Source: Asparagopsis taxiformis
Taxonomy: Eukaryota; Rhodophyta; Florideophyceae; Bonnemaisoniales; Bonnemaisoniaceae
Assembly (NCBI GenBank): GCA_030407315.1
Contig: JALQPE010001020.1
Location: 1-64,000, forward strand
Reading direction: 5' to 3'
DNA: 64,000 nucleotides
Position 1 is the stretch's first letter. Each line of letters begins with the position of its first letter. Made by a program: the position numbers and the translations under genes. The notes under the pieces are model-generated. The model was not told where the DNA came from. It did no database searches and worked only from the letters and a program-made list of their open reading frames with translations. Shown piece after piece: positions 1-64,000 of this stretch.

Positions 1-108
1 TTCGAAGTTGATCTTCAGGTCGCGCACGAGGTGCTTGATCACCCCCACGCCCCAGGGGCCCTTCTCGCCGCCCCCGCTGACCACCAGTGCTGTCTTGTTC
101 GGTTCCAT
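1..108 (-). CDS. Patatin-like phospholipase, N-terminal fragment (cut by window edge)
   Basis: Only the first 36 codons are inside the window. The ATG is at 108-106, seven bases after the stop of the upstream gene, with a GGGTGA purine stretch ahead of it. The visible sequence contains ALVVSGGGEKGPWGVGVIKHL split around the patatin glycine-rich oxyanion loop (GGGxKGxxxxG), followed by the usual first helix. Patatins are Ser-Asp acyl hydrolases acting on membrane lipids; the GxSxG serine and the DGG would lie beyond position 1. Its place after the fibre genes would suit a virion or lysis role, but that is inference. A different alpha/beta hydrolase with a similar loop cannot be excluded from 36 residues. 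Confidence 0.6.
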   Translation of the reverse strand, partial: MEPNKTALVVSGGGEKGPWGVGVIKHLVRDLKINFE

Positions 109-114
109 GTCCGT

Positions 115-1341
115 TCACCCGCTGAGTAGTGCGAACGCTCCCGCAGGCCCAGGATCCTCGCCCGAGGTGCAGTAGAACGTCGCGGTAGCTCGCTCTCCCC
201 CGTACGGAGTGTCTCCGGCGAGAGAGATGCGAATCGCCATGTGGAGTGAGGAAAAGAGTGTCCTCACGGAGGCATAGTGAAACTGGAACACATGGCGTGG
301 CTGCTTGTAGCCTCTACCCGAAAGATGCGATAGCGCGGGGATTTCGGGGAACGCTTCGATAGCCTCGTCGATGAGCTGGTCGATGGTCTTGTATTGGGTC
401 TCGCTGATCGGGACCGGGTAGTTGATGCCGGTCGGGATGCCCAGCGCGTCGCGCTGCTCCTGCGACAGGAAGAAGTCGGCGCTCGCGAGGAGCTGCATCT
501 GCATCGTGCTGTTGAACGCGATGTCCTTCGAGAACTGAATCTCGCTCTTCTCGAGGATGAGCTTGTAGCCGGGCAGCGGCGGGAGAACGAAGCCGCTCGA
601 GCCAGCGCGGCTGTAGCTCGCGACGATGGCGGCACCCGGTGACGGGTCGTGGAGAACGACCTGCCCGAGCGCGTAGTCGACGCAGTAGTCGCCGCCGTTC
701 TCCCCGAAGGGCCCATCCTCGGTCAGCTCCACGCCATCGCGAGTGACGACCACCTTGTAGCCGTGCTGCTCCGTGCCGTTCTGCGCGGCGAAAATCTTCT
801 GGTCCTCCACCAAGCCCTCTTCGTCGAAGACCTTGCCGTTGTGCATGTCGACCCATACCTGCGGGCCCCCGGGAGCCACCCACTTCACGCCGTCGCCGTA
901 GACGTCGCGCAGGGCGATGTCGCTCTGGCGCTCGCTCTCGGAGTACCACGTGGTGCGGTCGCAGAAGTTATGGGTAGCGTAAATGACCTCGCGCCCCATG
1001 CGGCCCGAGATGGTGACGACGCCCGCACCGTCCGCCTGCGTACTCTGAAGAGCGACGATGTTCGGCGGCGGCTGTACCGCCTCGCCCGTGTGCGCACCCA
1101 CGAGTCCCGTGTACGGGGGCGGGTCGGCCTCGTTGCCCTGGAGGATGGTCTCCTGGTCGGCGGGCAGGTCTTCCTTGAAGGTGAGCGTGACCGTCGACCC
1201 CGCCTTCGTCAGCGACGCGACAGCCTTCGTGATGCCCGGCGCGCTGGCGATGTCGAGGAGGAACCGATTCGCGTCGTACCCATTCGGCTGGGCAAGCTGC
1301 GAGCCGAACTGAGTTTCATCCCATTGATAGACGGTAGCCAT
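115..1341 (-). CDS. Virion structural protein, tail region (unknown)
   Basis: A 408-residue protein, no family recognised. The start is taken at MATVYQW because AGGGTG precedes that ATG and it falls just after the previous stop; an upstream ATG nine residues earlier has no good ribosome site. The sequence is beta-rich with many Gly, Val and Thr, no signal peptide and no transmembrane segment. It contains a repeat-like stretch DYALGQVVLHDPSPGAAIVA typical of jelly-roll or Ig-like virion modules, and a more helical middle (SQEQRDALGIPTG). It sits directly downstream of two fibre-like genes, so a tail-tip, baseplate or fibre-associated role is likely. Confidence 0.55.
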   Translation of the reverse strand: MATVYQWDETQFGSQLAQPNGYDANRFLLDIASAPGITKAVASLTKAGSTVTLTFKEDLPADQETILQGNEADPPPYTGLVGAHTGEAVQPPPNIVALQSTQADGAGVVTISGRMGREVIYATHNFCDRTTWYSESERQSDIALRDVYGDGVKWVAPGGPQVWVDMHNGKVFDEEGLVEDQKIFAAQNGTEQHGYKVVVTRDGVELTEDGPFGENGGDYCVDYALGQVVLHDPSPGAAIVASYSRAGSSGFVLPPLPGYKLILEKSEIQFSKDIAFNSTMQMQLLASADFFLSQEQRDALGIPTGINYPVPISETQYKTIDQLIDEAIEAFPEIPALSHLSGRGYKQPRHVFQFHYASVRTLFSSLHMAIRISLAGDTPYGGERATATFYCTSGEDPGPAGAFALLSG

Positions 1342-1342
1342 A

Positions 1343-3178
1343 TTATCGCACCCTGTGGAACTCAAACTGCACGTCGGTGATGGTCACCGTGCCTTGGTCC
1401 CGCACGTTGTACTGCACCGCGAGCGTCTTCGCCGCGCCAGTCAGGTTGAAGAAGTACTCGCCGCTCACGTTGATGATGTTCTGCACGTCCTGCGGCTCGT
1501 GCGTGAAGCGACGACTCTTCACCTCGGTGCCGCCGTCGACGAGCGTCGCCTGCCCGTCGGTCGACGTCGCGTCCATCGACATCCGGGCCGACCACTTCAG
1601 CACGTAGCGGCCGTTGAGCCCTGCCGGAGTCGTGAACGACGTGCCTACTGTGCTTGGGGTCGTCGTCGAGTTGGTGAACGGGCCAGGGAAGAGAATGTCT
1701 TGGTGGTCGAGCCCGTAGACGTTGGTCGCTTGGATCTCGGCCACCCCTCCGCCGGCATCCTGGGCGCTGAGGCCCGTGCCGAAGTTGAGGGCCGAGAACG
1801 GGCCGTTCGGCACGCTCACGCCGTCATCCTGTGCGGCAATCGAAGCGGAGCCCGCGGGGCCAGGGTCGCCCTTGGGCCCCTTCAAGCTCAGCACGATCAG
1901 CGCCCCGCCGATCGTGGACATCACGAAGTTGTTGTCCTCGCGCTGCCCTTCGATAGTGATAAGGTCGTTCGCGGCGAAGTTCTGGAACGTGAACGCAGCA
2001 AACGTGTTTTCGCTATCGTTCAGGTTTCGAGCGTAATAGCCGCTGAGCATTCCGCTGAGCTGCGCGCCGTTCACTGCGAGGCGGCCGCGGCCCGAGGTTC
2101 GGTTGTTGCCCGAGGTCTGGTTCACGCCGAAGAAGCCGAGCACGAGGTAGGCGCCTGCGCTGTTCACGCGGATGCCGTTCGCCTCGACGGTCAGCTCCCC
2201 GCCTGCGCCCGTGAAGAGCTGGGTCAGCCCGAGAGGCGCGAACGTCGACAGGTTGAGCACCTGCCCGCCCGTGATGAAACCACTGGCAGCGATTTCAGAT
2301 AGCATGTGACGGCGGGCCGAGATCTCGAGGCGCTCGTCTCCGCCGTCGCTCTGCTCGGTGATCGTGATGCCGCTGCCCGCGAGGAGCTTCCCGAGGAGGA
2401 AGCCCGGCGTGGTGTCGTTCGCGCTGACGCGGACGTCCTTGTCGTCCACCTCGGCTCCGGCCTCGATGCCGTCGAGCTTGGCCCCGTCGGCACCGACGTC
2501 GCGCCCGTCGACAGTACCCCCGACGATGATGTTGTCGGTGACCTCGAGGTCATTCGGAGAGAATGAGGTCGTTGCCCTGGAACCGCGCGAGCGTGTTCCG
2601 CAGCACCTTGCCCGTCGTGCCGTCGAAGACGGGCACCCCGCCGTCCTGCGAACCTGCGGGCCGACGACGTCTCCGGAGCCAATGGGCCGGACCACCCAGG
2701 CGAAACCGTCCCAGATCCACTGGGAACCGTCGTCGGTCTGGATGGCTTCGTCGCCCTCCTGCGGAGTGAGGGCGAGCCGCGCAGCCGCGTCGGCGACGAC
2801 GAAGACCTCAGGAAGGGCAACCGCCGGGATCTGGGCTGCGGGGATCTTGCCGCCGCCGTCGAGCGTGGCGATGCCCTGCGCGCTGAGTGCGGCGAGGAGG
2901 TCAGCGAGGACGCTGGTGGGCGTCGTCTGCTCGTTGGCGGCTTCCTCAGCGGGGTCAGGGACGCCGGTGTGCGCGAGGACGGTGGAGGTCAGGGTGGCAG
3001 GCTCGCCGCCGCTCGCAGGCGGAGAGAACTCGATGTCCACCTCGCCTGCGGCACCCGCGCCCGTGCGTACGCGAAAGACGCTGGGGGCGCGGCCGATCGC
3101 GGCCTCTGCCTCCGTGTAGAGGGTCGATGCATCGACGGCGCCGTTGGCCGTCTGAGTTGCGATATCAAAAGTAGCCAC
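1343..3178 (-). CDS. Tail fibre-like protein with short collagen-like stretch
   Basis: About 611 residues, starting with GTG inside a TAGTG overlap with the upstream fibre gene. The N-terminal half has fibre-type repeats (ARLALTPQEGDEAIQTDDGS, and the GTVDGRDV/DGAKLDGIEAGA pattern seen in many phage fibres). The middle has a short Gly-X-Y run, GPKGDPGPAGS. The C-terminus is a beta-rich domain that resembles C1q/TNF-like knobs. Between about 2560 and 2655 the frame is wrong: the neighbouring frame reads DGGVPVFDGTTGKVLRNTLA, so two compensating single-base errors probably lie at these points. Host recognition is the likely role. Confidence 0.7.
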   Translation of the reverse strand: MATFDIATQTANGAVDASTLYTEAEAAIGRAPSVFRVRTGAGAAGEVDIEFSPPASGGEPATLTSTVLAHTGVPDPAEEAANEQTTPTSVLADLLAALSAQGIATLDGGGKIPAAQIPAVALPEVFVVADAAARLALTPQEGDEAIQTDDGSQWIWDGFAWVVRPIGSGDVVGPQVRRTAGCPSSTARRARCCGTRSRGSRATTSFSPNDLEVTDNIIVGGTVDGRDVGADGAKLDGIEAGAEVDDKDVRVSANDTTPGFLLGKLLAGSGITITEQSDGGDERLEISARRHMLSEIAASGFITGGQVLNLSTFAPLGLTQLFTGAGGELTVEANGIRVNSAGAYLVLGFFGVNQTSGNNRTSGRGRLAVNGAQLSGMLSGYYARNLNDSENTFAAFTFQNFAANDLITIEGQREDNNFVMSTIGGALIVLSLKGPKGDPGPAGSASIAAQDDGVSVPNGPFSALNFGTGLSAQDAGGGVAEIQATNVYGLDHQDILFPGPFTNSTTTPSTVGTSFTTPAGLNGRYVLKWSARMSMDATSTDGQATLVDGGTEVKSRRFTHEPQDVQNIINVSGEYFFNLTGAAKTLAVQYNVRDQGTVTITDVQFEFHRVR

Positions 3179-4344
3179 TAGCCGACCCTCGTGACTTCAA
3201 TGGTGGCTTCCCAGATGGACGCTTCGACAGGGGCGTCGTCGGTGCGCCACTCGAGAACCCAGGTGAAGTTCCCCGCCGCGAGCACCTCGAAGCGCTTGCG
3301 GTGGGCGTACATGCGCTGCGTCGTACCCGTCGGGTCGCCGCCCGCGCTGTCCTTCGGCTCCTGCTTGTGCAGCTCGCCGAGCTGGATGCCGTCTGAAGCA
3401 AGCGCGCCTCGAAGTCGTCGCCCGTCCCGTCGAGGTTCCAGCCGTAGCCCCAGTCGATGCGGTAGGTACCTCCCTCGAGGGCGACGGGGCCGAGCGTGAC
3501 CTTCTGGTCGAAGGTCTCGGTGACGTTCGTGTCGATGGCGAGATCTTGCGCGAAGAAGTACTCCCGCGCGTGCGGCTGCACGAGGTCGAGGTACTCCTGG
3601 TCCGGCCCCGAAATGAAGCCGGGCGTACCGGGCACCCCGGCGGCCGCGAGGGCATGCAGGTTGCCGCCCGGGAGGCTCCCGTGCTCGTGCACGTGGTCCG
3701 CACGAGCGAGGGAGCTACTCGTGCCTTCCGCGTTGCCGCTGTCGGTGATCGCGACCGGAGCGGCGGTGTCGATGTCGTGCTTGTGGTCCTCGCGTGCGTA
3801 GAGCGCGCTGACGCCCGCGGCCGCCGCGGACTTGTTCACGTTCACCGGGGCGCCGCCGGGCTGTGCGAAGGCGGCGTGATGCCGACGATCGTGCCTCCGG
3901 AGCGCACGAGGTACTCGGTGTCGGCGATGCCGCCCACCACGAGCGTTGTCGGGCCTCCGGTCTCGCGGATGCGGGTGATGGCCTCGAGCACGAAGCCATT
4001 CGCATCGAGGGTCGGGTAGCCGAGGGCCACGCCTGCTCGCTGCGAAGCTGGTACTGCGTGTGGGGGTCGCCCACCGTCAGGTTGAGCAGCGCGTTGTGGT
4101 CGATCGTGCCGGGAGCCACGACTGCGTTGAGCGGCTGCCAGGTCGCGCCGTCCCATCGGTACAGCTCGTCGGTATCAAGCTGATACACGATCTCGTTGAG
4201 CGTCGGCGTCAGGGCGAGCCGCGCTGCTGCATTGGCGACGCGCGGCGGTAGCAGAATGCCGTTGTTCGCGCGGTCGAAGTCGTTGATCCCGACGAGCGTG
4301 CGATTCGACGAGTCGTTCAAATAGACTATCGCAACACTGCTCAT
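3178..4344 (-). CDS. Tail fibre-like protein (frame broken twice)
   Basis: Reads from MSSVAIVYL at 4344 to a TAG at 3180-3178, about 388 residues once two frame changes (about 4035 and 3860-3840) and a third near 3400 are allowed for. Fibre hallmarks include DHNALLNLTVGDPHTQY, AREDHKHDIDTAA and ARADHVHEHGS; H/D-rich DPHTQY and DHxH repeats are common in phage fibre shafts. The phrase ARLALTP recurs in the next gene, so the two share a module. The C-terminal frame ends FTWVLEWRTDD...VTRVG, only visible after correcting the last break. Starts by ATGA overlap with the preceding gene. Confidence 0.65.
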
Positions 4345-4796
4345 GGTGTCCTCGTGTAGGTGACCGCCGTGACCCGCACTGAAGACGGCGCGTAGGTGTA
4401 GTCCTTCGTCAGCCGCTCAACCTCGGTGTCGGTCCCGTCGTATTGGATTTCGATAGTCTGCGTCACGAGCGGCCCAGTGTAGTTGATGACGCACTCGCGG
4501 ATGCGGATGCCGCCCGGACTCGCCGCCGTCCGGATCTGAAGCAGCGTCGGACGCCCCTGCGCATCGTAGGTCACCTCCTCGACGGCGTTCTCGGAGATGC
4601 GATGTACGAGCTGGTCGAGGAGCGCGTGCGCGGCTGCGGTGAGCCCGCCGCCGATGAGGCTGAAGACGCTCCCCGCGAAGAAGACACGCAGGTCGTTCCC
4701 GATGCGGCGTACGAGCCCGTCCTCGGCGGGATCGCCAACCGCGGCCTGGTCCTCGAAGTAGAGGTTGGTGACCCGCTCGTTGCGCCCGCCAGCCAC
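4341..4796 (-). CDS. Small structural protein upstream of fibres
   Basis: A 151-residue protein beginning MAGGRNERVTNLYF and ending in the ATGA overlap with the first fibre gene. The second half is beta-rich with alternating polar and Thr/Val residues (TQTIEIQYDGTDTEVERLTK), a pattern seen in small virion assembly or tail proteins that describe phage-like data strands. A short apolar stretch (VFFAGSVFSLIGGGLTAAAHALL) near residues 37-60 could be a fusion-like or membrane-interacting helix. No family recognised; position and composition support a structural role. Confidence 0.5.
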   Translation of the reverse strand: MAGGRNERVTNLYFEDQAAVGDPAEDGLVRRIGNDLRVFFAGSVFSLIGGGLTAAAHALLDQLVHRISENAVEEVTYDAQGRPTLLQIRTAASPGGIRIRECVINYTGPLVTQTIEIQYDGTDTEVERLTKDYTYAPSSVRVTAVTYTRTP

Positions 4797-4798
4797 GA

Positions 4799-5359
4799 CT
4801 ACGCCTCCGCCGCTTCTGGGGTCTCCTCTGCCTCGACGTCCTCTGCCTTGGCCTCGTCGCGCTCACGACGGCGCTCTGCGAGGCTCTTCCGCCCTCCCCG
4901 GGGCTTCCGGTCGTCGGGGTCGTCCCCTGCCTCTTCGGCCTCCTTGCGAGCCGCTGCGGCTTGAAGAATCTGCTGCGAGCGCGCGACGGCCGCCTTGTGG
5001 TGGTTCGCGACCAGCTCGAGCGACTCACGCACCGCAGCCGCCTTGCCCTCAGCAACGCGCTCGAGCTGCGCCGACTTCATCCGGAGGTTCAGGAGCCCTT
5101 CGGACGCGAGGGTGAGGTAGCGCTTCAAGAGCGACGCGACCTGAAGCGCCTCGAGGCCGTCGAGCTTCCCCTCCTCGAGGTCTTTGTCGACGTGGGCATG
5201 CAGCTTCAGGACGTTGTCCGAACCCTGCTTGAGAGCCCCCTGCCCGCCCTTGTGCTGCTGCACCTCGGCTTCGGCCTTCTCAAGCTGGGAGTCGAGCTTC
5301 TCCCCGATGTCGCCGGTCACCTCGGACCGACCGAGCCAGTGCTGAAACGAATCGCTCAT
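4799..5359 (-). CDS. Coiled-coil protein with charged C-terminal tail
   Basis: A 186-residue protein that is almost wholly helical: heptad-rich from about residue 15 to 145 (LDSQLEKAEAEVQQH, LERVAEGKAAAVRESLELV), followed by a basic patch KPRGGRKSLAERRRERDE and a Glu/Ala-rich acidic end. No membrane segment or enzyme motif. It lies between two structural genes with two- and six-base spacers, so it is probably a virion, chaperone or assembly protein. The KPRGGRKSL patch is a weak relative of the basic RSLDD tag seen elsewhere in this genome. Confidence 0.5.
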   Translation of the reverse strand: MSDSFQHWLGRSEVTGDIGEKLDSQLEKAEAEVQQHKGGQGALKQGSDNVLKLHAHVDKDLEEGKLDGLEALQVASLLKRYLTLASEGLLNLRMKSAQLERVAEGKAAAVRESLELVANHHKAAVARSQQILQAAAARKEAEEAGDDPDDRKPRGGRKSLAERRRERDEAKAEDVEAEETPEAAEA

Positions 5360-5365
5360 CGACTA

Positions 5366-6961
5366 TCACTGGCCGAAGACAACCACGGTGAGTTGGTCGG
5401 GGTTGTTGCCCACGCCGCGGAGGTTGAAGGTGAACTGGAGGTCGCCGTCGGCCGGAGTGCCGCCCGGGTTCACGTCCTCGAGGCCGATCGTCGTGCTGTT
5501 CCGAAGCAGCTCGCCGTTCAGGTAGACGAAGACGTCGGTGAGGAACGACACCGCGTCGAAAGGCGCGAGGTCCACGTCCGTGTTGGCGTGCGGGGTGCCC
5601 GGCCCGTTGACGTCGGTACCCGAAGTCACGTTCGACGTCAGCGTCGCCTGGACGCGCGTGCGGGTGCCGCCCGCGGCCGCGAGCGCGTACGTCGCGTTGA
5701 TGCCTTCCATGAGCGACACCTCGCCGCCGAAGTTGGTCTCCCACGTCGACCAGTCGGTGGCCTGCTCGGAGAGCTTGATGCCGTCGACCTGCGCCCACGA
5801 GACGGGCTGGTTGCCGTCGTCGAGGAACAGCTCCCCGGTGCCGTTCACGCGGAGGTCGCCCGCGGTGCTCTCGATCACGCCGTCGGTGACGCCGACCGCG
5901 ATGGGGCGCGTGCCGCCGCTGTTGAGGGTCGCGCCGTTCGCGAAGTCGTTGACCACCGCGTCGACGTCGAAGAGGTCCGTGTCCGGAGAGACCTCCACCT
6001 CGCTCGTGCCGCCCGCACTGCCCTCGATGATCCGGAAGAGCAGGGCTTCGGCGTCGTCGCGCACCTGCCACTCGAGGCCGGCGCCCTCGAGGTCGAGGAT
6101 CGCGTTGGACGTCACGTCGACGGGGGTCGCGCCCTGGTTGTCGTAGGCGACTTGGCGCGTGACCGTGGTGCCGCCGGGCACGTCGATGATGGCGCCGCGG
6201 AGGAAGTCCGCTTCGGTGAGATCCTCGAGGCCGACGCGCTCGCGGAAGCAGTAGTTGATGCTCTGCCCCTCGATGTCCGAGTTCGGCACCGCCTCGAGGT
6301 CGTCGCCCGCGGCGTTCACGCGCACGAACGAGAGCTGCACGCGGTCGGGCGTGGTGTCGGTGATGGTGAAGCCGTCGGCCGCGTTCTCGCTCTGGAGGAG
6401 CGCGTAGACCTGGCGGCCCGCCGAGAGGATGGGGTCGCGCGTCGCACCATCGACGATGACCGCGAGGTTGAGCGGCGAGATGGCGTTCGGCCCGGCCACC
6501 TCGGCAAGGCTGTGCGCCCCGAACCCGCCCGAGTTGTCGGCGACGACGGTGCCCAGCGTCGTCACGGCGCCCACGGCCGCGGTCAGGTTCGACGGCAGCT
6601 CGCCCGCGCCGAGGATCACGAAGTTCTGCGCGGCGGGGACGGTGACATCCGCGAGGAGGTGCACATCCCGCAGCACACGCTTGCGCTCGAGGTCGTAGAG
6701 GTCGCTGTTGAGGTTGTCGATGCCGCGCTGCGCAGAGCCCTCGCCCGGGAACTGCGGCGGCACGAGGATGTCGTCGTACCAGTTGCCGGTCTGGAGCTTG
6801 AGGTGCTGGTGCACGACCGAACGCAGGTTGTTCAGGTCATCCGCGATCGACGCTGCCCCCGTCTCCATTGCGGCGGCGAGGGCGGTGTTGTCGACGAACC
6901 CGATGAGGGTGTCGCGAGTGGATGCAATCTGTGCGTCTTGGCGGATGAACGTGCGGGCCAT
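5366..6961 (-). CDS. Large virion structural/fibre protein
   Basis: A 531-residue protein starting MARTFIRQDAQI, a common opening of phage fibre or decoration proteins. A short helical part (residues 20-110, containing DDLNNLRSVVHQHLKLQTGNW split over two helices) is followed by a long beta-rich body with Ser/Thr/Gly repeats and a terminal domain that includes DVFVYLNGELLRNSTT. The word YLNG with a following R/L is shared with the small neighbour at 6973-7281 (LYLNGVRQDEG), a signature of phage fibre terminal modules. Receptor binding or tail-tip assembly is likely. Confidence 0.6.
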   Translation of the reverse strand: MARTFIRQDAQIASTRDTLIGFVDNTALAAAMETGAASIADDLNNLRSVVHQHLKLQTGNWYDDILVPPQFPGEGSAQRGIDNLNSDLYDLERKRVLRDVHLLADVTVPAAQNFVILGAGELPSNLTAAVGAVTTLGTVVADNSGGFGAHSLAEVAGPNAISPLNLAVIVDGATRDPILSAGRQVYALLQSENAADGFTITDTTPDRVQLSFVRVNAAGDDLEAVPNSDIEGQSINYCFRERVGLEDLTEADFLRGAIIDVPGGTTVTRQVAYDNQGATPVDVTSNAILDLEGAGLEWQVRDDAEALLFRIIEGSAGGTSEVEVSPDTDLFDVDAVVNDFANGATLNSGGTRPIAVGVTDGVIESTAGDLRVNGTGELFLDDGNQPVSWAQVDGIKLSEQATDWSTWETNFGGEVSLMEGINATYALAAAGGTRTRVQATLTSNVTSGTDVNGPGTPHANTDVDLAPFDAVSFLTDVFVYLNGELLRNSTTIGLEDVNPGGTPADGDLQFTFNLRGVGNNPDQLTVVVFGQ

Positions 6962-6972
6962 GGGTACCTCTT

Positions 6973-7281
6973 CTACGCGGGCGAGTAGTCGATGAGCAGA
7001 GTGTCCGTCGGATGCAAGGGGAAGGCAAAGGTCACAGTGTCGAAGCCTGACCCGACGCCGCCGGACTCCGACCGAAGATAGTCACAGCCTACGCCTTCGT
7101 CTTGGCGCACGCCGTTGAGGTAGAGAGCCTCGCTCCCTGCCGTGAATGGAACTGCGGTAGTGAAACTCCCGGTGCCTGGAATCGCACCAATGGGCGTCTC
7201 GCCGAAGACTCGGTTGCCGCTTCCGCCGCCGCTCGAGCCCGAGCCCGGCGCTGTAACGGCACGCGTGAGCGTTGCGCCCAT
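6973..7281 (-). CDS. Small virion protein with fibre-tip-like fold
   Basis: A 102-residue protein: a Gly/Ser-rich linker (GSGSSGGGSGN) and then one compact beta domain with GSEALYLNGVRQDEG and ending TLLIDYSPA. The same SEALYLNG/..DYSPA pattern is found at the ends of many phage fibre or decoration proteins. It may be a detachable fibre module encoded separately, to be assembled next to the larger fibre protein directly downstream. No enzyme motif. Confidence 0.5.
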   Translation of the reverse strand: MGATLTRAVTAPGSGSSGGGSGNRVFGETPIGAIPGTGSFTTAVPFTAGSEALYLNGVRQDEGVGCDYLRSESGGVGSGFDTVTFAFPLHPTDTLLIDYSPA

Positions 7282-7284
7282 GAA

Positions 7285-7689
7285 CTACCCCCCAGGAATG
7301 CCACGGGCCCTTGCCTCGGTGGACACGCGGGTGATGAAGAGGGTGGCAGAGCCCGTCGTGAGGATCGCGCCGAGGCGGTCCGAGTGGTCCTGTAGAGCGT
7401 GGTACTCGACCGCGATGACACTCTGCCGCGATAGTGGAACTCGTCGAAGGCCGGCTTCCGCCGTCCCGTCGAGCGACTCCCCTTCCTCCCAGGGCCCGAC
7501 GTGGACCCAGCAGATGGCGGTGTCGCTCGACGGATTGACGAGCTGGACGAGATAACGGCCCGGACGCAGCGGGCCGATCTCGTCGGGGAGCTGATCGAAG
7601 TCAGTGCCAACGGGCAGCTCCCAAGTTTCCTCGATAGCCGCTTCGTAGAAGGCGATGTCATGGTCGCCACGGTGCGCCCCCGCAGACAT
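7285..7689 (-). CDS. Small head/tail accessory protein, paralogue A
   Basis: A 134-residue protein of unknown function. Its core LRPGRYLVQLVNPSSDTAICW matches LTPGRYALRIVDFNGATDVW in the next upstream gene (7700-8088), and the two also share a terminal beta strand (LFITRV versus IQITKV). They therefore look like tandem duplicates of one small beta-sandwich virion protein. Located between the HeH protein behind the capsid gene and the fibre genes; a decoration or neck role is plausible but not shown. Confidence 0.5.
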   Translation of the reverse strand: MSAGAHRGDHDIAFYEAAIEETWELPVGTDFDQLPDEIGPLRPGRYLVQLVNPSSDTAICWVHVGPWEEGESLDGTAEAGLRRVPLSRQSVIAVEYHALQDHSDRLGAILTTGSATLFITRVSTEARARGIPGG

Positions 7690-7699
7690 CCCTCACCTC

Positions 7700-8088
7700 C
7701 TACAGCTTGTCGCGGCTGACCTTGGTGATTTGGATGGTCGGCACGGCGCCGACCGGATAGAAGGCGAGCTGGTTGCGCTCGGGGCTGGGGTTCTGACCCT
7801 TCCCCCGGCGCGAACCATGAAGACGAGCACGGGCTTGTTCAGCTCCGCGATGTCCGTGTGGCCCCGGAAGCGCATCGAGGGCGTGTTGGGCAGAGCCTCC
7901 ACGTCCTCATCACCTTGCCGGACCCACACGTCGGTCGCCCCGTTGAAGTCGACGATGCGTAGCGCGTAGCGCCCTGGCGTGAGCGCCTCATCGAGGATGC
8001 TCGACGTATCCGCGGCGGGGGTAGCCTCCACGGTGTCGCCGATGTCCTCCGCGTAGAAGTACCGAAGGTCGTCCGCGTGGGCGCTCAT
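7700..8088 (-). CDS. Small head/tail accessory protein, paralogue B (frame broken)
   Basis: Starts MSAHADDLRYFYAED and keeps frame until about 7803, where a run of five C residues breaks it; after correction the tail reads NQLAFYPVGAVPTIQITKV and stops at 7702-7700. The uncorrected frame runs on as an Arg/Ser-rich tail, which is why I prefer the corrected end. Paralogous to the 134-residue protein encoded next (shared PGRY core, similar N-terminal FYxxxI). Likely a virion accessory protein. Confidence 0.5.
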
Positions 8089-8092
8089 CGGC

Positions 8093-8530
8093 TCAGTCCT
8101 CGTCCGTCTCGAAAAGCTCGGCCTCGAGCTTTTCCTTCATCTCGGAGAGCTTCATGTCGTCGGTCAGCTCGACGTTGTAGCGCTCCCCCATCTCCATCGC
8201 GGCCGCCTTGGTGCGGAGACCTTCGATGTCGGGTGCTTCCTCGCCCTCGCCGCCTTCGCCGCCGTCGGAGCTGCCTTCGCTTCCACTGTCGTCACCCGAA
8301 GGTAGCGCGGGAGTCGAGGGCGCTTCGGGCGCCGCCGGTGCGGTGTTGAGCGAGCGTGCCTTCTTCGGGCGCGTCCACCCCTGCGTGTTGAGCAGGAACT
8401 TCGCGTCCTTCTCGGGCATCTCGAAGACGCCTGCGGCATCGCCTCTGACCATCAGTGGTCGGCCGCTGTCGTCCCTGGTGTATCGCAGGGACAGTTCACA
8501 CCCTGCGAGCTTCTTGTTCTGAATCTTCAT
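8093..8530 (-). CDS. HeH/LEM-like small protein next to capsid gene
   Basis: A 145-residue protein, start MKIQNKKLAG chosen because GGAGGA lies 10 bases ahead. The N-terminal 60 residues form a small domain ending GWTRPKKARSLNT, a member of the basic RSL tag family. Then comes an acidic Gly/Ser/Glu linker and a C-terminal helical pair (LRTKAAAMEMGERYNVELTD then KLSEMKEKLEAEL) of the HeH/LEM type that many phages encode beside the major capsid protein. Possibly head completion or DNA-contacting; function not known. Confidence 0.5.
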   Translation of the reverse strand: MKIQNKKLAGCELSLRYTRDDSGRPLMVRGDAAGVFEMPEKDAKFLLNTQGWTRPKKARSLNTAPAAPEAPSTPALPSGDDSGSEGSSDGGEGGEGEEAPDIEGLRTKAAAMEMGERYNVELTDDMKLSEMKEKLEAELFETDED

Positions 8531-8559
8531 TTCGGATCGTCCTCCTCTGAATGTAGAAC

Positions 8560-8588
8560 GGGCGAGCGAGCCTTTCGCCCGCTCGCCC
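8560..8588 (-). terminator. Hairpin downstream of capsid gene, possible terminator
   Basis: Perfect nine-base inverted repeat GGGCGAGCG / CGCTCGCCC with an 11-base spacer, starting 37 bases after the major capsid stop codon on the transcribed strand. It is followed by CGTTCTAC, only a weak U tract, so full termination is doubtful. Partial terminators after the capsid gene are common in phages. Confidence 0.4.
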
Positions 8589-8624
8589 ATCCTAGCAGGT
8601 TGGTTGCGCTACCTCAGAGTCCCG

Positions 8625-10043
8625 TCAGGACCCCAGCGCGCCCGGGGCACGACCGATGTTCTTGATCACCACGTTCTTCGTGGGCGTGTACATCTTGATC
8701 GCGCCGTAGATGACCTGAGCCCAGCGGATGCTGGTGTCGACCGCAGCCAGCGGAATGCGGGTCATCGGGAGGAGCTGCGACCACGAGAAGGAGCGCTGGT
8801 TCTGCATGAGAACGAAGCCCTTCGTGGTCCCGGGGATGTCGGCGTTCAGGTCGGTGATGACCTGGGTGCCGGCCGTGCGGGGAACGCGCACCGCGAGGCG
8901 TGCGTCCGCGGCGCTTCCGCCGATGGGGGTGCGGTAGACCTCGTAGAAGGTCGTGTCCTGACCGCCGTCGACGACCGTGAAGGTCACGCCGTCGCCCGCG
9001 GCGACCGCCACCGACGCGGAGTCGACGGGGACGCTGAGGCCGAAGCGGTTGCCCGCCACGATGCGGTAGGTGTACGAGCCCGCGTCCGCCGCGGCGAACT
9101 GGCTCGCCGCGTTCGGCGCCGCCGCGGGGGCGACGCTGATCGTGGGCGCGAGGGGCCGGCGGTCCGGCTTCCCGAGCCCCGCCGCGCGCGCGAGGCTGCC
9201 CGGCGTGATGAACACGTGGTCGTGGAGGTTGATGCGGCCGTGCTGACCCTGGAAGGCCGTGACGGTCGCGCCCAGCACGCCCGGGGCGGGCGCGTAGGCG
9301 AAGCGCTGGCGGTCGTAGACCTGGCGCGCGAGGTCCGCGAAGGCTCCGGTGCCGAAGTAGCCGTCGGTGGCCTGGCCGAAGTTGTCGCGGATCGTGAGGA
9401 GGAAGTCGTTGAGGGCTTCCTCGGTGAGCTGACCGCCACGAAGGTCGATCACGTTGTCGGGCGCGCCGTCGGAGACGAGCTTGAAGATCCCGTCCCACTG
9501 CTGCGGGATGAGGTCCGAGTCGCCGAAGAAGAGCGCGTTCTCGAGGTTCCGCAGCAGCTCCATGGTCTTGTTCATCGTCTCGAGGGCGATGACGTTGCCG
9601 TGAGCGGCGCGGATGGTGTTGGCCACGTGGGTCACGCGGCCGACGACGCCGAGGTACTTGATCAGGACGGTCACGCGCTCGTACGTGCTGTCCTGCTCCT
9701 CGGGGAGGGCGCCTTCCTCGAAGAAGCCCTGGTTGAAGGACCGAGCACCACCCTCGCCGTAGGCGAGCAGGCGGTTGAACTCCTCGACCGTGTTGCTCGC
9801 GGGCACCTTGGCGATGCTCTTGAACAGCTTGATCTCGTCCATCTCGTAGGTGAGGTTCTTCAGCGTCGCTTCGAGACTCTCCGTGCGGAGAGGGAAGCCG
9901 ACGCCGGGAGCCACACCCGGATCGTTGACGTCTTGTCCGGCGCTCAGCGCCTTGTGCAGGTCAGCAACTTCGCCCGGGCTCTGGATGTGCCCGTAGCCGG
10001 AGTAGTCGCGGTAGTCCTGCGCGGAAACGAATGCTCCCAGCAT
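8625..10043 (-). CDS. Major capsid protein
   Basis: A 472-residue protein starting MLGAFVSAQDYRDYSGYG. It has the layout of HK97-fold capsids of large-genome phages: a helical N-arm (ESLEATLKNLTYEMDEIKLF), a spine region with IRAAHGNVIALETMNKTMEL, and a P-domain ending KMYTPTKNVVIKNIG. An Ig/fibronectin-like insert lies at about residues 300-390 (SYTYRIVAGNRFGLS, TFYEVYRTPIGG). Assignment is from this composition, the strong ribosome site GAAAGGA, the scaffold and protease genes just upstream, and the hairpin just downstream. A GATAG box lies between the ribosome site and the ATG. Confidence 0.75.
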   Translation of the reverse strand: MLGAFVSAQDYRDYSGYGHIQSPGEVADLHKALSAGQDVNDPGVAPGVGFPLRTESLEATLKNLTYEMDEIKLFKSIAKVPASNTVEEFNRLLAYGEGGARSFNQGFFEEGALPEEQDSTYERVTVLIKYLGVVGRVTHVANTIRAAHGNVIALETMNKTMELLRNLENALFFGDSDLIPQQWDGIFKLVSDGAPDNVIDLRGGQLTEEALNDFLLTIRDNFGQATDGYFGTGAFADLARQVYDRQRFAYAPAPGVLGATVTAFQGQHGRINLHDHVFITPGSLARAAGLGKPDRRPLAPTISVAPAAAPNAASQFAAADAGSYTYRIVAGNRFGLSVPVDSASVAVAAGDGVTFTVVDGGQDTTFYEVYRTPIGGSAADARLAVRVPRTAGTQVITDLNADIPGTTKGFVLMQNQRSFSWSQLLPMTRIPLAAVDTSIRWAQVIYGAIKMYTPTKNVVIKNIGRAPGALGS

Positions 10044-10056
10044 GTTTGACTATCCT
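10044..10056 (-). promoter_or_regulatory. GATAG box between ribosome site and capsid start codon
   Basis: On the transcribed strand the bases just ahead of the capsid ATG read GAAAGGATAGTCAAACATG. The ribosome site (AAAGGA) runs directly into a perfect GATAGYNNAW box (GATAGTCAAA), so a protein bound here would cover the initiation region of the most strongly expressed gene, and in RNA form the box lies in the initiation region. Confidence 0.5.
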
Positions 10057-10090
10057 TTCTTTCTCTCTGTCCGGTCCGGTGGGCCCGGGG

Positions 10091-11110
10091 TCAGCGGTAG
10101 GAGCGGGCCGAAGCGGCCTCGCCGGGGTGAGTGGTGAGGAAGCGCTGCGCGGCCGCGAGCGCGTTCGGGTGAACCTGGCCGCCCGCTTCCGCGAGTCCCG
10201 CCAGCTCGGAGGTCGCCATGCCGCCGATTTCCTTGATCCCCTTCTCGAGGTTCATGTACGTCAGCGTCGCGACCAGCTCGCTCTTGGTGAGCTGCTCGGA
10301 GGGGCCGTTGCCGCCCTCCATGCCGTGCGAGCCGAAGCTCTTGCGAACGGGCTGCGCGCCCGTGAGGTGCGTGCGGCCCTTCTGGGGCATCGGCTGGCGC
10401 TCGACCATGCCGAGACGCGCCTCGAGGCGCTTGCTGTGGGCCGAGAGGCCCTTCACGAGCTGACCCATGCCGTAGAGGGCGCCGGCCATCGTGCGGTTGA
10501 CCTCGGCCTGCTCGGCGCGGCCCTCCTGCATGCTCTTCGCGAGCCCGCCGATGTTCTCGACGGTGCGCTGCACGAGCGCCTCGAGGAACGGCGAGACGTC
10601 GATGGCGTCGGCGATGGCCGGGTCATCGGCGAAGGACTTCTGGAGGTCGTGCTGGAGGCTCTTCTCGGCCTCGTCGTCGTCCTCGTCGCCCTTCATCTTC
10701 GCCATGGTGGAGCCGCCCGCGGCAGGCTTGACGCGGGGGTTGGTGCCGACGCCGCCGGCCGTGGAAGCGGGCTTGCCCATCTTCCCCTTCATCTTCCCCT
10801 CGTCCTCGTCGCCGTCGTCGTCCTCGTCTCCCTTGGCCGACATGAAGGCGGCGACCATCTCGGCGGGGTAGCCCGCGTCGATGAGGGTCTCGCCCATCTT
10901 GCCGATCATCATGGAGTCCAGGCCCCCGACGTCGCCGGTGTCCGCGTAGCCGCCGGACGTCTGTCCGCGCTCGTCGGTGTGTCCGCCCTGGTCGACGGCC
11001 ACGCCGCCGTACGCCTTCGCGAGGTCGGTCGCATCGGCGGCCTTCAGCAGGTCGCCGAGCGCCGCGTCGATCGCGTCGAGCGTGACCTCGGGCTCGTTCT
11101 TTTCGCTCAT
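10091..11110 (-). CDS. Scaffold-like capsid assembly protein
   Basis: A 339-residue, strongly acidic and helical protein. Start MSEKNEPEVT chosen for GGAGGA at a good distance. It contains acidic runs (GDEDDDGDEDEGKMKGK, GDEDDDEAEK), a long helical middle with many Glu, Gln and Lys, and a C-terminal basic-helical segment (TKSELVATLTYMNLEKGIKE). This, together with its position between the prohead protease and the major capsid gene, is typical of scaffolding or capsid-assembly proteins. No catalytic motif. Confidence 0.6.
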   Translation of the reverse strand: MSEKNEPEVTLDAIDAALGDLLKAADATDLAKAYGGVAVDQGGHTDERGQTSGGYADTGDVGGLDSMMIGKMGETLIDAGYPAEMVAAFMSAKGDEDDDGDEDEGKMKGKMGKPASTAGGVGTNPRVKPAAGGSTMAKMKGDEDDDEAEKSLQHDLQKSFADDPAIADAIDVSPFLEALVQRTVENIGGLAKSMQEGRAEQAEVNRTMAGALYGMGQLVKGLSAHSKRLEARLGMVERQPMPQKGRTHLTGAQPVRKSFGSHGMEGGNGPSEQLTKSELVATLTYMNLEKGIKEIGGMATSELAGLAEAGGQVHPNALAAAQRFLTTHPGEAASARSYR

Positions 11111-11126
11111 GTCTTCCTCCGTTGGT

Positions 11127-11891
11127 TCACGCGGCGCTGTGGTGCCGCAGCGCGTACTCGACGATGCGAGTCGCGACATCTCGGTTGCAAGCGGGGTGTC
11201 GGGCCATCAGTAGCTCGACTGCCTCGCTCTTCTTCATCCGCTTCTTCTTGCGGAGCTTCTCCTCGTCCTCGTCCTTCGGACTGACGCGGGGATTCTTGCC
11301 TCCCTCGAGGGACTCGGTGCGCAGCGGCGCGCCGTCGCCCGGGGTGCCGCCGGTGGAGCCCGGCGCGCCTGCGCTCAGGCTCTTCGCCAGCATCACCAGC
11401 TCGGTGTCGGTGTTGACCGGGCAGCGGGTCACGGCGACTTCGCGCACGATGGCCTTCCGCACGGTACGGCGGTCCTTCGAGTCGCGCTCGACCACCGCGC
11501 CCTCGACGCTGTAGCCCAGCTTCCGCGGGGCTCCGGAGCGCTCGAGCGACTCGGCCAGGGTCCAGATCTCGTCCGCGGGCGCGTGCCCCTCGAGGAGGTA
11601 GCCCTCGACGTACCAGCCCTTGCCGCCCTTCGGGTGCGTGCGCAGCTCCGCGATTTCGGGGTAGCCGACGGCCTTGCCCGTCTGCTTGAGGTGGTTGTCG
11701 TTGAAGAACCCGCTCTTGAGGAATGGCGAGAAGTCGAGCCCCTCCTGGATCAGCACTTCGCCCTGACGATCGAGGCTCTCGGTCGAGACCCATCCGCCGA
11801 TCCGACGACGACGGCCCTCGGGGGCGGTCGCTTTGTAGAACGCCTCGGCTTCGATCTGGAGGGTGAAGTCTTCCACGTGATTCTGGTCCAT
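11127..11891 (-). CDS. Prohead serine protease
   Basis: A 254-residue protein; start MDQNHVEDF chosen because GAGG precedes it. The fold signature of phage prohead proteases (S78/U35 type) is visible: a strand-rich N-terminal region with GGWVSTESLDRQGEV, the histidine in GFFNDNH, the serine in RKLGYSVEGA, and a following strand pair with REVAVTRCPVNTDTELVML. The last 60 residues are Lys/Glu-rich and probably removed or scaffold-interacting. It should mature the capsid by cutting scaffold and capsid arms. Gene order protease, scaffold, capsid is standard. Confidence 0.75.
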   Translation of the reverse strand: MDQNHVEDFTLQIEAEAFYKATAPEGRRRRIGGWVSTESLDRQGEVLIQEGLDFSPFLKSGFFNDNHLKQTGKAVGYPEIAELRTHPKGGKGWYVEGYLLEGHAPADEIWTLAESLERSGAPRKLGYSVEGAVVERDSKDRRTVRKAIVREVAVTRCPVNTDTELVMLAKSLSAGAPGSTGGTPGDGAPLRTESLEGGKNPRVSPKDEDEEKLRKKKRMKKSEAVELLMARHPACNRDVATRIVEYALRHHSAA

Positions 11892-12008
11892 CGGAGTTGC
11901 CTCAGAAACGCCAAAAGGCGGGGCCCCTCTTCGGGACACCCGCCTCTCGTGCTGGACTATCATCCAGCTAGGCCACACCCCGGGTATGACCCCGGTGCCG
12001 CCACGGTG
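11892..12008 (-). other. Intergenic region with terminator and GATAG box
   Basis: About 117 bases without a gene. It holds the terminator hairpin, a lone GATAG box in the direction of transcription (11957-11961 complement), and a small GGGT-CAT-ACCC hairpin near 11980. A promoter for the protease-scaffold-capsid operon would fit here, but I see no convincing -35/-10 pair. Confidence 0.4.
11911..11946 (-). terminator. Rho-independent-type terminator ahead of protease gene
   Basis: On the transcribed strand AGGCGGG pairs with CCCGCCT, an inner TCCC pairs with GGGG around GAAGA, and TTTTGG follows. It lies between the Com-like gene and the protease gene, in the only stretch of over 100 bases without a gene in this part. 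It may separate the head-completion genes from the capsid operon. Confidence 0.55.
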
Positions 12009-12230
12009 TCAAGTCTTCGGCACAACGAGCTTCGGACCCGCGGCCTTCTTCAGGGTTTGACTATCGCCGTCTAGCACGAGCGGTAGTAGTACTCCCTTCC
12101 CGCAAGAACCGCAGTTGATCTCGACTCCGCCGCTCTTGTGAAGCACCAGGATCTTGGTCCTGGCCTTGAGCTTGGCGCCGTCCCTCGACTTCCGGAACAC
12201 GGGCTTGCCGCAGTGTGGGCAGTCGTTCAT
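12009..12230 (-). CDS. Com-like zinc-ribbon protein
   Basis: A 73-residue protein with two Cys pairs, CPHCGK at residues 4-9 and CGSCGKG near residue 46, around a basic stretch (KLKARTKILVLHKSGGVEIN). This is the layout of short zinc ribbons such as the Mu Com translational activator. No Mom homologue is visible in the window, so the family link is structural only. Starts inside the end of the InPase gene (ATGA overlap). Confidence 0.5.
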   Translation of the reverse strand: MNDCPHCGKPVFRKSRDGAKLKARTKILVLHKSGGVEINCGSCGKGVLLPLVLDGDSQTLKKAAGPKLVVPKT

Positions 12231-13429
12231 CGGGGCACCATGAGGCGTAGGGCTCGCCGCTCGAGCACGGCCCACCCGGCGTCGTCGGAGTAGCTCGTGA
12301 TGGCGATCCGCAGAGCGCGCGGGCACTCCTCGATCGGACAGACCTCGAGGTCGTCTCTGCCGGCGCACGCGGCGAAGTGGCGTGCGCTTTCCTCGTCGGC
12401 GAAGACGGCGACCACGCGTGCGCGGGCATGGAGGCGCGCGTCTCCGCGTGAGCCCGGGCCCCCGATGTGTTTCTGCTCGCCGTTGGGCTTCCATCGGTGC
12501 TGGACGCTGGCCCAACCTGTTGGCCCGACGTCGAGATGCCACGGCGCCTTTCGGAGCGGCCCGTCCTTCTTGCCGTGCTCGAGCCACTTCTTGAAGCGGC
12601 TCATCGGCCACGCGACGATGCTGCCGAGCATCTGGGGGCCGTGGTGGTCGTAGTGCTTGAGGTACGCGCGTCGCGCCTGAGTTTCGCTATCGAAGCCGAG
12701 CATCACCTTGTGCTCGTCGAAGCGGGACTTGTTCTTCATCTGACGCTGGTTGATGACGAAGACTTTTTCGCTATCGCGATTCGGCCCGATGTAGACGTCC
12801 ACTTCGTCGCCGTCGGCACCCTCGTAGCCGATGATGAAGCCGTACGGGTGAACCATGACGGTCTCGCCGTGGGTCTGGGTCTTCACGTCGTACCAGCGGC
12901 GGCGCGAGCCCTTGGGGTTCTCGATGGCGATGCGGAGTCCCTGCATCTCGAGGTAGCCGCCGAGCGGGTAGACCTCGACCTCGTACCCCTCGCCCATCAC
13001 TCGGGCTTTGAAGAACGATGCCTGCGACTCCCGCGCGCGGGCCTGGGCGCTGGCGCGCTTCCGTGCCTCTGCGCGGCGCTCGCGGTCCTTCACGCGCTTC
13101 ATGGCGCGTTCCTTCTCGCCATCGGTCGGGAGGGGCTGCCGCGCCCCTCTGCGGGCCACCTCGCCGCGATTCAGCGGGAAGCCGCCCTTCGCGTTGCAGG
13201 TCTTGCAGGGGAACGCCACGGCGTCGCTCCCGCCACCGATCTTCGACTGCTCGTGCAGCGTGTGTCCGAGCCCCGCACAACGCTTGCAGCCCGCGATCTT
13301 CGCGGGCGGGTTGTGGGGCTTGTCGTTCCAGGGGATTCGGTGCTGCGGGTCTGCGTACTTCCCCCCTCGAGGCCCGATGTAGGGGCCCGCCTTCTTTAGG
13401 CTATCGAGACTTCGGATACGCGCTTTCAT
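12227..13429 (-). CDS. Head-region protein with inorganic pyrophosphatase-like (InPase) domain
   Basis: A 400-residue polyvalent-type protein. Residues 1-10 carry a tag-like RIRSLDSL, then KAGPYIGPRGGKYADP, a phrase repeated in the giant protein at 19967-23809. Residues 45-85 hold a DnaJ-like zinc module (CKRCAGLG and CKTCNAKG). Around residues 195-270 lies GYEGADGDEVDVYIGPNRDS and MLGFDSETQARRAYLKHY, the signature of the InPase domain described in phage and plasmid polyvalent proteins. Such proteins are thought to travel with DNA or act at the head vertex. ATGA overlap with the MuF-like gene. Confidence 0.7.
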   Translation of the reverse strand: MKARIRSLDSLKKAGPYIGPRGGKYADPQHRIPWNDKPHNPPAKIAGCKRCAGLGHTLHEQSKIGGGSDAVAFPCKTCNAKGGFPLNRGEVARRGARQPLPTDGEKERAMKRVKDRERRAEARKRASAQARARESQASFFKARVMGEGYEVEVYPLGGYLEMQGLRIAIENPKGSRRRWYDVKTQTHGETVMVHPYGFIIGYEGADGDEVDVYIGPNRDSEKVFVINQRQMKNKSRFDEHKVMLGFDSETQARRAYLKHYDHHGPQMLGSIVAWPMSRFKKWLEHGKKDGPLRKAPWHLDVGPTGWASVQHRWKPNGEQKHIGGPGSRGDARLHARARVVAVFADEESARHFAACAGRDDLEVCPIEECPRALRIAITSYSDDAGWAVLERRALRLMVPR

Positions 13430-15317
13430 CGCTTCTTCTCGAAGATGGCACGGTAGCTACGGTGAACGAAGGCGAACTGCCGGGGTGGTTGAGGAGGAGC
13501 CGCGCTTTCTCGAACAGGTACATCCGGGTCACCTCGGCCGCGTTCTCGATGGGGAGCTTCTTGGCGTAGTCGCTCACCCAGCCTTCGTCACGGGAGAGCG
13601 CCCAGAGCTTGTCGTGCCACTTCCGGACCGCGTCCGCACCCCCGAGCTGCCGCATCAGGTAGACGTTGAGCGTGTGGCCGATCTCGTGCCGGAGCACTCG
13701 GGGCAGTCGCTCGATGGGAAGCGTCTGGTTCAGGCGGATCTCGTTCGCCGTCCAGTACGCGAAGTCGTGCTCCTCGAGGGGGTTCTGCGCGCGCGGCGAG
13801 TCGGTGGTGATGAGCGTGATGCCCACGTCCTTGTGGAAGATCTCGGGTGGCGCTTCGGCGAGCACGCGTTCGATGACCTGGCGCTTCAGCGGGTCGGCGA
13901 CGCGCACCACGAGGGAGTCGACGGGCACGAACTTCCCGTGCGTCATGTGGGGCTTCTGCTGCGCCTCGCCCTTCGCCATCTCGTCCCAGCTCGCCTCGAG
14001 GCGGTCGCCCTTCTTGAGCATGATCTCGGGCACGAGGTCGTTGTCGTCGTCGAACGCCCAGCCGTCGGGCACCTCGATGAGGTCGCACCCGCACCACGGG
14101 TGCACGGGGCCCACGGTGATCTTCCAGTCCTTGCGCTTCTTCCCGACGTTGGTCCCGTTCTCTTGCAGCTCGGACAGCTTGTAGATGCGGGGCTTGGAAC
14201 CGATACCCGCTGTCAGGTGTAGCCGAATGCAGTCGGGGCAGGCGTCGGGCGTGGTGAGCTTCGCAACGCGGATGTCCTCAGCATCGCGGCCCTTCGTCAT
14301 CGCGCGGGCGGTGCCCTCCTGCATCGCGAACTGCTTCTCGGTCGCGGCGAGGCGCTGCATGTCTCGCGACCAGTCCTGCGTGGCGTGCCCGATCTGACTC
14401 GCGAGCTTCCGCCACGTCTGGCGCTTGTCGATGTTGTTCTCCAGCTCGCGACGGATAGTCCCCATGTACCGGCGCCGCTGCTCGGCATCGGCATCGCGGA
14501 TGGTGGTGGCCGTCGCCGTTGCGAGGCGGTCACCCATCCCGCGCACGTGCTCGCCTGCGTTGTAGCGAGCGAACGCCATCGCCTGCCGCTCGACGGGGGA
14601 GAGCTTCGGACGCGTGCGCTCGAGGTGCTTCACGAACTTGTCGGCGCCCATGTCCGTGACGACCTTCCGCTGCCGGGCATCGCCGAGGTGCGCGCCGTAC
14701 TGGTAGGCGAGGTCGGCGATGCGCATGGCATCCGGCGGCCGCTCGCCGGGGCCCGGCTGAAAGACGTACGCGAGGTCGCTCGGGAGGATGCCGGTGTCGA
14801 TGAGTCGGCGAACCTCTTCGGGCGGGATGCTGTCGGGTCCGAAGACACCCACCGCGAATGCGGCGTGGTAGTCGCGGATGATCTGCTTGATGGTCTCGAG
14901 CTGCGCGGGCGTGAGCAGCGAGAACTTCTTCTCGATCATGAAGCGGCGCGCGCTGAATGGGCTATCGCTATCGTCCTCGCCGCTGGCGAACGCCACCATG
15001 TCGTCGTCGGGCCACTCGACGTCGGCGGCGAAGCCGTACATGCCCTCGGCATCGTCGTCGCTCTTCTTGAGCTTCGTGCCAGGCACTATCTCCTTTGAGA
15101 TGTAGCGCAACAGCTCCTTGAAGAGCTTGTCGACGGTCTTCTCGTACGCCTCGAGGGTGCGCTTCGAGATCTGGTCCATCGCCTTGTGGAAGATGAACGT
15201 GTCGTGCGTTCGGCGCCGCGCCTTGCGGAGGTCGGATTCCACCGCGCCCACGAGGCGCAAGTGCCCGTGGTCGTGATCGTGGTCGTGACCGCAGTCATGG
15301 CCGTGATCGTGCGCCAT
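13426..15317 (-). CDS. MuF-like minor head protein with HEXXH metallopeptidase domain
   Basis: About 630 residues. It begins with an extreme His/Asp stretch (MAHDHGHDCGHDHDHDHGH), then a helical portal-contacting body, then the MuF zinc signature CPDCIRLHLTAG with HPWCGCDLIEV near residues 360-420. The C-terminal 200 residues are a zincin: RVLRHEIGHTLNVYLM supplies HEXXH. The frame breaks at a CCCC run near 13484; corrected, the end reads RSYRAIFEKKR with TGA overlapping the next ATG. MuF proteins bind the portal and often carry effector domains at the C-terminus. The peptidase could act in head maturation or in the host after ejection. Confidence 0.75.
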
Positions 15318-15326
15318 GCGTGCAGT

Positions 15327-15509
15327 CTACTTCGCTTGACGCTTGGAGTCCGCGTAAGGATTCGGGGGTAGCGGAGCACGCTTCGGCGCGAGCTTCACGC
15401 GTGCTTTCGCGCACGGGTACTTCGTGCGCGGGTCCACCATCGCCAGCCCGCACCGTCGGCAGAGGCCGGTTTCTGGGTGGAACTGGTGCCCCTGCCCGAC
15501 GACCCGCAT
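15327..15509 (-). CDS. Small zinc-knuckle protein, family member 1
   Basis: A 60-residue basic protein with GHQFHPETGLCRRCGLAM and a later Cys in KYPCAKARVK, so a probable C-x2-C-H/C zinc knuckle. The spacing H-x-F-x5-G-x-C-x2-CG-x(8-12)-C is shared with proteins at 28807-29034 and 46647-46808. Located between the structural gene at 15509 and the MuF gene with single-base contact upstream. Confidence 0.55.
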   Translation of the reverse strand: MRVVGQGHQFHPETGLCRRCGLAMVDPRTKYPCAKARVKLAPKRAPLPPNPYADSKRQAK

Positions 15510-16279
15510 CAGCAGTCCGAAGGCGGTGCGGTCAGCAGGTCGCCTGCGATGGCGTAGGTGATCTCGACGGCGTTGTCGGGGTCGATGTTCGTGACCACGA
15601 GCGCGCCCGTCTGGAGCGTGAGGAGCGCGAACGCCTTCACGTTGTCCGGACCACCCGCGGCCTTCGAGGACGGCACGAGGAGCTGAAGCGGGCTCTGGCC
15701 CGGCACGCCCTCGGCGCCGTTGGTGACGCCGACGGTGAGGCCCAGAGCCGTCAGGACGGTCGCGGTCGCCGCCTGGATGTCCACCTCGCTCGAGGGGCCG
15801 GTCGTGAGGCTGGTGAAGCGGAGCTGCCCGCCGCCGTTGTCGCCAGCGATGAAGCCCGCGAGCCCAGCGAGCGCAGCCGCAGCGTTGATGCGCGCGTGCA
15901 CCTGCGCGAGCGACTGGTCGGCGGCGTCGAAGGTGACGGGCACCGGCGTGTTGTCGATCTCGAGGGTGAGCGTCTCGCCACCGACGAAGCCCGTCGGGTA
16001 GCTGCCGCCCGAGCCGTCGACCTGCGCGGGCGTCGCCGCCACGCCGCCCGGCGTCAGGGTGAACGGCCCCGAAGCCTCGACGTAGATCAGCCTCGCGTTC
16101 GTGACGTCGCCGAACGGCAGCGAGAAGTTGGCCTCCCCCGCGGCGAGGGTGGCCGTCCCGACGCTCGAGTGCTCGAGGGTGTCGAGAAGCTGCTGTAGCG
16201 AGCCGTCGAACGCGAGGTTCTCAAGCGCGTTGTCGCGTCCGATCTGGAACGCGAGGTCGACGTTGGTACGGACGCCCAT
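15509..16279 (-). CDS. Virion structural protein downstream of portal
   Basis: A 256-residue protein; start MGVRTNVDLAFQIG taken because AGGAGAGGG precedes it. Beta-rich with Gly/Val/Thr. The central stretch GETLTLEIDNTPVPVTFDAA followed by LAQVHARINAAAALAGL resembles the small domain that many phage tail and flagellar cap proteins use (strand pair plus helix with RINAA). Position after the portal gene suggests a head-tail connector, decoration or fibre protein. Confidence 0.5.
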   Translation of the reverse strand: MGVRTNVDLAFQIGRDNALENLAFDGSLQQLLDTLEHSSVGTATLAAGEANFSLPFGDVTNARLIYVEASGPFTLTPGGVAATPAQVDGSGGSYPTGFVGGETLTLEIDNTPVPVTFDAADQSLAQVHARINAAAALAGLAGFIAGDNGGGQLRFTSLTTGPSSEVDIQAATATVLTALGLTVGVTNGAEGVPGQSPLQLLVPSSKAAGGPDNVKAFALLTLQTGALVVTNIDPDNAVEITYAIAGDLLTAPPSDC

Positions 16280-16292
16280 GATTATCCCTCTC

Positions 16293-18005
16293 CTACGGTA
16301 GCCATGTATCGATCTGCTCGAGGCGGTCTGCAAGGCGCTCGATGCGGCCGAGGCTCTTCTCGAGAGGCTGCCCCGCGCCGCTCGACTTCTTCGCGACCTC
16401 ACCGCCGCTCTGCGAGGCGGTCGCCTTGTCGTCCGCCGTCTGCTTGTCTCCCAAGCCGCCCGACGCTTCGGTCGTGGCTGCCTGGTCATCGTCATCGGCG
16501 CCGAAGTCGAACGGCAATCCGCCGCCGTCTCCACCACCCTCTTGCTCGGCCTGCTGCTTGCCCTGCACCCACTGGAGGTAGACCGGATCGAGGATGACGT
16601 CGCCGAGGTCGTCGGGGAGCGGCTCTTCGTCCATCTCCGCGCGCACCTCGTTGACGGTCTTGAAGGACTTCACCTCCTCCATGCGCGCCTTCCGCTCCGC
16701 GTCCTCGGCCTTGCTGTCGTAGCCGGTGAACGAGAACTCGAAGTCGGGGTTCAACTCCCAGATCATGTGGGCGTTGATGTGGTCCTCGATGTGCTCGATG
16801 AGCGGGCGGAGACCCTTGTCCTTCGACTCGGTGACCTCCGCTTGGTTCGGGCGGCGGTCGAACATACTGCCCTGCGACGAGCTACCGAAGATGAAGTTGA
16901 TCTCCACAGGGTCGACTCCGTAGAGCGCGCAGATGAGCTTGGTGAGCCAGTCCATCCACTGCGCGTACTCCATCTCCCGGTTCGTCGAGTGCATCGAGAT
17001 CCACTGGAGATCCTCGGAGTTGAGGATGGGCGTCTTCCACGCGTTCTGGACGCCCGAGATCATCGAGTACCACATGCGGCGGAAGGCCCTCATCTGGCGG
17101 TCGGGGATGGCGCCCTTGATGTTCAGCAATCCTTTGATAGCCGAACCCTGCGTGAAGAACTTGGTGTTGTACTCGAAGCCGAAGAGCCACGCCGTCACGA
17201 GGCGCACGATTTGCTCGATGGGCGAGAAGCCGAAGCCGTTGGCGCGGAGATCGGAACGCGGGTTCATCACACACCACGCGATGTCGTCGGGCGAGAACTC
17301 CGCGATGACCGTGTTCTCGTAGACCTGCACGTGCGAGACGCGGTTGCGCAGCTCCTCGGGCGTCATGTGCTCGATGTCCGCCACGGCCGGCCGGATGGTC
17401 TCGCTGGGCAGCGCGACGAAGCGCGAGGGGCGGCCGCTGCGGTCGCGGATCTTCTCCCAGCACCACTGGTCGTAGGTGAGCACGTCGCGGACGGCCTTCT
17501 TGCTGAAGGCGCGGAAGCTGTCGCGGTCCGACGGGCGCTCGTCGGGGAGCAGCAGGCCCGTGGTCTCGATCATCCGCTCGAGCGCGTCGGCTTCCTTCTG
17601 CTCCGCCTTCGTCATGCCCTTCGTCTTGTCGCGACGGTCTCGCATGATGATTCGATAGCCTTTGTCGTACCGCCCCTGTTGGGGTCGGCAGAACGCGGCG
17701 AGCTGGTTCACGCGGAGCTGGATGATGGCGGCGATCACCGTGTTGGAGACGCTCATCTGACGGAGCGTCTCGTAGGTGAGCGCGGACGGGCGCTGGCGCC
17801 AGCCGCCCCAGTCCATGACCGAGTAGGGGTCGTGGAACATGGCGCGGGGCTTCTCTTCGGTCGGTTGCGATAGTCCAACGCCCGCCTTCTCGAGGGCGTC
17901 GACCATCATCTCGGGAGAGACGTCCTCATCGGACCCCCCGACCCAACCAGCGACGGCGCGGATGCCCGCGCCCGTCCCCTTCTTGAAGTCGTCGTAAAGG
18001 CTCAT
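16293..18005 (-). CDS. Portal protein
   Basis: A 570-residue protein with a typical portal layout: N-terminal wing (SNTVIAAIIQLRVNQLAAF), a clip/stem region with AIKGLLNIKGAIPDRQMRAF and FRRMWYSMISGVQNAWKTPI, the hallmark ALYGVDPVEINFIFGSSSQG, and a charged acidic tail (DFGADDDDQAATTEAS) ending in a short helical part. The protein forms the DNA entry ring. It is preceded by the large structural gene at 18012 and followed by head genes, as expected. No frame problem. Confidence 0.85.
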   Translation of the reverse strand: MSLYDDFKKGTGAGIRAVAGWVGGSDEDVSPEMMVDALEKAGVGLSQPTEEKPRAMFHDPYSVMDWGGWRQRPSALTYETLRQMSVSNTVIAAIIQLRVNQLAAFCRPQQGRYDKGYRIIMRDRRDKTKGMTKAEQKEADALERMIETTGLLLPDERPSDRDSFRAFSKKAVRDVLTYDQWCWEKIRDRSGRPSRFVALPSETIRPAVADIEHMTPEELRNRVSHVQVYENTVIAEFSPDDIAWCVMNPRSDLRANGFGFSPIEQIVRLVTAWLFGFEYNTKFFTQGSAIKGLLNIKGAIPDRQMRAFRRMWYSMISGVQNAWKTPILNSEDLQWISMHSTNREMEYAQWMDWLTKLICALYGVDPVEINFIFGSSSQGSMFDRRPNQAEVTESKDKGLRPLIEHIEDHINAHMIWELNPDFEFSFTGYDSKAEDAERKARMEEVKSFKTVNEVRAEMDEEPLPDDLGDVILDPVYLQWVQGKQQAEQEGGGDGGGLPFDFGADDDDQAATTEASGGLGDKQTADDKATASQSGGEVAKKSSGAGQPLEKSLGRIERLADRLEQIDTWLP

Positions 18006-18011
18006 GGGTGA

Positions 18012-19921
18012 TCAGCCGTGGGCGTCCGGCTCCGTCCCGCAGGTGCACGGCTGCATCGGGTTCCAGACCTGCATGCTCTTCGTCATGTCGCGGCCGCCGT
18101 GCACGGGGCACGTCGCCGAGACGGTGGCCTTCTGGACGGTCGGATCGCCCTGGGCCCAGAGCGCGCGGACGCGGGCGCTCTCGCGTGCGCGGATGCCGGC
18201 AAACGGGTCGATGTGCTCCGACTTGAGGAGGCTCGACACGTCGTCGACGGGGCGCGGGGCGAGGGTCACACCGGGCCGGCCGTACGGGTCGACGGTCGGA
18301 GTCGCGGCGTCGAGCGAGTAGGCCATCGCCTCACCGCCCATCGCCATGATGCTCTGCATGTCGTCGGTCCAGTCCGAGTCGGCGGCGGGGCGGTGCAGCC
18401 CCTTCTCGACGATGAGCGCGGCGATGGTGTCGACGGTGCAGCGGTACTTCTTGCACGCGCGCATGAGGTTCGGGTTGGACGGCAGCGCCATCACCAGCTC
18501 CCCCATCACGCCCTTCGCGATCACCATGAGCTGGTCCTTCGCGGACATCGGCTTGTGCTGGTTCTCGCGCGACTCGTGCTCGACGGCTTCGTGTACGAAC
18601 GCACAGAGGTAGTCGTAGAGGTACTCCTCGGGGAGCGCGGCGTCGTCCTTCTTGTGGCGGAACGCGTAGAGCCCCTTCTTGAGGGTGCGACCGTACTGGT
18701 CGTGCTCGACGAGCGGCTCGTAGGCGAGGCTCTTCTTGGCCGCCTTGGCCTCCGCCTTCTTGCGAAGCGCGGGCGGGAGCTTGTCGAGCTTGCCCTTGGC
18801 CTTCTTGCCGTCCTTCTTCTCGTCCTCGTCGTCGCCGTCGCGCTTCGCGATCTTCTCCTTGATGAAGTCGGGCATCCCGCCCTTTCGCATCGGATAGCCC
18901 ATCTTCGCACTCCTCTGTGTGGCTGCGGCACTAGCCCGCGCCTTCGATAGCGTTTCGTCCGCCCGCGCCACAATGGCGTTGAGCGACTTCATCAGGTCGT
19001 TGAAGCCGAGCGACTTCTCGGCCTGCTGGTCATCCTTCCCGTAGGCGAAGCTCGGGCGTCCGTGGCCCGCGCCCTTGGCGTCAGACGCCATCTTCGCCGA
19101 GGCTTGGAGCTGCTCGGCAGTCGCGTAGCTCGGCTCCTTGGCCTTCTTCTTTTCGCCGCTCATGAGCGCGACGAGCCCCGCCTCCCAGTCGATCCACGGC
19201 TGGGTCATCTTGCCGGTGAGCGCGCCTTCGACGGCGCCCTGCGCGGCTCCCCGCACCGCTCCCGCGGCCGCGGCGCGCACGCGCGGGTTCTTGGCTGCGG
19301 CGGCTCCCGCTCGAGCGACGGCGCCCGCCATCTTCGCCGGGGAATGCCGGCTGGTGCGGGGGCTCCGTGCGTGTGCCCGCTCTTCGCGGCGCGCATCTGG
19401 CCCATCATCGGAGCCAGCTCGGAAGCGAACGGCATCGCGCGGCCCGAGTCGACCTGGTCTCCCATGGTCGGAGGCACACCCGCGGGCGCGGGTGCTCCCG
19501 AGGTCATGGGCGCGGGTGGGCGCGCTCCCGAGGCTGCCCCTGAGCCGAGGTAGGGGTCGGCGCCCGTGATGCCCTGCTGGTAGCCGCCCTGCATGCCGCC
19601 CGCGTCTTCGCCCACGTCGCGGACGTAGAACGGGTGCGAAGGCTCCATCATCTCGTGGGAGCCCGCCGAGCCGAGGCCGCTCGAGCCCTTCCCGAGCTTC
19701 TCCTCGGGCGTCTTGCCGAAGCCCGTCGCCTTGCCTCGCCACACCGACGGCGTGCCGTGCTTGTTGGCTTCGGCGGGAGGGGCGAGGCCCTTCTCGAGGA
19801 ACGCGGCGTCCCAATCGACGAAGGTGCCGTTGTTGGGGTCGCCGACGTAGTTGCGGGGGTCAACGCTACCCTCGGGAAGCTGTACCCCTGACTTCATCTT
19901 GGGAGTGATCGTCTCGGCCAT
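18012..19921 (-). CDS. Large head-associated protein (frame broken)
   Basis: About 636 residues once a break at the GGGG run near 19340 is bridged. N-terminal part MAETITPKMKSGVQLPEGS with FVDWDAAFLEKGLAPP; the middle is Ala/Pro/Gly-rich. After the break come Ala-rich helices, basic-acidic linkers, and a helical C-terminal domain (YDYLCAFVHEAVEHESREN) ending with CPVHGG...CTCG, a possible zinc site. No family recognised. It lies directly ahead of the portal, so it is likely a virion-internal or portal-associated protein. Confidence 0.5.
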
Positions 19922-19966
19922 GGTTCCTCCGACTCTACCCGGCTTCCCTGCGTAACGCAGCCCGCC

Positions 19967-22900
19967 TTAGAAGAGGCTGATTGTCTTCGTGTCCTCGGGC
20001 GGTTCTTCCGGCTTGTCTTCCGGCTCTTCGGCTACCTCGGTTCGACGCTCGCGCCCGAGAGCATCGTCGAGGGCATTCTGTAGCAGGGGTAGCGCTTCGT
20101 CGCGGGCCGAGAAGCCAGATCCGCCGAGGGCGGCGAAGCCCTCCTGGCGCTCGTCGGCCTGCTTGCTCACGCCATCCGCGAACCCCTGCACGAACTTCTG
20201 AAACTGCACCGGGCCCGGCCGGCGCACGAGGGCCTCGAAGAACACCTTCGCGGCGGGGTCCTTGCTGATCGCGTGCGAGTCGCCGAAGAGGTCAGCCTCG
20301 AACTCGCTGAGGCGCCGCTGCATGGTGATGTCGTCCATCTTGGAGTCGAGCGCGGGGATATCACCCTTCTCGGCTCGGCGCTGGGCATCGTTGAGCGCGT
20401 CGATGGCTGTCCGGAGGCTACCGGAGACGTCGTAGCTCTTGCCCTTCCCTGCGGCGGCGAGGAGCGTCGGCACAGCCCGGGAGACGGCAGCCACGGTCTT
20501 GGGGCGCATGTCGCCCATGACGTCGGCGTCAGCCACGAGGCGCCCGACGAGCACGCGTTCCACGAGGGACTTGCCGTCCTCGTTGAGCTGCTTGGTCTTG
20601 CCCTTCGACTTCCGCAGGTACGCGTTCTGGTTCCGCGCGTCGATCACGCCGTCCTTGCTGAGCTGCTGGATGAACGACTCGGCGCGCGTCGACCCGAGGA
20701 ACTGGGCGAGCGTCTCGTCCTCTCGCATTTCACTGGACAGGGCTTCGATAGTCCTATCCGAGAGACGGCGGCCCATGGCGACCTGCATCGTGCGCGGGTC
20801 CATCGCCTGCGTGAACGACTCGTTGAGCTGGCGCACGAGCAACGCCATCTCTTCCTTCGTGTGCTTCCCGTCGGGGCCTGCCTCGGGCTCGACTTCGCGC
20901 ACGAGCACCGGCGCCTTCATCGCGTCGACGTCCTCGGCGGTGAGCCCGAACTGGTGCGCGTTCTGCTTGAGGTACTCCTTCAGCTCCGCGGCCTTCTCGC
21001 CGCCCTCGCTGTGGATGAGCTGCATGGACATCGTGCGCGAGTTGCCGCCGAGCGCGATGCCGTCGGGCGTGACCTGGGGTGGGCCGTTCGTCGCATCGGG
21101 GTTGGTGTTGATCACGAAGCGCGGATCGAAGCGCTGCGCGTTGCGGATCACCTTCTCCTGCTCGGCGCGGTCCTTGTGGTACTGGCGCTCCTGGACTCCC
21201 TCGGGGTAGTCGTCGCGCTTTTTGAAGCCCTTCGACGGGTCGTGGCTCGCCTTGATATCGGCTGCCTCCATGAGGCGATAGCGACCCTTCAACGCCTTCG
21301 GCTGGCCGTTCTCGCCTGCGACGAAGACGGTGGTCTCGGCGCCCTTGGTCTTCGGCTTGGGCGTCGGGCCCGCCGTCGCTGCCATCATCGCCTCCCGCGC
21401 CGGCTGCATCGCTTCGTCCCGGATGCCCGGGAACGCCTGGCCGAGCATCGCGAGCTTCGCGACCGCGCTCGAGGCGAGAGCCTGCGCGAGCGCTGCGGCT
21501 GCGCCCTCGGGGTCCGTGCCGCGCTTCGCCATGGCGATGGCCTTCTGGAGGTCGCCGAGCTGCTGCTCCGCTGCCTTCGCCATCGTCTCGAGGCGCTTCT
21601 CGAACGAGGCTCCCGTCCCCAGGCCGCCGGTCAGCTCGAGGACGCCCCCGACGTGGCCTACGGTGACCTTCTGGCCCCCGGCGAGGTTCTCGGCGCCACG
21701 GATGATGAGCCCTACGCAATCGGGCCCTGTGCGCTTGCTGAGGACGCTCCCGAGCACGGCGGCGCGGGCGTCGCCATCCCAGCCACGGGCGGCGAGGGTG
21801 CGGCCCACGACCGACTTCGCGCGTTCGAGGTCGATGCCCGCGCGCTGGAACGACTTCGACAGCCGCGCGAAGACCTGCGGTGCGCGCTTCTTCAGATCCT
21901 CGAGGCGCTCAGCGTCGGTGCTGCCCTTCAGCTCCGATAGCATCGCCTTCGGCACCTGGCGGTAGACCGCGTTGATGGCCTGCCGTGCGCGCTTCTCGGC
22001 CCACTTCTGATAGCGGTCGCCGTAGTGCCGCGTCATGAACGCCGACCAGTCGCCCGCGCGCACGGTGAACTTCCCCGACGGTCCCTCGAGGGTCACGTCC
22101 CCGTTGGGGTCTACCTTCTCGACGCGATAGAGGCTCTTGCCGAGGCGGATGTCCTCGCCTTCCTTCACGCTCCGCGCTACCGACGATTGACTGTAGTAGT
22201 AGCGGTAGCGACGGCGGCCCTTCGCGTCGGTGTAGGGAACGCGCTTGGTGTACTTCGCCTTGGCCAGCTCCTCGAGGAGTTCGCCGAACGTCCAGAACGC
22301 CTTCTTGGTCTCTTCTTCGTCGTCCGCGTCGTCGTCCTTCATGACCGGCACGGGTCGGCCGTAGACGTCGGCGAGGAGGTCGTCCCGGCGGTCAGGACTG
22401 CGACTCACGCGCCCGGCGTCGGTCTGCTTGGGCTCACCGGTGCCGCCCTTCCCTCGGCCGGCGTCTCGGCGCTCGAGCGTCTCCTTGGTGACGCGCTTTG
22501 CCTTCCGTGTCTTGGGGCTCGAGGTGTCGGGGCGCACGTAGTGGAGGATCGGCTCGGCGGGCACGTCGCCCTCGCCGTGGAAGCCGAAGACGCCCGACAC
22601 CCGCTTCGCGTCGGCGAGGCGCCGCACGGTGCGCTGCTCTTCCTCGCGCTTCTTGTGCCCTGCCCCCTTCGGCTGATAGTAGATTTCTTGGTAGTCGGGG
22701 ATCGCAGGGGTCTCGTCCCGCGGTGCGCTGCCCATGATGGGCGCGATGGTCGGGATGGGACCCCACCCGCGGCCGCCGACCCCGTACGGACCTGCCTTCT
22801 TCACCTGCTTCTTCTCGTCAGGCTTGTAGGCGAGCGCGTCCTTCGGCTTCTTCGTCTCGCCCTTCGCGCCTTCCTCGCCCACTTCGCGGAGGAGTCCGCC

Positions 22901-23809
22901 CAGCTCGGGCCCGAGGATGCTCGCGGGCGCGGCCGCTTGGTTGAATGCGCGGCCGAATGCCTTCGCCTGGTCGGTGAGTGCGTCGTCGGACGTGCGCGAC
23001 TGGCCGCTGCCCTGCTTCGCGCGGGCGGCGCGCTCGAGCTTCCCGAGGGTCTGCGCCATCGAATCGGCCAGCGCGGGATCCTTCTTCCGCACATGGTCGA
23101 TGACGGCCTGTCCCTCTTTCTTGATAGCGTCCGCGTTGACGAAGCGACCCTTCGAGTCCCGCTTGCGCGGCTCCTTGTAGGGAGTCTTCAGCTCGGGGTC
23201 GGCGTAAAGGCCGCCTCGAGGTCCGCGGTACGGGCCCGCCTTGGACAGAGGAGGCGCGGTCGGTCCGCCGGGCGTCGCGTTGGTGTGCGTGTTGAACCAC
23301 ACCATGATGTCCTTCACCAGCGATAGTGGAATGGACTTGGCCATCGGCACCTCGAGCATCTGGCCCAACTCGATGTAGTAGCTCGGCCGCTCCTGGAGGT
23401 GGTTGGCCACCTTGCCGGCCTTCTCGCGATCGTCGCCGCTACCCTTTGTCTTCTCGTAGTCGATCGCGACCTTCATCGCGGCGTCGGTGGCCTTGAAGCC
23501 GTTCGCCTCGAGGCGACGCATGAAGCCCATGATCTCGGTCGGGGTGAGGATCTTGGTGGCGAAACCGACCATCTCGGGGGTGAGTTGCCCGCCGTCGCCC
23601 ATGCCCGTGCTCGCCTGCCCGGGCACTCCGGAGAACTTCGCGTGCTTCCCCTTGAACGCAACAAGCGCCCCGCCGTCGGCGGTAGCGCTTTCGCCCTGAC
23701 TCGGCGCGCCCATCTTCGCTACGGACCCGTCGTGCTCGGCAATCTGGCGAGCCACGGAGGGCTTCTTCACGTAGAGGAATCGGCGCTGCTTTTCACTATC
23801 GAAGGGCAT
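19967..23809 (-). CDS. Giant polyvalent protein with ddrB-like ParB domain
   Basis: A 1280-residue protein. It opens with MPFDSEKQRRFLYVKKPSVA, a widespread phage head-gene N-terminus. Residues about 190-205 hold KAGPYRGPRGGLYADP, shared with the InPase protein, and about 330 KAGPYGVGGRG. Near residue 540 is VPYTDAKGRRRYRYYYSQS, a RYYY module also in the next protein. Around residues 860-935 lies IKASHDPSKGF, FVINTNPDATNGPPQVTPDG and GGNSRTMSMQLI, the signature of the ddrB-like ParB domain of P1 DdrB and related polyvalent proteins. Such proteins are packed with DNA and thought to protect it after entry. GATAG box at its fourth codon. Confidence 0.7.
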   Translation of the reverse strand: MPFDSEKQRRFLYVKKPSVARQIAEHDGSVAKMGAPSQGESATADGGALVAFKGKHAKFSGVPGQASTGMGDGGQLTPEMVGFATKILTPTEIMGFMRRLEANGFKATDAAMKVAIDYEKTKGSGDDREKAGKVANHLQERPSYYIELGQMLEVPMAKSIPLSLVKDIMVWFNTHTNATPGGPTAPPLSKAGPYRGPRGGLYADPELKTPYKEPRKRDSKGRFVNADAIKKEGQAVIDHVRKKDPALADSMAQTLGKLERAARAKQGSGQSRTSDDALTDQAKAFGRAFNQAAAPASILGPELGGLLREVGEEGAKGETKKPKDALAYKPDEKKQVKKAGPYGVGGRGWGPIPTIAPIMGSAPRDETPAIPDYQEIYYQPKGAGHKKREEEQRTVRRLADAKRVSGVFGFHGEGDVPAEPILHYVRPDTSSPKTRKAKRVTKETLERRDAGRGKGGTGEPKQTDAGRVSRSPDRRDDLLADVYGRPVPVMKDDDADDEEETKKAFWTFGELLEELAKAKYTKRVPYTDAKGRRRYRYYYSQSSVARSVKEGEDIRLGKSLYRVEKVDPNGDVTLEGPSGKFTVRAGDWSAFMTRHYGDRYQKWAEKRARQAINAVYRQVPKAMLSELKGSTDAERLEDLKKRAPQVFARLSKSFQRAGIDLERAKSVVGRTLAARGWDGDARAAVLGSVLSKRTGPDCVGLIIRGAENLAGGQKVTVGHVGGVLELTGGLGTGASFEKRLETMAKAAEQQLGDLQKAIAMAKRGTDPEGAAAALAQALASSAVAKLAMLGQAFPGIRDEAMQPAREAMMAATAGPTPKPKTKGAETTVFVAGENGQPKALKGRYRLMEAADIKASHDPSKGFKKRDDYPEGVQERQYHKDRAEQEKVIRNAQRFDPRFVINTNPDATNGPPQVTPDGIALGGNSRTMSMQLIHSEGGEKAAELKEYLKQNAHQFGLTAEDVDAMKAPVLVREVEPEAGPDGKHTKEEMALLVRQLNESFTQAMDPRTMQVAMGRRLSDRTIEALSSEMREDETLAQFLGSTRAESFIQQLSKDGVIDARNQNAYLRKSKGKTKQLNEDGKSLVERVLVGRLVADADVMGDMRPKTVAAVSRAVPTLLAAAGKGKSYDVSGSLRTAIDALNDAQRRAEKGDIPALDSKMDDITMQRRLSEFEADLFGDSHAISKDPAAKVFFEALVRRPGPVQFQKFVQGFADGVSKQADERQEGFAALGGSGFSARDEALPLLQNALDDALGRERRTEVAEEPEDKPEEPPEDTKTISLF

Positions 23810-23810
23810 C

Positions 23811-26111
23811 TCACCCCCGCACCACGAAGCGGGGGAAGCGACCGAGAAGCGGCTGGAGGGCAGGACGCACGAAGCTCTTTCGCATCCGGTGCTTCTCTGG
23901 GTTGAGCGGCGTGATGCGGTCGATGCGCGTGCGCTTCTTGTACTCCTTGCCGGACTCGTCGTCGGTCATCGTGATCTCGAGGAACTTCGGCGAGACCTTG
24001 CGGACCTTTTGCACTGTCGTCGTGCTGCCGTAGTTGAAGATCATGGAGTCGCCAGGCTCGAGGTCGGCGGCGGGCTTCGCGGGCACGCGTCCCACCACCT
24101 GCACCTTCGTCGACGTCGTGGCGTCGGGCTTCTGGATCACGCTCGGCGTGTCGTGGAACCCGCGCTCGCTGTAGACGCTGTGGAACTTCGAGTAGAGGTC
24201 GGCGTGCTCCTCGAAGCCCTCGGGGAGCGGAAGGTCTCGCGCGGCGTGCCAGGTCACCACCTGCTTCTCCGCCGCCTCCATCGCCTCGCGCTTGGTCTTG
24301 TAGGACATCCCCTCGGGCAGCTTCTCGCCGCCTGCGCCGTGCTTGAGGTGCCACGGGGTTCCGCCGCCGCTCTTCCACTTCCCGACCATCTGGGCGGGGC
24401 TGAGGCTGCGCAGAGGGCCCGTCGTCGCGGCCTTGGGGGCCTTGGGCTCGGCGAACGCCACGGCCGCCGGTGAGCCTGCGTCCTGGGCGCTCGTCTGGTA
24501 CCGCGCCTCGCTCGCACCCTGGGGAACGGTGAGCAGGGCCTTCCGGCCCGTCTTCGTCTTGAGGTGCAGCGTCATCGTCTGGAGCTGGCCACCGAAGCCG
24601 CGGTTGCCTCCGATCAGGCGCTCGACCCGATGAGGCACGCCGTCCACGAGGATCTCCTGCTTCGGCCGGACGCTCGCGAGCTTCGACTTCATGTCGTCGG
24701 TGAGCACCCGCCCGCTCGGCCCGTCCTTGGGGCCGTCCTGCCGCGCCTGTGCGGCCTGGGGGACGCCGGTCGACTCGAGGCCCTTCTGCTCGGGCTGCGG
24801 GCGCTTCACGAGCGTGACGCCGCGCTCGAGGAGCTGCTTGACCTTCGCGCCCGGGAGCGGGCCGAGAGCTTCGGAGGTCACGAGCTTCATGCCCTGGGGA
24901 GCGACGGCGACCTGGAAGCCCTGCGCCTCGAGGGCCCCGAGCTGCGCACCGAGCACGCCTGCGGCGCGGTCTCGGGCTTCCGCCGCGTTGCTCGGTGGGG
25001 ATGCCGCGGCCGCGCGCCTGGCCTCGCGCTTCGCGGCCACGCGAGCGCGTGCCTCAGCAGCGGCGCCCGGTGTGCCTGCGCCCTTGCCCACGGCGCTCAG
25101 CAGCTTCAGGACGCCGCGGAGCTTGGCGAGCTGCTTCGGGCGGTTGCGGTTCTGCGCCGCGAACTGCTGGAGCGCCTCGAGGGCGGGAATGTTCTGCGCC
25201 AGCGCGCGGAGCTGCGACGCGTCGCCTCCGTGCTGCGCTCGAGCCGCAGCGCCGATGGCGAGCGCCATCGCGCCATCGGGGGTCATCTCCTTCGGTGCCT
25301 TCGTGTGGCTCGCCTCGGGACGCGTGGGCTCGGTGTTCTTCTTCGGCTTCGGCTTGCCCTTCTCGCCGTTGAAGAGCGAGAGCTGCTCGGGGCCGTGGAG
25401 GTGGCCGTCCTTCCCATGCGCTTTGTCGTAGGCTGCCTTCGTGTAGTAGTAGCGATATCCGCCACCCGGCTTCGGCACCCGCCTGTAGTACTTGCCGCCG
25501 CGGGCCGCCTTCTCGATGGGGTCGACGGCCACGAGGAGTGCCGGCGACTGCGGGGCTTCTGCCTTCTTGAGAAGCGCGTCGACGGTGAGTACGGGAATCG
25601 GTTGCATGGTGGGCTCCTCTGCCTTCCTCACGCCCCCGAAGCGCACCGTGGGGGACTTGCCGTAGTCGGTCTGATGGTGGCGCTTCCAGTAGGCTACCGC
25701 ACGGCGGAGCAGCTCATCACGCGTGTCGCTGGGTACGTGCTTCATGCTATCGCGAAGCACAGATAGCAGGCGCCCCCGCGCATGAAAAATGCGCTGCGTC
25801 TGCATCTTCTGGGTGAACGAGGGCGAGGTGTTGTGGACGAGCCCCTGCACTCGCATCGCATCCGCGGTCTCGAGGCCGAGACCGCGGGTGATGTCCTCGA
25901 GGGTGACCACGTGGCGCGGCTGCGGTCCCGTCCGGTTCTCTCCCTCGGTGCGGAAGAGCTTCGCGACGGCTATCGCATGCGCATGGATCTCACCACGCCC
26001 GGCCGCAGCGAGCCGTCGGAGCTTGTGCCCCGAGTAGCTCGGTGAATGACCGGGCGTGTTGGTGTGCCAACGGGAGGGCTCTTGGCCCTTGGTGAGATCG
26101 TCGTCTGCCAC
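23811..26111 (-). CDS. Large head-associated protein with RYYY module
   Basis: A 766-residue protein starting with GTG (ADDDLTKGQEPSRWHT). It contains KYYRRVPKPGGGYRYYYTKA near residue 210, related to the module in the following giant protein; long Ala-rich helices in the middle; and a C-terminal region with PWHLKHGAGGEK and a small beta domain (PGDSMIFNYGSTTTVQKVRK). No catalytic motif recognised. Large proteins of this kind between terminase and portal are usually injected or portal-bound. Confidence 0.5.
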   Translation of the reverse strand: MADDDLTKGQEPSRWHTNTPGHSPSYSGHKLRRLAAAGRGEIHAHAIAVAKLFRTEGENRTGPQPRHVVTLEDITRGLGLETADAMRVQGLVHNTSPSFTQKMQTQRIFHARGRLLSVLRDSMKHVPSDTRDELLRRAVAYWKRHHQTDYGKSPTVRFGGVRKAEEPTMQPIPVLTVDALLKKAEAPQSPALLVAVDPIEKAARGGKYYRRVPKPGGGYRYYYTKAAYDKAHGKDGHLHGPEQLSLFNGEKGKPKPKKNTEPTRPEASHTKAPKEMTPDGAMALAIGAAARAQHGGDASQLRALAQNIPALEALQQFAAQNRNRPKQLAKLRGVLKLLSAVGKGAGTPGAAAEARARVAAKREARRAAAASPPSNAAEARDRAAGVLGAQLGALEAQGFQVAVAPQGMKLVTSEALGPLPGAKVKQLLERGVTLVKRPQPEQKGLESTGVPQAAQARQDGPKDGPSGRVLTDDMKSKLASVRPKQEILVDGVPHRVERLIGGNRGFGGQLQTMTLHLKTKTGRKALLTVPQGASEARYQTSAQDAGSPAAVAFAEPKAPKAATTGPLRSLSPAQMVGKWKSGGGTPWHLKHGAGGEKLPEGMSYKTKREAMEAAEKQVVTWHAARDLPLPEGFEEHADLYSKFHSVYSERGFHDTPSVIQKPDATTSTKVQVVGRVPAKPAADLEPGDSMIFNYGSTTTVQKVRKVSPKFLEITMTDDESGKEYKKRTRIDRITPLNPEKHRMRKSFVRPALQPLLGRFPRFVVRG

Positions 26112-26233
26112 GTGACCATCCTACGGGGAGATGCCGACTCCGGCCCCCGCCTGCCGCGCGGCGTGGCGACGTGGCTCGGCGCCGCCTCCCACTGCTCCCG
26201 AGGACGATCGGGAGCAGCCGACCCGCCTTGGGC
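26112..26233 (-). other. Intergenic region with a strong hairpin
   Basis: 122 bases without a gene. The striking element is a perfect ten-base inverted repeat CTGCTCCCGA / TCGGGAGCAG with a six-base loop (26192-26217). No U tract follows, so it may be a processing or transcription-attenuation hairpin rather than a full terminator. Otherwise nothing seen. Confidence 0.5.
26192..26217 (-). terminator. Ten-base perfect hairpin, possible U-less terminator
   Basis: Stem CTGCTCCCGA pairs with TCGGGAGCAG over loop GGACGA (read on plus). It starts 17 bases after the stop of the small structural gene at 26234. U-less hairpins are known as terminators or RNA-processing sites in GC-rich bacteria; here this is inference from position only. 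Confidence 0.35.
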
Positions 26234-26674
26234 TCAGAGGCTCCCGCCGACGACGCGCGAACCCTTGCAGATGACCGTGACGGTCTCTCCATCGGGCGCG
26301 AGGGCGGTGGGGATGGTGACGGTCCAGCTCTCGGGGTCCGCCGGGGCCACGGGCACCTGGGCGATGGTGGGCGCGTTGGCCGTCCCATCGGCCGCCGCGG
26401 CCGCCACGGTCACGCCGAGAGGCGCGAGGCCGTCGGGGTAGACGAACTTCGAGTAGGCGGCGGTGGCGCCCGCCTCGTTGATGACCTCGATCTCGGCGGG
26501 CTCGAAGGGCAGACCGGCGAGGTCGCCTCCTGCGCCACCGGCGCCGAGCACCTGACCGATGAAGCTTTCCGTGAGGTGCGCACCCAAGTTGCGCACGATC
26601 TGCTTCTGGTCCTGGTAGATGGGGGTCTCGGTGGCGGGGGCGATGGCCCGCTCGCGTGCGGTCTGTCGGCTCAT
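26234..26674 (-). CDS. Small structural protein downstream of terminase
   Basis: A 146-residue protein, start MSRQTARERAIAPA with a GGAGGAAC ribosome site. A short helical N-terminus is followed by a Gly-rich loop (GAGGAGGDLAGLPFEPAEIE) and an Ig-like beta domain ending PTALAPDGETVTVICKGSR. It is the first gene after the large terminase. Possibly a head decoration or portal-adjacent protein; no family recognised. Confidence 0.45.
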   Translation of the reverse strand: MSRQTARERAIAPATETPIYQDQKQIVRNLGAHLTESFIGQVLGAGGAGGDLAGLPFEPAEIEVINEAGATAAYSKFVYPDGLAPLGVTVAAAAADGTANAPTIAQVPVAPADPESWTVTIPTALAPDGETVTVICKGSRVVGGSL

Positions 26675-26766
26675 GTTTCGGTTCCTCCGGTTGGCCCACG
26701 GAGGGCCGTCTTTGGTGATGGTGCTCCCGAGCTACTCCGGGCGCAACTGGCGGTCAACTATCGCGG

Positions 26767-28458
26767 TCAGGTCCCAAAGGGATCAAGTGTGTCTTCATTA
26801 TACCCCGAACCGTCGATAGCGTCGTCATCATCGTCGGCTCCTCCAAGGAAGACATCCTGCCAGCTCTCGCCGTCGTCGCCGTCCTCTCCCATGAGCGCGG
26901 CGAGTGCTGCGTCGTCGTCATCGTCGTCGCCGAAGCTGAACGAGAAGCCGCCGGCCTTCGCGGCTTCGACGGCCATCCACCACGCCATGATGGTGTCGTC
27001 GTGCTCGCCCGCGCCCTGTAGCTTGCCGTCGACGAAGCCAAACTGCGTCGCCTCTTCCTCCCAAATGCCGGTCAATCGGCGGCTGTAGGAGTCGCCTCGA
27101 GGGATGACCACCTTCTCGTTCTCGAGGAGGATGCGCAGGCTCGGGATGCCGCGGTCGAGGGGGTACTTGTTCTGCGCGGTCGTGACGAATGGCTTCACGG
27201 GCACGTCGGTCGTGCGGGTCATCTCGTCGGACCACACACGCTGCATCTGGTTCGCTTCGATGTGGCAGAGGGCGACGTCGTACCGCTTGCAGTAGCGCTC
27301 GATGAGCGAGAGCTGCTGGTGGTAGGGCACGCCCTTCCTGCGGAAGATGTCGACGATGTACTGGTTGCCGTGCGGGTCGATGCCGATGATGAAGATGACG
27401 AAGTAGTCGGCTCCGACGTTTGCCGATAGTGCAATGTCGACGCCCGCGTAGCAGGTGATGCCCCGTGCGCGGAGGTCGCGGCGCTTCGGCTTGAGCATCA
27501 GCGTGTCGTCGCGCAGCGGCGGGAACAGGATGCTCGGGAAGATCGAGAGGTCGTCGGAGATCGGCTGGCAGAGGATCTCGCGAGTAAATGCGACGCTGCC
27601 GATTTCGCGCTTCTTCTTCTTCAGCGCCTCGACGGTCCAACGCCACGGGAACAGGGCGCGCTCGTCGCCCTTCCGGTCCGTGTAGATGCCGGGGTAGCGC
27701 CGGAAGATGTACTCGCTGTTTTTGCGGAACCAGCCCCAGAGGTCGGCCGCGTGATAGGGCGTGCCGACGTTGACGATCTGGCCCTGGGGGTGGGCCATAT
27801 TGACGATCGCGGACTTGTAGTAGTCGATGTGCTTCCGCCGCACCGTCTCGGAGTACATGTCCTCGTCGTTCAGAACGTCGTCGAGGACGATGTACTTGGG
27901 GTGGCGGCCGCGGGTCTTCTTGCCGTAGCCGAGGACGCGGATTCGACTACCGTTAGTGAAGCGTACATCTTGGCGCGAGAGGCGGAGCTTCGGGTCCTTG
28001 ATGTAGTCGCCGCGCTCGCGGTTGGGCACCAGGTGGTTCAGCTCGTCGATGTCCACCATGCCGCGGAGGTTGTCGCGGCCGTAGATGATGATGTCGAGGA
28101 ACTCGATGGCCTGCTCGAGCGTCGCGCTGAACAGGTAGACCTCGCAGCCCGGTTCGCTCCACGCCCGCCAGATCGGGTACGCGTAGCTGAAGAACGTGCT
28201 CTTGCTGTGGTCTCGAGCCGCGTTGATGGCGAGGCGGCTCGTGCTGTTGATGAGGTCGCCCCACTCCACGAGGTGGGGGCCGATCTCGAGGCCGAGGATG
28301 TCCTTCGCGAAGAGCGGCAGGGACTCGCGGAGCATGTCCGCGTAGACGTCCTGCCAGTACGGGTCGTTGCCCGGCGGCATGAGCCGCAGGTGCCCGTGCT
28401 CCCCCTCGACGCCCTCGAAGGCCCCGAGAGGGAGCATCTCTTCCGCGGGCTCCCCCAC
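26767..28458 (-). CDS. terL: Terminase large subunit
   Basis: A 563-residue packaging motor with both domains. The ATPase half has INAARDHSKSTFFSY (Walker A, here ARDHSKST), KYIVLDDVLNDEDM (Walker B) and a C-motif region VNVGTPYH. The nuclease half (RNase H fold) has YAGVDIALSANVGADY with the first metal Asp, HIEANQMQRVWSDEM, and GEHDDTIMAWWMAVE carrying the final acidic pair. The end is Asp-rich. The protein cuts concatemers and translocates DNA into the prohead through the portal. The start is GTG, four bases after the upstream stop. Confidence 0.9.
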   Translation of the reverse strand: MGEPAEEMLPLGAFEGVEGEHGHLRLMPPGNDPYWQDVYADMLRESLPLFAKDILGLEIGPHLVEWGDLINSTSRLAINAARDHSKSTFFSYAYPIWRAWSEPGCEVYLFSATLEQAIEFLDIIIYGRDNLRGMVDIDELNHLVPNRERGDYIKDPKLRLSRQDVRFTNGSRIRVLGYGKKTRGRHPKYIVLDDVLNDEDMYSETVRRKHIDYYKSAIVNMAHPQGQIVNVGTPYHAADLWGWFRKNSEYIFRRYPGIYTDRKGDERALFPWRWTVEALKKKKREIGSVAFTREILCQPISDDLSIFPSILFPPLRDDTLMLKPKRRDLRARGITCYAGVDIALSANVGADYFVIFIIGIDPHGNQYIVDIFRRKGVPYHQQLSLIERYCKRYDVALCHIEANQMQRVWSDEMTRTTDVPVKPFVTTAQNKYPLDRGIPSLRILLENEKVVIPRGDSYSRRLTGIWEEEATQFGFVDGKLQGAGEHDDTIMAWWMAVEAAKAGGFSFSFGDDDDDDAALAALMGEDGDDGESWQDVFLGGADDDDDAIDGSGYNEDTLDPFGT

Positions 28459-28462
28459 GGTC

Positions 28463-28777
28463 TCAGACGGCGGAGGGGCCGGCGTTCAGGCTGAACGTGC
28501 CCGGGGTGCCGCCCTGGGCGACGTTGGCCTTGGCACGAAGCTCGGCCAGGTTGCGGAGGCCCTCGAGGATGTCCCCCTCGGGATCCTGCGCGTAGGTCCC
28601 GTCGATGGTGCCGGCGAGGTCGGTGCCCGGGGGCACGTCGACATGCAGGCTCACGGTGCCGTCGAGGTTGACGCCCGTGATGCGGGCGGGGAAGGGACCG
28701 GCGCCGAAGGCGGTCGCCTCGGCATCGGTGGGCTTGTATTCGACCTGACGGCCGACTCGGATACGGGCTCGGGACAT
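28463..28777 (-). CDS. Small protein upstream of terminase (unknown)
   Basis: A 104-residue protein beginning MSRARIRVGRQVEYKPT. It has an SH3-like strand pattern (PARITGVNLDGTVSLHVDVP) and a C-terminal helix with Leu/Glu followed by a Gly/Ser tail. GGAGGCAG precedes the ATG. It is co-transcribed with terL. Small SH3-like proteins here are often structural; the function is not known. Confidence 0.45.
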   Translation of the reverse strand: MSRARIRVGRQVEYKPTDAEATAFGAGPFPARITGVNLDGTVSLHVDVPPGTDLAGTIDGTYAQDPEGDILEGLRNLAELRAKANVAQGGTPGTFSLNAGPSAV

Positions 28778-28806
28778 GGGTTACGCTGCCTCCTTTGCCC
28801 GCGAGT

Positions 28807-29034
28807 CTACTCGTCGGGCGGGTCGGGAGCTACCACAGGTGTCTCGAGAGGGGAAAGCGAACGCGGCCGCTTCTTGAACGGGCGGGGGCTCTTCGGGGCT
28901 TTGGGCACGCGGTTCGTGCACTTCGATCGACTACCTGGCCAGCTCCAATGCATCCCGCAGCCCTGGCACGCGCCGTCGCGGTCCCAGGTGTGTGACGGAT
29001 GCACCGGTTTGTCTGACCAATGTAGTTTACCCAC
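28807..29034 (-). CDS. Small zinc-knuckle protein with basic RSL tag, family member 2
   Basis: A 75-residue protein. The first 45 residues hold VHPSHTWDRDGACQGCGMHW and a later Cys (RSKCTNRVP), the same H-x2-H-x-W-x5-C-x2-CG-x(n)-C knuckle as the proteins at 15327-15509 and 46647-46808. The end carries FKKRPRSLSPLETP, a clear member of the recurrent basic tag. Probable nucleic-acid or protein adaptor; no specific role known. A GATAG box starts 1 base ahead of the ATG. Confidence 0.5.
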   Translation of the reverse strand: MGKLHWSDKPVHPSHTWDRDGACQGCGMHWSWPGSRSKCTNRVPKAPKSPRPFKKRPRSLSPLETPVVAPDPPDE

Positions 29035-29050
29035 GATAGTGATTGCCCCC

Positions 29051-29251
29051 TCAGTGGACCGTCTCCGTGCGAGGGTGCATCGGGCGGAGGCACGTAAGAC
29101 AGCTCACGTACCCGGGCACGACGATAGCCAATCCTTCCACTATCGCCAAGCGTTCACATTCTGGGCATGCGAAAACCAGCGGCTTCGTCTGAGCACGACG
29201 CCAGACGAAGCGAACGAGGACAGCACCGGGGGCGTGGATTCTGGGCGCCAC
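29051..29251 (-). CDS. Small zinc-ribbon protein
   Basis: A 66-residue protein read from a GTG at 29251 (RIHAPGAVLVRFVWRR). Two Cys pairs, CPEC and CLTC, are 25 residues apart around an apolar strand pair, a typical zinc ribbon. Two GATAG boxes in opposite directions lie inside the gene (29123 and 29140). The start is uncertain because the ribosome site is weak. Confidence 0.4.
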   Translation of the reverse strand: MAPRIHAPGAVLVRFVWRRAQTKPLVFACPECERLAIVEGLAIVVPGYVSCLTCLRPMHPRTETVH

Positions 29252-29260
29252 GCCCCAAGA

Positions 29261-29488
29261 CTACGGGGCTGTGTCCCCCAAAGCGAGGAGAAGCACCGGG
29301 TCTTCGGTGTCCTCGCCTTCGACGACCATGCCGAGCGACGTCGATAGCGATTGCAGATCGCGCAGCGGGATCCGCAGCTCTCGACCGCCCTCCTTGGCGG
29401 GGTGCTCGAGCATGTACGCGACCACGCGGGCGAGCATCCGCGCGCGGGCCGCGTTGGACATGTCGGAGACCTTCTTCGGCCTACGCAT
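29261..29488 (-). CDS. Small helical protein (unknown)
   Basis: A 75-residue protein starting MRRPKKVSDMSN by TGATG overlap with the previous gene. Helical, with one amphipathic helix (AARARMLARVVAYMLEHP) and a small C-terminal beta part. No family recognised. Its translation is coupled to the neighbour, so the two may act together. Confidence 0.45.
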   Translation of the reverse strand: MRRPKKVSDMSNAARARMLARVVAYMLEHPAKEGGRELRIPLRDLQSLSTSLGMVVEGEDTEDPVLLLALGDTAP

Positions 29489-29661
29489 CAGTACCGATCT
29501 TCCTTCCTGTCGGCCTCGAAGTAGGCCACGAGGGCCCGCACCACGCGGCGGCGCGACTCCTCGTTGCCCTTCAGCGCGGAGATCCGCTTGATGCAATCGG
29601 CGATGACGTCCGAGGGGGCGGGCTCGCTCGGAGTCGGCGCGGGCTTCTTCCGTGTGGCCAT
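29488..29661 (-). CDS. Small basic helical protein (unknown)
   Basis: A 57-residue protein, start MATRKKPAPTPSEPAPS, stop TGA overlapping the next ATG, and start overlapping the previous stop (TGATG at both ends). After a Pro-rich linker it is one helical hairpin (IADCIKRISALKGNEESRRR). Coding is supported by the tight coupling and high-GC codon use. No function suggested. Confidence 0.45.
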   Translation of the reverse strand: MATRKKPAPTPSEPAPSDVIADCIKRISALKGNEESRRRVVRALVAYFEADRKEDRY

Positions 29662-30311
29662 CACCACCCCTCGCCGTAGGTGACCGCGGTGGCGGCGAGA
29701 TTGTTCACGCTGGCGTTGAACGCCTTGCGCGCGCGATCGGCGTCCTCCTGGTGCTCGGGGTCGCCCGTCCAGAGGTGGGCGGCGAGGCCGTAGAAGACCG
29801 ACGCCTCTTCGTAGTTCTCGTCGGCGTGGGCTTCCTTCGCCTTCTCGAACGCGTCGGCCGGTTGCAGGCCCGCGGCGTGGGCCTCCCCGGCTGCGAAGAT
29901 CGCCTTCCGGCTCAGCGCGAGCGAAAGGTACTCGGCGATGACCATCTCGGCTTCCTCGGCGGTGCCACCAGCCGGATTCATCACGAGGACAGCGTTCCCC
30001 ACGAGCGGATCGTTCGTCTGGTAGTAGGCGTGGTAGAGCGCCGACGCCACGGCGTTGATGCGCGGCTCGGGCTTGAACAGCCCTTCGTCGTCGACCCAGA
30101 GGCGGCCTACGCCCGGGAGGTGCCGGGTGTCGACGCAGGTGCAGCCGATGAGCTTGTAGAGCACCTCGAGGCGGGGCTCGTAGCCCGTGTCGGGGTACTT
30201 CTTGAACATGTCGGCGAGCACGCGCTCGGGGATGCGCTCCACCTTCACGGGGTCGCCTGCGTGGAGCACGTAGACGTGGGTGGGCTGGGTGCGGTTGTGG
30301 CGGGTATCCAT
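29661..30311 (-). CDS. DUF3846-like protein
   Basis: A 216-residue protein, start MDTRHNRTQPTH with GGAGGAAG seven bases ahead. Residues 20-120 match the layout of DUF3846, a phage/plasmid accessory domain: RLEVLYKLIGCTCVDTRHL, LWVDDEGLFKPEPRINAVAS and DPLVGNAVLVMNPAGG. The rest is helical (AEEAEMVIAEYLSLALSRK). Function of the family is unknown. A TTACACGATAG box lies 27 bases ahead of the ATG. Confidence 0.6.
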   Translation of the reverse strand: MDTRHNRTQPTHVYVLHAGDPVKVERIPERVLADMFKKYPDTGYEPRLEVLYKLIGCTCVDTRHLPGVGRLWVDDEGLFKPEPRINAVASALYHAYYQTNDPLVGNAVLVMNPAGGTAEEAEMVIAEYLSLALSRKAIFAAGEAHAAGLQPADAFEKAKEAHADENYEEASVFYGLAAHLWTGDPEHQEDADRARKAFNASVNNLAATAVTYGEGW

Positions 30312-30330
30312 GGTCTTCCTCCGTAGGTCT

Positions 30331-30348
30331 CTTACACGATAGTCAAAT
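30331..30348 (+). promoter_or_regulatory. Intergenic GATAG box (TTACACGATAGTCAAAT class)
   Basis: Written on plus as CTTACACGATAGTCAAAT. The same TTACACGATAG head is found at 41902, 47819 and 60799, and CTACACGATAG at 37303. All five are 22 to 31 bases ahead of a start codon on the minus strand. Conservation outside the ten-base core at all five points to one common function, such as a promoter or operator. Confidence 0.55.
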
Positions 30349-30349
30349 G

Positions 30350-30616
30350 TCAGTGGCCCTCGAGCCACGCATGTAGGGCGCCGAAAGTCTGCACGGTCGC
30401 TACGCCCTGCTCGAAGATGACGGCGAACGCCGAGCAATCGATGTCGTCGGGGATCAGGTCGTTGGTGCGCATGCGCTCGAGCACGTCGCGGACGGCGGCG
30501 CTGATTTCGTCGCGGGTCCGCTGTGTGGCGGGCAGGCCCGCGAAGCGCTCGAAGACGCGTTGCAGGCGGGCCGTGAGGTAGCGCTGGCGCCGCTCGCCGA
30601 GGGTCAGTTCAGGCAC
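30350..30616 (-). CDS. Small acidic-helical protein (unknown)
   Basis: An 88-residue protein read from a GTG at 30616 (PELTLGERRQRYLT), eight bases inside the end of the upstream gene. Helical throughout, with TRDEISAAVRDVLERM and an apolar end (FAVIFEQGVATVQTFGALHAW). An in-frame ATG further upstream exists but lies deep in the upstream gene. No family recognised. Confidence 0.45.
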   Translation of the reverse strand: MPELTLGERRQRYLTARLQRVFERFAGLPATQRTRDEISAAVRDVLERMRTNDLIPDDIDCSAFAVIFEQGVATVQTFGALHAWLEGH

Positions 30617-31043
30617 GGCGGTAGTACCCGTAGACGGCGCGCTGGCCGTCGCGCGTGGGGTCGTGGGTGTCGTGCGCCTCGCCATCGATGACGGCGACCA
30701 CGTGGCGGGAACAGCTCACGATGAGGCGGCCGCCGGGCAGCTCGTCGGCGCGGAGGTGCACGCGCACACCCTGCCCGACCTTCATGGTCGGCACCCACTC
30801 CCAGCCGAGCGAGAGTAGGTAGGGCTCGTAGATCTCGCGGTGCACGCCCTCGCGCGGCGAGGTGAAGCGCTTCCGCTTCCCGCGGTACGTCTTGCGGCGC
30901 TCCCGGATGCGCTCGAACAGCGCGTCATAGACGGTGCGGTAGTCCTGCTCGGTGGCGATGGCGATCGCGCGGGTGACGCAGTCCCCGGCGCTGCCCTTGA
31001 AGCCGGCAGCAGCGCGGCCGCCGTCGTTCTTGACCCAGTCCAT
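30609..31043 (-). CDS. Papain-like-fold accessory protein
   Basis: A 144-residue protein. The pattern AGFKGSAGDCVTRAIAIATE (possible catalytic Cys), CSRHVVAVIDGEAHDTHDP (possible His and Asp) and the end RAVYGYYRR is known from small phage proteins that look like papain-fold peptidases or transglutaminases. Catalytic identity is inferred from the C-H-D order only. Start by overlap with the stop of the upstream gene. It may modify a host protein early in infection. Confidence 0.5.
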   Translation of the reverse strand: MDWVKNDGGRAAAGFKGSAGDCVTRAIAIATEQDYRTVYDALFERIRERRKTYRGKRKRFTSPREGVHREIYEPYLLSLGWEWVPTMKVGQGVRVHLRADELPGGRLIVSCSRHVVAVIDGEAHDTHDPTRDGQRAVYGYYRRA

Positions 31044-31513
31044 CAGAACCCCCACATGAGCTGACCCACCGTGTCGGTGGTGGTGGCCACGATGGGGCGA
31101 AGGCTGCGCCCGTCGCGGTCGGCCTCGATGGCCTCGATCATGATCTTCTGCCACTCGATGGCGGCGACGCCGCGCTGGTACGCCTGCGCCTTCGTCCACA
31201 GCCCGCGCGCGACCCAGTTCGGGCCGCTGCTCACGACCCACTTGCAGTGCTCGGCGACGTGCATCGCGAGGTCGGTCGTCGAGCTGTCGAACGCCTGGAG
31301 GTCGATCCGCCCGTCGTAGGTGCGCTCGATGCCGCCATACGTGGCGACGATCTCGAACTTGGTCTTGTGGTACGTGCCGTCGTCGGGCGCGCAGAAGGAC
31401 GCCTCCCAGAGGTGGCGGCTCGCCGCGCTGAGGCTGTGGAAGATGCGACCGCAGTCGACGTGCCCGGACTCGGACCAGAGGAAGCGAACGGTGAGGGCGG
31501 TGAGGGCGGTCAT
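31043..31513 (-). CDS. Leader-controlled gene 1 (unknown)
   Basis: A 156-residue protein, start MTALTALTVRFLWS with GGAGAC at good spacing. Mixed alpha/beta: strands around KFEIVATYGGIERTYDGR and then helices with Trp (KWVVSSGPNWVARGLWTKAQ). No family recognised. It is the first gene after the promoter-hairpin leader at 31514-31613 and has the same type of leader as the genes at 31604 and 33087, so it is probably controlled with them. Confidence 0.55.
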   Translation of the reverse strand: MTALTALTVRFLWSESGHVDCGRIFHSLSAASRHLWEASFCAPDDGTYHKTKFEIVATYGGIERTYDGRIDLQAFDSSTTDLAMHVAEHCKWVVSSGPNWVARGLWTKAQAYQRGVAAIEWQKIMIEAIEADRDGRSLRPIVATTTDTVGQLMWGF

Positions 31514-31533
31514 GGTCTGTGTCTCCTTCTCTG

Positions 31534-31548
31534 CGGGGCGTTGCCCCG
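31534..31548 (-). promoter_or_regulatory. Leader hairpin 1 in 5-prime UTR
   Basis: On the transcribed strand CGGGGC-AAC-GCCCCG, followed at once by GCAGAGAAGGAGAC, the ribosome site of the gene at 31043. The same position carries hairpins in the two other leaders; the fourth pair is G-C here and C-G in leader 2, a compensatory change that supports RNA pairing. Confidence 0.65.
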
Positions 31549-31555
31549 TCGACTC

Positions 31556-31588
31556 ACTATCAATAACCCGTGATAGCAAATGGGTCAA
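31556..31588 (-). promoter_or_regulatory. Leader promoter 1
   Basis: TTGACC (31588-31583), 17-base spacer, then TATTGATAGT (31565-31556). The -35 is near consensus and the -10 only partial (TATTGA; GATAGT would be too far). A GATAG box lies within the spacer (plus 31572) and another on the minus strand in the -10 region (complement of 31557-31561). A third, GATAGCCTAATGC at 31598, sits just upstream of the -35. This is an operator-like arrangement. Confidence 0.6.
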
Positions 31589-31603
31589 GAACTTTTTGAT
31601 AGC

Positions 31604-31861
31604 CTAATGCGTTTTCTCGGGGGCGGTCGCGGCGTCGCTCATCTCAGGGGTCCAGAGCAGCTCGAGGATGAGCGCGTTGGTCGCGGCCGCCTTGGTCTCG
31701 CGGTAGATGGCGGGGGTCTTCGTGAGGGTGTCCACGTTGAAGCGGAGCACGTAGGCGATGTCATCGCGGCCCATGCCCTCGGCGGTGTCCGCCAGCTCGA
31801 ACAGGCGGCGGGCGTAGAGGTTGCGGAGGAGCGCGGGGGTCGGCTTGCTAGCGATGGTCAT
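31604..31861 (-). CDS. Leader-controlled gene 2 (small, unknown)
   Basis: An 85-residue helical protein, start MTIASKPTPALLRN with GGAAAG ahead. It contains LYARRLFELADTAEGMGRDD, a helix-turn-helix-like helical pair, and ends EKTH. Its stop lies within the GCATTAGGCTATC block that begins the next leader, so the leader unit starts at its stop codon. Without a search I cannot call it a regulator. Confidence 0.5.
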   Translation of the reverse strand: MTIASKPTPALLRNLYARRLFELADTAEGMGRDDIAYVLRFNVDTLTKTPAIYRETKAAATNALILELLWTPEMSDAATAPEKTH

Positions 31862-31879
31862 CGTGGGCTTTCCTCTCTG

Positions 31880-31894
31880 CGGCGTCTTGCGCCG
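31880..31894 (-). promoter_or_regulatory. Leader hairpin 2 in 5-prime UTR
   Basis: Transcribed strand CGGCG-CAAGA-CGCCG, followed by CAGAGAGGAAAGC, the ribosome site of the gene at 31604. Same position as leader hairpins 1 and 3. The loop differs and one stem pair is swapped (C-G for G-C), while the pairing is kept. Confidence 0.65.
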
Positions 31895-31901
31895 TCGACT
31901 C

Positions 31902-31934
31902 ACTATCAATAACCCGAGGTAGCCTATGGGTCAA
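31902..31934 (-). promoter_or_regulatory. Leader promoter 2
   Basis: TTGACC (31934-31929), 17-base spacer, TATTGATAGT (31911-31902). The spacer has a variant box (GGTAGCCTAT) where leader 1 has GATAGCAAAT; the upstream box GATAGCCTAATGC at 31944 is identical in all three leaders. Nearly identical to leader 1 from the upstream box to the base of the hairpin. Confidence 0.6.
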
Positions 31935-31959
31935 GAACTTTTTGATAGCCTAATGCGTT

Positions 31960-32148
31960 TTATTCGATGCCGTACTCCTCGGCGTGCTCTGAGCAGAGCC
32001 CACACTCGAGCGCTTCGGCTTCGCACCCCCAGTGCGCACACACGCCGTCACCCAGCCCAAGCCCGGGGCGGTCGCACACGAGCTGGCCGTAAATCTTCAT
32101 AGTGAAAACCACCGGCTTCTCGTCGTCGCTGTCTCCCGGGCTGCTCAT
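31960..32148 (-). CDS. Small Cys-rich protein (unknown)
   Basis: A 62-residue protein, start MSSPGDSDDEKPVVF by ATGA overlap with the upstream gene. The C-terminal half VCAHWGCEAEALECGLCSEH has four Cys and two His, so a small zinc site is likely. Ends EYGIE just ahead of leader 2. No family recognised. Confidence 0.45.
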   Translation of the reverse strand: MSSPGDSDDEKPVVFTMKIYGQLVCDRPGLGLGDGVCAHWGCEAEALECGLCSEHAEEYGIE

Positions 32149-32843
32149 GAGTCGTCCGCATTGTCGAGGGCTTCGATCGCGAGGTGATGGCGCACCAACT
32201 CGTCGAGGTACGCAACCACGTTGTGGGCGCCGCAGTAGTGCTCGTCGCGACCGAACCGGTAGCTCGCCTTGATGGACCGGTGGCCGGAGATCTCGACTTC
32301 CAGCGTCACGCCGTCCTTCGAGGGCTTGAGGTGGCCGACGTCGCCATGTCGTCCACCTTCCATCTTCAGGGGCTCGCACTCGTAGCCGCCGGCCACGACG
32401 GCCTCGAGCACCTCGGATGCCTGCTCTTCGATAGCGGAAACTCGAGCGTCTGCCGCTTCACGCGCTGCGGCCGCGCTGTCGATGCGCGTGCGCAGGCGCG
32501 TCAGGATGCGCGTCCAGGTCTTCGGCGGGAGCTGGCCATCCTTGAGCTTGTAGGTGCCGTGCACGCCCTCGCCGAAGGCGCCCATCTTGAGGCGGGCGGG
32601 GACGCGGGAGAGGTCGTAGTTGCCGCCTTCGTCCTGCACCTCGAACGTGACCGCGGCGCCACTGTCGACGCGTCTCGGGTGGACGTCGAGGTAGATGGTG
32701 CGGTCGGATCGGTAGCCGTTGCGCGTGACGCGCACGCCGTGGTCGGGGAACTCCTTGCGGAGTCGCTTGGCGAAGTCCTTCGCGAACTTCCGCGCGGCCT
32801 TCGCACGGGCTACCGACGCATCTTGATATTGCTTGCTGAACAT
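32145..32843 (-). CDS. Unknown protein with beta domain and helical N-terminus
   Basis: A 232-residue protein, start MFSKQYQDASVAR with a GAGGAG ribosome site. A basic helical N-terminus (ARKFAKDFAKRLRKEFPDHG) is followed by strands with TIYLDVHPRRVDSGAAVTFE, a helical linker, and a second beta part with VTLEVEISGHRSIKASYRFG. It could be a nucleic-acid-binding accessory protein; no family recognised. Confidence 0.5.
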   Translation of the reverse strand: MFSKQYQDASVARAKAARKFAKDFAKRLRKEFPDHGVRVTRNGYRSDRTIYLDVHPRRVDSGAAVTFEVQDEGGNYDLSRVPARLKMGAFGEGVHGTYKLKDGQLPPKTWTRILTRLRTRIDSAAAAREAADARVSAIEEQASEVLEAVVAGGYECEPLKMEGGRHGDVGHLKPSKDGVTLEVEISGHRSIKASYRFGRDEHYCGAHNVVAYLDELVRHHLAIEALDNADDS

Positions 32844-32853
32844 GGGGCTCCTC

Positions 32854-33090
32854 TCAGTTCACCAGGGCGAGGCGGTAGGTCCACGCGATCCCGTTGTCGT
32901 TGGGCTCGCTGCCCTCGCGGTTCCACAGGTCGACGAGCGCGACGGCATCGTCAACGCGCATGACCCAGACGGTGTCGCGGCTCACGTGCTTCTCCTCGCC
33001 GTCCCGGAAGCCGCGGCGCACGTAGTCCACGCGGACCTTGAATGCGTCGCGGCACTCGTAGGCGAAGGGCACGCCGTCGAGGTCGCTCAC
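32854..33090 (-). CDS. Small unknown protein
   Basis: A 78-residue protein read from GTG at 33090 by GTGA overlap with the upstream gene. Mixed alpha/beta with aromatic residues (GVPFAYECRDAFKVRVDYVR, DTVWVMRVDDAVALVDLW). No motif recognised. It belongs to the unit driven by leader 3. Confidence 0.45.
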   Translation of the reverse strand: MSDLDGVPFAYECRDAFKVRVDYVRRGFRDGEEKHVSRDTVWVMRVDDAVALVDLWNREGSEPNDNGIAWTYRLALVN

Positions 33091-33437
33091 GAGCGCATCC
33101 CCTCGAGGATGCGGGCCGACTCCTCGCGGACCCACGCGCGGGCGGCCGCCTTGGCCTTCGCAGGCGTGGTGTAGCCGGTGACGACGCCAAGGGCGCGGTT
33201 GCGCTCGCCCGGCCGGGTGACGGCGAAGGTGGTCTCGGCGAGGGTCTCGCAGTCGGCGCCGAAGAGCACGACGCGGTAGTAGGTGATGCGCCACTCGGGG
33301 CAGAGCATCGAACCGACGTTCGACTTGCACGCCTCGAGGGTGCCGACGCGCTCGCCGTTCACGAACACGTCCGCCTCGCGGTCGTCGCTGACGTGGGTGG
33401 CTTCCTCGAACTGACCGAACTTGACCGTGAGCTTCAT
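33087..33437 (-). CDS. Leader-controlled gene 3 (unknown)
   Basis: A 116-residue protein, start MKLTVKFGQFEEATH with AAAGGC ahead. Beta-rich first half (ADVFVNGERVGTLEACK, WRITYYRVVLFGADCE) and a helical C-terminus with KAKAAARAWVREESARI. First gene after leader 3. Not similar by eye to the other leader-controlled proteins. Confidence 0.5.
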   Translation of the reverse strand: MKLTVKFGQFEEATHVSDDREADVFVNGERVGTLEACKSNVGSMLCPEWRITYYRVVLFGADCETLAETTFAVTRPGERNRALGVVTGYTTPAKAKAAARAWVREESARILEGMRS

Positions 33438-33454
33438 CGTGTTGCCTTTCTCTG

Positions 33455-33469
33455 CGGGGTCGCGCCCCG
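33455..33469 (-). promoter_or_regulatory. Leader hairpin 3 in 5-prime UTR
   Basis: Transcribed strand CGGGG-CGCGA-CCCCG, followed by CAGAGAAAGGC. Same position, stem length and downstream purine run as leaders 1 and 2; only loop and flank sequence differ. Confidence 0.65.
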
Positions 33470-33476
33470 TCGACAC

Positions 33477-33509
33477 ACTATGAGTAACCCACGATAGCGT
33501 AAGTGTCAA
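33477..33509 (-). promoter_or_regulatory. Leader promoter 3
   Basis: Perfect -35 TTGACA (33509-33504), 17-base spacer, TACTCATAGT (33486-33477). The spacer holds GATAGCGTAAG (plus 33493) and the upstream box GATAGCCTAATGC (33519) overlaps the stop of the small membrane gene at 33525. More diverged than leaders 1 and 2, so the shared parts (upstream box, -35, spacer box, hairpin, purine run) are likely the functional ones. Confidence 0.6.
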
Positions 33510-33524
33510 AGACTTTTTGATAGC

Positions 33525-33659
33525 CTAATGCTTTTTCTTCTCGAGCCACCGAACGAAGCGGTAGTAGACGTACGCCGAGAGGGGCGTCATCGACGCAAAC
33601 CAGGCGAGTAGGTACGCGATTTCGATAGGGCAAATCTGCCCGCCGTATAGGAGGATCAT
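33525..33659 (-). CDS. Small membrane protein
   Basis: A 44-residue protein, start MILLYGGQICPIEIAYLL with GGGG purines ahead, stop inside the GATAG box of leader 3. One membrane segment (about residues 11-33, IAYLLAWFASMTPLSAYVYY) and a basic end (RFVRWLEKKKH). This fits an inner-membrane peptide of a phage accessory region; lysis, exclusion or host-inhibition are all possible. Confidence 0.45.
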   Translation of the reverse strand: MILLYGGQICPIEIAYLLAWFASMTPLSAYVYYRFVRWLEKKKH

Positions 33660-33668
33660 GCGGGGAGC

Positions 33669-33926
33669 CTACAACGCGTCGAGGCTGCGGGGTCGCTTCT
33701 TCCGCTTCTTCAGCTTGGCGGGGTCGGTCCACGTGAGCGCGGCTCGGACGCTGCTCATGGGTAGCGCAATGCGCATCGCCACCTCCTCGAGGGCGACACC
33801 CTCGGCATGGCGGGCGCGAATCCACGCGACCTGCTCGCCCCACGTCTCGCTGTGCGGCGCGTCGGGGTCCGTGGGCCTGCGGCCGCCCTTCAGGTGGTCG
33901 CTGCCCGACGGTCCCGGCTGCGGCAC
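33669..33926 (-). CDS. Helix-turn-helix protein with basic RSLDAL tag
   Basis: An 85-residue protein read from GTG at 33926. The middle EQVAWIRARHAEGVALEEVA then MRIALPMSSVRAALTW has the spacing of a small helix-turn-helix (recognition helix SSVRAAL). The C-terminus is KLKKRKKRPRSLDAL, the most typical form of the recurrent basic tag. It is a candidate DNA-binding regulator lying next to the leader cluster. Confidence 0.55.
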   Translation of the reverse strand: MPQPGPSGSDHLKGGRRPTDPDAPHSETWGEQVAWIRARHAEGVALEEVAMRIALPMSSVRAALTWTDPAKLKKRKKRPRSLDAL

Positions 33927-33928
33927 CT

Positions 33929-34156
33929 CTACGGCTTCTCCCCCGTCCCCGTGATGCCCTGCATGAGCTTCCCGATCGCCCCGCTTGCCTCGAGGAGCTT
34001 TTCCGCCTGCTCCGCCGTCATGTTGCCGGACAGTTGGAGGTTCGCCCCCGGCAGCGGACCGTCGGCCGCGTGCTTCCCCTGGATCTGCACCTTCACCAGG
34101 TACAGCCCCTTTGCCTTTGCTTCGTCCTTCGCTTCCTTTGGCCACGCTAGCGTCAT
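33929..34156 (-). CDS. Small unknown protein
   Basis: A 75-residue protein, start MTLAWPKEAKDEAKAKG by ATGA overlap with the preceding gene. Alpha/beta: YLVKVQIQGKHAADG, then LSGNMTAEQAEKLLEASGAIG. The strand-helix pattern hints at a small binding domain; no family recognised. Confidence 0.45.
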   Translation of the reverse strand: MTLAWPKEAKDEAKAKGLYLVKVQIQGKHAADGPLPGANLQLSGNMTAEQAEKLLEASGAIGKLMQGITGTGEKP

Positions 34157-34622
34157 CTTCTGATAGCTCCTTCTGCCTCGCCTTGTAGCGGGCTCGGTCC
34201 TCGGCGGTCATGCGCTTGGGCTCGTCGTAGAGCGAGCCGTCAGGGCGGCGGCGGTCGGCGAACCCGTCCACCTTCAGCTCGAAGGTGGGGAGCTTGTCGA
34301 CGGGCACCTCGGGGCGCAACAGGAAGAGCTTGCGGCCGTCGAGGGGCCAGCCCTGCCAGATGGTCGGGCGATGGTCGTGCCGCTTCCCGCGCACGCTGCC
34401 CCACAGGCGCGTCTCGAGCGGGCGCGTGGGTACATCGGTCGGGATGGTGGGGAAGTCGCGCAGGGCGCGCTCTGCGACGAAGACGTACGGCCGGAGATGG
34501 CCCTGCGCGATGCCGGTGATGGCGGGCTCGCCGAACTCGAGCTTCAGCACGTTGTCCGACTCGCTCGCCTTGCCGGCGATGACGAGCGCGTCTCGAGCCC
34601 GCTCGACCGCGTAGATGATCAC
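34153..34622 (-). CDS. Unknown protein, alpha/beta (end inferred)
   Basis: About 156 residues from a GTG at 34622 that overlaps the upstream stop. It reads YAVERARDALVIAGKASESD, then LRPYVFVAERALRDFPTIP and GWPLDGRKLFLLRPEVPVDK. As given, the frame stays open through the next gene; a one-base change near 34175 would give an end in EGAIRR with TGA overlapping the next ATG, the usual junction in this genome. I therefore place the end at 34153. Confidence 0.45.
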
Positions 34623-35719
34623 CACTCCTCCTCGACGGGGGCCGCCATGCGCCACTCCCGCTCGAAGCTGTCCTCCTCTTCGGCGGGGGCGGTCTTGTGC
34701 TCGCGGCCCTCGGGGTCGACGTAGCCGGCGCGCTCGGCCTTGGTGGGGTCGAAGATCGCACGCGTGGCGTGCTCCACCTCAGCAGTGACGGCGGCGGCGA
34801 AGGCTGACTTCGCGTCGGGCGGCTCGATCGGTGCGAACGTGCCCATGTACTCCCTGCGGAAGACGGGGCCGCCAGGGTCGCCGCGCAGCTTGGCGGCTGC
34901 CTCCTCGAGGGCCTCTCGAGTGAGCGGCTTCGACGACATGTCGATGGGGTGTCCAATGATGCGGTGCCGCGCGTCTCGCTCGCGCCTGTCTCGCTCCCGC
35001 TCGGCTTCGATAGCGTATTTACCCAGGGAGCTGGGGTACATCGAGCCAGGGCCTCGAATCAGCTCCGCGATGCGCAGGCGCAGCTCGGCGTCGGTCTCGG
35101 GGTCGATAGGCTCGGCGGTCCCGAAGGCTGGGGTCACGGGGCGACGCGTGATGCCGATGGCGGATGCGAGGCGGTCGAGTTCCGCGCCCGCTGCGACGTC
35201 GAGCGCCTGCGAAGAGTGCTCGATCGTCTCCATGCCGATCGTCTCCGCGTTCCAGTTGATGCGCGGGAACTTGGGCGCGCTCTTCGGTCGGATGGCGGGA
35301 GCGGTGCCGCGCATCATCTGCATGCGCAGCTCCCACTCCTTGTCGCTGAGCGCGAGGGGGTCGGCGTTCTCGACGTACTCGCGGTGGTCTTCCTCTTCCT
35401 TCACCTCGGCCGCTCCCCTCTGCTTCATCGCCATGCTGGCGATCGACAGCGCGTCGATCATGTCGTCCCTGTGTCCGACGGTGGGGAAGTTCCCCGCGTC
35501 GTCGATGAAGAAGTCCGCGCGCCTGCCCGCAAGCCCCGGCGATGGTGTCGAGACCATCACCACCTTGCCCTTCGGGATGCCCCTGTGCGCCACCACCGGC
35601 GGCTTCCGCACAGAGGGCAACTTGAGCGGCACGAGGGGAAGCTTGTCGGCGAGCTTCTTCGCTTCGGGGAACGCCTCGAAGAACTTCGCCGCCAGGCGCT
35701 TGCGGTCGTCGTCGTTCAC
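34619..35719 (-). CDS. Unknown 366-residue protein
   Basis: Starts with GTG at 35719 by GTGA overlap (NDDDRKRLAAKFFEAFPEAK). Features: a basic/aliphatic part with VRKPPVVAHRGIPKGKVVMV, then ADFFIDDAGNFPTVGHRDDM followed by IDALSIASMAMKQR. The HRDDMIDALS phrase is reminiscent of the acidic end of phage nuclease domains, but the rest does not fit a terminase. A GATAG box (35009) lies inside. No function assigned. Confidence 0.45.
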   Translation of the reverse strand: MNDDDRKRLAAKFFEAFPEAKKLADKLPLVPLKLPSVRKPPVVAHRGIPKGKVVMVSTPSPGLAGRRADFFIDDAGNFPTVGHRDDMIDALSIASMAMKQRGAAEVKEEEDHREYVENADPLALSDKEWELRMQMMRGTAPAIRPKSAPKFPRINWNAETIGMETIEHSSQALDVAAGAELDRLASAIGITRRPVTPAFGTAEPIDPETDAELRLRIAELIRGPGSMYPSSLGKYAIEAERERDRRERDARHRIIGHPIDMSSKPLTREALEEAAAKLRGDPGGPVFRREYMGTFAPIEPPDAKSAFAAAVTAEVEHATRAIFDPTKAERAGYVDPEGREHKTAPAEEEDSFEREWRMAAPVEEEW

Positions 35720-36093
35720 TTCTCGGCGAGGGCTGCGGCGCGCTTGTCCTTCGCCATCGTGACGCGCGTCTTGATGTGCTCGGGGAGGCTCTCGCACATC
35801 ACGTCGACGATGGCGGGTTCAGTCTCGAGGGCCACGCGGACGTAGGCCGTCGAGCACTGCTCGTCGAAGATGCGGGCGATGACGGGCCGGTGCTCCTCGG
35901 CGATCATGGCCTCGTCGTACTCGACGCGGTGGCTCGCAAGGTTGGTCTTCTCGAGGATGCCGGCGAGCACGCGGTCGGGGCGCTTGCTCTGCCGCTCGTC
36001 GGTGTCGACTTCGACGGTCTGCTCGAGGTGCTCGGCGACCGTGTGGCCCGTCTCGGATCGTTCGAGGCGGTAGACTTTGATAGCGTATTTCAT
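35716..36093 (-). CDS. Small unknown protein
   Basis: A 125-residue protein, start MKYAIKVYRLERSE overlapping the previous stop (ATGA), with a GATAG box at codons 3-5. Alpha/beta, with VDTDERQSKRPDRVLAGILE and DEQCSTAYVRVALETEPAI. No family recognised. Confidence 0.45.
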   Translation of the reverse strand: MKYAIKVYRLERSETGHTVAEHLEQTVEVDTDERQSKRPDRVLAGILEKTNLASHRVEYDEAMIAEEHRPVIARIFDEQCSTAYVRVALETEPAIVDVMCESLPEHIKTRVTMAKDKRAAALAEK

Positions 36094-36641
36094 CGGACCT
36101 CCACCGACGACGTGATGTCGCCGCAGGCGATAGTGTAGGTCCCCGGTTCGAGCAGCGCTCCGGGATTCGTGACGAGCGCCCCGTTGACGGTGACGGCCCC
36201 GCCGCGGATGGCGCGCTTGGCGATGGCCGACGACGAAACGAAGCCCGCCTGGCCCAGGATGGTGGTCACGAGCGTGGCCTTCCCGCCGTTGTCGAGCACC
36301 GGCGTCCCGGGAGGTGCCTCGCGCGCCAGGCGCGGCTTCTCCTCGAAGCTGGGCGGGTCGGCGCGGGGTGCGTCCCCGGCCTCGGTGCCCGGCCCCATGG
36401 CGGGCGGCGCGGTGGCGGCACTGAGGATGGGCACGACGTGCTCGAGGGCCTGCCGTGCATTCGCGAGCGGCGTGGTGACGTCCGAGACCTGCTCGGCAGC
36501 GTCCTCGAACTCGCGCTCCCGTAGGTGCGCCTCGAGGCCCCGGTACTTCGCGACCAGCTCAGTCAGCATGGTCAGGTCTTTGCGGATGATGCGGGGCAGG
36601 TCGGCGTCGATCGCCTTCGTCATGTACTTCTGTGCACTCAT
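36090..36641 (-). CDS. Protein with S4-like RNA-binding C-terminus
   Basis: A 183-residue protein, start MSAQKYMTKAIDADLPR. A helical N-terminal half is joined by a Pro/Ala/Gly linker to a C-terminal domain SSAIAKRAIRGGAVTVNGAL with LLEPGTYTIACGD, the pattern of S4-like domains (helix pair, then VNG turn and strand). S4 domains bind structured RNA. It may act on phage mRNA or on host translation; this is inference from the pattern. Confidence 0.5.
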   Translation of the reverse strand: MSAQKYMTKAIDADLPRIIRKDLTMLTELVAKYRGLEAHLREREFEDAAEQVSDVTTPLANARQALEHVVPILSAATAPPAMGPGTEAGDAPRADPPSFEEKPRLAREAPPGTPVLDNGGKATLVTTILGQAGFVSSSAIAKRAIRGGAVTVNGALVTNPGALLEPGTYTIACGDITSSVEVR

Positions 36642-36674
36642 GGTGTCCTCCGTGGTGGGTCTGTAACCGATAGC

Positions 36675-37283
36675 CTATTCCGCGCGGGAGGCGCAGTAGG
36701 TCTCGGTGTCGAACGTGGCGCTTGCTTCGGCGAGCACCATGCGATCCGATTCGGGGTCGCGGTAGTTACCCTCGGGCCACGATAGCCACGCGGTGAGCCC
36801 CACGATGCGGGGCGGGCCCGCGGGCTCGGGCGGCTCGCGGCACAGCACCTCGGGGTAGACCTCGAGACGCTCGATGCTCACGGCCTCCCCGTCGCCGCAC
36901 CGGATGCTGGCGCCCATGTCGACGTAGCGATCGCCGCTCCCGTCGAGGGTCAGCCGGCCGTCGAGCCAGACGGGCGTGGAGGGCTCGGGGAGTCGGCCGA
37001 CGTACTCGCACCGGACGCGGAGCCGGAAGCCGGGCTCGAGCGGGGAGCTGAACGTCTCGAGGTAGTCGACCAGGATCTCGGTGATGCGCCAGTCCGACGG
37101 CGTGCCCGCGTCCTCGGCGGGTCGGTCGGCGTCGGGTGCGCTGGTGTCGGGGCCCGCGTCCGCCATCGGGAACGCAGAGTCGAGGGGCATCGCGCCAGCG
37201 TCGGCGTCGGGGCCTGCCTCGAGGGGCTCGAAGTTGTCGGTGCCGCATGCGGCAAGCAGTAGCGTCAGGGCGAGGTATCGCAT
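36675..37283 (-). CDS. Exported lipoprotein with Asp/Ala/Gly/Pro linker
   Basis: A 202-residue protein; start MRYLALTLLLAACG chosen for GGAGGAC ahead. The signal peptide ends in a lipobox LLLAAC with the lipidated Cys followed by GTDN. Residues about 20-70 are a disordered DADAGAMPLDSAFP-type linker, then a beta domain with two Cys (VRCEYVGRLP, SIRCGDGEA). Such lipoproteins with D/A/G/P linkers are typical of myxobacteria. In phages they often exclude superinfection, but here the role is unknown. Confidence 0.6.
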   Translation of the reverse strand: MRYLALTLLLAACGTDNFEPLEAGPDADAGAMPLDSAFPMADAGPDTSAPDADRPAEDAGTPSDWRITEILVDYLETFSSPLEPGFRLRVRCEYVGRLPEPSTPVWLDGRLTLDGSGDRYVDMGASIRCGDGEAVSIERLEVYPEVLCREPPEPAGPPRIVGLTAWLSWPEGNYRDPESDRMVLAEASATFDTETYCASRAE

Positions 37284-37302
37284 CGTGTCCTCCATGAGAG
37301 AA

Positions 37303-37318
37303 CTACACGATAGTCTAT
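37303..37318 (+). promoter_or_regulatory. Intergenic GATAG box ahead of lipoprotein gene
   Basis: CTACACGATAGTCTATTT on plus, 26 bases ahead of the lipoprotein ATG and just after the stop of the gene at 37315. Same class as the box at 41902. Confidence 0.5.
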
Positions 37319-37596
37319 TTCTCCGCGTACGGGTGCGTGCGCATTCGGAACAGCAACTCCCGCACGTCGACCCCGCGTTCCTCGGCCCATGCCTCGACTA
37401 TGGCGCGCATGCGCTCGCGTTCGGCCTGCCGTGTCGGTCGGTCCAGCTCCCGCTGGATGAGGCCCGTGACCTCCTCGCGGTTCACGGCGAGCTGCCGCTT
37501 GGCGCGCTCGCGGTCGGCCTTGGTCGCGTCGGGGTTTCTGATAGTGCAAAGGAGGTAGTAGCTCTCCTCGCGAATGGCCTGAATGGTGCGCTTCAT
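37315..37596 (-). CDS. Small helical protein (unknown)
   Basis: A 93-residue, almost wholly helical protein, start MKRTIQAIREESYYLL. It contains ATKADRERAKRQLAVNREEV and RERMRAIVEAWAEERGVDVR. No ribosome site is visible; instead a GATAG box (37601) fills the short gap between the SNase stop and this ATG. Translation may be coupled. No family recognised. Confidence 0.45.
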   Translation of the reverse strand: MKRTIQAIREESYYLLCTIRNPDATKADRERAKRQLAVNREEVTGLIQRELDRPTRQAERERMRAIVEAWAEERGVDVRELLFRMRTHPYAEK

Positions 37597-37606
37597 TTGC
37601 GATAGT

Positions 37607-38035
37607 CTATTCGATGACGAATGCGAACTTGGGATCGGCCAGCTCCGCATGGCCTGCCCGGATGAGGTCGGCGTTGAGGCTGCGGAGCACGGCCTGCGGT
37701 CCATACCACGAGCCGATGACGCTGCGGGTGCTCTCGGGCAGCACGAGCACGAGCCAGCGCCCGTACTTGCCCGCGCGGGGTGAGCCGCCGTCGAAGCTGC
37801 GGATGGTAACTACCCCATTCGGCGCATAGTCCCTCAACCACTGCTCGACGTACTCCTTGGCGGCGAGACCCTCGGCGTACTCCTGGCTGTCCTTCCGGAC
37901 ACCGTAGGTCTCCGGGGTGTCAATGCCATAGAGCCGGACGCGCTCGCGGTGGAACGAGCGGAAGCCCATGTCGATCTCGAGGTCGAGGGTGTCGCCGTCG
38001 ACGATGCGGCGGACTTCGGCGCGGTAGGTGAACAT
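37607..38035 (-). CDS. Staphylococcal-nuclease-like (SNase) protein
   Basis: A 142-residue protein of SNase length. It has VRRIVDGDTLDLEIDMGF and RERVRLYGIDTPETYG, the two hallmark strands with the Ca-binding Asp (DGDT) and the RLxGIDTPE motif, then AKEYVEQWLRDYAP and a final helix. The family cuts DNA and RNA. No signal peptide, so it acts in the cytoplasm, perhaps in host DNA breakdown or DNA repair. GTG/ATG start at 38035. Confidence 0.75.
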   Translation of the reverse strand: MFTYRAEVRRIVDGDTLDLEIDMGFRSFHRERVRLYGIDTPETYGVRKDSQEYAEGLAAKEYVEQWLRDYAPNGVVTIRSFDGGSPRAGKYGRWLVLVLPESTRSVIGSWYGPQAVLRSLNADLIRAGHAELADPKFAFVIE

Positions 38036-38060
38036 GGCGATAGCCTACGCCCTTTCGGCG

Positions 38061-38369
38061 TCAGATGCCTTGGGCGGCGGCCTTCGCCACCGTGAGCAGC
38101 ACCGCCCGCTCCTCGCGCTTGTCGAGCACGATGTTGCAGTCCCACGCGGCTTGGGCGACGCACTGGCCGAGCGTCCCGCCGCCGTTCTTGGCGAGCCAGT
38201 GCGCGCGGAAGAGGCACTGCTCGAGCGCCTCGAAGCGTTCGCGGTCGATGTCGGTCCCCTCGAAGAGCTGCTTCTCGAGGGCCTCCCGCTCGACCTTCTT
38301 GGCGATGTGCGGGAGGTGCTTCTTCATCGACGCCCAGATGGCGCGGGCCTGCTCCTGCGTGAGCTTCAC
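38061..38369 (-). CDS. Small helical protein (unknown)
   Basis: A 102-residue helical protein, start MKLTQEQARAIWASMK, ending KAAAQGI. It has a Cys-containing helical pair (ALEQCLFRAHWLAKNGG, LGQCVAQAAWDCNIVLDKRE). Overlaps the HAD gene by ATGA. No family recognised. Confidence 0.45.
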   Translation of the reverse strand: MKLTQEQARAIWASMKKHLPHIAKKVEREALEKQLFEGTDIDRERFEALEQCLFRAHWLAKNGGGTLGQCVAQAAWDCNIVLDKREERAVLLTVAKAAAQGI

Positions 38370-38875
38370 GGGCGGCCCCTTCCCTCGAGGTACGCTTCCC
38401 AGTCGTCCCAGCAGTCGGGCGCGTGGAGCGCGGTGAAGCCCGCCTCGCGTACGGCATCGCGAACGGCGCCGTAGTCGTCGATGAGAATGGGCGTGTGGTT
38501 TCGATAGCCATACCGGGCAAGCGTCCCGAGCACGGCTGGCTTGAAGATGGTGGACGAGAGCAAGCGGATCTCGTCGGGCTTCATCAGCACGGTGGTGCTG
38601 AACGTGGCGAACCCGTGCATGAGCAACCAGAGCCGGGTGGCGTCGCGCGTGAACTCGGGCCGGGCAGTGAGGAAGATGTGGTCACCGTGGATGAACCGAC
38701 CTTCCCGGAAGTGGCGGGCGGCGGACTCGATCGGCGTGTCGGCCATCATGAGCTTCTGGTCGAAGAACGCGTCCCAGTCGGCGCCCCCGGCGCGGTCCCT
38801 CGAGATGAGGGGCTCGCGGTGCAGGTTGTTCGCAACGGTGTTGTCGACGTCGATGACGTATAGCGGCTTTTTCAT
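38366..38875 (-). CDS. HAD-superfamily phosphatase, PNKP 3-prime-phosphatase type
   Basis: A 169-residue protein. YVIDVDNTVANNLHREPL gives the DxDxT nucleophile motif, IFLTARPEFTRDATRLWLL gives the second motif with Thr and the PseT-type TARP, and HTPILIDDYGAVRDAVR gives the acidic motif. This is the 3-prime phosphatase/HAD form found alone or fused in T4 PseT. It could process nicked ends together with ligases, or dephosphorylate nucleotides. No kinase domain is present. Confidence 0.65.
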   Translation of the reverse strand: MKKPLYVIDVDNTVANNLHREPLISRDRAGGADWDAFFDQKLMMADTPIESAARHFREGRFIHGDHIFLTARPEFTRDATRLWLLMHGFATFSTTVLMKPDEIRLLSSTIFKPAVLGTLARYGYRNHTPILIDDYGAVRDAVREAGFTALHAPDCWDDWEAYLEGRGRP

Positions 38876-38878
38876 AGT

Positions 38879-39067
38879 TCAATCCTCCAGGTCGAGTGCC
38901 TCCCGCACGTCACGGATGCACATGTCGAAGACGGCGCCCTGTGGGTCGTCCACGCCCTTCAGGCGCAGCATCGTCTCCCAGTGCTCGAGCTTCTTCTCGA
39001 GGCGTTGGCATCGGACGCAGCCTTCGCGGTTGGTGATGAGGGGGAGGCGGCGCTTCCCCTGTGTCAC
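38879..39067 (-). CDS. Small protein with CxxC (unknown)
   Basis: A 62-residue protein, start MTQGKRRLPLITNREG, with CVRCQRLEKKLEHWETML and an end ALDLED. The CVRC pair next to a heptad-like helix suggests a zinc-linked coiled coil. ATG at 39067 overlaps the MazG stop (39064-39066). Confidence 0.45.
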   Translation of the reverse strand: MTQGKRRLPLITNREGCVRCQRLEKKLEHWETMLRLKGVDDPQGAVFDMCIRDVREALDLED

Positions 39068-39537
39068 GAGGTCTTCATCCCCCGCTTGGCGCGGTCGACT
39101 AGCCTATCGAAGAGGTAGCGGATTCGCGGCGGCTTCCACGTGGGCGGCTTGAGCACCTTCCCGTCCTCGCGCACGGGCCCGCCGACCTTGCCCATGTTGC
39201 TGTGGTGCACCTCGGCGAAGAACGGCTCGAGGCGGAAGCCTGCCTCGACGGCGGTGCCGAGCGTGACGTAGGCGAGGTCGCACAGCCCGTCGATGACCTC
39301 GGGCCAGTCAGGCTCGCGCTCCTTTTCGATAGCGAATCGGATGCGGCCCGGCTCCGCCTCGATGATGGGCACGACTTCGTAGCCGAGCGCCTGCACCGTC
39401 TCGATCGCTTCCTCGAGGATGAGCTTGGCTCGCAGCTCGGTGCGCACCCCCTCGAGGTCGAGTGTCTTCGGCGCGGGCTGGTCCATCGCCTCGTGGAACG
39501 CCTTCACGGCGTCCTGCATCCATCGACTATCGCTCAC
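39064..39537 (-). CDS. MazG-like nucleotide pyrophosphohydrolase
   Basis: A 157-residue protein from GTG at 39537 by GTGA overlap. The pattern AVKAFHEAMDQPAP, RAKLILEEAIETVQAL (EExxE metal helix), and EVIDGLCDLAYVTLGTAVEA (ExxxD helix) is that of MazG/PRA-PH-type phage pyrophosphohydrolases, followed by HHSNMGKVGGPVREDGKVL. It would remove house-cleaning or modified nucleotides or lower ppGpp. Next to DUF3310 and ThyX, so part of a nucleotide-metabolism cluster. Confidence 0.7.
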   Translation of the reverse strand: MSDSRWMQDAVKAFHEAMDQPAPKTLDLEGVRTELRAKLILEEAIETVQALGYEVVPIIEAEPGRIRFAIEKEREPDWPEVIDGLCDLAYVTLGTAVEAGFRLEPFFAEVHHSNMGKVGGPVREDGKVLKPPTWKPPRIRYLFDRLVDRAKRGMKTS

Positions 39538-40406
39538 GGTCGAACCTTCCCTTCCTCGAGGATCAGTGCTGCGGTCTTCGCGTACCAGGCTGCCTTTCGG
39601 AGGTCGACGCCGATCGGCCCCTTGTCTCCGGCGCGGCAGAGGTACTTCACCGCGTTGAGCTTGCAGAAGGCGGCCGTCTCCTCGGGGCCGAACCACTCGA
39701 GCATGACCTTGATCGCCTCGTAGGGGTTCTCGGCTCCGCCATAGTGGGCCGGACCGTCGACGGTCTGTTCAGGCTCGGGCTTCTCGTTGTCGTCGTCCAC
39801 GGGGGCGGTCTCCTTGCTCTCGTTGGGGAGCGGGTAGGGGTTGGCGGTCATGACCTCGACTTCGGTGTTGGTCGAGGCGTCCCAGACCTTCGCGCGGCGC
39901 ATCCCTGCGGCCTCGGGCGTCATGGGGAAGCTGTCGTCGCCGCACTCGACGCACTCGCCCCATTCGCCGTCGCCGATAGGCACTACCTCGTGATGGGGGC
40001 AGTCATTCGGCGGCGGTCGGAGCGCAGGGTGGGCGGTCTTGTTCTCCGCGGCTTCGCGGGCGTAGCTGTCGGCCACGGCCTCGAGGCGGCGGCGATCCTG
40101 CTCGTCGGTCATGGCCCACGCGAGGAGCGTCTCGCCGAGGATCTCGACGCGCTCCTTGCGCCGCTCCTTGGGGTCCTGGTCGGGCAGCCACCCGAACACG
40201 AGATCGAGGATGACAGAGGCGCGGTCCATCATGGCGCCGCGGCGGCAGCGGTGCTCGTGTGGGGTGCCTTCGATGTTGTTGCACTCGGGGCAGCTCTTCA
40301 TGGGTAGTAGCTCCTGGATGTGGCCGCAGTTGAGGCAGCGCCCCGCGTGCTCGCCGTGGATTACGACTATCATGCCGCAACGCTCACACGCGGGGCCCTG
40401 CATCAT
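39534..40406 (-). CDS. DUF3310 protein with N-terminal zinc ribbons
   Basis: A 290-residue protein. The first 60 residues hold two Cys pairs (CERCGM, CLNCGH and then CPECNN with CRRG), and a third site lies at CPHH/CVECGD. The C-terminus AVKYLCRAGDKGPIGVDLRK with PAHYGGAENPYEAIKVMLEW is DUF3310, the domain of T7 gp1.7-type nucleotide kinase. A role in nucleotide metabolism fits the neighbours MazG and ThyX. Zinc modules are not part of the T7 protein and may give DNA or protein contacts. Confidence 0.65.
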   Translation of the reverse strand: MMQGPACERCGMIVVIHGEHAGRCLNCGHIQELLPMKSCPECNNIEGTPHEHRCRRGAMMDRASVILDLVFGWLPDQDPKERRKERVEILGETLLAWAMTDEQDRRRLEAVADSYAREAAENKTAHPALRPPPNDCPHHEVVPIGDGEWGECVECGDDSFPMTPEAAGMRRAKVWDASTNTEVEVMTANPYPLPNESKETAPVDDDNEKPEPEQTVDGPAHYGGAENPYEAIKVMLEWFGPEETAAFCKLNAVKYLCRAGDKGPIGVDLRKAAWYAKTAALILEEGKVRP

Positions 40407-40636
40407 GCCGAGCAGACCTCGAAGGTCGGGGGCGCGAGCCAGCGAACCTCGGACTCGTCCCAGCGCGACACGATCTCGTCGTCGACGACCTGGACGAAGC
40501 CCATCGCGGGCGGGGCAGCAATGCGCAGCGTTGCGGGGTCGACTCGGATGAACCCGCCCTCACCGAAGCCCCAGGGCGCTTCGACGACAGGCTCCCACCC
40601 GCCATCGATGCGCGCGTTCAGCTCCTCGAGGGTCAT
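40403..40636 (-). CDS. Small beta-rich protein (unknown)
   Basis: A 77-residue protein, start MTLEELNARIDGGWEPV by ATGA overlap with thyX. Beta-rich with GFVQVVDDEIVSRWDESEV. No family recognised. Confidence 0.45.
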   Translation of the reverse strand: MTLEELNARIDGGWEPVVEAPWGFGEGGFIRVDPATLRIAAPPAMGFVQVVDDEIVSRWDESEVRWLAPPTFEVCSA

Positions 40637-41619
40637 CGCTTCGAGGCTTCTTCCATCGCACGGAACCACGCCTCGCGGTGGTCGTCCCACGCGCTCATGG
40701 CGACGGGTGCAACCGCGCGGGCCATCTCGGCCATTGCGATAGCATATTGCCTGAACTCCCACTGCGCGTGCTCGTGGGCGCGGAGCGTCAGTAGGTGCAT
40801 CAGGTTGTGCAGATCGGTGGCCCAGAACCACTCGGTGTAGATGTTGAGCGGGAGCACGCCTCGGGCCAGCTCGCGAGCGAGACCGTGCTCGAGTAGACGC
40901 TCGTACTCGCGGTAGGCGTCGTAGCACTGGTCTTGGATAGCCTTACGCATGGCTTTCGCCACGCTCTCGTCGATGGCCTCGCCGCTGGCCTGGCGGTTCT
41001 TCTTCGCCTGCCCGCCCGTCATGATGCGCTCGAGGGTCGGGATGTAGAAGTCGTCAGGCGCCTGCGAATAGCGCTGGCTGAACTCGTTGATAGAGGCCAT
41101 GCGGTGCCGCACCCACTGACGCGCGATGAAGATCGGCATGCGACAGTGGAACGTGAAGCGCACGAACTCGAGGGGCGTCGTGTGGCGGTTCTTCACGAGG
41201 TAGCGGATGAGCTTCTCGTCCTTCCCCACCGGCCGGTCGTAGTCGACGGTGCTCGAGGTCGTGCGGGCGGCATCCACGATGCGCTGGTCCCCGGTGGCGA
41301 GCCGGAGCACGTGGTCGTGCTTGCCGTCGGAGTCGTGAGAGAGCGTCTCGGCCACGTCGACATCGACCATGCAGCCCGCGAGGGGGCCGCGGACCATCTC
41401 GGCGGTGCCTGCCTTCGCGCTGTGCTGCATCTCGTCCCACGAGCCCGCCCAGTCGTCGGAGTCGTCGTAACCCTCGGGCTCGTCAGGCGTGTACTCGCAG
41501 AGGCGCGCGGCGGGCATGCTGTCCACGAGGCGGACGAAGCTGTGCTTGTCGCCGAGCACCTCCTCGGCGCGGAGCACGTAGCCGTCGTCGAACGGGATGG
41601 GGAGCTTCAGCACGCTCAC
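40633..41619 (-). CDS. thyX: Flavin-dependent thymidylate synthase ThyX
   Basis: A 328-residue protein. The ThyX signature is intact: ARQWVRHRMASINEFSQRYS contains RHRxxSxxxxSxRYS, preceded by HTTPLEFVRFTFHCRMPIF. The FAD/dUMP region LARELARGVLPLNIYTEWFW and the final helices are present. Longer than average because of an N-terminal extension with acidic segments. It methylates dUMP with NADPH and methylene-THF and supplies dTMP for replication. Overlaps both neighbours by four bases, in a unit with MazG and DUF3310. Confidence 0.9.
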   Translation of the reverse strand: MSVLKLPIPFDDGYVLRAEEVLGDKHSFVRLVDSMPAARLCEYTPDEPEGYDDSDDWAGSWDEMQHSAKAGTAEMVRGPLAGCMVDVDVAETLSHDSDGKHDHVLRLATGDQRIVDAARTTSSTVDYDRPVGKDEKLIRYLVKNRHTTPLEFVRFTFHCRMPIFIARQWVRHRMASINEFSQRYSQAPDDFYIPTLERIMTGGQAKKNRQASGEAIDESVAKAMRKAIQDQCYDAYREYERLLEHGLARELARGVLPLNIYTEWFWATDLHNLMHLLTLRAHEHAQWEFRQYAIAMAEMARAVAPVAMSAWDDHREAWFRAMEEASKR

Positions 41620-41879
41620 GCCTCGCCCTCCGTGTTGGGGGTGGTGAGCTTGATGACCTGGGCATCGTCGACCCCCAAGGTGCAGCGGAAGGTGGCGTCT
41701 TTGCCTCCCCCTTCACGCGGGAGGTGGAAGACGATCGTCTCGCCCTCCACCTCCACCGTGTTCGATCGTCGGAACAGCGCGAGCTGTCGCTCGCTCATGC
41801 CCGTGTACACGCGGTTCAGCTCCGCGACCTGGTGCGCGCCGAGCCCTTCGTGCCTGCGCTTGATGACTGTCTTCGCCAT
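41616..41879 (-). CDS. Small unknown protein
   Basis: An 87-residue protein, start MAKTVIKRRHEGLGAHQVAE with GGGAGG ahead. Helical N-terminus, beta-rich rest (NTVEVEGETIVFHLPREGGG). First gene after the intergenic GATAG box at 41902 and directly ahead of thyX, so it probably starts the ThyX unit. No family recognised. Confidence 0.45.
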   Translation of the reverse strand: MAKTVIKRRHEGLGAHQVAELNRVYTGMSERQLALFRRSNTVEVEGETIVFHLPREGGGKDATFRCTLGVDDAQVIKLTTPNTEGEA

Positions 41880-41901
41880 GCGGCCTCCCTTTCGAGGAGA
41901 C

Positions 41902-41918
41902 CTTACACGATAGTCTAT
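41902..41918 (+). promoter_or_regulatory. Intergenic GATAG box ahead of ThyX unit
   Basis: CTTACACGATAGTCTATTA on plus; the stop TAA of the gene at 41918 overlaps its end, and the next ATG is 30 bases away. Sequence and spacing match the boxes at 30331, 37303, 47819 and 60799. The direction is opposite to the genes. Confidence 0.55.
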
Positions 41919-42142
41919 TAGTCGTGGCCCTCGGCGAGCGTCTGGTCTGCGATGTCGAGGTCGATGACCACGGCGCAGAGGGCCCGGCAGGTAGCCACGC
42001 GCTGCTCCTCTTCGTCGAGGGAGGGCGGCACGCCTCCCTTGTCGAGCCAGTCGCGCAGGCCGTGCGCCTTCTCGGCGGCGACTTCGGTGTCGTCGGCCTG
42101 GATGGCTTCCAGCAGTTCGAGCAATGCGGTATCGGGGTCCAT
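41918..42142 (-). CDS. Small helical acidic protein (unknown)
   Basis: A 74-residue protein, start MDPDTALLELLEAIQADD. A GATAG box oriented with the gene (GATAGCCAAA) separates the ribosome-site region from the ATG. Helical, acidic, no motif. Confidence 0.45.
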   Translation of the reverse strand: MDPDTALLELLEAIQADDTEVAAEKAHGLRDWLDKGGVPPSLDEEEQRVATCRALCAVVIDLDIADQTLAEGHD

Positions 42143-42153
42143 TTGGCTATCTC
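42143..42153 (-). promoter_or_regulatory. GATAG box at start codon of gene 41918
   Basis: AGAGAGATAGCCAAATG on the transcribed strand: purine run, then GATAGCCAAA ending at the ATG. Same arrangement as at the capsid gene and the gene at 43358. Confidence 0.45.
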
Positions 42154-42395
42154 TCTTTCATGCTACGGAACGTGTCGAGGTCGATGATGTCCGCCTTGCG
42201 CACGTCGTCGGGGAGATCCTCCCCCGTCGTCACCTCGACGTAGAACTCGGCGCTGCCACCCGTCATGGCCTCGAACAGCCCGCCCTCGTGGCAGAACCGG
42301 ACGTAGGCGGGCGAGTTCCCGACGACCCTCCCATCGCGCACGAGGGCGGAAAGGATGAGCCGTGCGGCCTGCTGCGTGTTGAATCGGAGCTTCAC
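42147..42395 (-). CDS. Small unknown protein
   Basis: An 82-residue protein from GTG at 42395 (KLRFNTQQAARLILSALV) by GTGA overlap. Alpha/beta, with EFYVEVTTGEDLPDDVR. No family recognised. Confidence 0.45.
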   Translation of the reverse strand: MKLRFNTQQAARLILSALVRDGRVVGNSPAYVRFCHEGGLFEAMTGGSAEFYVEVTTGEDLPDDVRKADIIDLDTFRSMKER

Positions 42396-42562
42396 TTCCG
42401 GAGCGGGTCCTCGGGCTCCCTGGGGCCCTGTAGCGGCTCGCTCGTCTGTGGCTGCCGTAGTGGCGCGCTCTCGTGCGTCTGGGGCCGGAGCTGGTCCTCG
42501 GCTGCCTCGTAGCGCTTCCTGGTCTTGCGGCGCTTCTCGCGCTCTTCCTTCGTCTCGGTCAC
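42392..42562 (-). CDS. Small basic/Pro-rich protein
   Basis: A 56-residue protein from GTG at 42562, both ends in GTGA overlaps. The N-terminal half is a basic helix (EERERREKRRKTRKRYEAAE) and the rest Pro/Gln-rich. Coding is supported by the junctions alone. The basic patch recalls the tags seen in other proteins. Confidence 0.4.
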   Translation of the reverse strand: MTETKEEREKRRKTRKRYEAAEDQLRPQTHESAPLRQPQTSEPLQGPREPEDPLRK

Positions 42563-42756
42563 GTGTCCTCCCTGACTGCCCGCCGGAAGCGACGGGCGAA
42601 GGCGGTATTGCCCACGTCTCGCACGCGGTCGAGGTAGGCGTGCTTGGCGCGGACGTAGGCGAGGCGCTCGTCGGGGGTCGCGTCGTCGTCCAGCGGCTCG
42701 GGCCTGCCCTCGATGGGACGCCCGTCGTCGTAGGTGTAGATGGGCAGCCCGCTCAT
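42559..42756 (-). CDS. Small unknown protein
   Basis: A 65-residue protein, start MSGLPIYTYDDGRPIEG by ATGA overlap. It contains DERLAYVRAKHAYLDRVRD and ends in a basic helix. No family recognised. Confidence 0.45.
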   Translation of the reverse strand: MSGLPIYTYDDGRPIEGRPEPLDDDATPDERLAYVRAKHAYLDRVRDVGNTAFARRFRRAVREDT

Positions 42757-43106
42757 GCGTCGTCGAGGCTCCTCGGGCGCTTCCTGCGCTTGGCGCTCGG
42801 GGTCTCGGGCGTCGTGTCCTCTGCGTCTCCGCTCAGGGCGCGCTCGAGGGCCTCCCCGATGCTGGCGGGCGGGTCGTCGTCCCCCGTGGGCCAGTCGACG
42901 CCGTGCTCTCGCTGGTAGGCCCCCACGGCTGCCATGTCGCACGGGCCGTCGGGGTCCGCCTGGTGCCCGGGGCAGTAGTTGCTCCCCGGGATGCGGTTGA
43001 ACCAGCAGCGGCGCGCGTAGGGGCTGTTCTTGCCTCCCATGAAGCCGTGGCATCGGTTCCGATCTCTACCTAAGGTTTTCCCCATTGTGGCTGGTCCATT
43101 TATCAA
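42753..43106 (-). CDS. Cys/His protein with C-terminal RSLDDA tag
   Basis: A 117-residue protein (or about 110 if MGKTLGRDRNRC at 43085 is the start; neither start has a strong ribosome site). The first half has CHGFMGGKNSPYARRCWFNR then NYCPGHQ, a plausible zinc site. The end is SAKRRKRPRSLDDA, a textbook copy of the recurrent basic tag at the very C-terminus. Function unknown; perhaps an adaptor. Confidence 0.5.
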   Translation of the reverse strand: MINGPATMGKTLGRDRNRCHGFMGGKNSPYARRCWFNRIPGSNYCPGHQADPDGPCDMAAVGAYQREHGVDWPTGDDDPPASIGEALERALSGDAEDTTPETPSAKRRKRPRSLDDA

Positions 43107-43121
43107 GAGTTAGGGGTAGTG

Positions 43122-43361
43122 CTAGTCGTGCTCATCGTCAGGTGAGACGAAGAATGCACCGCATGGGCCCTCGTGTCCCTTGCGTAGTGCGCACTCTCCC
43201 CTGCCTCGCTTCCCGATGAAGGGCATGCCGCAGTCGCGGTGCCACTCGATGCGGAAGTTGAGCCCGTCGCGACTGACGGCCATCTCCTTCATGTGCAGCC
43301 GCTCCATCTCCTTGATGACCTCGAGGGCCATCTCGGCTACCCGGTCCGCGGGGTCGCTCAT
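43122..43361 (-). CDS. Small Cys-containing protein (unknown)
   Basis: A 79-residue protein, start MSDPADRVAEMALEVIK by ATGA overlap. A helical N-terminus is followed by FRIEWHRDCGMPFIGKRGRG with CALRKGHEGPCGAF, so possibly a small zinc or CxxxxC site of the type in phage DUFs with GHxGxC. No function assigned. Confidence 0.5.
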   Translation of the reverse strand: MSDPADRVAEMALEVIKEMERLHMKEMAVSRDGLNFRIEWHRDCGMPFIGKRGRGECALRKGHEGPCGAFFVSPDDEHD

Positions 43362-43651
43362 ACCTTGTCGAGTCCGTAGATGGGCGGGCCGGGCTTGCCG
43401 GCGTTCACGAGGGTGAACTCGATGGGGATGAAGTTGAGGGTGCCCGCGAGCTGCTTGTGGCAGGTCTCCTCGTAGAAGTGCTTCCGCTGCCCGGTCGCGT
43501 CGTCGGTCCACAGCACCTCGAGGATGACGTGGTAGTGCTCGAGCACGCCCGGCTCTGGGGTGAAGTGTCTCTTGAACCTCCGGAGTCCGGCGACCGCGGT
43601 GGAGGCGCAGTCGTTCTCGACGTCGGGGTCTGCGAAGAATCGGAACTGCAT
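43358..43651 (-). CDS. Small unknown protein
   Basis: A 97-residue protein, start MQFRFFADPDVENDC. The ATG overlaps the stop region of the upstream gene, and a GATAG box oriented with the gene (GATAGCTGAAT) lies between the ribosome site GGAAAGGGA and the ATG. Beta-rich (YHVILEVLWTDDATGQRKHF). No family recognised. Confidence 0.45.
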   Translation of the reverse strand: MQFRFFADPDVENDCASTAVAGLRRFKRHFTPEPGVLEHYHVILEVLWTDDATGQRKHFYEETCHKQLAGTLNFIPIEFTLVNAGKPGPPIYGLDKV

Positions 43652-43996
43652 TCAGCTATCCCTTTCCTGTGGGAGTGTGTCCTCGAATCGTTGGTGCTGC
43701 TCGCCCACGGTCTCGTATCCGCTGAAGCGGCCGTCGCGGGCGAGCATTCGGAGTTGGATGTTGTTCCCGGGTCCGAGCTGGTGCATCACCCAGCCCACGC
43801 ACGGCTGCTCGTCGCCGACAGGCGTCTCGTGGCAGGCCATGACGTGGAACGGTCCGCTGAGCACCACGCGGCCCGGGTCGGCGATGGTGCGGTCCAGCGC
43901 ACGGTGCTTCTCGACGTCGTAGCCGTCGGGGATGTCCTCGTCGGGGACGGTGGAGACCTTCCACGGGCACGCTTTGCACTGGCGCCGCTTCGTCAT
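43652..43996 (-). CDS. DUF6283-like protein
   Basis: A 114-residue protein, start MTKRRQCKACPWKVSTV. The pattern CKACPW...DIPDGY, MACHETPVGDEQPCVGWVMH and QLGPGNNIQLRMLARDG is that of DUF6283, small phage and actinobacterial proteins with conserved Cys and His and unknown function. A metal site is likely. ATGA overlap upstream. Confidence 0.6.
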   Translation of the reverse strand: MTKRRQCKACPWKVSTVPDEDIPDGYDVEKHRALDRTIADPGRVVLSGPFHVMACHETPVGDEQPCVGWVMHQLGPGNNIQLRMLARDGRFSGYETVGEQHQRFEDTLPQERDS

Positions 43997-44376
43997 GACC
44001 CAGGCGTCCAGATCGGCGACTGCTTCTCGGGCGTCGGGTAGCGGGTCGCGTTCGCCTCGAGGGCGCTGTTGTCCTCCCCCTCGACGGGCTTCCACGCGCG
44101 GAGATTGCAGGTGATCAGCTCCCCGGTGCCCGGGCTCGGGATCTGGAGCGGCACCACGGCCTCGTTGATGTCCGCGTCAGGCCCCCGCAGGTTCTTGATG
44201 GCCGCGGGGTCGGGGATGGCGCCGAAGCGCAGCATGGCGGCGAGGAGGAGCGGGAATCGGGCCGGGTGAATCCGGATCTCGCACGCGCCCATGATCGCCA
44301 TGGTGACGGCCGCCTGGATGACGACGTTGAGGTCCGCCGCGGTGAGCGGCGGGAGGTCTTCGTTGGGCTCGGTCAT
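43993..44376 (-). CDS. Small unknown protein
   Basis: A 127-residue protein, start MTEPNEDLPPLTAADLN by ATGA overlap with groES. Helical and apolar in the first half (VVIQAAVTMAIMGACEIRIH) with a Pro-rich end. No family recognised. Confidence 0.45.
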   Translation of the reverse strand: MTEPNEDLPPLTAADLNVVIQAAVTMAIMGACEIRIHPARFPLLLAAMLRFGAIPDPAAIKNLRGPDADINEAVVPLQIPSPGTGELITCNLRAWKPVEGEDNSALEANATRYPTPEKQSPIWTPGS

Positions 44377-44840
44377 ACCGGCGCGACCTCGAACCCTTCC
44401 TCGAGGCTGTCGAGGGCCCCGAGCATGTCGCCGCGGAGGGACTGCCGGTCGACGGCGTTGGTCGCGCGGCGGAGGAGGTCGAGGGCCCAGCGGGTCTCGG
44501 TGACGGTGGGTGCGGGCGGGTCTTCGTCCACCGCGTGGATGTGGGCCTCGAGTATGACGAAGCGGTCGCCGCCGTTCGCGATGGGCGTGCCCGCGGCCTG
44601 TGCGGTGAGCCCGTCGGCGAGCACCGCGCGGATCTTGTAGGGGTCGAAGATCACCACGTCGCCTTCCTTGACGTCGGTGCACTCGGGGCCGACGCCGAGC
44701 ACGAGCCCGCGGCGCTTCCGCCCGTGCGCAGTCCCGGGGATGTGGATGCCGCCCGGCGTCTTCTTCTCGCCTTCCTCGAGGCACTCGATGAAGACACAGC
44801 CCTTCATGGGGCGGACGATGCGCTTTTCACTATCGCTCAT
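44373..44840 (-). CDS. groES: GroES-like co-chaperonin
   Basis: A 155-residue protein. The GroES strands are clear: MKGCVFIECLEEGEKKTPGG then IHIPGTAHGRKRRGLVLGVG (mobile-loop region) and KEGDVVIFDPYK, later RFVILEAHIHAV. The C-terminal 50 residues are an extra helical extension not found in host GroES, and the region between is shortened. As with T4 gp31, it may replace host GroES to fold a large capsid protein. It lies in an operon with unknown small proteins. GATAG box at codons 3-5. Confidence 0.8.
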   Translation of the reverse strand: MSDSEKRIVRPMKGCVFIECLEEGEKKTPGGIHIPGTAHGRKRRGLVLGVGPECTDVKEGDVVIFDPYKIRAVLADGLTAQAAGTPIANGGDRFVILEAHIHAVDEDPPAPTVTETRWALDLLRRATNAVDRQSLRGDMLGALDSLEEGFEVAPV

Positions 44841-44845
44841 TGGTT

Positions 44846-45595
44846 CTATTCCTTTCGATGGTCTTGCGTGATGACACGGCAGACCTCTCGGAGTGCGTGC
44901 TTCACGATGTCTGCGTGTCGGCTCGAGGTGCCCTCGGTGGAGCGCTCGAAGGTGCGGTCGCTCCAGACGGGCGGGTTGCCCGTGAAGATGCGGTAGGTGA
45001 TGGCCACCGACACGATCTGCTCGTGCTCGACGCGTACCCGGATGACGGGAGTGTGGCCGGTCGATTCGACGATGCGCGCACTGAGTGCGGCTTCCTCTTC
45101 GGTGAGTTGCCGGGCCAGCTCGCCGAGGTTCTGTCCTTCGGCGGGGGTGAGGTTGGGGGACGCCTCGAGGGCGTCGAGTTCGGCGTGCTCGTCAGCAGTG
45201 AGGCCCGGCTGCGTGCCGACCTCCTCGACGGGGCGGGCTTCCTCGAGGACGGGGGCGTACTCGTGGAGGAACTCGCGCAGGGTCATGTTGAAGTTGTGGT
45301 GCGCCGAGAGGTAGCGGTAGACGACGCGGCCGAGGATGGGCCCGTCTTCCCGCTCCCAGGCGACGAGACCGACGCGCTCGCCCGTCTCGATCTTCTGCCA
45401 GATGCGGTGGTTCGCCTCGAGGTAGCTGGCGCGCTGCTCGGTGGTGAGCGCGACGGCCAGCTTGGGCTGGGTGATGTGCGGGAGCGGGACCTGGTGGTCG
45501 CTCTTCCGCTGGACAGAGGCGCGGTGCAGTCGGAGCACGCGGTCGATGGTTCGCTTGGTGACCTCGAGGGCCTTCACTTCTTCGTCAGTCAGCAT
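44846..45595 (-). CDS. Unknown 249-residue protein
   Basis: Start MLTDEEVKALEVTKR at 45595 with GAGGAG ahead; it overlaps the end of the upstream gene by 11 bases. Helical first half (YLEANHRIWQKIETGERVGL), acidic middle and a beta end (VIRVRVEHEQIVSVAITYRI). No family recognised. Co-transcribed with groES. Confidence 0.45.
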   Translation of the reverse strand: MLTDEEVKALEVTKRTIDRVLRLHRASVQRKSDHQVPLPHITQPKLAVALTTEQRASYLEANHRIWQKIETGERVGLVAWEREDGPILGRVVYRYLSAHHNFNMTLREFLHEYAPVLEEARPVEEVGTQPGLTADEHAELDALEASPNLTPAEGQNLGELARQLTEEEAALSARIVESTGHTPVIRVRVEHEQIVSVAITYRIFTGNPPVWSDRTFERSTEGTSSRHADIVKHALREVCRVITQDHRKE

Positions 45596-45821
45596 CGCTC
45601 TCCTCAATACCCGATAGTGTTTTCTTTATTCGCTGTGCATCGATCCGCTTCCGCATCGCCAGCGCTTTGCGGTAGAGCCCGGCGAAGGGCTCTCGGTTGC
45701 GTAGATCGGTCGCGTCGCCTCCTCTCGCGAGGATTCTGCACAGTTGCTCTAGGAGCTTGACCTCGCCCTCCGTGAAGGATTGCGAAGCGGCGACGCGCAC
45801 GTAGTCATCTCGGTTCGGCAT
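45585..45821 (-). CDS. Small helical protein (unknown)
   Basis: A 78-residue protein, start MPNRDDYVRVAASQSF. Helical (GEVKLLEQLCRILARGGD, RKALAMRKRIDAQRIKK). Directly follows the SLOG gene without spacing. No motif. Confidence 0.45.
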   Translation of the reverse strand: MPNRDDYVRVAASQSFTEGEVKLLEQLCRILARGGDATDLRNREPFAGLYRKALAMRKRIDAQRIKKTLSGIEESDAD

Positions 45822-46241
45822 CTATCGAGCCTGCACGTAGCGCGTCCAGTCGTCCACGCCGTACCCCTCTGGGTTTATCACTGTTACTGGCTTCTGATAG
45901 CGCTGGCACCATCGGAGCGTGTCCATGGTGCCCCTCGACTTCAGGTCCCAGAACGCCACCACGTGGTCGCTGAGCTGCGCGATCACGGGGTTGCGCTGGA
46001 GGCCGGCGCGGTTCTCGAGCTTGGTGACGCTCCCGATGCAGAGCACGACCACGTGGCCGCGCTTCTCTCCGTAGCGCCATGCGATTCGGTCAACGCCGGG
46101 GCTCGCCTCGACGCACGAGTAGCCCCGGTAGGCCATCCACCCGCCGGTGACGATGATCGCCTCGGCGGGAAGCTGGTCGATGTACCCGTGCACGACGTGC
46201 TCGGGGATGCCTTTGCGGCTGCCGACGATGCCCAACTTCAT
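45822..46241 (-). CDS. SLOG/DUF2493-like nucleotide-binding protein
   Basis: A 139-residue protein. MKLGIVGSRKG gives the first strand and Gly loop, AIIVTGGWMAYRGYSCVEAS the second, and PVIAQLSDHVVAFWDLKSRG with GTMDTLRWCQRY the third, the layout of SLOG (DprA/YspA-like) Rossmann proteins. SLOG proteins sense or process nucleotide ligands and occur in many phages and defence systems. The ligand is unknown. Confidence 0.65.
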   Translation of the reverse strand: MKLGIVGSRKGIPEHVVHGYIDQLPAEAIIVTGGWMAYRGYSCVEASPGVDRIAWRYGEKRGHVVVLCIGSVTKLENRAGLQRNPVIAQLSDHVVAFWDLKSRGTMDTLRWCQRYQKPVTVINPEGYGVDDWTRYVQAR

Positions 46242-46453
46242 GGGTCGATCTTGACCGCGCTGATGATCTTCTTGTGCTGCCTAAGGTAGGCGATAGCCTT
46301 ACCAAAGGCGGCGTGCATCTGTTCGGCTTCGGCTAACGGAAACTCCATATAGCCGAAGTTCGGAATCTCGAGCACGACCGCGTTGTCGCGCACGAGCACG
46401 AGGGCGCTGCCTGCGGCGAGCACTTCCTCTTTCTTGTCGCCCGGGTCGGTCAC
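46238..46453 (-). CDS. Small unknown protein
   Basis: A 71-residue protein from GTG at 46453 by GTGA overlap. Strand-rich N-terminus (VLAAGSALVLVRDNAVVLE), then a helix with the aromatic FGYMEFPLAEAEQMHAAFGK. No family recognised. Confidence 0.45.
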   Translation of the reverse strand: MTDPGDKKEEVLAAGSALVLVRDNAVVLEIPNFGYMEFPLAEAEQMHAAFGKAIAYLRQHKKIISAVKIDP

Positions 46454-46650
46454 AACCAGCCGCGTTCCTCGGCGAGCCACTGGGTGGTCACGAGCTTGCC
46501 CGTGTCGCCCTTGTGGTTGATCTCGTTCTCGTCGTCGAGCTGGCTGCGCGGGACCCAGCTCACGCGTCCATCGGGAAACCGCACCTTCACGGCTTCCGCG
46601 CTGTCCGCGATGCACTCGCAATCGGGCTCGTCGTAGGTTCCTTCGCTCAT
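46450..46650 (-). CDS. Small unknown protein
   Basis: A 66-residue protein, start MSEGTYDEPDCECIADS with GGAGAAAG ahead. Small beta domain (AVKVRFPDGRVSWVPRSQLD) of the type that binds a partner or DNA end. No family recognised. Confidence 0.45.
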   Translation of the reverse strand: MSEGTYDEPDCECIADSAEAVKVRFPDGRVSWVPRSQLDDENEINHKGDTGKLVTTQWLAEERGWL

Positions 46651-46808
46651 GTCTTTCTCCATTCCTTGGTGCCGTCGCGCGGCGGTGGCTTGTAGGGCGT
46701 CGGGCACGGCTTCTTCGCCTCAGGCGAAGTGATGGCACACCCGCAGCCCTTGCAGGTGTTGTCGCTGGTAGCCCAGCGGTGCGACGGGTGTACAGTCCGA
46801 ACGGCCAC
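46647..46808 (-). CDS. Small zinc-knuckle protein, family member 3
   Basis: A 53-residue protein from a GTG at 46808 with GAAGGAG ahead; the GTG itself is within a GATAGTG box. It contains VHPSHRWATSDNTCKGCGCA and KKPCPTPYKPP, the H-x2-H-x-W-x5-C-x2-CG-x(n)-C knuckle of the proteins at 15327-15509 and 28807-29034. Three copies in one phage suggest a family with distinct partners. Confidence 0.5.
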   Translation of the reverse strand: MAVRTVHPSHRWATSDNTCKGCGCAITSPEAKKPCPTPYKPPPRDGTKEWRKT

Positions 46809-46810
46809 TA

Positions 46811-47473
46811 TCAATCTCCTTCGATAACCATTTGATGGTCGCCCAGCCCGAGAAGGCGCTGGATGATGAGCGGCGCATCGTACTGCTTTTCCACTATCGC
46901 TTTCGAGACATAGGCCCTCGAGTAGCCCTGCACACCAGCCATGGCCTCGGGACTGAACGCCTGGACGATGATGGACCCTCGAGTGTCGCGGAACGCGATG
47001 CACTTCCGACTGGTCACGCCTCCCGCAAGGTACGCCTGCGGATGGCATCCGCGGAGCTGCTGCGCTTCCTCGTTGGTGAGGGAGGGCGGCGTGATCCATG
47101 CGACCTGCTCACCTCCACGTGCGGCAGCGACGGCGCTCGCGCGGAAGGCGCTGCGGGACTGCCGGAACATGCGGGCGATGCGCTCCTGCTGGCTCTTCTT
47201 CTTCTGCGCTTCGTGCTTGCCCATCGCGCGATCGGCACAGCCCGGATGGGAATACCCGCCGAGGAGCGGCACGTGCGGCTCACTCTTCAGACACCAGCGA
47301 CCGCAGCCCTTGCAGCGGCCGACGGTCTCGCACTCGCGATGCCGGTAGCGGCCGTTGCCCTCGAGCACGGGGTCGGCGTCGTGCTCGATCTTCTTGAGGC
47401 AGATGGTGCACTTGCCGTAGTCCGCGCGGAGGGCGCGCATGGCAACGTCGAGATTGGCGAACGGGTCTTCCAC
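46811..47473 (-). CDS. LIM-like zinc-finger protein
   Basis: A 220-residue protein. The first 85 residues carry CTICLKKIEHDADP, HRECETVGRCKGCGRWC and HPGCADRA, a double zinc-finger arrangement like a LIM or RING-related domain. Next is a basic helical linker, then a C-terminal domain (AWITPPSLTNEEAQQLRGCH; RGSIIVQAFSPEAMAGVQGY). No enzyme motif. LIM-like fingers are protein adaptors; a host-directed role is possible but unproven. Confidence 0.5.
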   Translation of the reverse strand: MEDPFANLDVAMRALRADYGKCTICLKKIEHDADPVLEGNGRYRHRECETVGRCKGCGRWCLKSEPHVPLLGGYSHPGCADRAMGKHEAQKKKSQQERIARMFRQSRSAFRASAVAAARGGEQVAWITPPSLTNEEAQQLRGCHPQAYLAGGVTSRKCIAFRDTRGSIIVQAFSPEAMAGVQGYSRAYVSKAIVEKQYDAPLIIQRLLGLGDHQMVIEGD

Positions 47474-47495
47474 AATATGTCCCCAGCCTGTGGAT

Positions 47496-47795
47496 TCAGC
47501 CGACCCGCGGCGCCATGCGAGGCATCCGCGTTATGTGTTCGAGGTTGTCGCCCCTCCAGAGCTGGATCTTCTTCCGCAGCTCGAAGCAGCACAGCGGCTC
47601 CTCGGGCACTTCTACGTCGTCGTGGTCGCTCGCTCGGATGTGCATCGCCCCGGCCCAGCGCTCGGCCTCGAGGGCGTCTTCGTCGGAGAACGCCTCGATG
47701 ACCGCGAAAGCGCGTGGGCGCATCTCGATCGGCCAGGGGATCACCAGGGAGATCAGATCGGTCAGGACTTCGTTGTCGCGCTCACGTTTGGGCAT
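47496..47795 (-). CDS. Small unknown protein
   Basis: A 99-residue protein, start MPKRERDNEVLTDLIS. Helical with an apolar stretch (LISLVIPWPIEMRPRAFAVI) and a Cys pair (LCCFELRKK). Preceded by an intergenic GATAG box 31 bases upstream. No family recognised. Confidence 0.45.
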   Translation of the reverse strand: MPKRERDNEVLTDLISLVIPWPIEMRPRAFAVIEAFSDEDALEAERWAGAMHIRASDHDDVEVPEEPLCCFELRKKIQLWRGDNLEHITRMPRMAPRVG

Positions 47796-48340
47796 CGCTT
47801 TGCCCTCCTCGATACTCCTTTACACGATAGTGGAAAGGAAGCGTCGAGGGACGCCTCGAGAGCCACGAGCAGAGCCTCGAGGGGCTGCCCTTCGCGGGCC
47901 TCGTCGGGGAACGCGATTCCGACTTCCGCCTCGCGCTCCACGGCATCGCAGCCGCGGTAGACGCGCTTGCGGATGAAGAACGTGAGGTTCTGGCGGTCGA
48001 CGGTCAGCGGGCCGCGGCGCTCGGCGCTCTCGACGATGCGCCAGCCCGTGAGCCCCTGGTCACGGCGGGCGGCGAAGAACGCGCGCACGAACGCGAGGAT
48101 GCGCGAGCGGAAGGGCTCGAGCGTCCAGCGGTTGCCCACGGTGCGCTTCCACGGCAACCCCTCGATGTCGGGCGCGAGGAACACGTCGTCGGTGATCTGA
48201 GGCTTGCGGCCGGCGACGGGCTCATTGAACGCGGGAGCGAGCACCTGCGGCTTGGGGAGCAGGTCCGGATCACCGGGGTCAGGCTCGAAGTCGGCACGAC
48301 CGAAGGTCTGGTTGGGGGATCGGTTCTTTCCGATAGTCAT
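47762..48340 (-). CDS. Tandem paralogue 1 (unknown)
   Basis: About 192 residues from MTIGKNRSPNQTFGRADF (ATGA overlap with the upstream paralogue). The C-terminal half has FRSRILAFVRAFFAARRDQG, GWRIVESAERRGPL, RQNLTFFIRKRVY and AEVGIAFP, matching the order FRAPVLAFMRELG, GWVETWQVTER, INVRV and LEVALSFP in the gene at 48337. The end is uncertain: it overlaps the next gene by 34 bases, and a TAA in a neighbouring frame lies in the TTACACGATAG box near 47820. Confidence 0.5.
   Translation of the reverse strand: MTIGKNRSPNQTFGRADFEPDPGDPDLLPKPQVLAPAFNEPVAGRKPQITDDVFLAPDIEGLPWKRTVGNRWTLEPFRSRILAFVRAFFAARRDQGLTGWRIVESAERRGPLTVDRQNLTFFIRKRVYRGCDAVEREAEVGIAFPDEAREGQPLEALLVALEASLDASFPLSCKGVSRRAKRCPNVSATTKS
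47819..47835 (+). promoter_or_regulatory. Intergenic GATAG box ahead of gene 47496
   Basis: TTTACACGATAGTGGAAAGG on plus, 31 bases ahead of the next ATG. Belongs to the TTACACGATAG class of five intergenic boxes. Confidence 0.5.
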
Positions 48341-48765
48341 GCGAGGTTCTCCGCGGCGAGAGACGCGCGTGCGCGCTCGAGTAGGGTCTGGACGTCTGAC
48401 GGGGCGGTGAACGGGCCCAGCGGGAAGCTGAGGGCCACCTCGAGGCGCCTGCGGTCCTTCCGCCGGATGAGCGCGAGCACGAGCAGACGCACGCCAGGGC
48501 GGCGGCGGAAGTCCTCGGGCGGGGCAGGCTGGACGGGCGGCGTGGTCGGCACGCGGACGTTGATGCTCTGCACCCCGAGCCCGCGCGACTGATGCGCCGT
48601 CGCGGCGAAGCGCTCGGTGACCTGCCAGGTCTCTACCCACCCGTACGCGCCCAGCTCGCGCATGAAGGCGAGCACGGGCGCACGAAAGGCTCGGGTGGTC
48701 CAGGCGTCGGTGCTGCGCCGCTGCCACCGCGGCTCGCGGCGGATGTCGGCGACGTCCTCGCTCAC
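48337..48765 (-). CDS. Tandem paralogue 2 (unknown)
   Basis: A 142-residue protein, start MSEDVADIRREPRWQRR by ATGA overlap. Shares with the next gene the core FRAPVLAFMREL-GW-ERF...INVRVP-LEVALSFPLGP. So a duplicated unit of one strand-helix domain with unknown function. No membrane segment. Confidence 0.5.
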   Translation of the reverse strand: MSEDVADIRREPRWQRRSTDAWTTRAFRAPVLAFMRELGAYGWVETWQVTERFAATAHQSRGLGVQSINVRVPTTPPVQPAPPEDFRRRPGVRLLVLALIRRKDRRRLEVALSFPLGPFTAPSDVQTLLERARASLAAENLA

Positions 48766-49340
48766 GGCGCGTAGCGCTCGCGGAGCAGCCTGCGGTCGTG
48801 GTCCGTGATCCAGGGCGGGATGGTGCGGTCAGGCGTCGGGCGCTGCTCGGGGAACATGATGCTCTGCTCGAAGTCGTCGTGCGCGAGCCCGAGGCAGTGA
48901 CCCAGCTCGTGATAGACGACGAGCCACTCGAGGTCGCTCGCCCCGCCGCTGCTGTTCATCGTTCGGATATCACAGCGCTCGTATAGCCCCGCACGCCCCG
49001 TCATCTCGTAGTGACCGCCCGGGGAGTCGCTGCCCACCTCGAGGGGCGCTCGCATCGTGATGTGGATGTGCGGCTCTGCGGCCCCCGGAGTCCAGGCGAG
49101 GGCGCGGTAGCCGAGGCGGCTGTTGACGGTGCTGACGGCGCTCTCGGCCGTCTCGCACGCGTCGTCCTCGGCGGGCACGTAGCCCGCGCACGTCACGAGC
49201 AACGGGGCCGTGTCCCACCGCGCCTCTTCGTTCGTGAGGCCCGCCTCGGTGTGCGTCGCAACGCCTACGATGACGAGCACGAGCGCAGCGACCGCCAGAG
49301 CGGCGACGATGACGATCATGATGATGTTGCGGGTCTTCAT
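48762..49340 (-). CDS. Membrane-anchored metzincin (matrixin-like) metalloprotease
   Basis: A 192-residue protein, start MKTRNIIMIVIVAALAVAAL by ATGA overlap with the Dam-like gene. Residues 5-28 form one uncleaved-looking N-terminal membrane anchor, so the enzyme would face the periplasm. The catalytic site is complete: VVYHELGHCLGLAHDD is HExGHxxGxxHD, and about ten residues later SIMFP gives the Met-turn of metzincins. Two Cys pairs (TCAGYVPAEDDAC) may form disulfides. Matrixin-type enzymes are common in myxobacteria; in a phage it could act on the cell envelope or on host surface proteins. Confidence 0.7.
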   Translation of the reverse strand: MKTRNIIMIVIVAALAVAALVLVIVGVATHTEAGLTNEEARWDTAPLLVTCAGYVPAEDDACETAESAVSTVNSRLGYRALAWTPGAAEPHIHITMRAPLEVGSDSPGGHYEMTGRAGLYERCDIRTMNSSGGASDLEWLVVYHELGHCLGLAHDDFEQSIMFPEQRPTPDRTIPPWITDHDRRLLRERYAP

Positions 49341-49982
49341 AGATCCTCCAGGCTTCGGGGCCGCTTGGGCGGTGTGAGGATGATGGGCGCTCCCGGTCCA
49401 CTCGTCCAGCGTAGACCGTGCAGCGGTAGACGTCCCGCATGACCCGCATCCACGCGTTGGACTGGGGGCCGGTGTAGAAGAGCGCGATGGCGCCAGGCGG
49501 CGAACGGGTCTTCTTCCGGCCGTTCGGAAGGCGCTCGTTGGGTCTTCGCCGGGCAGCTCGAAGTGCTCGCGGCGGGGCCACGTGCCGAAGGCGTCGACGC
49601 ACTGCACGAGGAGCTGCGACCAATCAGTCGAGGGGTCGAAGGGCCCGAGTATCGTTACCGAGCGCGTTCGATAGAACTCGCGCAGGGCCTTCTCGACCCA
49701 CACCGTCGGGCGCGAGAACGGGAAGTTGAGCCACGTGTTGCCCTCCCACGGCTGGATGAGCCCGTCGAGGTCGGGCTCGCTTCCATCGTAGGCGAGGCGG
49801 CACGGGACGGTGGCGGCTGCGTTGGTCGCGGCGTCGAGGTCGAACTCCCGCGCCCCGATCGCATGCAGCGCCGCCTTCCAGATGGCGGGCGGCGTGCAGC
49901 GATGATCGCCCGGGTACATGCCGAGCGCGTCCTTCTCGCGCTTGCGGCGGATACCGCGGTACGGCGGGGGTTCGTCTGTCAT
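49337..49982 (-). CDS. Dam-like DNA adenine methyltransferase with RSLEDL tag (frame broken)
   Basis: About 214 residues, start MTDEPPPYRGIRRKRE. The phage Dam-family pattern is visible: HRCTPPAIWKAALHA, FDLDAATNAAATV (SAM site) and GNTWLNFPFSRPTVWVEKAL, where NFPF replaces the usual NPPY/DPPY. The frame changes near 49520 (to KKTRSPPGAIALFYTGPQSN) and again near 49415, giving an end in ILTPPKRPRSLEDL that overlaps the next ATG. It should methylate adenine in a short target; the target is unknown. The end carries the basic tag. Confidence 0.6.
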
Positions 49983-50285
49983 TCAACTACCCTTTTTCAG
50001 GCCCAGCGCTTCAATCATCCAGTTGTCGAGCGGCACCTTCTGCCCGTTGGGCAGTCGGTAGTCCGTGAACTGAATGCGGTCCACCTCGACTACCTCGACG
50101 TCGATGCCCTGTTCGGTCGGGCTCGAGATGATCGCGAGGATGCCGGGCTCTCGGGCCTGCATCTGAATCACGGTGCGGTTGTCCACCTTGACGATGACTT
50201 CGATGCGCTTCGCGCTGTCGAGATCAGAGCCTACGGCGGAGTAGCTCTTCCGAACGAAGTGCTCGGGCTTCCATTGTTCAGCCAT
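49983..50285 (-). CDS. Small unknown protein
   Basis: A 100-residue protein, start MAEQWKPEHFVRKSYSA. Beta-rich (RIEVIVKVDNRTVIQMQARE, VVEVDRIQFTDYRLPNG). Ends immediately ahead of the methylase gene. No family recognised. Confidence 0.45.
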   Translation of the reverse strand: MAEQWKPEHFVRKSYSAVGSDLDSAKRIEVIVKVDNRTVIQMQAREPGILAIISSPTEQGIDVEVVEVDRIQFTDYRLPNGQKVPLDNWMIEALGLKKGS

Positions 50286-50320
50286 TGGGGTTCACCTCCT
50301 CGGAGGCTATACCCGATAGC

Positions 50321-50602
50321 CTAACCCGCGGGGAAGATGCTCGAGCGCTTTCGACGGCGGCGGCGTGGGCGCTCGAGGCTGTCGGACTGCCGCTCGAGCA
50401 CGTCGCACACGAGCTGCACGCACAGCTCGCGGACATCCTCGGGGCGAAGGATGGTAGCCGTCTCGGGGACGCGCTCCTCCACGAGCGCCACGAGCTGGGG
50501 GACGCACTCCACCAGCGCGGCGCGCTCAGGCGTCGCATCCGCGTCGAGCGCGGCGAGTAGACGACGATGGACGTCGCCAAGCGAGGCAACGGTGTGATCC
50601 AT
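50321..50602 (-). CDS. Small helical protein with poly-Arg C-terminus
   Basis: A 93-residue protein, start MDHTVASLGDVHRRLLAAL; a GATAG box (complement of 50607-50611) lies directly ahead of the ATG. Helical, ending LERPRRRRRKRSSIFPAG, a strongly basic tail with an RSS-I element like the recurrent tag. It may bind DNA or a phage partner. Confidence 0.45.
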   Translation of the reverse strand: MDHTVASLGDVHRRLLAALDADATPERAALVECVPQLVALVEERVPETATILRPEDVRELCVQLVCDVLERQSDSLERPRRRRRKRSSIFPAG

Positions 50603-50662
50603 GGGACTATCATGGACCTTCGATCGCGCGCTCGCTAGTTCTTTGTAGCGATAGCCCTGCCG

Positions 50663-51310
50663 TCAGGACGATTCGCCATCGGGCGCGATGCCGAAGAACT
50701 CGTTGGCGGTGTCGCCGCAATCGAGGATGGCGAACGGCTCGAGCCCTCGTTCGATGCGTCGCGCGTTGCGCGCCTCGAGTAGGTGGTCGTCAAGCCCCGG
50801 ACCGCCCCAGCCTCGAGGGATTCCCCGGCACTGGCGGATCGGGACGCCCCGTAGATGCTGGTCGACCCAGCGGTCGACGGCGCGGCGCTTCACGCTCCAT
50901 AGGCGCTGGAAGCGCGGAGCCCACGAGAGGTGGGTAGCTTCCCAGCCCTCGGGCTCCTCGTCGTTCCATCGGAGGTTGCGCGACCACCGCTCGTTGCCGA
51001 TGTCGCGGGGCTCCCCGACCTGGGTGACCCGCGAGGAGAGCCGGCGCTGGGCGTCGAGGATCTCCTCGGCCGTGGCGCGGGTACCTCCCGCGACGCTCCA
51101 CTGCGTGTGCCAGAGGGCGCGCACCTCGTCGGGCGTGACGCGAGGACTACCCTCGTTCCACGCTACTGCGATGAGGTTGAGCTTCACCTCCTCGAGCACG
51201 GAGTCGGCTCGATCTGGGTTGTGCTCAACGACAGGTGGCTGCGCGATGGCGGCTGTGACGAGCACAGTCGCGAGCGCAGCCGCGGTGTAGCGTAGGAAGG
51301 ATCTAGTCAT
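50663..51310 (-). CDS. Exported protein with signal peptide (unknown)
   Basis: A 215-residue protein. The start MTRSFLRYTAAALATVLVTA has a basic N-region, an apolar core and a probable signal cleavage site AIAQPP at about 25. The mature part is Trp/Arg-rich (WSRNLRWNDEEPEGWEATHL, RQCRGIPRGWGGPGLDDHLL). I considered an endolysin or a transglycosylase but see no catalytic motif. The Trp-Arg pairs and one Cys pair (QCRG, LDCG) fit a periplasmic protein. Its function is unknown. Confidence 0.5.
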   Translation of the reverse strand: MTRSFLRYTAAALATVLVTAAIAQPPVVEHNPDRADSVLEEVKLNLIAVAWNEGSPRVTPDEVRALWHTQWSVAGGTRATAEEILDAQRRLSSRVTQVGEPRDIGNERWSRNLRWNDEEPEGWEATHLSWAPRFQRLWSVKRRAVDRWVDQHLRGVPIRQCRGIPRGWGGPGLDDHLLEARNARRIERGLEPFAILDCGDTANEFFGIAPDGESS

Positions 51311-51312
51311 AT

Positions 51313-51525
51313 TCAGTCTCCTATCAGGTTCGCGCGGGGACCCTGCTCGGGGAGTCTGACGAAGACGCCTCCGATCTTCGTTTGGCCGATGGGCACGACG
51401 TTGATCAGCAGTAGGCCGTCGTCGTAGACCTCGTTGGCCTTCTTCAGCAGGGATGCGAACCCAGCTTCGGTAGCATCTTCCACCCAGCCCCGCACGGGCA
51501 GTGCGCCCCTAGTCTTCTTCGCCAT
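51313..51525 (-). CDS. Small unknown protein
   Basis: A 70-residue protein, start MAKKTRGALPVRGWVED with AGGAGG six bases ahead (an ATG two codons earlier is too close to the ribosome site). Beta/alpha (FASLLKKANEVYDDGLLLIN). Overlaps the end of the terminase-like gene. No family recognised. Confidence 0.45.
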   Translation of the reverse strand: MAKKTRGALPVRGWVEDATEAGFASLLKKANEVYDDGLLLINVVPIGQTKIGGVFVRLPEQGPRANLIGD

Positions 51526-52380
51526 CGTCATCCTCCTCTGCCTGGTAGTCGTCGTGATCGATATCGATCGTGTCGGCATCGAGCAACTCGGGCTGTCGTC
51601 GCAAAAGGACAGTCTTAGCCATCTGGCGCAGATCCTCCTTTGAGAACGAAGCCTTGGCCCCCACCGGGTCGATGGTGACAGACTGCCGGACCTGATCGCC
51701 GCCGAGGTTCTCGCTGCGTGACGTAGCCTCGCCGCGGAGCAGCATGAGGATCTTCTGCATCTCGAGGAGCATCCGCACGTGCTCGTGCATCTTGCCCATC
51801 TTGAGAGGCATCTTGGGGAGGCCGGCCAGCTCGTGGTCTTCGGCGTAGCGCAGCACCTCTTTCGTCACGGGGTCGCGCATCGGCCGCATGTACTCGAGCA
51901 GCGGCTCCATATCGTCGCGGAGCTGGGCATACGCCTCGAAGCGCTCGACCGTGACGCGGTGCTTGAGCTTCTCGAGGGTGAACTCCTCGACGTCGCGCCA
52001 CCACTTCTCACGGCGGGCCGTCCATCGGTCCTCGGTGGCCCAGCGGCGGAACGTCTTCACGCTGACGGCGCGGTTGTAGATGCGGTCCTCGCGCGTGTAC
52101 CACCAGTCGACGGATCGTGACTCGGGGTCGGTGATGTACTCAACGCCCGCCTGCTGGCGCAGCTCGTCGGAACGGACGCGGAAGCTGTCCTCGCTCTTCG
52201 TGGGTCGGCGCGTGAGCTTCTTGCTGGCCTTCTTTCGCGAGACTGCCTCAGCGGCGTCGTCGATGCTGCGCGGCTTCTTGCGCTTCTTCGCGGGTGCCTT
52301 CTTGGCCGTCTTCTTGACGGTCTTTTTGGTAGTCTTTTTCGCAGCCTTCTTTGCTGACGCTTGAACTTTTTGGTAGCCAT
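51509..52380 (-). CDS. Probable small terminase with H1-like tail and RSIDDA tag
   Basis: About 290 residues from ATG at 52380; a one-base loss in the AAAAA run near 52365 puts the rest in a second frame. The first 40 residues are a Lys/Ala/Thr tail (KKAAKKTTKKTVKKTAKKAP) like eukaryotic H1, then KKRKKPRSIDDAAEA. The body has KTFRRWATEDRWTARREKWW, the helix-turn-helix shape of small-terminase and phage HTH proteins, followed by an oligomerisation-type coiled coil (LEYMRPMRDPVTKEVLRYAE). Placed far from terL, so this is tentative; it could also be a DNA-binding regulator. Confidence 0.5.
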
Positions 52381-52704
52381 TTAGTCTTCGCCCCGAAGGC
52401 GCGCGATGCGCTCCGCCCACTCTTCGTCGTTGTCCTCGAGGGGATTCGCACCCTCCCCACTCAGGCGGGCGGCCACGTCGTCGAGGATCGCGGAGATGCG
52501 TTCTAGGTGATCGAGATAGTGGAGACGCATAGGCAAGTCCACGCGCATCCGGCCATCCTGCCACGTGATGGTGATGCTGTCGGGAGGAATCGATAGCGTA
52601 TGGCCCAGCTCTTCGCGAATCTGCTCGCGCGCCTGCTCGCGCGTGAGAGGTGATTCGGTCAGCGCCTCGAGGGAGGCGGCGAGGTCGCGCAGCTCCTCTT
52701 CCAC
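52381..52704 (-). CDS. Small helical protein (unknown)
   Basis: A 107-residue protein from GTG at 52704. Acidic helical N-terminus (EEELRDLAASLEALTES), a small beta part (SITITWQDGRMRVDLPMRLH) and an acidic end. Its TAA abuts the ATG of the next gene. No family recognised. Confidence 0.45.
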   Translation of the reverse strand: MEEELRDLAASLEALTESPLTREQAREQIREELGHTLSIPPDSITITWQDGRMRVDLPMRLHYLDHLERISAILDDVAARLSGEGANPLEDNDEEWAERIARLRGED

Positions 52705-52705
52705 G

Positions 52706-53329
52706 TCATCGCCTGCACGTCTGCCGGGCCATGGCGACCGCGGGTTCCTTGGCGGCTGCGTGGATGACGGCGCATGCGTCGAACGCGTTCTCCCACTTCC
52801 CGGGCGGCGGGAGCTTCTGTCCTTGCTCGACGTAGGGCGGGGGCGTGGTGAGCAGCTCGTCGAAGTCGACATCGGGCCAGAGGGCACGCACCGCGGCCTC
52901 CACTTCGTCCTTCGTCGCGCTCTTCTTGCCCGTCGCGAGCTTCTGCACCTGCGCGTAGCTGATGAAGATGGGGAGAGCGCGGAGGTGCCGGTAGATGGCG
53001 TCGAGGGTCGCCTGCTGCGCCCTGTGGATGCTCTTCGCTCCGTTGAACGACTGCGCGCCCGCGGGCGACTCGACGGCGGACAGGATGGGGCGCCAGCGCT
53101 GCATCACAGCGTCGATGCCCATGAACACCTGGAGGCCGTCGCGGCCGTCGTACTCACCCGCGAGCATCCGGCGCTTCTCGCGCGCCGTCGGTACCTTCGT
53201 GACGATGACCCCCGCTGCGATGATCTGCCCCGTCCGAAGGTTCAGGATCGCCCACCCCGTCCCCCGGAGACTCGGGTCCACTGCGATCATCGTCGGCGGG
53301 GGCAGCTCCAGCGGGCGGGGTCTCTTCAC
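52706..53329 (-). CDS. RuvC-like Holliday junction resolvase
   Basis: A 207-residue protein from GTG at 53329. The N-terminus KRPRPLELPPP is a variant of the basic tag. RuvC motifs: MIAVDPSLRGTGWAIL (first Asp), ILSAVESPAGAQSFNGAKS (Glu), YAQVQKLATGKKSATKDE (KxxxTGxGxAxK-like) and KWENAFDACAVIHAA (final Asp). It would cut recombination junctions before packaging, in line with the SbcCD, RecA and SSB neighbours. Confidence 0.75.
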   Translation of the reverse strand: MKRPRPLELPPPTMIAVDPSLRGTGWAILNLRTGQIIAAGVIVTKVPTAREKRRMLAGEYDGRDGLQVFMGIDAVMQRWRPILSAVESPAGAQSFNGAKSIHRAQQATLDAIYRHLRALPIFISYAQVQKLATGKKSATKDEVEAAVRALWPDVDFDELLTTPPPYVEQGQKLPPPGKWENAFDACAVIHAAAKEPAVAMARQTCRR

Positions 53330-53729
53330 GGCTCATCCTGTCTGCGGCGTCGAGGCGCGCTTCCATCTCGTCGCTCACGGTCGCGAGCTTCAAGAATCGT
53401 ACGCCTTTCCTGATAGTCAAACACGGTGCGATTCCGTTCTGCTTCAGCAGCTTCAGGAACTTCGCGATTTCTTCAGAGGTAGCGTCGGGGGGAACTTCGA
53501 CGACGTAGGCATCCGACAGCATGCCCATCAGGTAGGTGGGGCTATCGAACGGCGACGGTATACGGCGAATCTGCGTGGCGTCGAAGAACTCGTGCAGCTC
53601 GTACCAGTGCTCGCCCTCGCGCCGAACCGTGTCGCCGCGGCGGAACTTGGCCAGCTCTTCCTCGAGGCGGGCGATGCGCCGAACGAGCTGAACGCGAGTC
53701 GGGCCCTTCTTTTTCTTCTTCTTGCTCAC
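53326..53729 (-). CDS. Small basic-acidic coiled-coil protein (end inferred)
   Basis: About 133 residues from GTG at 53729 (SKKKKKKGPTRVQLV), overlapping the SbcC stop. It has a coiled coil (VRRIARLEEELAKFRRGD), then FDATQIRRIPSPFDSPTYLMG and a helical C-terminus with VRFLKLATVSDEMEARLDAA. As given, the frame stays open into ruvC; a single-base change would give the usual GTGA junction with ruvC. No family recognised. Confidence 0.45.
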
Positions 53730-55635
53730 GCTGCGACCTTCCCAGGAGCGACGAAAGCGCTCCCCTCTGGAGTTGATACACCACGTCGAACTCGCCTTGC
53801 ACGGCGGCGTCGTGGTCGATGACGAGCACCGTGTCTCGGTCGAGGCGGTTGAGCACCTCGATCACGAGCGGCTTCTCCTCCTGTCCGAGGTGCGTCGTCA
53901 GCTCATCGACGATGAGGAGCGGCACCCGCACGCCCGCGCGTGCGAAGACCATCTCCGACAGCGCGAACGGCGAGAACGCCAGCTCGACGCACCGGCGCTG
54001 CCCTCCGGAGAGCTGCTCGTAGCGTCGCTCCCGCTGCACGCCGTCGAGGGTCTCGAGGAACTCGATGCCGAGGGAGTCGCCGGTCATCACGAGGCGGATG
54101 ACGATGCGCGAGCCGAGGATCTGAGCGAGGAACCGGTTCGCGTGGGTCTCCAGCTCGTGCAGGGCTGTCCGGAGCACGAGGACGGGGATCCCCTTGGCGC
54201 CGAACGCTTCATCCCAGAACGCGAGCGCGCCCGCCTGGATCTCGAGCTGCGCGGCGTCCGCGGTCAGCTCTTCAATCTTGGTGCGGACCTCGGCCATCTT
54301 GGCCTCGTGCTCGTCGGCCTTCGCACGCCACGGGTTGGACTGCCCCTCGAGGCGCGACCACTCTTCGCGAGCGTTCTCGAGGATGCGTCGGTGCTCGTCG
54401 CGCTGCTGGCGCAGTCGCGCGAACGTGCTGAGTGCCTCGCCGATCTTGTTCAGAGCTTCGCGGCTTTCTGCGATAGCCTTTTGCAGCGCGTCGCGCTGCT
54501 CTTGGCCCCCGCGCGAGACGTTCTTCAGCTCCACCTCGAGGTTCTCGATTCGCTGGGTGAACGTAGCGATAGAGCGCTCGGCGCGGCTGACCTCGTGAGA
54601 CTTCTCGGCCACGAACTTCTCCGCATCGGCGGCGGGCATCGGCTGGCCGCACGTCGGGCAGATCATCTCGGGGTTCTGCTCGCGGCTCTTCTCGAGGATC
54701 GCGAGGTCGTTCTTCGCCATCGCCAGGTCGCGCTCCACGAGCGCGCGCTCGGCCTTCGCCGCACCGATGTCCTGCTGGATCTTCCCCGCGCGCTCGGGCG
54801 TGCCGATCGCGGCGAGAGCCCTGGTGTGCTGCTCGAGCGTGGCGTCGTGCTGCGCCTTGCTCTGCTTCCACGCTTCCTCGCCTTCGAGCTGCCCGTCGAT
54901 GGTCGAGATCGCAACGCTGGCCTGCTCGCCGCGCGCTCGAGCGGCGCTCATTGCCGACGCGTGCGACGAATCCCACGATGCGGCCTGCGCGGCGAAGTCC
55001 TGCCCCTCGAGCATCTCGAGCGCGCGCTGCTCTGCGGCCGCATCGAGTCGAAGCTTGTCGACCTGCACCCCGAGAGGCTTCAGTCGGGAGCGCACGAGCT
55101 TCTGCGCGGCCGGGCACGCGTCGAGGCCGAACGCCGTCGAGAGCAGCCCCTTCCGAGCTGTGTCGGCGTCGGTGACGAAGTTGCCGACCGCGCCCTGCCC
55201 CAGCGACACGCACGTGCGCCAGAGGTCGTGCGTGAGGCCCACGGCGCGGTCGATGACGTCCTGGGTGTCCTTCACCCCGTCAGGGGCGCTGACGCCGTCC
55301 ACGGAGGCGCGCGAGCCCTTCCCGCGCTCCTTCTTGCGCGTGACGGTGACCACGGTGCCGTCGCCATGCTTCAGCCGGACGATGACGCGGCATTCGTCGG
55401 CGTCGTCGTGGATCACCTCGTCGCCTCGGAACGTCGACGTATGTGAGCCAGCCTTGCGTGGCGAGGTCGTTCCGTAGAGCCCCCACGTGATGGCATCCAC
55501 GAGCGCCGTCTTCCCGACGCCCACGGGGCCCTTGAGCAACATCAGCCCGCGACCCTCGAGGTCGAGTTCTACCTCGCCCCGAATCGCGCAGAAGTCGCGC
55601 GCCTGGACGCTGAGGATGGTGACGTCGGTGCTCAT
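53726..55635 (-). CDS. Rad50/SbcC-like ATPase
   Basis: About 636 residues. DFCAIRGEVELDLEGRGLML and LLKGPVGVGKTALVDAITWG give the Rad50 N-terminal lobe with Walker A. The middle is a long coiled coil with a zinc hook MICPTCGQPMPAAD (CxxC). The C-terminal lobe has EQLSGGQRRCVELAFSPFAL (signature motif) and PLLIVDELTTHLGQ (Walker B). A one-base loss in a GGGG run near 53770 hides the natural end SAFVAPGKVAA, whose TGA overlaps the next gene. As given, SbcC is fused in frame to SbcD. It should open DNA ends and hairpins for recombination. Confidence 0.8.
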
Positions 55636-56713
55636 CGGGTGCAGCACCTTCGCCTCGGGCAGCTCGGAGAGCACCGCGCGTCCGAGGGCGGTCAGATCCT
55701 CGGCGGGCATCGGCAGCTCGCCGCCGGCCTTGTCGGCTTCGGCCTCGAGGAGGTCGACGTAGGTGCCGATGGCTTCGTCGAGGGAGAGCGCGAACGTCGG
55801 GGCGCCGCCGTCCTCTTCTTCCTTCAGCGGCAGCGGGCGGACGTCCTCGGCGGGGAGAGCCTCGAGGAATGCTCGGAGGTCGTCGCCGCCGGCCTCATGG
55901 GGCGCGTGGTAGACCTCCACAATGTCCTGAGTTCTGATAGCCGAAATGTCGAAGGGCACGCCCATCGTCACGCGGTGGTGCTTCGGCATGTCGTCGAAGG
56001 GGATCCACGTCGGCTCGATGTTCTCCTGCGTGATGAGCGCCACACCCTTGGGCGGATCGTTCATCTCGCCGAAGGTCATCTGGAACGGCGAGCCGATGTA
56101 CCACGTACGGTCGCCGAGCTTCTGGCGCTTGTGGTAGTGGCCGCAGTAGCAGGCGCGGGCCTTCGCTTTGATTTGCGATAGCAGAACCCGCCCGGGCGCC
56201 ACATGCGCGTAGTTGGTGGTCGCACCTTCCACCTCGGCGTGCGCGAAGATGGTCCAGCCGGTGGCCCTTGAGGCTGGTGAACTGCTCCTGCTGCTCGGCC
56301 GGGTCCTCGCGCCACGGGATGAACGCGAGCTTCGACTCCGGCCACACGAGGCGCTCGGTTGCCACGAAGAGGTTCGGGAACGGGTCGAAGATGCGGACGC
56401 CGTGCAGCTTGCCGTCCATCGACACCTGGTCGTGGTTGCCCGGGATGAACACCGCCTCGATGCCGTCCTTGCGCCAACGGTCCAGCTCCTCGAGGAGCGG
56501 CACGACCTGCCGGACTGCCAGGACGCCGCGCGCATCCCAGAAGTCGCCGTTGAATACCACGCGCGCTTGATAGTGCTTCGCCAGCTCACGAACGCGGCGC
56601 AGCACCTCGAGCACGCGGTCGAGCGTGCGGGCGCTGAGGTGCGCGTCGGTGAACGAGATGAACCGCCACGGCGGGATCTCGATGTCGTCGAGGCTTCGTC
56701 CCTTCTTAGGCAT
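55636..56713 (-). CDS. Mre11/SbcD-like nuclease with N-terminal RSLDD tag
   Basis: About 359 residues, start MPKKGRSLDDIEIPPWRF (basic tag at the very N-terminus). Metallophosphoesterase motifs: FISFTDAHLSARTLDR (D-x-H), ARVVFNGDFWDARG (GDxxD), AVFIPGNHDQVSMDGK (GNHD), and after a frame break near 56265 ARACYCGHYHKRQKLGD (GHxH) with TWYIGSPFQMTFGE. The C-terminal part runs without a stop into SbcC (junction KV-LHP-MSTDVT). The pair would form the end-processing complex. Either a real fusion or a lost stop codon. Confidence 0.75.
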
Positions 56714-57104
56714 CTTGACTCCTGATAGTCCAAACGGTCGCTGCTCGGTTGCTGCGCGTGCGTCGCTTCATTCCGCTATCGCGAACGAGGCCACCTAGCA
56801 CGAGGTCACGGCGCCGAGCACTCGCCGTTTGGTGCCGCAGGTCGAGACCTGCTTCGATTTCATCGTCGGTCGCACCTTGCGGGCCGCGAGCTTGGATGAA
56901 GTCGTAGACCTTCCGCTTCATTTGCTTGAGGTCTTCTGGTGATAGTGATTTAGCCGCCGCCTTGGAAGTCGACGAACCAGAAACGTAGGGAGCCGTCGTG
57001 TTCTGCGACCGCACCCACTGCGCAATCGCTTCGATATCGACCCTGCGGGCCGGCACCTCGAGCCACAGCGTTCGTAGCTTCTGGACGACTTCCTCCTGCG
57101 TCAC
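56706..57104 (-). CDS. Winged-helix protein
   Basis: A 132-residue protein from GTG at 57104 by GTGA overlap with the RecA-like gene. The C-terminal 70 residues KRKVYDFIQARGPQGATDDE, AGLDLRHQTASARRRDLVLG and RRTRSNRAATVWTI match the phage winged-helix domain that ends in a Gly-rich wing and VW. The N-terminal part is a short helix pair. Possibly a recombination accessory or regulator. It overlaps the start of SbcD. Confidence 0.6.
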   Translation of the reverse strand: MTQEEVVQKLRTLWLEVPARRVDIEAIAQWVRSQNTTAPYVSGSSTSKAAAKSLSPEDLKQMKRKVYDFIQARGPQGATDDEIEAGLDLRHQTASARRRDLVLGGLVRDSGMKRRTRSNRAATVWTIRSQDA

Positions 57105-58318
57105 AGTTGGCCCTCGGCCATGTACTGCTCCGCCATCTTTTGATAGACCGCCGGACGCTCGCGGAGCACCTCGGCGAAACCCGATGTACTGGTGCTGAAA
57201 CGCCTGGTGCGTCCCGTCGGGGAGCATGAGCCACTGCCACGAGCCGCGCGTCTGAATCCATCGGTGCGCCTCGTCGACGCCCGCTGTCTTCCCCCACTGA
57301 TAGAGGGTGAACGCGTTGTGCAGCCCCGCACCGTAGATGAGCCCCAGCTCGGCGGGCGGCTGCGGTCGGTTGATGCGCGTCTTCTTGAGCTTCGCTTGGA
57401 TGACGTGGCCGACAGGCTTCTCGCTGATTTTGAGCGTGGCCTTTTTCGATAGCCAAAGTCGGAGGCTGGTGTAGTAGCGGACGCCGCTGCCGCCGTAGGT
57501 CTTGATGGACGCAAAGGGCCCGATGTCCTGGTAGAACTGATTCGCGAACACGAACGCAGCGCGGGCGTTGGCGATGCGCTGCGCGAGCCGCTTCAGGTTC
57601 ATCTTGATGGCCTTCGCCGCGCTGGCGACATGCTTGTCGTCCGCTGCGCCGTCGCGTTCCGCCTTCGTCGGAGTCCCGCCGAGGCTGTCCCAGATGATGA
57701 GCATCGGCGGCACGGTGTCGTCGCCCCTCTGCTTCTCGAGGGCGACCTTTCGGGCTTCCTGAATGGCGAGCACGCGATCGATGCCCGCGAACGCTTCCTC
57801 GACCGTCTCAGCCTTGTGGACGATGAGCTTCCCGAGGTCGACGCCCAGCGACGACGTGTACTTCGCGTCGCGCGCTTGCTCGGAGTCGATGAGGACGCAG
57901 ATCGCGCCGATGGACTGCGCGTAGGCGATGGACTGGTCGAGTAGCGTCGACTTCCCGACCGCTTCCCATGCAGCCACTTCGACGATCCGGCCTACGGGCC
58001 AGCCACCGCCGATGAGCCGGTCGACGGCGAGGGCGCCCGTGGGGATGAACTCCTCGACGCTGGAGACCCAGGCGAGCGGGTCCGAAAAGAACGCGAAGTC
58101 TTCGTCCTCCACGTCCTTCATGGCTCGCAGGTCTTTTAGATAGTCGTTTGCGGTAGGAACCTTGGCCTTGGTGTTCTTCTTCTTGGTGCGCCGCGGAGGG
58201 CGCGGAGCCTTCTTCGTGGCCGCCTTCTTGGCGGTCTTCTTCGTGGCCTTCTTGGCCGCGGGCTTCGTCTCTGCGGGCTCGATGTCGTCGAGGCTCCGCG
58301 CCTTCCGCTTACCTGCAT
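57101..58318 (-). CDS. RecA/UvsX-like recombinase with H1-like N-terminal tail
   Basis: About 405 residues. The first 45 (from ATG 58318, with a one-base frame correction near 58310) read KRKARSLDDIEPAE then PAAKKATKKTAKKAATKK, a basic tag plus H1-like tail. The core has VEVAAWEAVGKSTLLDQSIA (Walker A), ICVLIDSEQARDAKYTSSLG, PPMLIIWDSLGGTPTKAE (Walker B) and FVFANQFYQDIGPFASIKTY (L2 loop, QFYQ). The frame breaks again near 57185, giving the end VLRERPAVYQKMAEQYMAEG. It should form filaments for strand exchange in recombination-dependent replication. Confidence 0.8.
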
Positions 58319-58329
58319 GGTTCCTCAGC

Positions 58330-60070
58330 TCAGAACGGGATCTCGCCCTGTCCGCCCGGGGCGGGAGGCGGGGGGGGAGCGCCGCCGAGGCTGGCCTCGA
58401 GCTGCGCAGGGCTCATGCCGCCCGCGCTCGCGGGAGAGTCCGCGGGCGGGGGAGCTGCTTGGGGAGCGACGCCAGGCGGCATGCCCGGCGCGGGGGGCGG
58501 CGGAGGTGCGCCAGGGACGGCGCCAGGCGGCGTGTAGCCCGGCGGGAGTCCCGGAGCCCCGGGAGGCGGGAGCGCGTGCCCAGGCGCCGCAGGGGGCACG
58601 CCAGGGACGGCCGCAGGGGGTGCGGGCGGAGCACCGGGCACCGGTGGCATGCCTGCGGGAGGAGCGGCCGCGGGCGGAGCGGGGAAAGCCCCGCCCGGGG
58701 GCGCCGCCTGCGTTGGGGGGGAAGGCACAGGCGGCGGCCCGGGCGGGAGTCCAGGAGTAGCAGCGGGCGGCGCCGGGGGTAGGGCGCGGGCGCTGCGGCG
58801 GGAGGCGCATGCACCGGGGGTGCAGCAGCCGCAGGGGGTGCAGCAGGCGCCGGGGGCGCGTGCACGGGAGGCTGGTAGGCGGGAGGCGCCTGGTACGCCG
58901 GAGGGGCCGGAGGAGCAGGCGGAGCAGCCTGCACCGGGCGGACCTGGCCGGTCGCCGGGTTCCACTCGTAGCCGGGCGCGCTGGTGTGCGGGACCCATCC
59001 GCTGTCGGCTGCGGAGCCACCGCCGACGCCGGGGTTACAGCGGGGCAAGGCCGAACTTCTGGCAGATGTTGTTCGCGATCTTCTGCAAGTCCTCGCGCTT
59101 CCAGAACGCGTCGGTGAGCAGCACCTTCTTCAGGTCCACCGCGTTCGCGAGGATCGGGTGCAGCGACGGATCGAGAGGCCCGGGCGGGGAGATGTCGATC
59201 GCCTTGTACTCGACGTTGAACTGATCGGGCCCGGTCTTCCGCCGAATGAGCTTCAGGTTGTAGCCCGTCGTCGTGTCGGCGGGCAGGCCCTTGTGGCGCA
59301 TCAGCTCGAGGATGCTCGCGTGCAGCGTCTTCTTCGCGCGATGGATGGCGGGCACGAGCTTCCACATCGGCTGGCCCGTGGCGGGGTCGATCAGCGCGTT
59401 GCCGTTCGAGTCCACCTCCTGGACGTAGTGCTTCGACAGGTCGTCGAGGTAGATGCACTGCCACGCGAACGTGGTCTCGGCGCGGAAGTTCTCGACGTCT
59501 CGGCTGCGCCCGGGACGCCGCTCGCCTTGATGTGGTCGATGACCTTGGCGATCGGGCAGTCGCCACCGCCGCCCTCGTTGTTGAGCGACGGGATGAAGAC
59601 CGTCTTCTTGTCGGTGTTGTCGACGTACTCGCCGAACATGCGGTGCCGTGAGATCGGCGGGCAGAGCCCCGACTGGTCGACGCGAAACACGTCCGGGATC
59701 ATGCGGACGGTGAGCACCGATTCGTCGCCAGTGTTGACGACCTTCTCGAAGTCGAGCCAGATGAAGTTCTTCTCGCGAGGGTCCAGCCCATCGCGTTCTT
59801 CGTCTCCTGTCGTGCTGGTTCATCCATGCATTCATGTCGAAGCCCGCGGCGTGGCCCCCTGCCGGAGGTGCCGCGTGCGGCGCATGGTGCGCGGGCGGAG
59901 CCGCGTGCGCTGGCGGGTACGCGGGCGCAGCGGCGGGCACCGGGGGTGCTGCCGGCGCGGCCCGGGGCAGCGGTGAGCTTCGCCACCTCCACCATGTTCG
60001 AGGGGTTCGCCGCCTCGAAGGCCCACGCGGGGTTCGAGGGGTGGATCATCCATCCAGGGGGTAGTTGCAT
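58330..60070 (-). CDS. SSB-like protein with long Pro/Ala linker and EIPF tip (frame broken)
   Basis: About 579 residues after five breaks (near 59965, 59800, 59510, 59045 and 58775). Start MQLPPGWMIHPSNPAWAF with AAAGGA. A first Pro/Ala/His linker leads to a core with DPREKNFIWLDFEKVVNTGD, SLNNEGGGGDCPIAKVIDHI and TGYNLKLIRRKTGPDQFNVE, similar in layout to T4 gp32-type phage SSBs. Then comes a 200-residue Pro/Ala/Gly linker and the end GGQGEIPF, which matches the DDIPF tip by which bacterial SSB recruits partners. It probably organises RecA, polymerase and nucleases on single-stranded DNA. Confidence 0.6.
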
Positions 60071-60084
60071 CGGGCGTCGTCCTT

Positions 60085-60783
60085 TCAGAGTGCTCTGGGC
60101 GACTTCGCGCCCTTTGTCGGTTGCTCGGGTTCCATACCCGATAGCGTTTTCTGTGCGTTCTCGAACGCACCCGAAGCCGCCGCGATTGCGGCAGCCTCAG
60201 CAGCCATGGCTTGGTAGTCGCCGAGGCGCTCGCCTTCGGCGGCGAGCTTGTCTTCGTTCCTCGAGGTCGACTCGAAGCCGCCGACGCGCTGGCCCTGGGC
60301 CAGCATGTGCTCGCTCTTCATCTTGAACGACCACATGAGGTTGCGAACGAGTTTGGCTATCGCATTCCAGCGGTCGCCTGCGAACGCCATGTCCTCGTAG
60401 TCGGGATGGTTGCGGTAGTAGGTCTCGATCTCGGAAGCCGTCGGCCCCTGCTTCGCCGCGCGCTTCCCGCTGGCGGTCTTCTTCTCCGGGGTGTGCTGTG
60501 CGCACTCCTCGGCCATCTGTGCCTTCCAGCGACGGTAGCGGCCCTCGGCGCGGGCGGCTTCCCACTCGCACGCTGCCTCGAAGCGACCAATCTCGGCGTA
60601 GATGTTCGAGATGATCTGATCCTCGAGGGTGAGGTTGGCGACGTCGATCGCGAGCATCGCATGGACGTTCTCGTAGGCCAGAGTGATCGGTTGCCGGGAA
60701 GCGGGGTCCTCGGCTTGGATGGCCAGCCCGAATGTCTTGAACTGGCGCAGGATTTCCTTGGGTGCGATGTAGCGGCTCATCAT
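60085..60783 (-). CDS. UvsY-position recombination accessory protein with SPRAL tail
   Basis: A 232-residue helical protein, start MMSRYIAPKEILRQF. It has acidic and basic helices (EDQIISNIYAEIGRFEAACE, ASEIETYYRNHPDYEDMAFA, RNLMWSFKMKSEHMLAQGQ). Proteins of this composition sit between SSB and polymerase genes in many large phages and are thought to mediate RecA loading, but I see no hallmark. The end KGAKSPRAL is a weak tag relative. Confidence 0.45.
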   Translation of the reverse strand: MMSRYIAPKEILRQFKTFGLAIQAEDPASRQPITLAYENVHAMLAIDVANLTLEDQIISNIYAEIGRFEAACEWEAARAEGRYRRWKAQMAEECAQHTPEKKTASGKRAAKQGPTASEIETYYRNHPDYEDMAFAGDRWNAIAKLVRNLMWSFKMKSEHMLAQGQRVGGFESTSRNEDKLAAEGERLGDYQAMAAEAAAIAAASGAFENAQKTLSGMEPEQPTKGAKSPRAL

Positions 60784-60797
60784 TCCTCCGGTTCTTC

Positions 60798-60814
60798 TTT
60801 ACACGATAGTCAAA
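60798..60814 (+). promoter_or_regulatory. Intergenic GATAG box ahead of gene 60085
   Basis: CTTTACACGATAGTCAAACTC on plus, 22 bases ahead of the ATG at 60783 and four bases from the polymerase stop. Fifth member of the TTACACGATAG class. Confidence 0.5.
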
Positions 60815-60817
60815 CTC

Positions 60818-63110
60818 TCACGCGGCCCAGCGGAACGAACCGTCGTCGAGTACCTCGATTTCGCGCTTGTCTTCCCACGTAGTGGTGCTCAGCTCCACCG
60901 AAGTTTTGATAGGCAAACCCTTGTGGAAGCGCCCTTCGTAGACACGGTCCTGAGAGAAGAACGGCCAGTGCTCCATCGCCCGCACGAGCTTCAAGACGGT
61001 GCGCGACCACCCCGACTGACGGGGAAGATCAAAAACCAGCTCGTCGTGGATCGTCTGCACCATGCGGCCCCCGGCTTCGTGGGCGATCGGCCATGTGCGA
61101 CGCATCGACTCCTTCATCAGGTCGGCGCTTGTACCACTGATGATCGAAGACATCATCATCCGCTCGGCGCGCTTCCTCTTCCAGAAGTCGTCGCCCGATG
61201 CGGTGATGGTTGGGATGCGTCGCGGGCGGCCGAACGGGTTCACGAACATGTTCCCGTTGCGCCGCATCTGGAGAGCAAACTCGCGGCGGAAGTCGAGGAT
61301 CCGCGGGTACTGGTTGAAGTACGCGTGGAGCACCTTCTTGGCCTCCTCGCGCATGCCGTGCGGGTCGTCGTAGTAGCCGGGCATCCGAAGCGCGAGGCCC
61401 ATCTCGGTCATGCCGTACGAGTTGCCGAAGTTCACCTGCTTCGCGATCTTCCGCTTGATGGAGAGCTGGTCGGCCACCATCTGGTGAACGTCGAGGCCCG
61501 CGTGGTAGGCGTGCAAAAGGTTCGGGTCCTGGCAGAACCAGGCGAGCACGCGCAGCTCGATTTGCGAGAAGTCGATGTAGACGCGGATGTAGCCGTCGGG
61601 GACGGTGAAGTATCGTCGAATGCTGACAGTGTTTTCGACGGGCAGACCTCGGAGACCGCGCATCGCGATCATCTCTTCAGTCTTGAGCGGCTGGATGCCC
61701 TTCTCGGCGGCGTCCTTCGCGGCTTCCTTGATGCAGGTCGAGCAGTAGCAATCCCACAGGTGGATCGTCTGGCTGCTAACGTTCTGGTTGTTCGGGTCTG
61801 AGGAGCTGAGTCGCCGGTGACGGGGACGCCGCCTTCCTTCTTCCGCTCGAGCTGGTTGTAGCTCGGGTTGATGGTTTTTGTGATAGGCGAATAGTACTTG
61901 AGGTAGTTGCCCGCGTAGGTGCTGTGCAGCTTCATCAGGCCCGGCCGGGGGGGGGTCGCCGGCCAGATGGTCGAGGGCGTCGAAGAGCTTCTCCCACGCG
62001 GGTACTTGCGGCGGAGGAGCTGCCGCGCTTCGCGGTCTGTGCTCGGCGCGTTGCCCTTCGCCGTGAACTTCACGGGCTCGAACTTGAGGTCGCTGTAGAA
62101 GAGTCGCTTCAGGTCGCTGTCGCCCGCCTCGAAGGTGTCGTCGACGAAGTGCCCCGCAACGCGTTTGGCCTCCTCGAGCCAGTGACGCACGGCGAGCTTC
62201 GTTCGCTCGTGCGTGTCGCGGATGGCCTCGACGTCCACAGGGAGCCCGTGCCACTCCATGTCGCCCAGCATCTCGCCGACTTCGTGCTCGCGGTCCCACA
62301 GCGACGGGAACGACTTGCGCACGCCCGCGTACTTCACGCGGTCGAGCCACCATGTGAAGAACCCACATGGATGCCGTAGCCTGCGGCGAGCTTTATCGGT
62401 GCGCGGCTGTAGCCAAATCTCTCGAGGTAGGTGGGCGTCGACAGGCCATCTAGGCCCAGCTCCTTACGCTCTTTTTGCTGTGCTTCTTGTACGATAGTCC
62501 GAGGGCGCGGGCGTCTTTGCGTAGCCAGTCCTCGAGTTGGTCCTGCTCACCTTTTGCCGCGGGGCTACAGTATTTCTCGGCTAGCCATTTGAGTCCGAAC
62601 CGCGGCTCGTTCTCGTTGTGATGGTCGCCGCGATGGCGACGTCGTGCGCAGCGCGAGTGAAGCGGAGCCCGTCGGCGCGGCCCATCTTCGCGTCGAACTT
62701 CTTGTGGTAGGTGCTGATCTGCCCGCGACCCTCGCCGGCCTCGAAGAGGGGCTGGAGGACTTCCACGACGCGCTCCGGGCTGAGCTGCGGCTCGTGAGCA
62801 TTCGCCGGGCCGATGTGGCGGACGGGGACGTAGTAGCCGGAGATGTCGCGCTCGCCTGTGCGGACGGCGATGCAGTGGCCGCAGATGCGCGCGCCCAGCT
62901 CGGGCTTGAGACACTCGTCTCCGTGTCCCAGGCGAACCCGTCGTGGTCGTGCGCGATGAGCGTTTCGCGCATCGCGAGGAGCGCGGGCTCGTCCTGCACG
63001 AGGTTGTAGTGGATGCGTGGGTTCCAGCCGTCAGCAGTTTTGATAGTCTTTTTCGCGGGGAGGGGGAACCTGTCCACCTCCACCCCTGGTAGATGAAACT
63101 GCTCACGCAC
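60818..63110 (-). CDS. DNA polymerase I-like (family A), frame broken several times
   Basis: About 763 residues. The start is taken at GTG 63110 (VREQFHLPGVEV) with GGAGGAGG ahead. The N-terminal 3-5 exonuclease has FAWDTET (Exo I), then, past a break near 62915, VEVLQPLFEAGEGRGQISTY. The palm has IRVYIDFSQIELRVLAWF (motif A), KQVNFGNSYGMTEMGL (motif B, O helix) and VQTIHDELVFDLPRQS (motif C). At least six frame breaks lie between 62920 and 61800, two of them at G runs (one GGGGGG near 61950). The rest of the gene is clean. It is the replicative or repair polymerase. Confidence 0.85.
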
Positions 63111-63143
63111 CGGTACCTCCTCCAAGGCGGCGGAGCTGCTGTT

Positions 63144-63356
63144 TCAACTCCTCGATAGTCGAAAGTAAACGACCCCCGCAGCAACCATGCGGGGGTCGTA
63201 GGCTCGCGCCATGACGAACCATCGGCCGAGGTCCCAGTGATAGAACCACGCCTCGAACACGGGGTAGCCGTCTTCAAGGCAGAAGGCCGGTTCTTGGTAG
63301 CGAATCTCTTCGCGGGTTCGGTCAGGATCGCTGACGTTGAGGATCATCCCCAGCAT
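63144..63356 (-). CDS. Small unknown protein
   Basis: A 70-residue protein, start MLGMILNVSDPDRTREEI. Beta-rich and aromatic (YQEPAFCLEDGYPVFEAWFY, HWDLGRWFVMARAYDPRM). No family recognised. It lies just ahead of the polymerase start. Confidence 0.45.
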   Translation of the reverse strand: MLGMILNVSDPDRTREEIRYQEPAFCLEDGYPVFEAWFYHWDLGRWFVMARAYDPRMVAAGVVYFRLSRS

Positions 63357-63377
63357 GTCGCGATCGTACCCGATAGC

Positions 63378-63976
63378 CTAATCGGTCCAGGCGGGAACGC
63401 CTCCTCGGCGGTCGATGATGCGGTGCTGCGCGTCGAGGATTTCGGTGCACGAGTGCTTCGCGATGTTGAAGTACTCGTTGCCCGTACGCAGGCGCCCGTC
63501 GGCCCACTGCGCGATGCTCGAGAGCGAGCCGAAGAGTTGCGACCGCTTGAGACCCGCCTGCTTCGCCAGGTCGGCAGGCAGCTCGAAGCGGAAGCCCGTG
63601 GCTTCGATGCGCACCACCACACGCTCACCGCCGCGCAGGCGACGCACGATGTAGTGGCCGATCTCCAGCTCGATGTTGCACCCGAGCTTCGACTGCGCCT
63701 CGGCCACCTTCTCGAGCATCTCCTCCTCGGTCAGCTCGCCCGGCTGTGGGTAGATGCGACCGTCGCGCATGCGCGGCCACGACTCCGGTACCGGAGACGG
63801 TCGGCCGACCTTCCCCGTGCCCTTCTTCTTGGTCTTCGGCTTCGACTTGGACTTCGCCGCCTTGGTGGCCTTCGCCGGGCCTTGGCGAGCTTCGGCGGCC
63901 GCGAGCACGTCTTGTCGCGCTTCACCTTCCCGCCGGGCTTCACGTTGGCCTCGATGTGCTTGGCGAGATCCGCCAT
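63378..63976 (-). CDS. Basic-tailed unknown protein (frame broken)
   Basis: About 199 residues from ATG at 63976 (MADLAKHIEANVKPGGKVKR); the frame changes near 63915. A Lys/Ala/Pro linker (KATKAAKSKSKPKTKKKGTG) recalls the H1-like tails of the RecA and terminase-like proteins. The rest is helical and strand-rich (GRIYPQPGELTEEEMLEKVA, VVVRIEATGFRFELPADLAK, EYFNIAKHSCTEILDAQHRI). No family recognised. The 24 bases upstream read as the end of another gene (FYDSYAVC). Confidence 0.5.
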
Positions 63977-64000
63977 GCAGACCGCGTACGAGTCGTAGAA

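Follow-up and report, generated by a model that had tools for sequence, protein, structure and literature searches.

A 65,285-bp contig, a fragment of a tailed phage with its genes on the minus strand, carries 55 copies of a short asymmetric box, GATAGYNNAW, far more than chance allows, and most related phage contigs carry boxes of their own. The data are compatible with a model, possible though short of an even chance, in which the boxes are dispersed sites of a putative phage-encoded sequence-specific DNA-binding protein that silences transcription in a stoperator-like manner. Both the existence of this protein and its origin in the phage are inferred, as is the silencing. Bound at leader promoters, such a protein would block transcription starts; elsewhere, in the short gaps between genes, at start codons and within genes, it would hinder elongation or cover the DNA. 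Silencing would then be stoperator-like, yet largely regardless of orientation.

A broader and rather unlikely version of this model holds that an uncultivated tailed-phage group employs an orientation-indifferent genome-coating silencer, a putative protein that would occupy bipartite boxes with a TATC core, dozens of them, in promoters as well as genes, and whose lineage-shifting specificity would constitute each phage's own immunity or chromatin code. If true, the group would offer a natural series in which a DNA-binding protein and its dozens of sites change together, could show whether sequence-specific chromatin exists in phages, and would make one word per lineage a computational handle on which phages share immunity. 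Few phages, cluster A mycobacteriophages, P1 and SPbeta among them, are known to have dispersed repressor sites.

Excess and structure of the box

In the window, the whole 64,000-nucleotide stretch analysed here, a pattern count finds 53 boxes, 35 on the plus and 18 on the minus strand (Table 1); the full contig holds 37 and 18. The pentamer GATAG occurs 89 times on the plus and 34 times on the minus strand, with YNNAW following in those 35 and 18 cases. This agrees with the hand count in an earlier note on this DNA, which had given about fifty boxes among roughly 120 GATAG sites; position 329, where that note let the series begin, is a GATAG without YNNAW, and the earliest complete box lies at 2017. 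Synonymous-codon shuffles of the contig (300 runs), which leave proteins and codon use unchanged, gave means of 0.75 and 1.2 boxes and maxima of 4 and 5, so that 55 observed boxes stand against 2.0, and the excess persists under the codon-preserving check that the note had proposed. Dinucleotide shuffles gave 0.6 and 0.9 boxes, and Markov chains 2.3 and 1.2 at order 3 and 4.0 and 1.8 at order 4. CTATC/GATAG had the top offset statistics among the 5-mers tested in the contig, and ranked just below CCTCG/CGAGG under a second null model. As such, the excess of GATAGYNNAW is real and confirmed.

The contig's box is also bipartite. Its strong half is WTNNRCTATC (GATAGYNNAW on the opposite strand), and 10 bp away there is often an inverted, degenerate half-site whose main signal is an A at +18. 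Specifically, 74 of 127 CTATC sites have A at +18, where 24.7 would be expected (z 11.3); G15 (z 4.0) and T17 (z 4.2) are enriched as well, and these are positions of an inverted GATAG. The perfect form CTATC-N10-GATAG occurs twice in the contig and three times in the relative G006, where two copies sit 46 bp apart within one intergenic gap; among spacings of 0 to 29, the two pentamers pair in this way at N10 only in both sequences. Counting against the main reading, G006 shows no prominent A18 and no prominent WTNNR. Since a strong half is frequently joined by a weak inverted half at 10 bp, the putative binder probably contacts both.

Boxes in related contigs

Related phages carry diverged versions of the box. 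A lineage-specific box exceeded all 100 shuffles in 12 of 14 related contigs, although the patterns were picked after viewing k-mer tables and their z-scores carry no correction for this choice. In an unchosen k-mer ranking, six G001-lineage contigs had other 6- and 7-mers above the box, which counts against the main reading. The relatives' boxes usually keep a TATC/GATA core, whereas the word as a whole differs in most lineages; copies number dozens per genome, sometimes more than 100, and most sampled lineages have about 0.4 to 3.5 boxes per kilobase, often in both orientations. An alignment scan with PolA returned five loci, two of which were examined: L081 has an excess of GGATA (53 against 23), and L082 lacks a GATA box. 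A scan of viral contigs with the 15-mer TTGACTATCGTGTAA returned 34 loci, each matching once; because no locus passed the enrichment threshold (L088 came nearest, 8 against 2.5), these matches were taken as chance.

In one lineage, the positions of boxes are conserved more than those of control words. From G001 to G002, 27 of 47 aligned GGATAA sites are kept against 159 of 481 control words, and in the same lineage 23 of 43 against 368 of 1121 once start-proximal sites are set aside. This conservation, like the shuffle result of 2.0 against 55, argues against the idea that a phage DNA methyltransferase modifies the boxes, or that they reflect a mere word bias with no regulator bound. An N6/N4 methylase in G010 and, in the contig, a Dam-like domain at 48762-49982 speak for methylation, yet methyltransferase targets need not be enriched, and we consider this explanation quite improbable.

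Placement, promoters and candidate binders

Boxes prefer non-coding DNA and start codons. The earlier note had them spread over coding and non-coding DNA; both are indeed occupied, but unevenly, with 24 of the contig's 55 boxes touching non-coding DNA against 6.5 expected and 31 wholly within genes. Sense cores lie 28-34 nt ahead of called starts in eight cases, antisense cores 5-9 nt ahead in five, and intergenic gaps of 31-38 nt hold six sense boxes. In relatives, too, antisense cores are most frequent 1-10 nt ahead of starts (6 in G001, 15 in G002, 13 in G004, 5 in G007 and 10 in G010), a peak that in the G001 lineage may partly be ribosome-binding sequence (AAAGGATAATG).

Table 1. Boxes matching GATAGYNNAW in the window, leader promoter regions and a candidate DNA-binding protein.
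Feature	Position	Strand	Remarks
Box	2008..2017	-	
Box	4321..4330	-	
Box	5358..5367	-	abuts start codon 5359
Box	7430..7439	+	
Box	10045..10054	-	just upstream of start codon 10043
Box	12056..12065	-	
Box	12682..12691	-	
Box	12766..12775	-	
Box	13396..13405	-	
Box	14957..14966	-	
Box	17136..17145	+	
Box	17869..17878	+	
Box	18893..18902	+	
Box	22675..22684	+	
Box	23322..23331	+	
Box	23791..23800	-	just within gene starting 23809
Box	27425..27434	+	
Box	29123..29132	+	
Box	29135..29144	-	
Box	30338..30347	+	upstream of start codon 30311; extended form (gene-sense sequence CTATCGTGTA)
Leader promoter 1 region	31547..31615	-	TTGACC-N17-TATTGA, two boxes
Box	31572..31581	+	spacer of leader promoter 1
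Box	31598..31607	+	upstream of leader promoter 1
Leader promoter 2 region	31893..31961	-	TTGACC-N17-TATTGA, box upstream of -35
Box	31944..31953	+	upstream of leader promoter 2
Box	32430..32439	+	
Leader promoter 3 region	33468..33536	-	TTGACA-N17-TACTCA, two boxes
Box	33493..33502	+	spacer of leader promoter 3
Box	33519..33528	+	upstream of leader promoter 3
Box	35009..35018	+	
Box	36079..36088	+	
Box	36669..36678	+	upstream of start codon 36641
Box	37309..37318	+	upstream of start codon 37283; extended form
Box	37540..37549	+	
Box	37601..37610	+	adjoins start codon 37596
Box	39328..39337	+	
Box	39522..39531	-	just upstream of start codon 39519
Box	40738..40747	+	
Box	41909..41918	+	upstream of start codon 41879; extended form
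Box	42142..42151	-	abuts start codon 42142
Box	43651..43660	-	abuts start codon 43651
Box	44825..44834	-	just within gene starting 44840
Box	46889..46898	-	
Box	47826..47835	+	upstream of start codon 47795; extended form, within overlapping upstream gene
Box	50315..50324	+	upstream of start codon 50285
303-aa protein	51509..52420	-	lysine-rich start, candidate DNA-binding only
Box	52592..52601	+	
Box	53412..53421	+	
Box	55936..55945	+	
Box	56177..56186	+	
Box	56724..56733	+	
Box	56771..56780	-	
Box	57448..57457	+	
Box	60352..60361	-	
Box	60805..60814	+	upstream of start codon 60780; extended form
Box	63154..63163	+	
Box	63372..63381	+	CTATCGGGTA form; no called start within 80 nt

The directionality that the earlier note had seen holds only as a majority: 37 of 55 boxes run in the sense of transcription and 18 antisense (binomial p 0.014). 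Orientations come in blocks (16 runs against 25.2 expected, z -2.9), minus-strand boxes make up nine of the ten below 15 kb, and the consistent orientation relative to transcription that had been claimed is not what these counts give. Within genes, 19 placements are sense and 13 antisense in the contig; relatives range from near balance (23:20 in G005, 52:42 in G010, 11:11 in G011) to a sense bias (36:9 in G003, 14:2 in G006), and G002 has 20 sense and 36 antisense boxes. These placements weigh against the view, which we regard as improbable, that the boxes are promoters of a phage sigma factor. The extended form CTATCGNGTA behaves as this view predicts, with 10 sense and no antisense copies, 8 of the 10 sitting 22-35 nt before a called start; a Sigma70_r2 match clears the cut-off in G002 and stays under it in L081, and similar reading frames were seen by eye in G001 and in the contig's tail. 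However, most boxes lie in genes and many are antisense, as in the contig, G002 and G005, and only the extended subset fits, with 13 of the contig's 32 in-gene placements antisense.

Boxes are present in all three leader promoters, as the earlier note had stated. At leader promoter 1, one box immediately precedes the -35, a second occupies the spacer, and the inverted partner in CTATC-N10-GATAG extends to the -10; the spacer of leader promoter 2 holds a degenerate box (CTACC). This is weak evidence, because the three leaders have almost the same sequence, the promoter search used a -10 form picked to match them, and CTATC or GATAG is present in 29% of 80-bp windows drawn at random from the contig's non-coding DNA. 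In the G001 lineage, non-coding sigma70-like promoters carry a box in only 3 of 27 cases (0/7 in G001, 2/8 in G002, 1/8 in G004, 0/4 in G007) and bear a different palindrome; this counts against a silencer, and a simple operator role therefore fits that lineage poorly.

Spacing bears on the rival that we still find unlikely but take most seriously, in which a phage protein for nucleoid structure, packaging or partition binds the boxes and would organise the genome rather than silence it. In G005 (CV 0.75, p 0.005) and G010 (CV 0.81, p below 0.001) the boxes are spaced more evenly than at random, and nearly so in the contig (CV 0.80, p 0.056; a row of 129 sites that mixed offsets and counted some sites twice was left out), and in several relatives the boxes stand in both orientations and mostly inside genes. 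By contrast, boxes cluster in G002 and G003 and are randomly spaced in G001, and their preference for non-coding DNA and start codons is at odds with such a role; neighbouring boxes show no strong preference for a fixed distance in most contigs. As for partition, a ParB match is limited to 1 of 14 relatives, whose records are possibly fragments.

A conserved protein of 303 aa with a lysine-rich start, a candidate DNA-binding protein only, speaks for the nucleoid rival. Homologues occur in G001, G002, G010 and L081, and inspection by eye and a low-confidence model (pLDDT 59, pTM 0.31) suggest a helix-turn-helix and a long helix. Foldseek gave no match with E <=0.001 in either library, a PDB sequence search gave no useful match, and the protein belongs to no PHROG or Pfam family. 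Two other candidates were set aside. For the 66-aa Cro/YdaS-like protein of G001 and G002, divergently encoded with a box nearby and considered as a universal binder, no homologue was found in the window's contig, in the rest of the assembly or in 20.6 kb of L081; the contig stops short of the stretch that encodes this small protein in G001 and G002. Because no homologue was found there and the palindrome of G001-lineage promoters differs from the box, this protein more likely binds that palindrome. The protein encoded at 33669-34622 shares only an N-terminal domain with a G006 protein that, by eye, resembles a DNA cytosine methyltransferase, and was rejected as a binder shared with G006. Neither Pfam nor PHROGs revealed an immunity repressor among the 65 of 83 called contig genes scanned. 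Tyrosine integrase is absent from the 9 relatives searched and serine recombinase from all 14, the records being possibly fragments, and lysogeny is thus unproven.

Comparison with known systems

DnaA boxes, sequences of the TTATCCACA type, were considered and rejected because their second half is missing here; in G002, TTATCC is followed by A in only 4 of 80 sites. Chi sites are short, dispersed, over-represented words that differ between bacteria, and the boxes resemble them in being short, scattered, lineage-specific and present in both orientations. In a control on 50 kb of phage P1, the top word was CCACCAG/CTGGTGG, which we take to be the core of E. coli Chi. Nevertheless, neither a dyad with one degenerate half nor a preference for non-coding DNA and start codons, both found here, is expected of Chi, and host-dependent recombination hotspots read by a host or phage nuclease-helicase are a poor prospect.

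The earlier note had suggested a second case of dispersed silencing sites, a place already taken by the P1 C1 operators and the SPbeta element SPBRE. SPBRE is a 15-bp repeated phage element, found first in silico as the box was, in the promoter regions of ten named genes, and is bound at many promoters by a single master repressor, MrpR, which has a recombinase-like fold (PMC10516654); in contrast to those ten promoter regions, dozens of sites here lie inside genes. P1 has 22 dispersed, asymmetric C1 operators with a 17-bp consensus (PMC8546580). The boxes are likewise asymmetric and scattered over the genome. Compared by eye with the consensus quoted there, ATTGCTCTAATAAATTT (PMC8546580), they are unrelated to it, and the five C1 operators annotated in 50 of P1's 94.8 kb are all inside an annotated promoter or no more than about 25 bp from one, whereas over half of the contig's boxes are wholly within genes.

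Cluster A stoperators, as in phages L5 and Bxb1, are short sites spread by the dozen over a genome, located at promoters and in the short gaps between genes, with a consensus alike but not identical among relatives (PMC6550527, PMC9283540); they are oriented with transcription, and reversal abolishes repression (PMC9283540). The system further comprises a cognate immunity repressor that binds its asymmetric site as a monomer, a halt to transcription elongation at bound sites, and prophage maintenance through an integrase or parABS. The boxes are not the cluster A system: their sequence is unlike, they have an inverted partner, their orientation is 37:18 in the contig and balanced in several relatives, neither a repressor (in the genes scanned) nor an integrase (in the relatives searched) was found, and G001-lineage promoters mostly lack a box. 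The earlier note's stoperator reading is partly supported, though not for a consistent orientation. What the boxes share with cluster A stoperators is a motif dispersed in many copies beyond chance and divergence of that motif among relatives; in this contig, though seldom at the promoters of the G001 lineage, sites also lie in the three leader promoters and, in sense orientation, in short intergenic gaps.

Box counts and a two-part site

The ten-base box GATAGYNNAW, for which the earlier note had claimed some fifty copies beyond chance, has 53 copies in the window (35 on the plus and 18 on the minus strand) and 55 on the entire contig. Synonymous-codon shuffles in the two orientations average 0.75 and 1.2 boxes, whole-codon shuffles 0.6 and 0.9, and dinucleotide shuffles 0.6 and 0.9, while Markov models, with both orientations summed, give 3.6 (order 3) and 5.8 (order 4). 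The initial observation is confirmed and extended. Of 225,624 word-offset-base tests, the one for a T four bases ahead of CTATC comes first, with an A 18 bases after the first C of CTATC close behind; under a second null, CCTCG/CGAGG ranks just above CTATC/GATAG.

Read in gene sense, the core is WTNNRCTATC, followed by G or A and then an A-rich stretch. The A at +18 is present at 74 of 127 CTATC sites (24.7 expected), and G and T are likewise enriched at +15 and +17, respectively; these bases fall at positions of an inverted GATAG lying 10 bp downstream. A18 accompanies 47 of the 72 sites lacking WTNNR and 27 of the 55 that carry it, as if either element could compensate for the other. Complete CTATC-N10-GATAG dyads number two here and three in the related contig G006, with none at other spacings from 0 to 29. 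Against such a larger site, neither A18 singly nor the WTNNR flank stands out in G006, and the other relatives profiled showed no inverted partner.

Placement on a phage contig

The contig measures 65,285 bp, of which the window comprises bases 1-64000, within an assembly that totals 141 Mb in 3,156 contigs. Matches to portal, terminase, major capsid, RecA, DNA polymerase A and SbcCD-like proteins show that it is a tailed-phage contig, the phage presumably having been sequenced together with a larger organism. The contig showed no end repeats, nothing in the phage collection matches its first 25 kb at the nucleotide level, and all portal matches among known phages lie below 60% identity. A simple gene caller places 83 of 83 genes on the minus strand; a slightly different version places 1 of 82 on plus, and the 83-gene set is used throughout for the window. 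One frame matches two domains and is perhaps two fused genes or a frame error, and a co-chaperonin is phage-encoded (see table).

Non-coding DNA is touched by 24 of the 55 boxes (6.5 expected). The claim that the boxes are directional holds in part: 37 of 55 are in sense (p 0.014), arranged in blocks, with 18 antisense and near balance in several relatives. Eight sense cores precede called starts by 28-34 nt: six are in gaps of 31-38 nt, one is in the upstream gene, which overlaps, and one, past the end of the window, adjoins the contig end. Five antisense cores precede starts by 5-9 nt. The extended word CTATCGNGTA is found 10 times in sense and never in antisense; in 8 of 10 cases a called start follows 22-35 nt downstream, and this subset may be an element of promoters or leaders.

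At 31.5-33.5 kb, each of the three leaders contains a promoter-like TTGACM-N17-TAYTSA with boxes; the earlier note had already placed boxes within the leader promoters. This is suggestive only, because the leaders are near-copies and CTATC or GATAG is present in 29% of random non-coding 80-bp windows. The pattern, derived from the leaders themselves and then used for searching, does not occur elsewhere on the contig, and TTGACN-N15-19-TANNNT does not occur on it at all. Between promoter and start codon, each leader carries a short inverted repeat; across the three, one pair is changed on both sides.

Features of the window contig
Feature	Position	Remarks
Inverted repeat, leader	31534-31548	CGGGG..CCCCG, by eye
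Inverted repeat, leader	31880-31894	CGGCG..CGCCG, by eye
Inverted repeat, leader	33455-33469	CGGGG..CCCCG, by eye
Basic-motif protein	33669-34622
Basic-motif protein	42753-43040
Cpn10-like co-chaperonin	44373-44840	homologue in G013 at 14724-15062
Single frame	48762-49982	Dam methyltransferase domain and matrixin-type peptidase
303-aa basic-motif protein	51509-52420	minus strand

Boxes of relatives

A relative of the portal is encoded at 28 viral-contig loci. Among 15 records with handles, 14 related contigs were fetched (G015 left out, G014 minus its last 50 bases); the remaining portal loci were counted solely for the window's own box. L036, the locus of G006, has 5 window-type boxes against 0.85 expected.

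Each relative's own word, observed / mean of 100 shuffles; all listed counts exceed all shuffles
Contig	Word	Count
G001	AGGATAAT	23/3.1
G002	listed under AGGATAAT	26/3.4
G004	listed under AGGATAAT	20/2.9
G007	GGATAAT	15/2.8
G008	GGATAAT	9/2.7
G003	TNGGATA	77/16
G005	CGGATAC[CT]	45/4.6
G013	GGATAC[CT]	23/2.7
G006	GATAGCC	19/5.1
G010	TNGATAA	133/47
G011	CTCGATA	26/4.6
G014	CTTAGYA	38/6.2

GGATAA in G012 (14/8.1, shuffle maximum 16) and GATAT in G009 (31/20, maximum 32) do not exceed all shuffles. Since G001, G002, G004, G007, G008 and G012 form one lineage (77.6-99.9% nucleotide identity) that counts once, and G005 and G013 have a word in common, the 12 positive relatives amount to about seven independent cases. 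Most words share a TATC/GATA core with differing flanks; G014 lacks that core. A ranking of all 6- and 7-mers by synonymous shuffle puts the box first in the window contig, G003, G005, G010, G011, G013 and G014, second in G006, and not among the six words listed for the other seven contigs. Top scores in three unrelated control phages are 7.0, 10.0 and 9.6; G006 (5.7) and G013 (8.0) fall inside this range, while the window contig (15.1), G003 (12.5), G005 (17.3), G010 (16.2) and, narrowly, G011 (10.8) and G014 (11.2) exceed it.

In the G001 lineage box positions are also conserved, a point that the earlier note had proposed to check. Between G001 and G002 (77.6% identity), aligned GGATAA is kept at 27 of 47 sites, compared with 159 of 481 for a control set of 25 permuted words (Fisher p 0.001); with start-proximal sites removed and all 59 permuted words, the figures are 23/43 and 368/1121 (p 0.008). 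Three further, non-independent comparisons with genomes in common yield odds ratios of 2.5 to 2.9; the pair G001 and G008, nearly identical, is uninformative on retention.

In G001 (6), G002 (15), G004 (13), G007 (5) and G010 (10), antisense cores have their peak 1-10 nt ahead of starts; in the same order of contigs, 3, 3, 2, 1 and 6 sense cores lie 21-40 nt ahead of them. Many of the antisense ones in the G001 lineage read AAAGGATAATG, which may partly be ribosome-binding sequence; 33 of 39 GGATAAT sites in G001 and 30 of 41 in G002 are left without the start-proximal ones. Inside genes, sense and antisense are near balance in G005 (23:20), G010 (52:42) and G011 (11:11), with an antisense lean in G002 (20:36) and a sense lean in G003 (36:9) and G006 (14:2). 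Boxes are spaced more evenly than chance in G005 and G010, at random in G001, and in clusters in G002 and G003. Near non-coding sigma70-like promoters, a box occurs at 0/7 in G001, 2/8 in G002, 1/8 in G004 and 0/4 in G007, many of which have instead a spacer palindrome (by eye), TATACGG-N4-CCGTA, a second repeated element and likely the operator of another repressor. G006 has one such promoter, without a box, and the remaining relatives searched have none. The promoters of the G001 lineage, the in-gene orientation and the spacing speak against a simple operator.

As a separate observation, CTCGAG (189 here, shuffle 101) and CCTCGAGG (66, shuffle 27) are also frequent on this contig. CTCGAG is avoided in most relatives and in excess here: it is absent from 10 of 14, for instance G001, G002 and G005 (shuffles 33, 36 and 31), and G003 has a single copy (shuffle 20).

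Candidate proteins and known systems

Scans of 65 of the 83 called genes against Pfam and/or PHROGs named neither a repressor nor an integrase, and the relatives' records contain no tyrosine integrase (9 searched) and no serine recombinase (14 searched). ParB appears in G001 only, among 14 records; both G001 and G002 have a gene for a 66-aa Cro/YdaS-like protein matching below Pfam cut-offs; Sigma70_r2 is over cut-off in G002 and below it at locus L081, with similar frames, by eye, in G001 and the contig tail. The 303-aa protein and its homologues begin with a lysine-rich stretch and are likely, as predicted, to form a helix-turn-helix with a long helix; fold searches with this protein gave no match. 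A basic motif like K(R/K)PRS(L/I)D is common to it and two otherwise different-looking proteins (see table), C-terminal in two of the three.

Judged by title and abstract among the papers listed, which is weak evidence of absence, no literature report of such boxes in other phages was found. P1 has 22 dispersed asymmetric C1 operators (PMC8546580), and SPbeta has the repeated element SPBRE, bound by MrpR (PMC10516654). Cluster A stoperators are 20-30 asymmetric sites with related yet distinct consensus, located in promoters and short intergenic spaces and oriented with transcription, and their reversal abolishes repression (PMC6550527, PMC9283540). The boxes here differ, with 37 of 55 in sense and several relatives near balance. 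The stoperator comparison drawn in the earlier note is a fair working model for box function, rather than a case of membership in the cluster A system.
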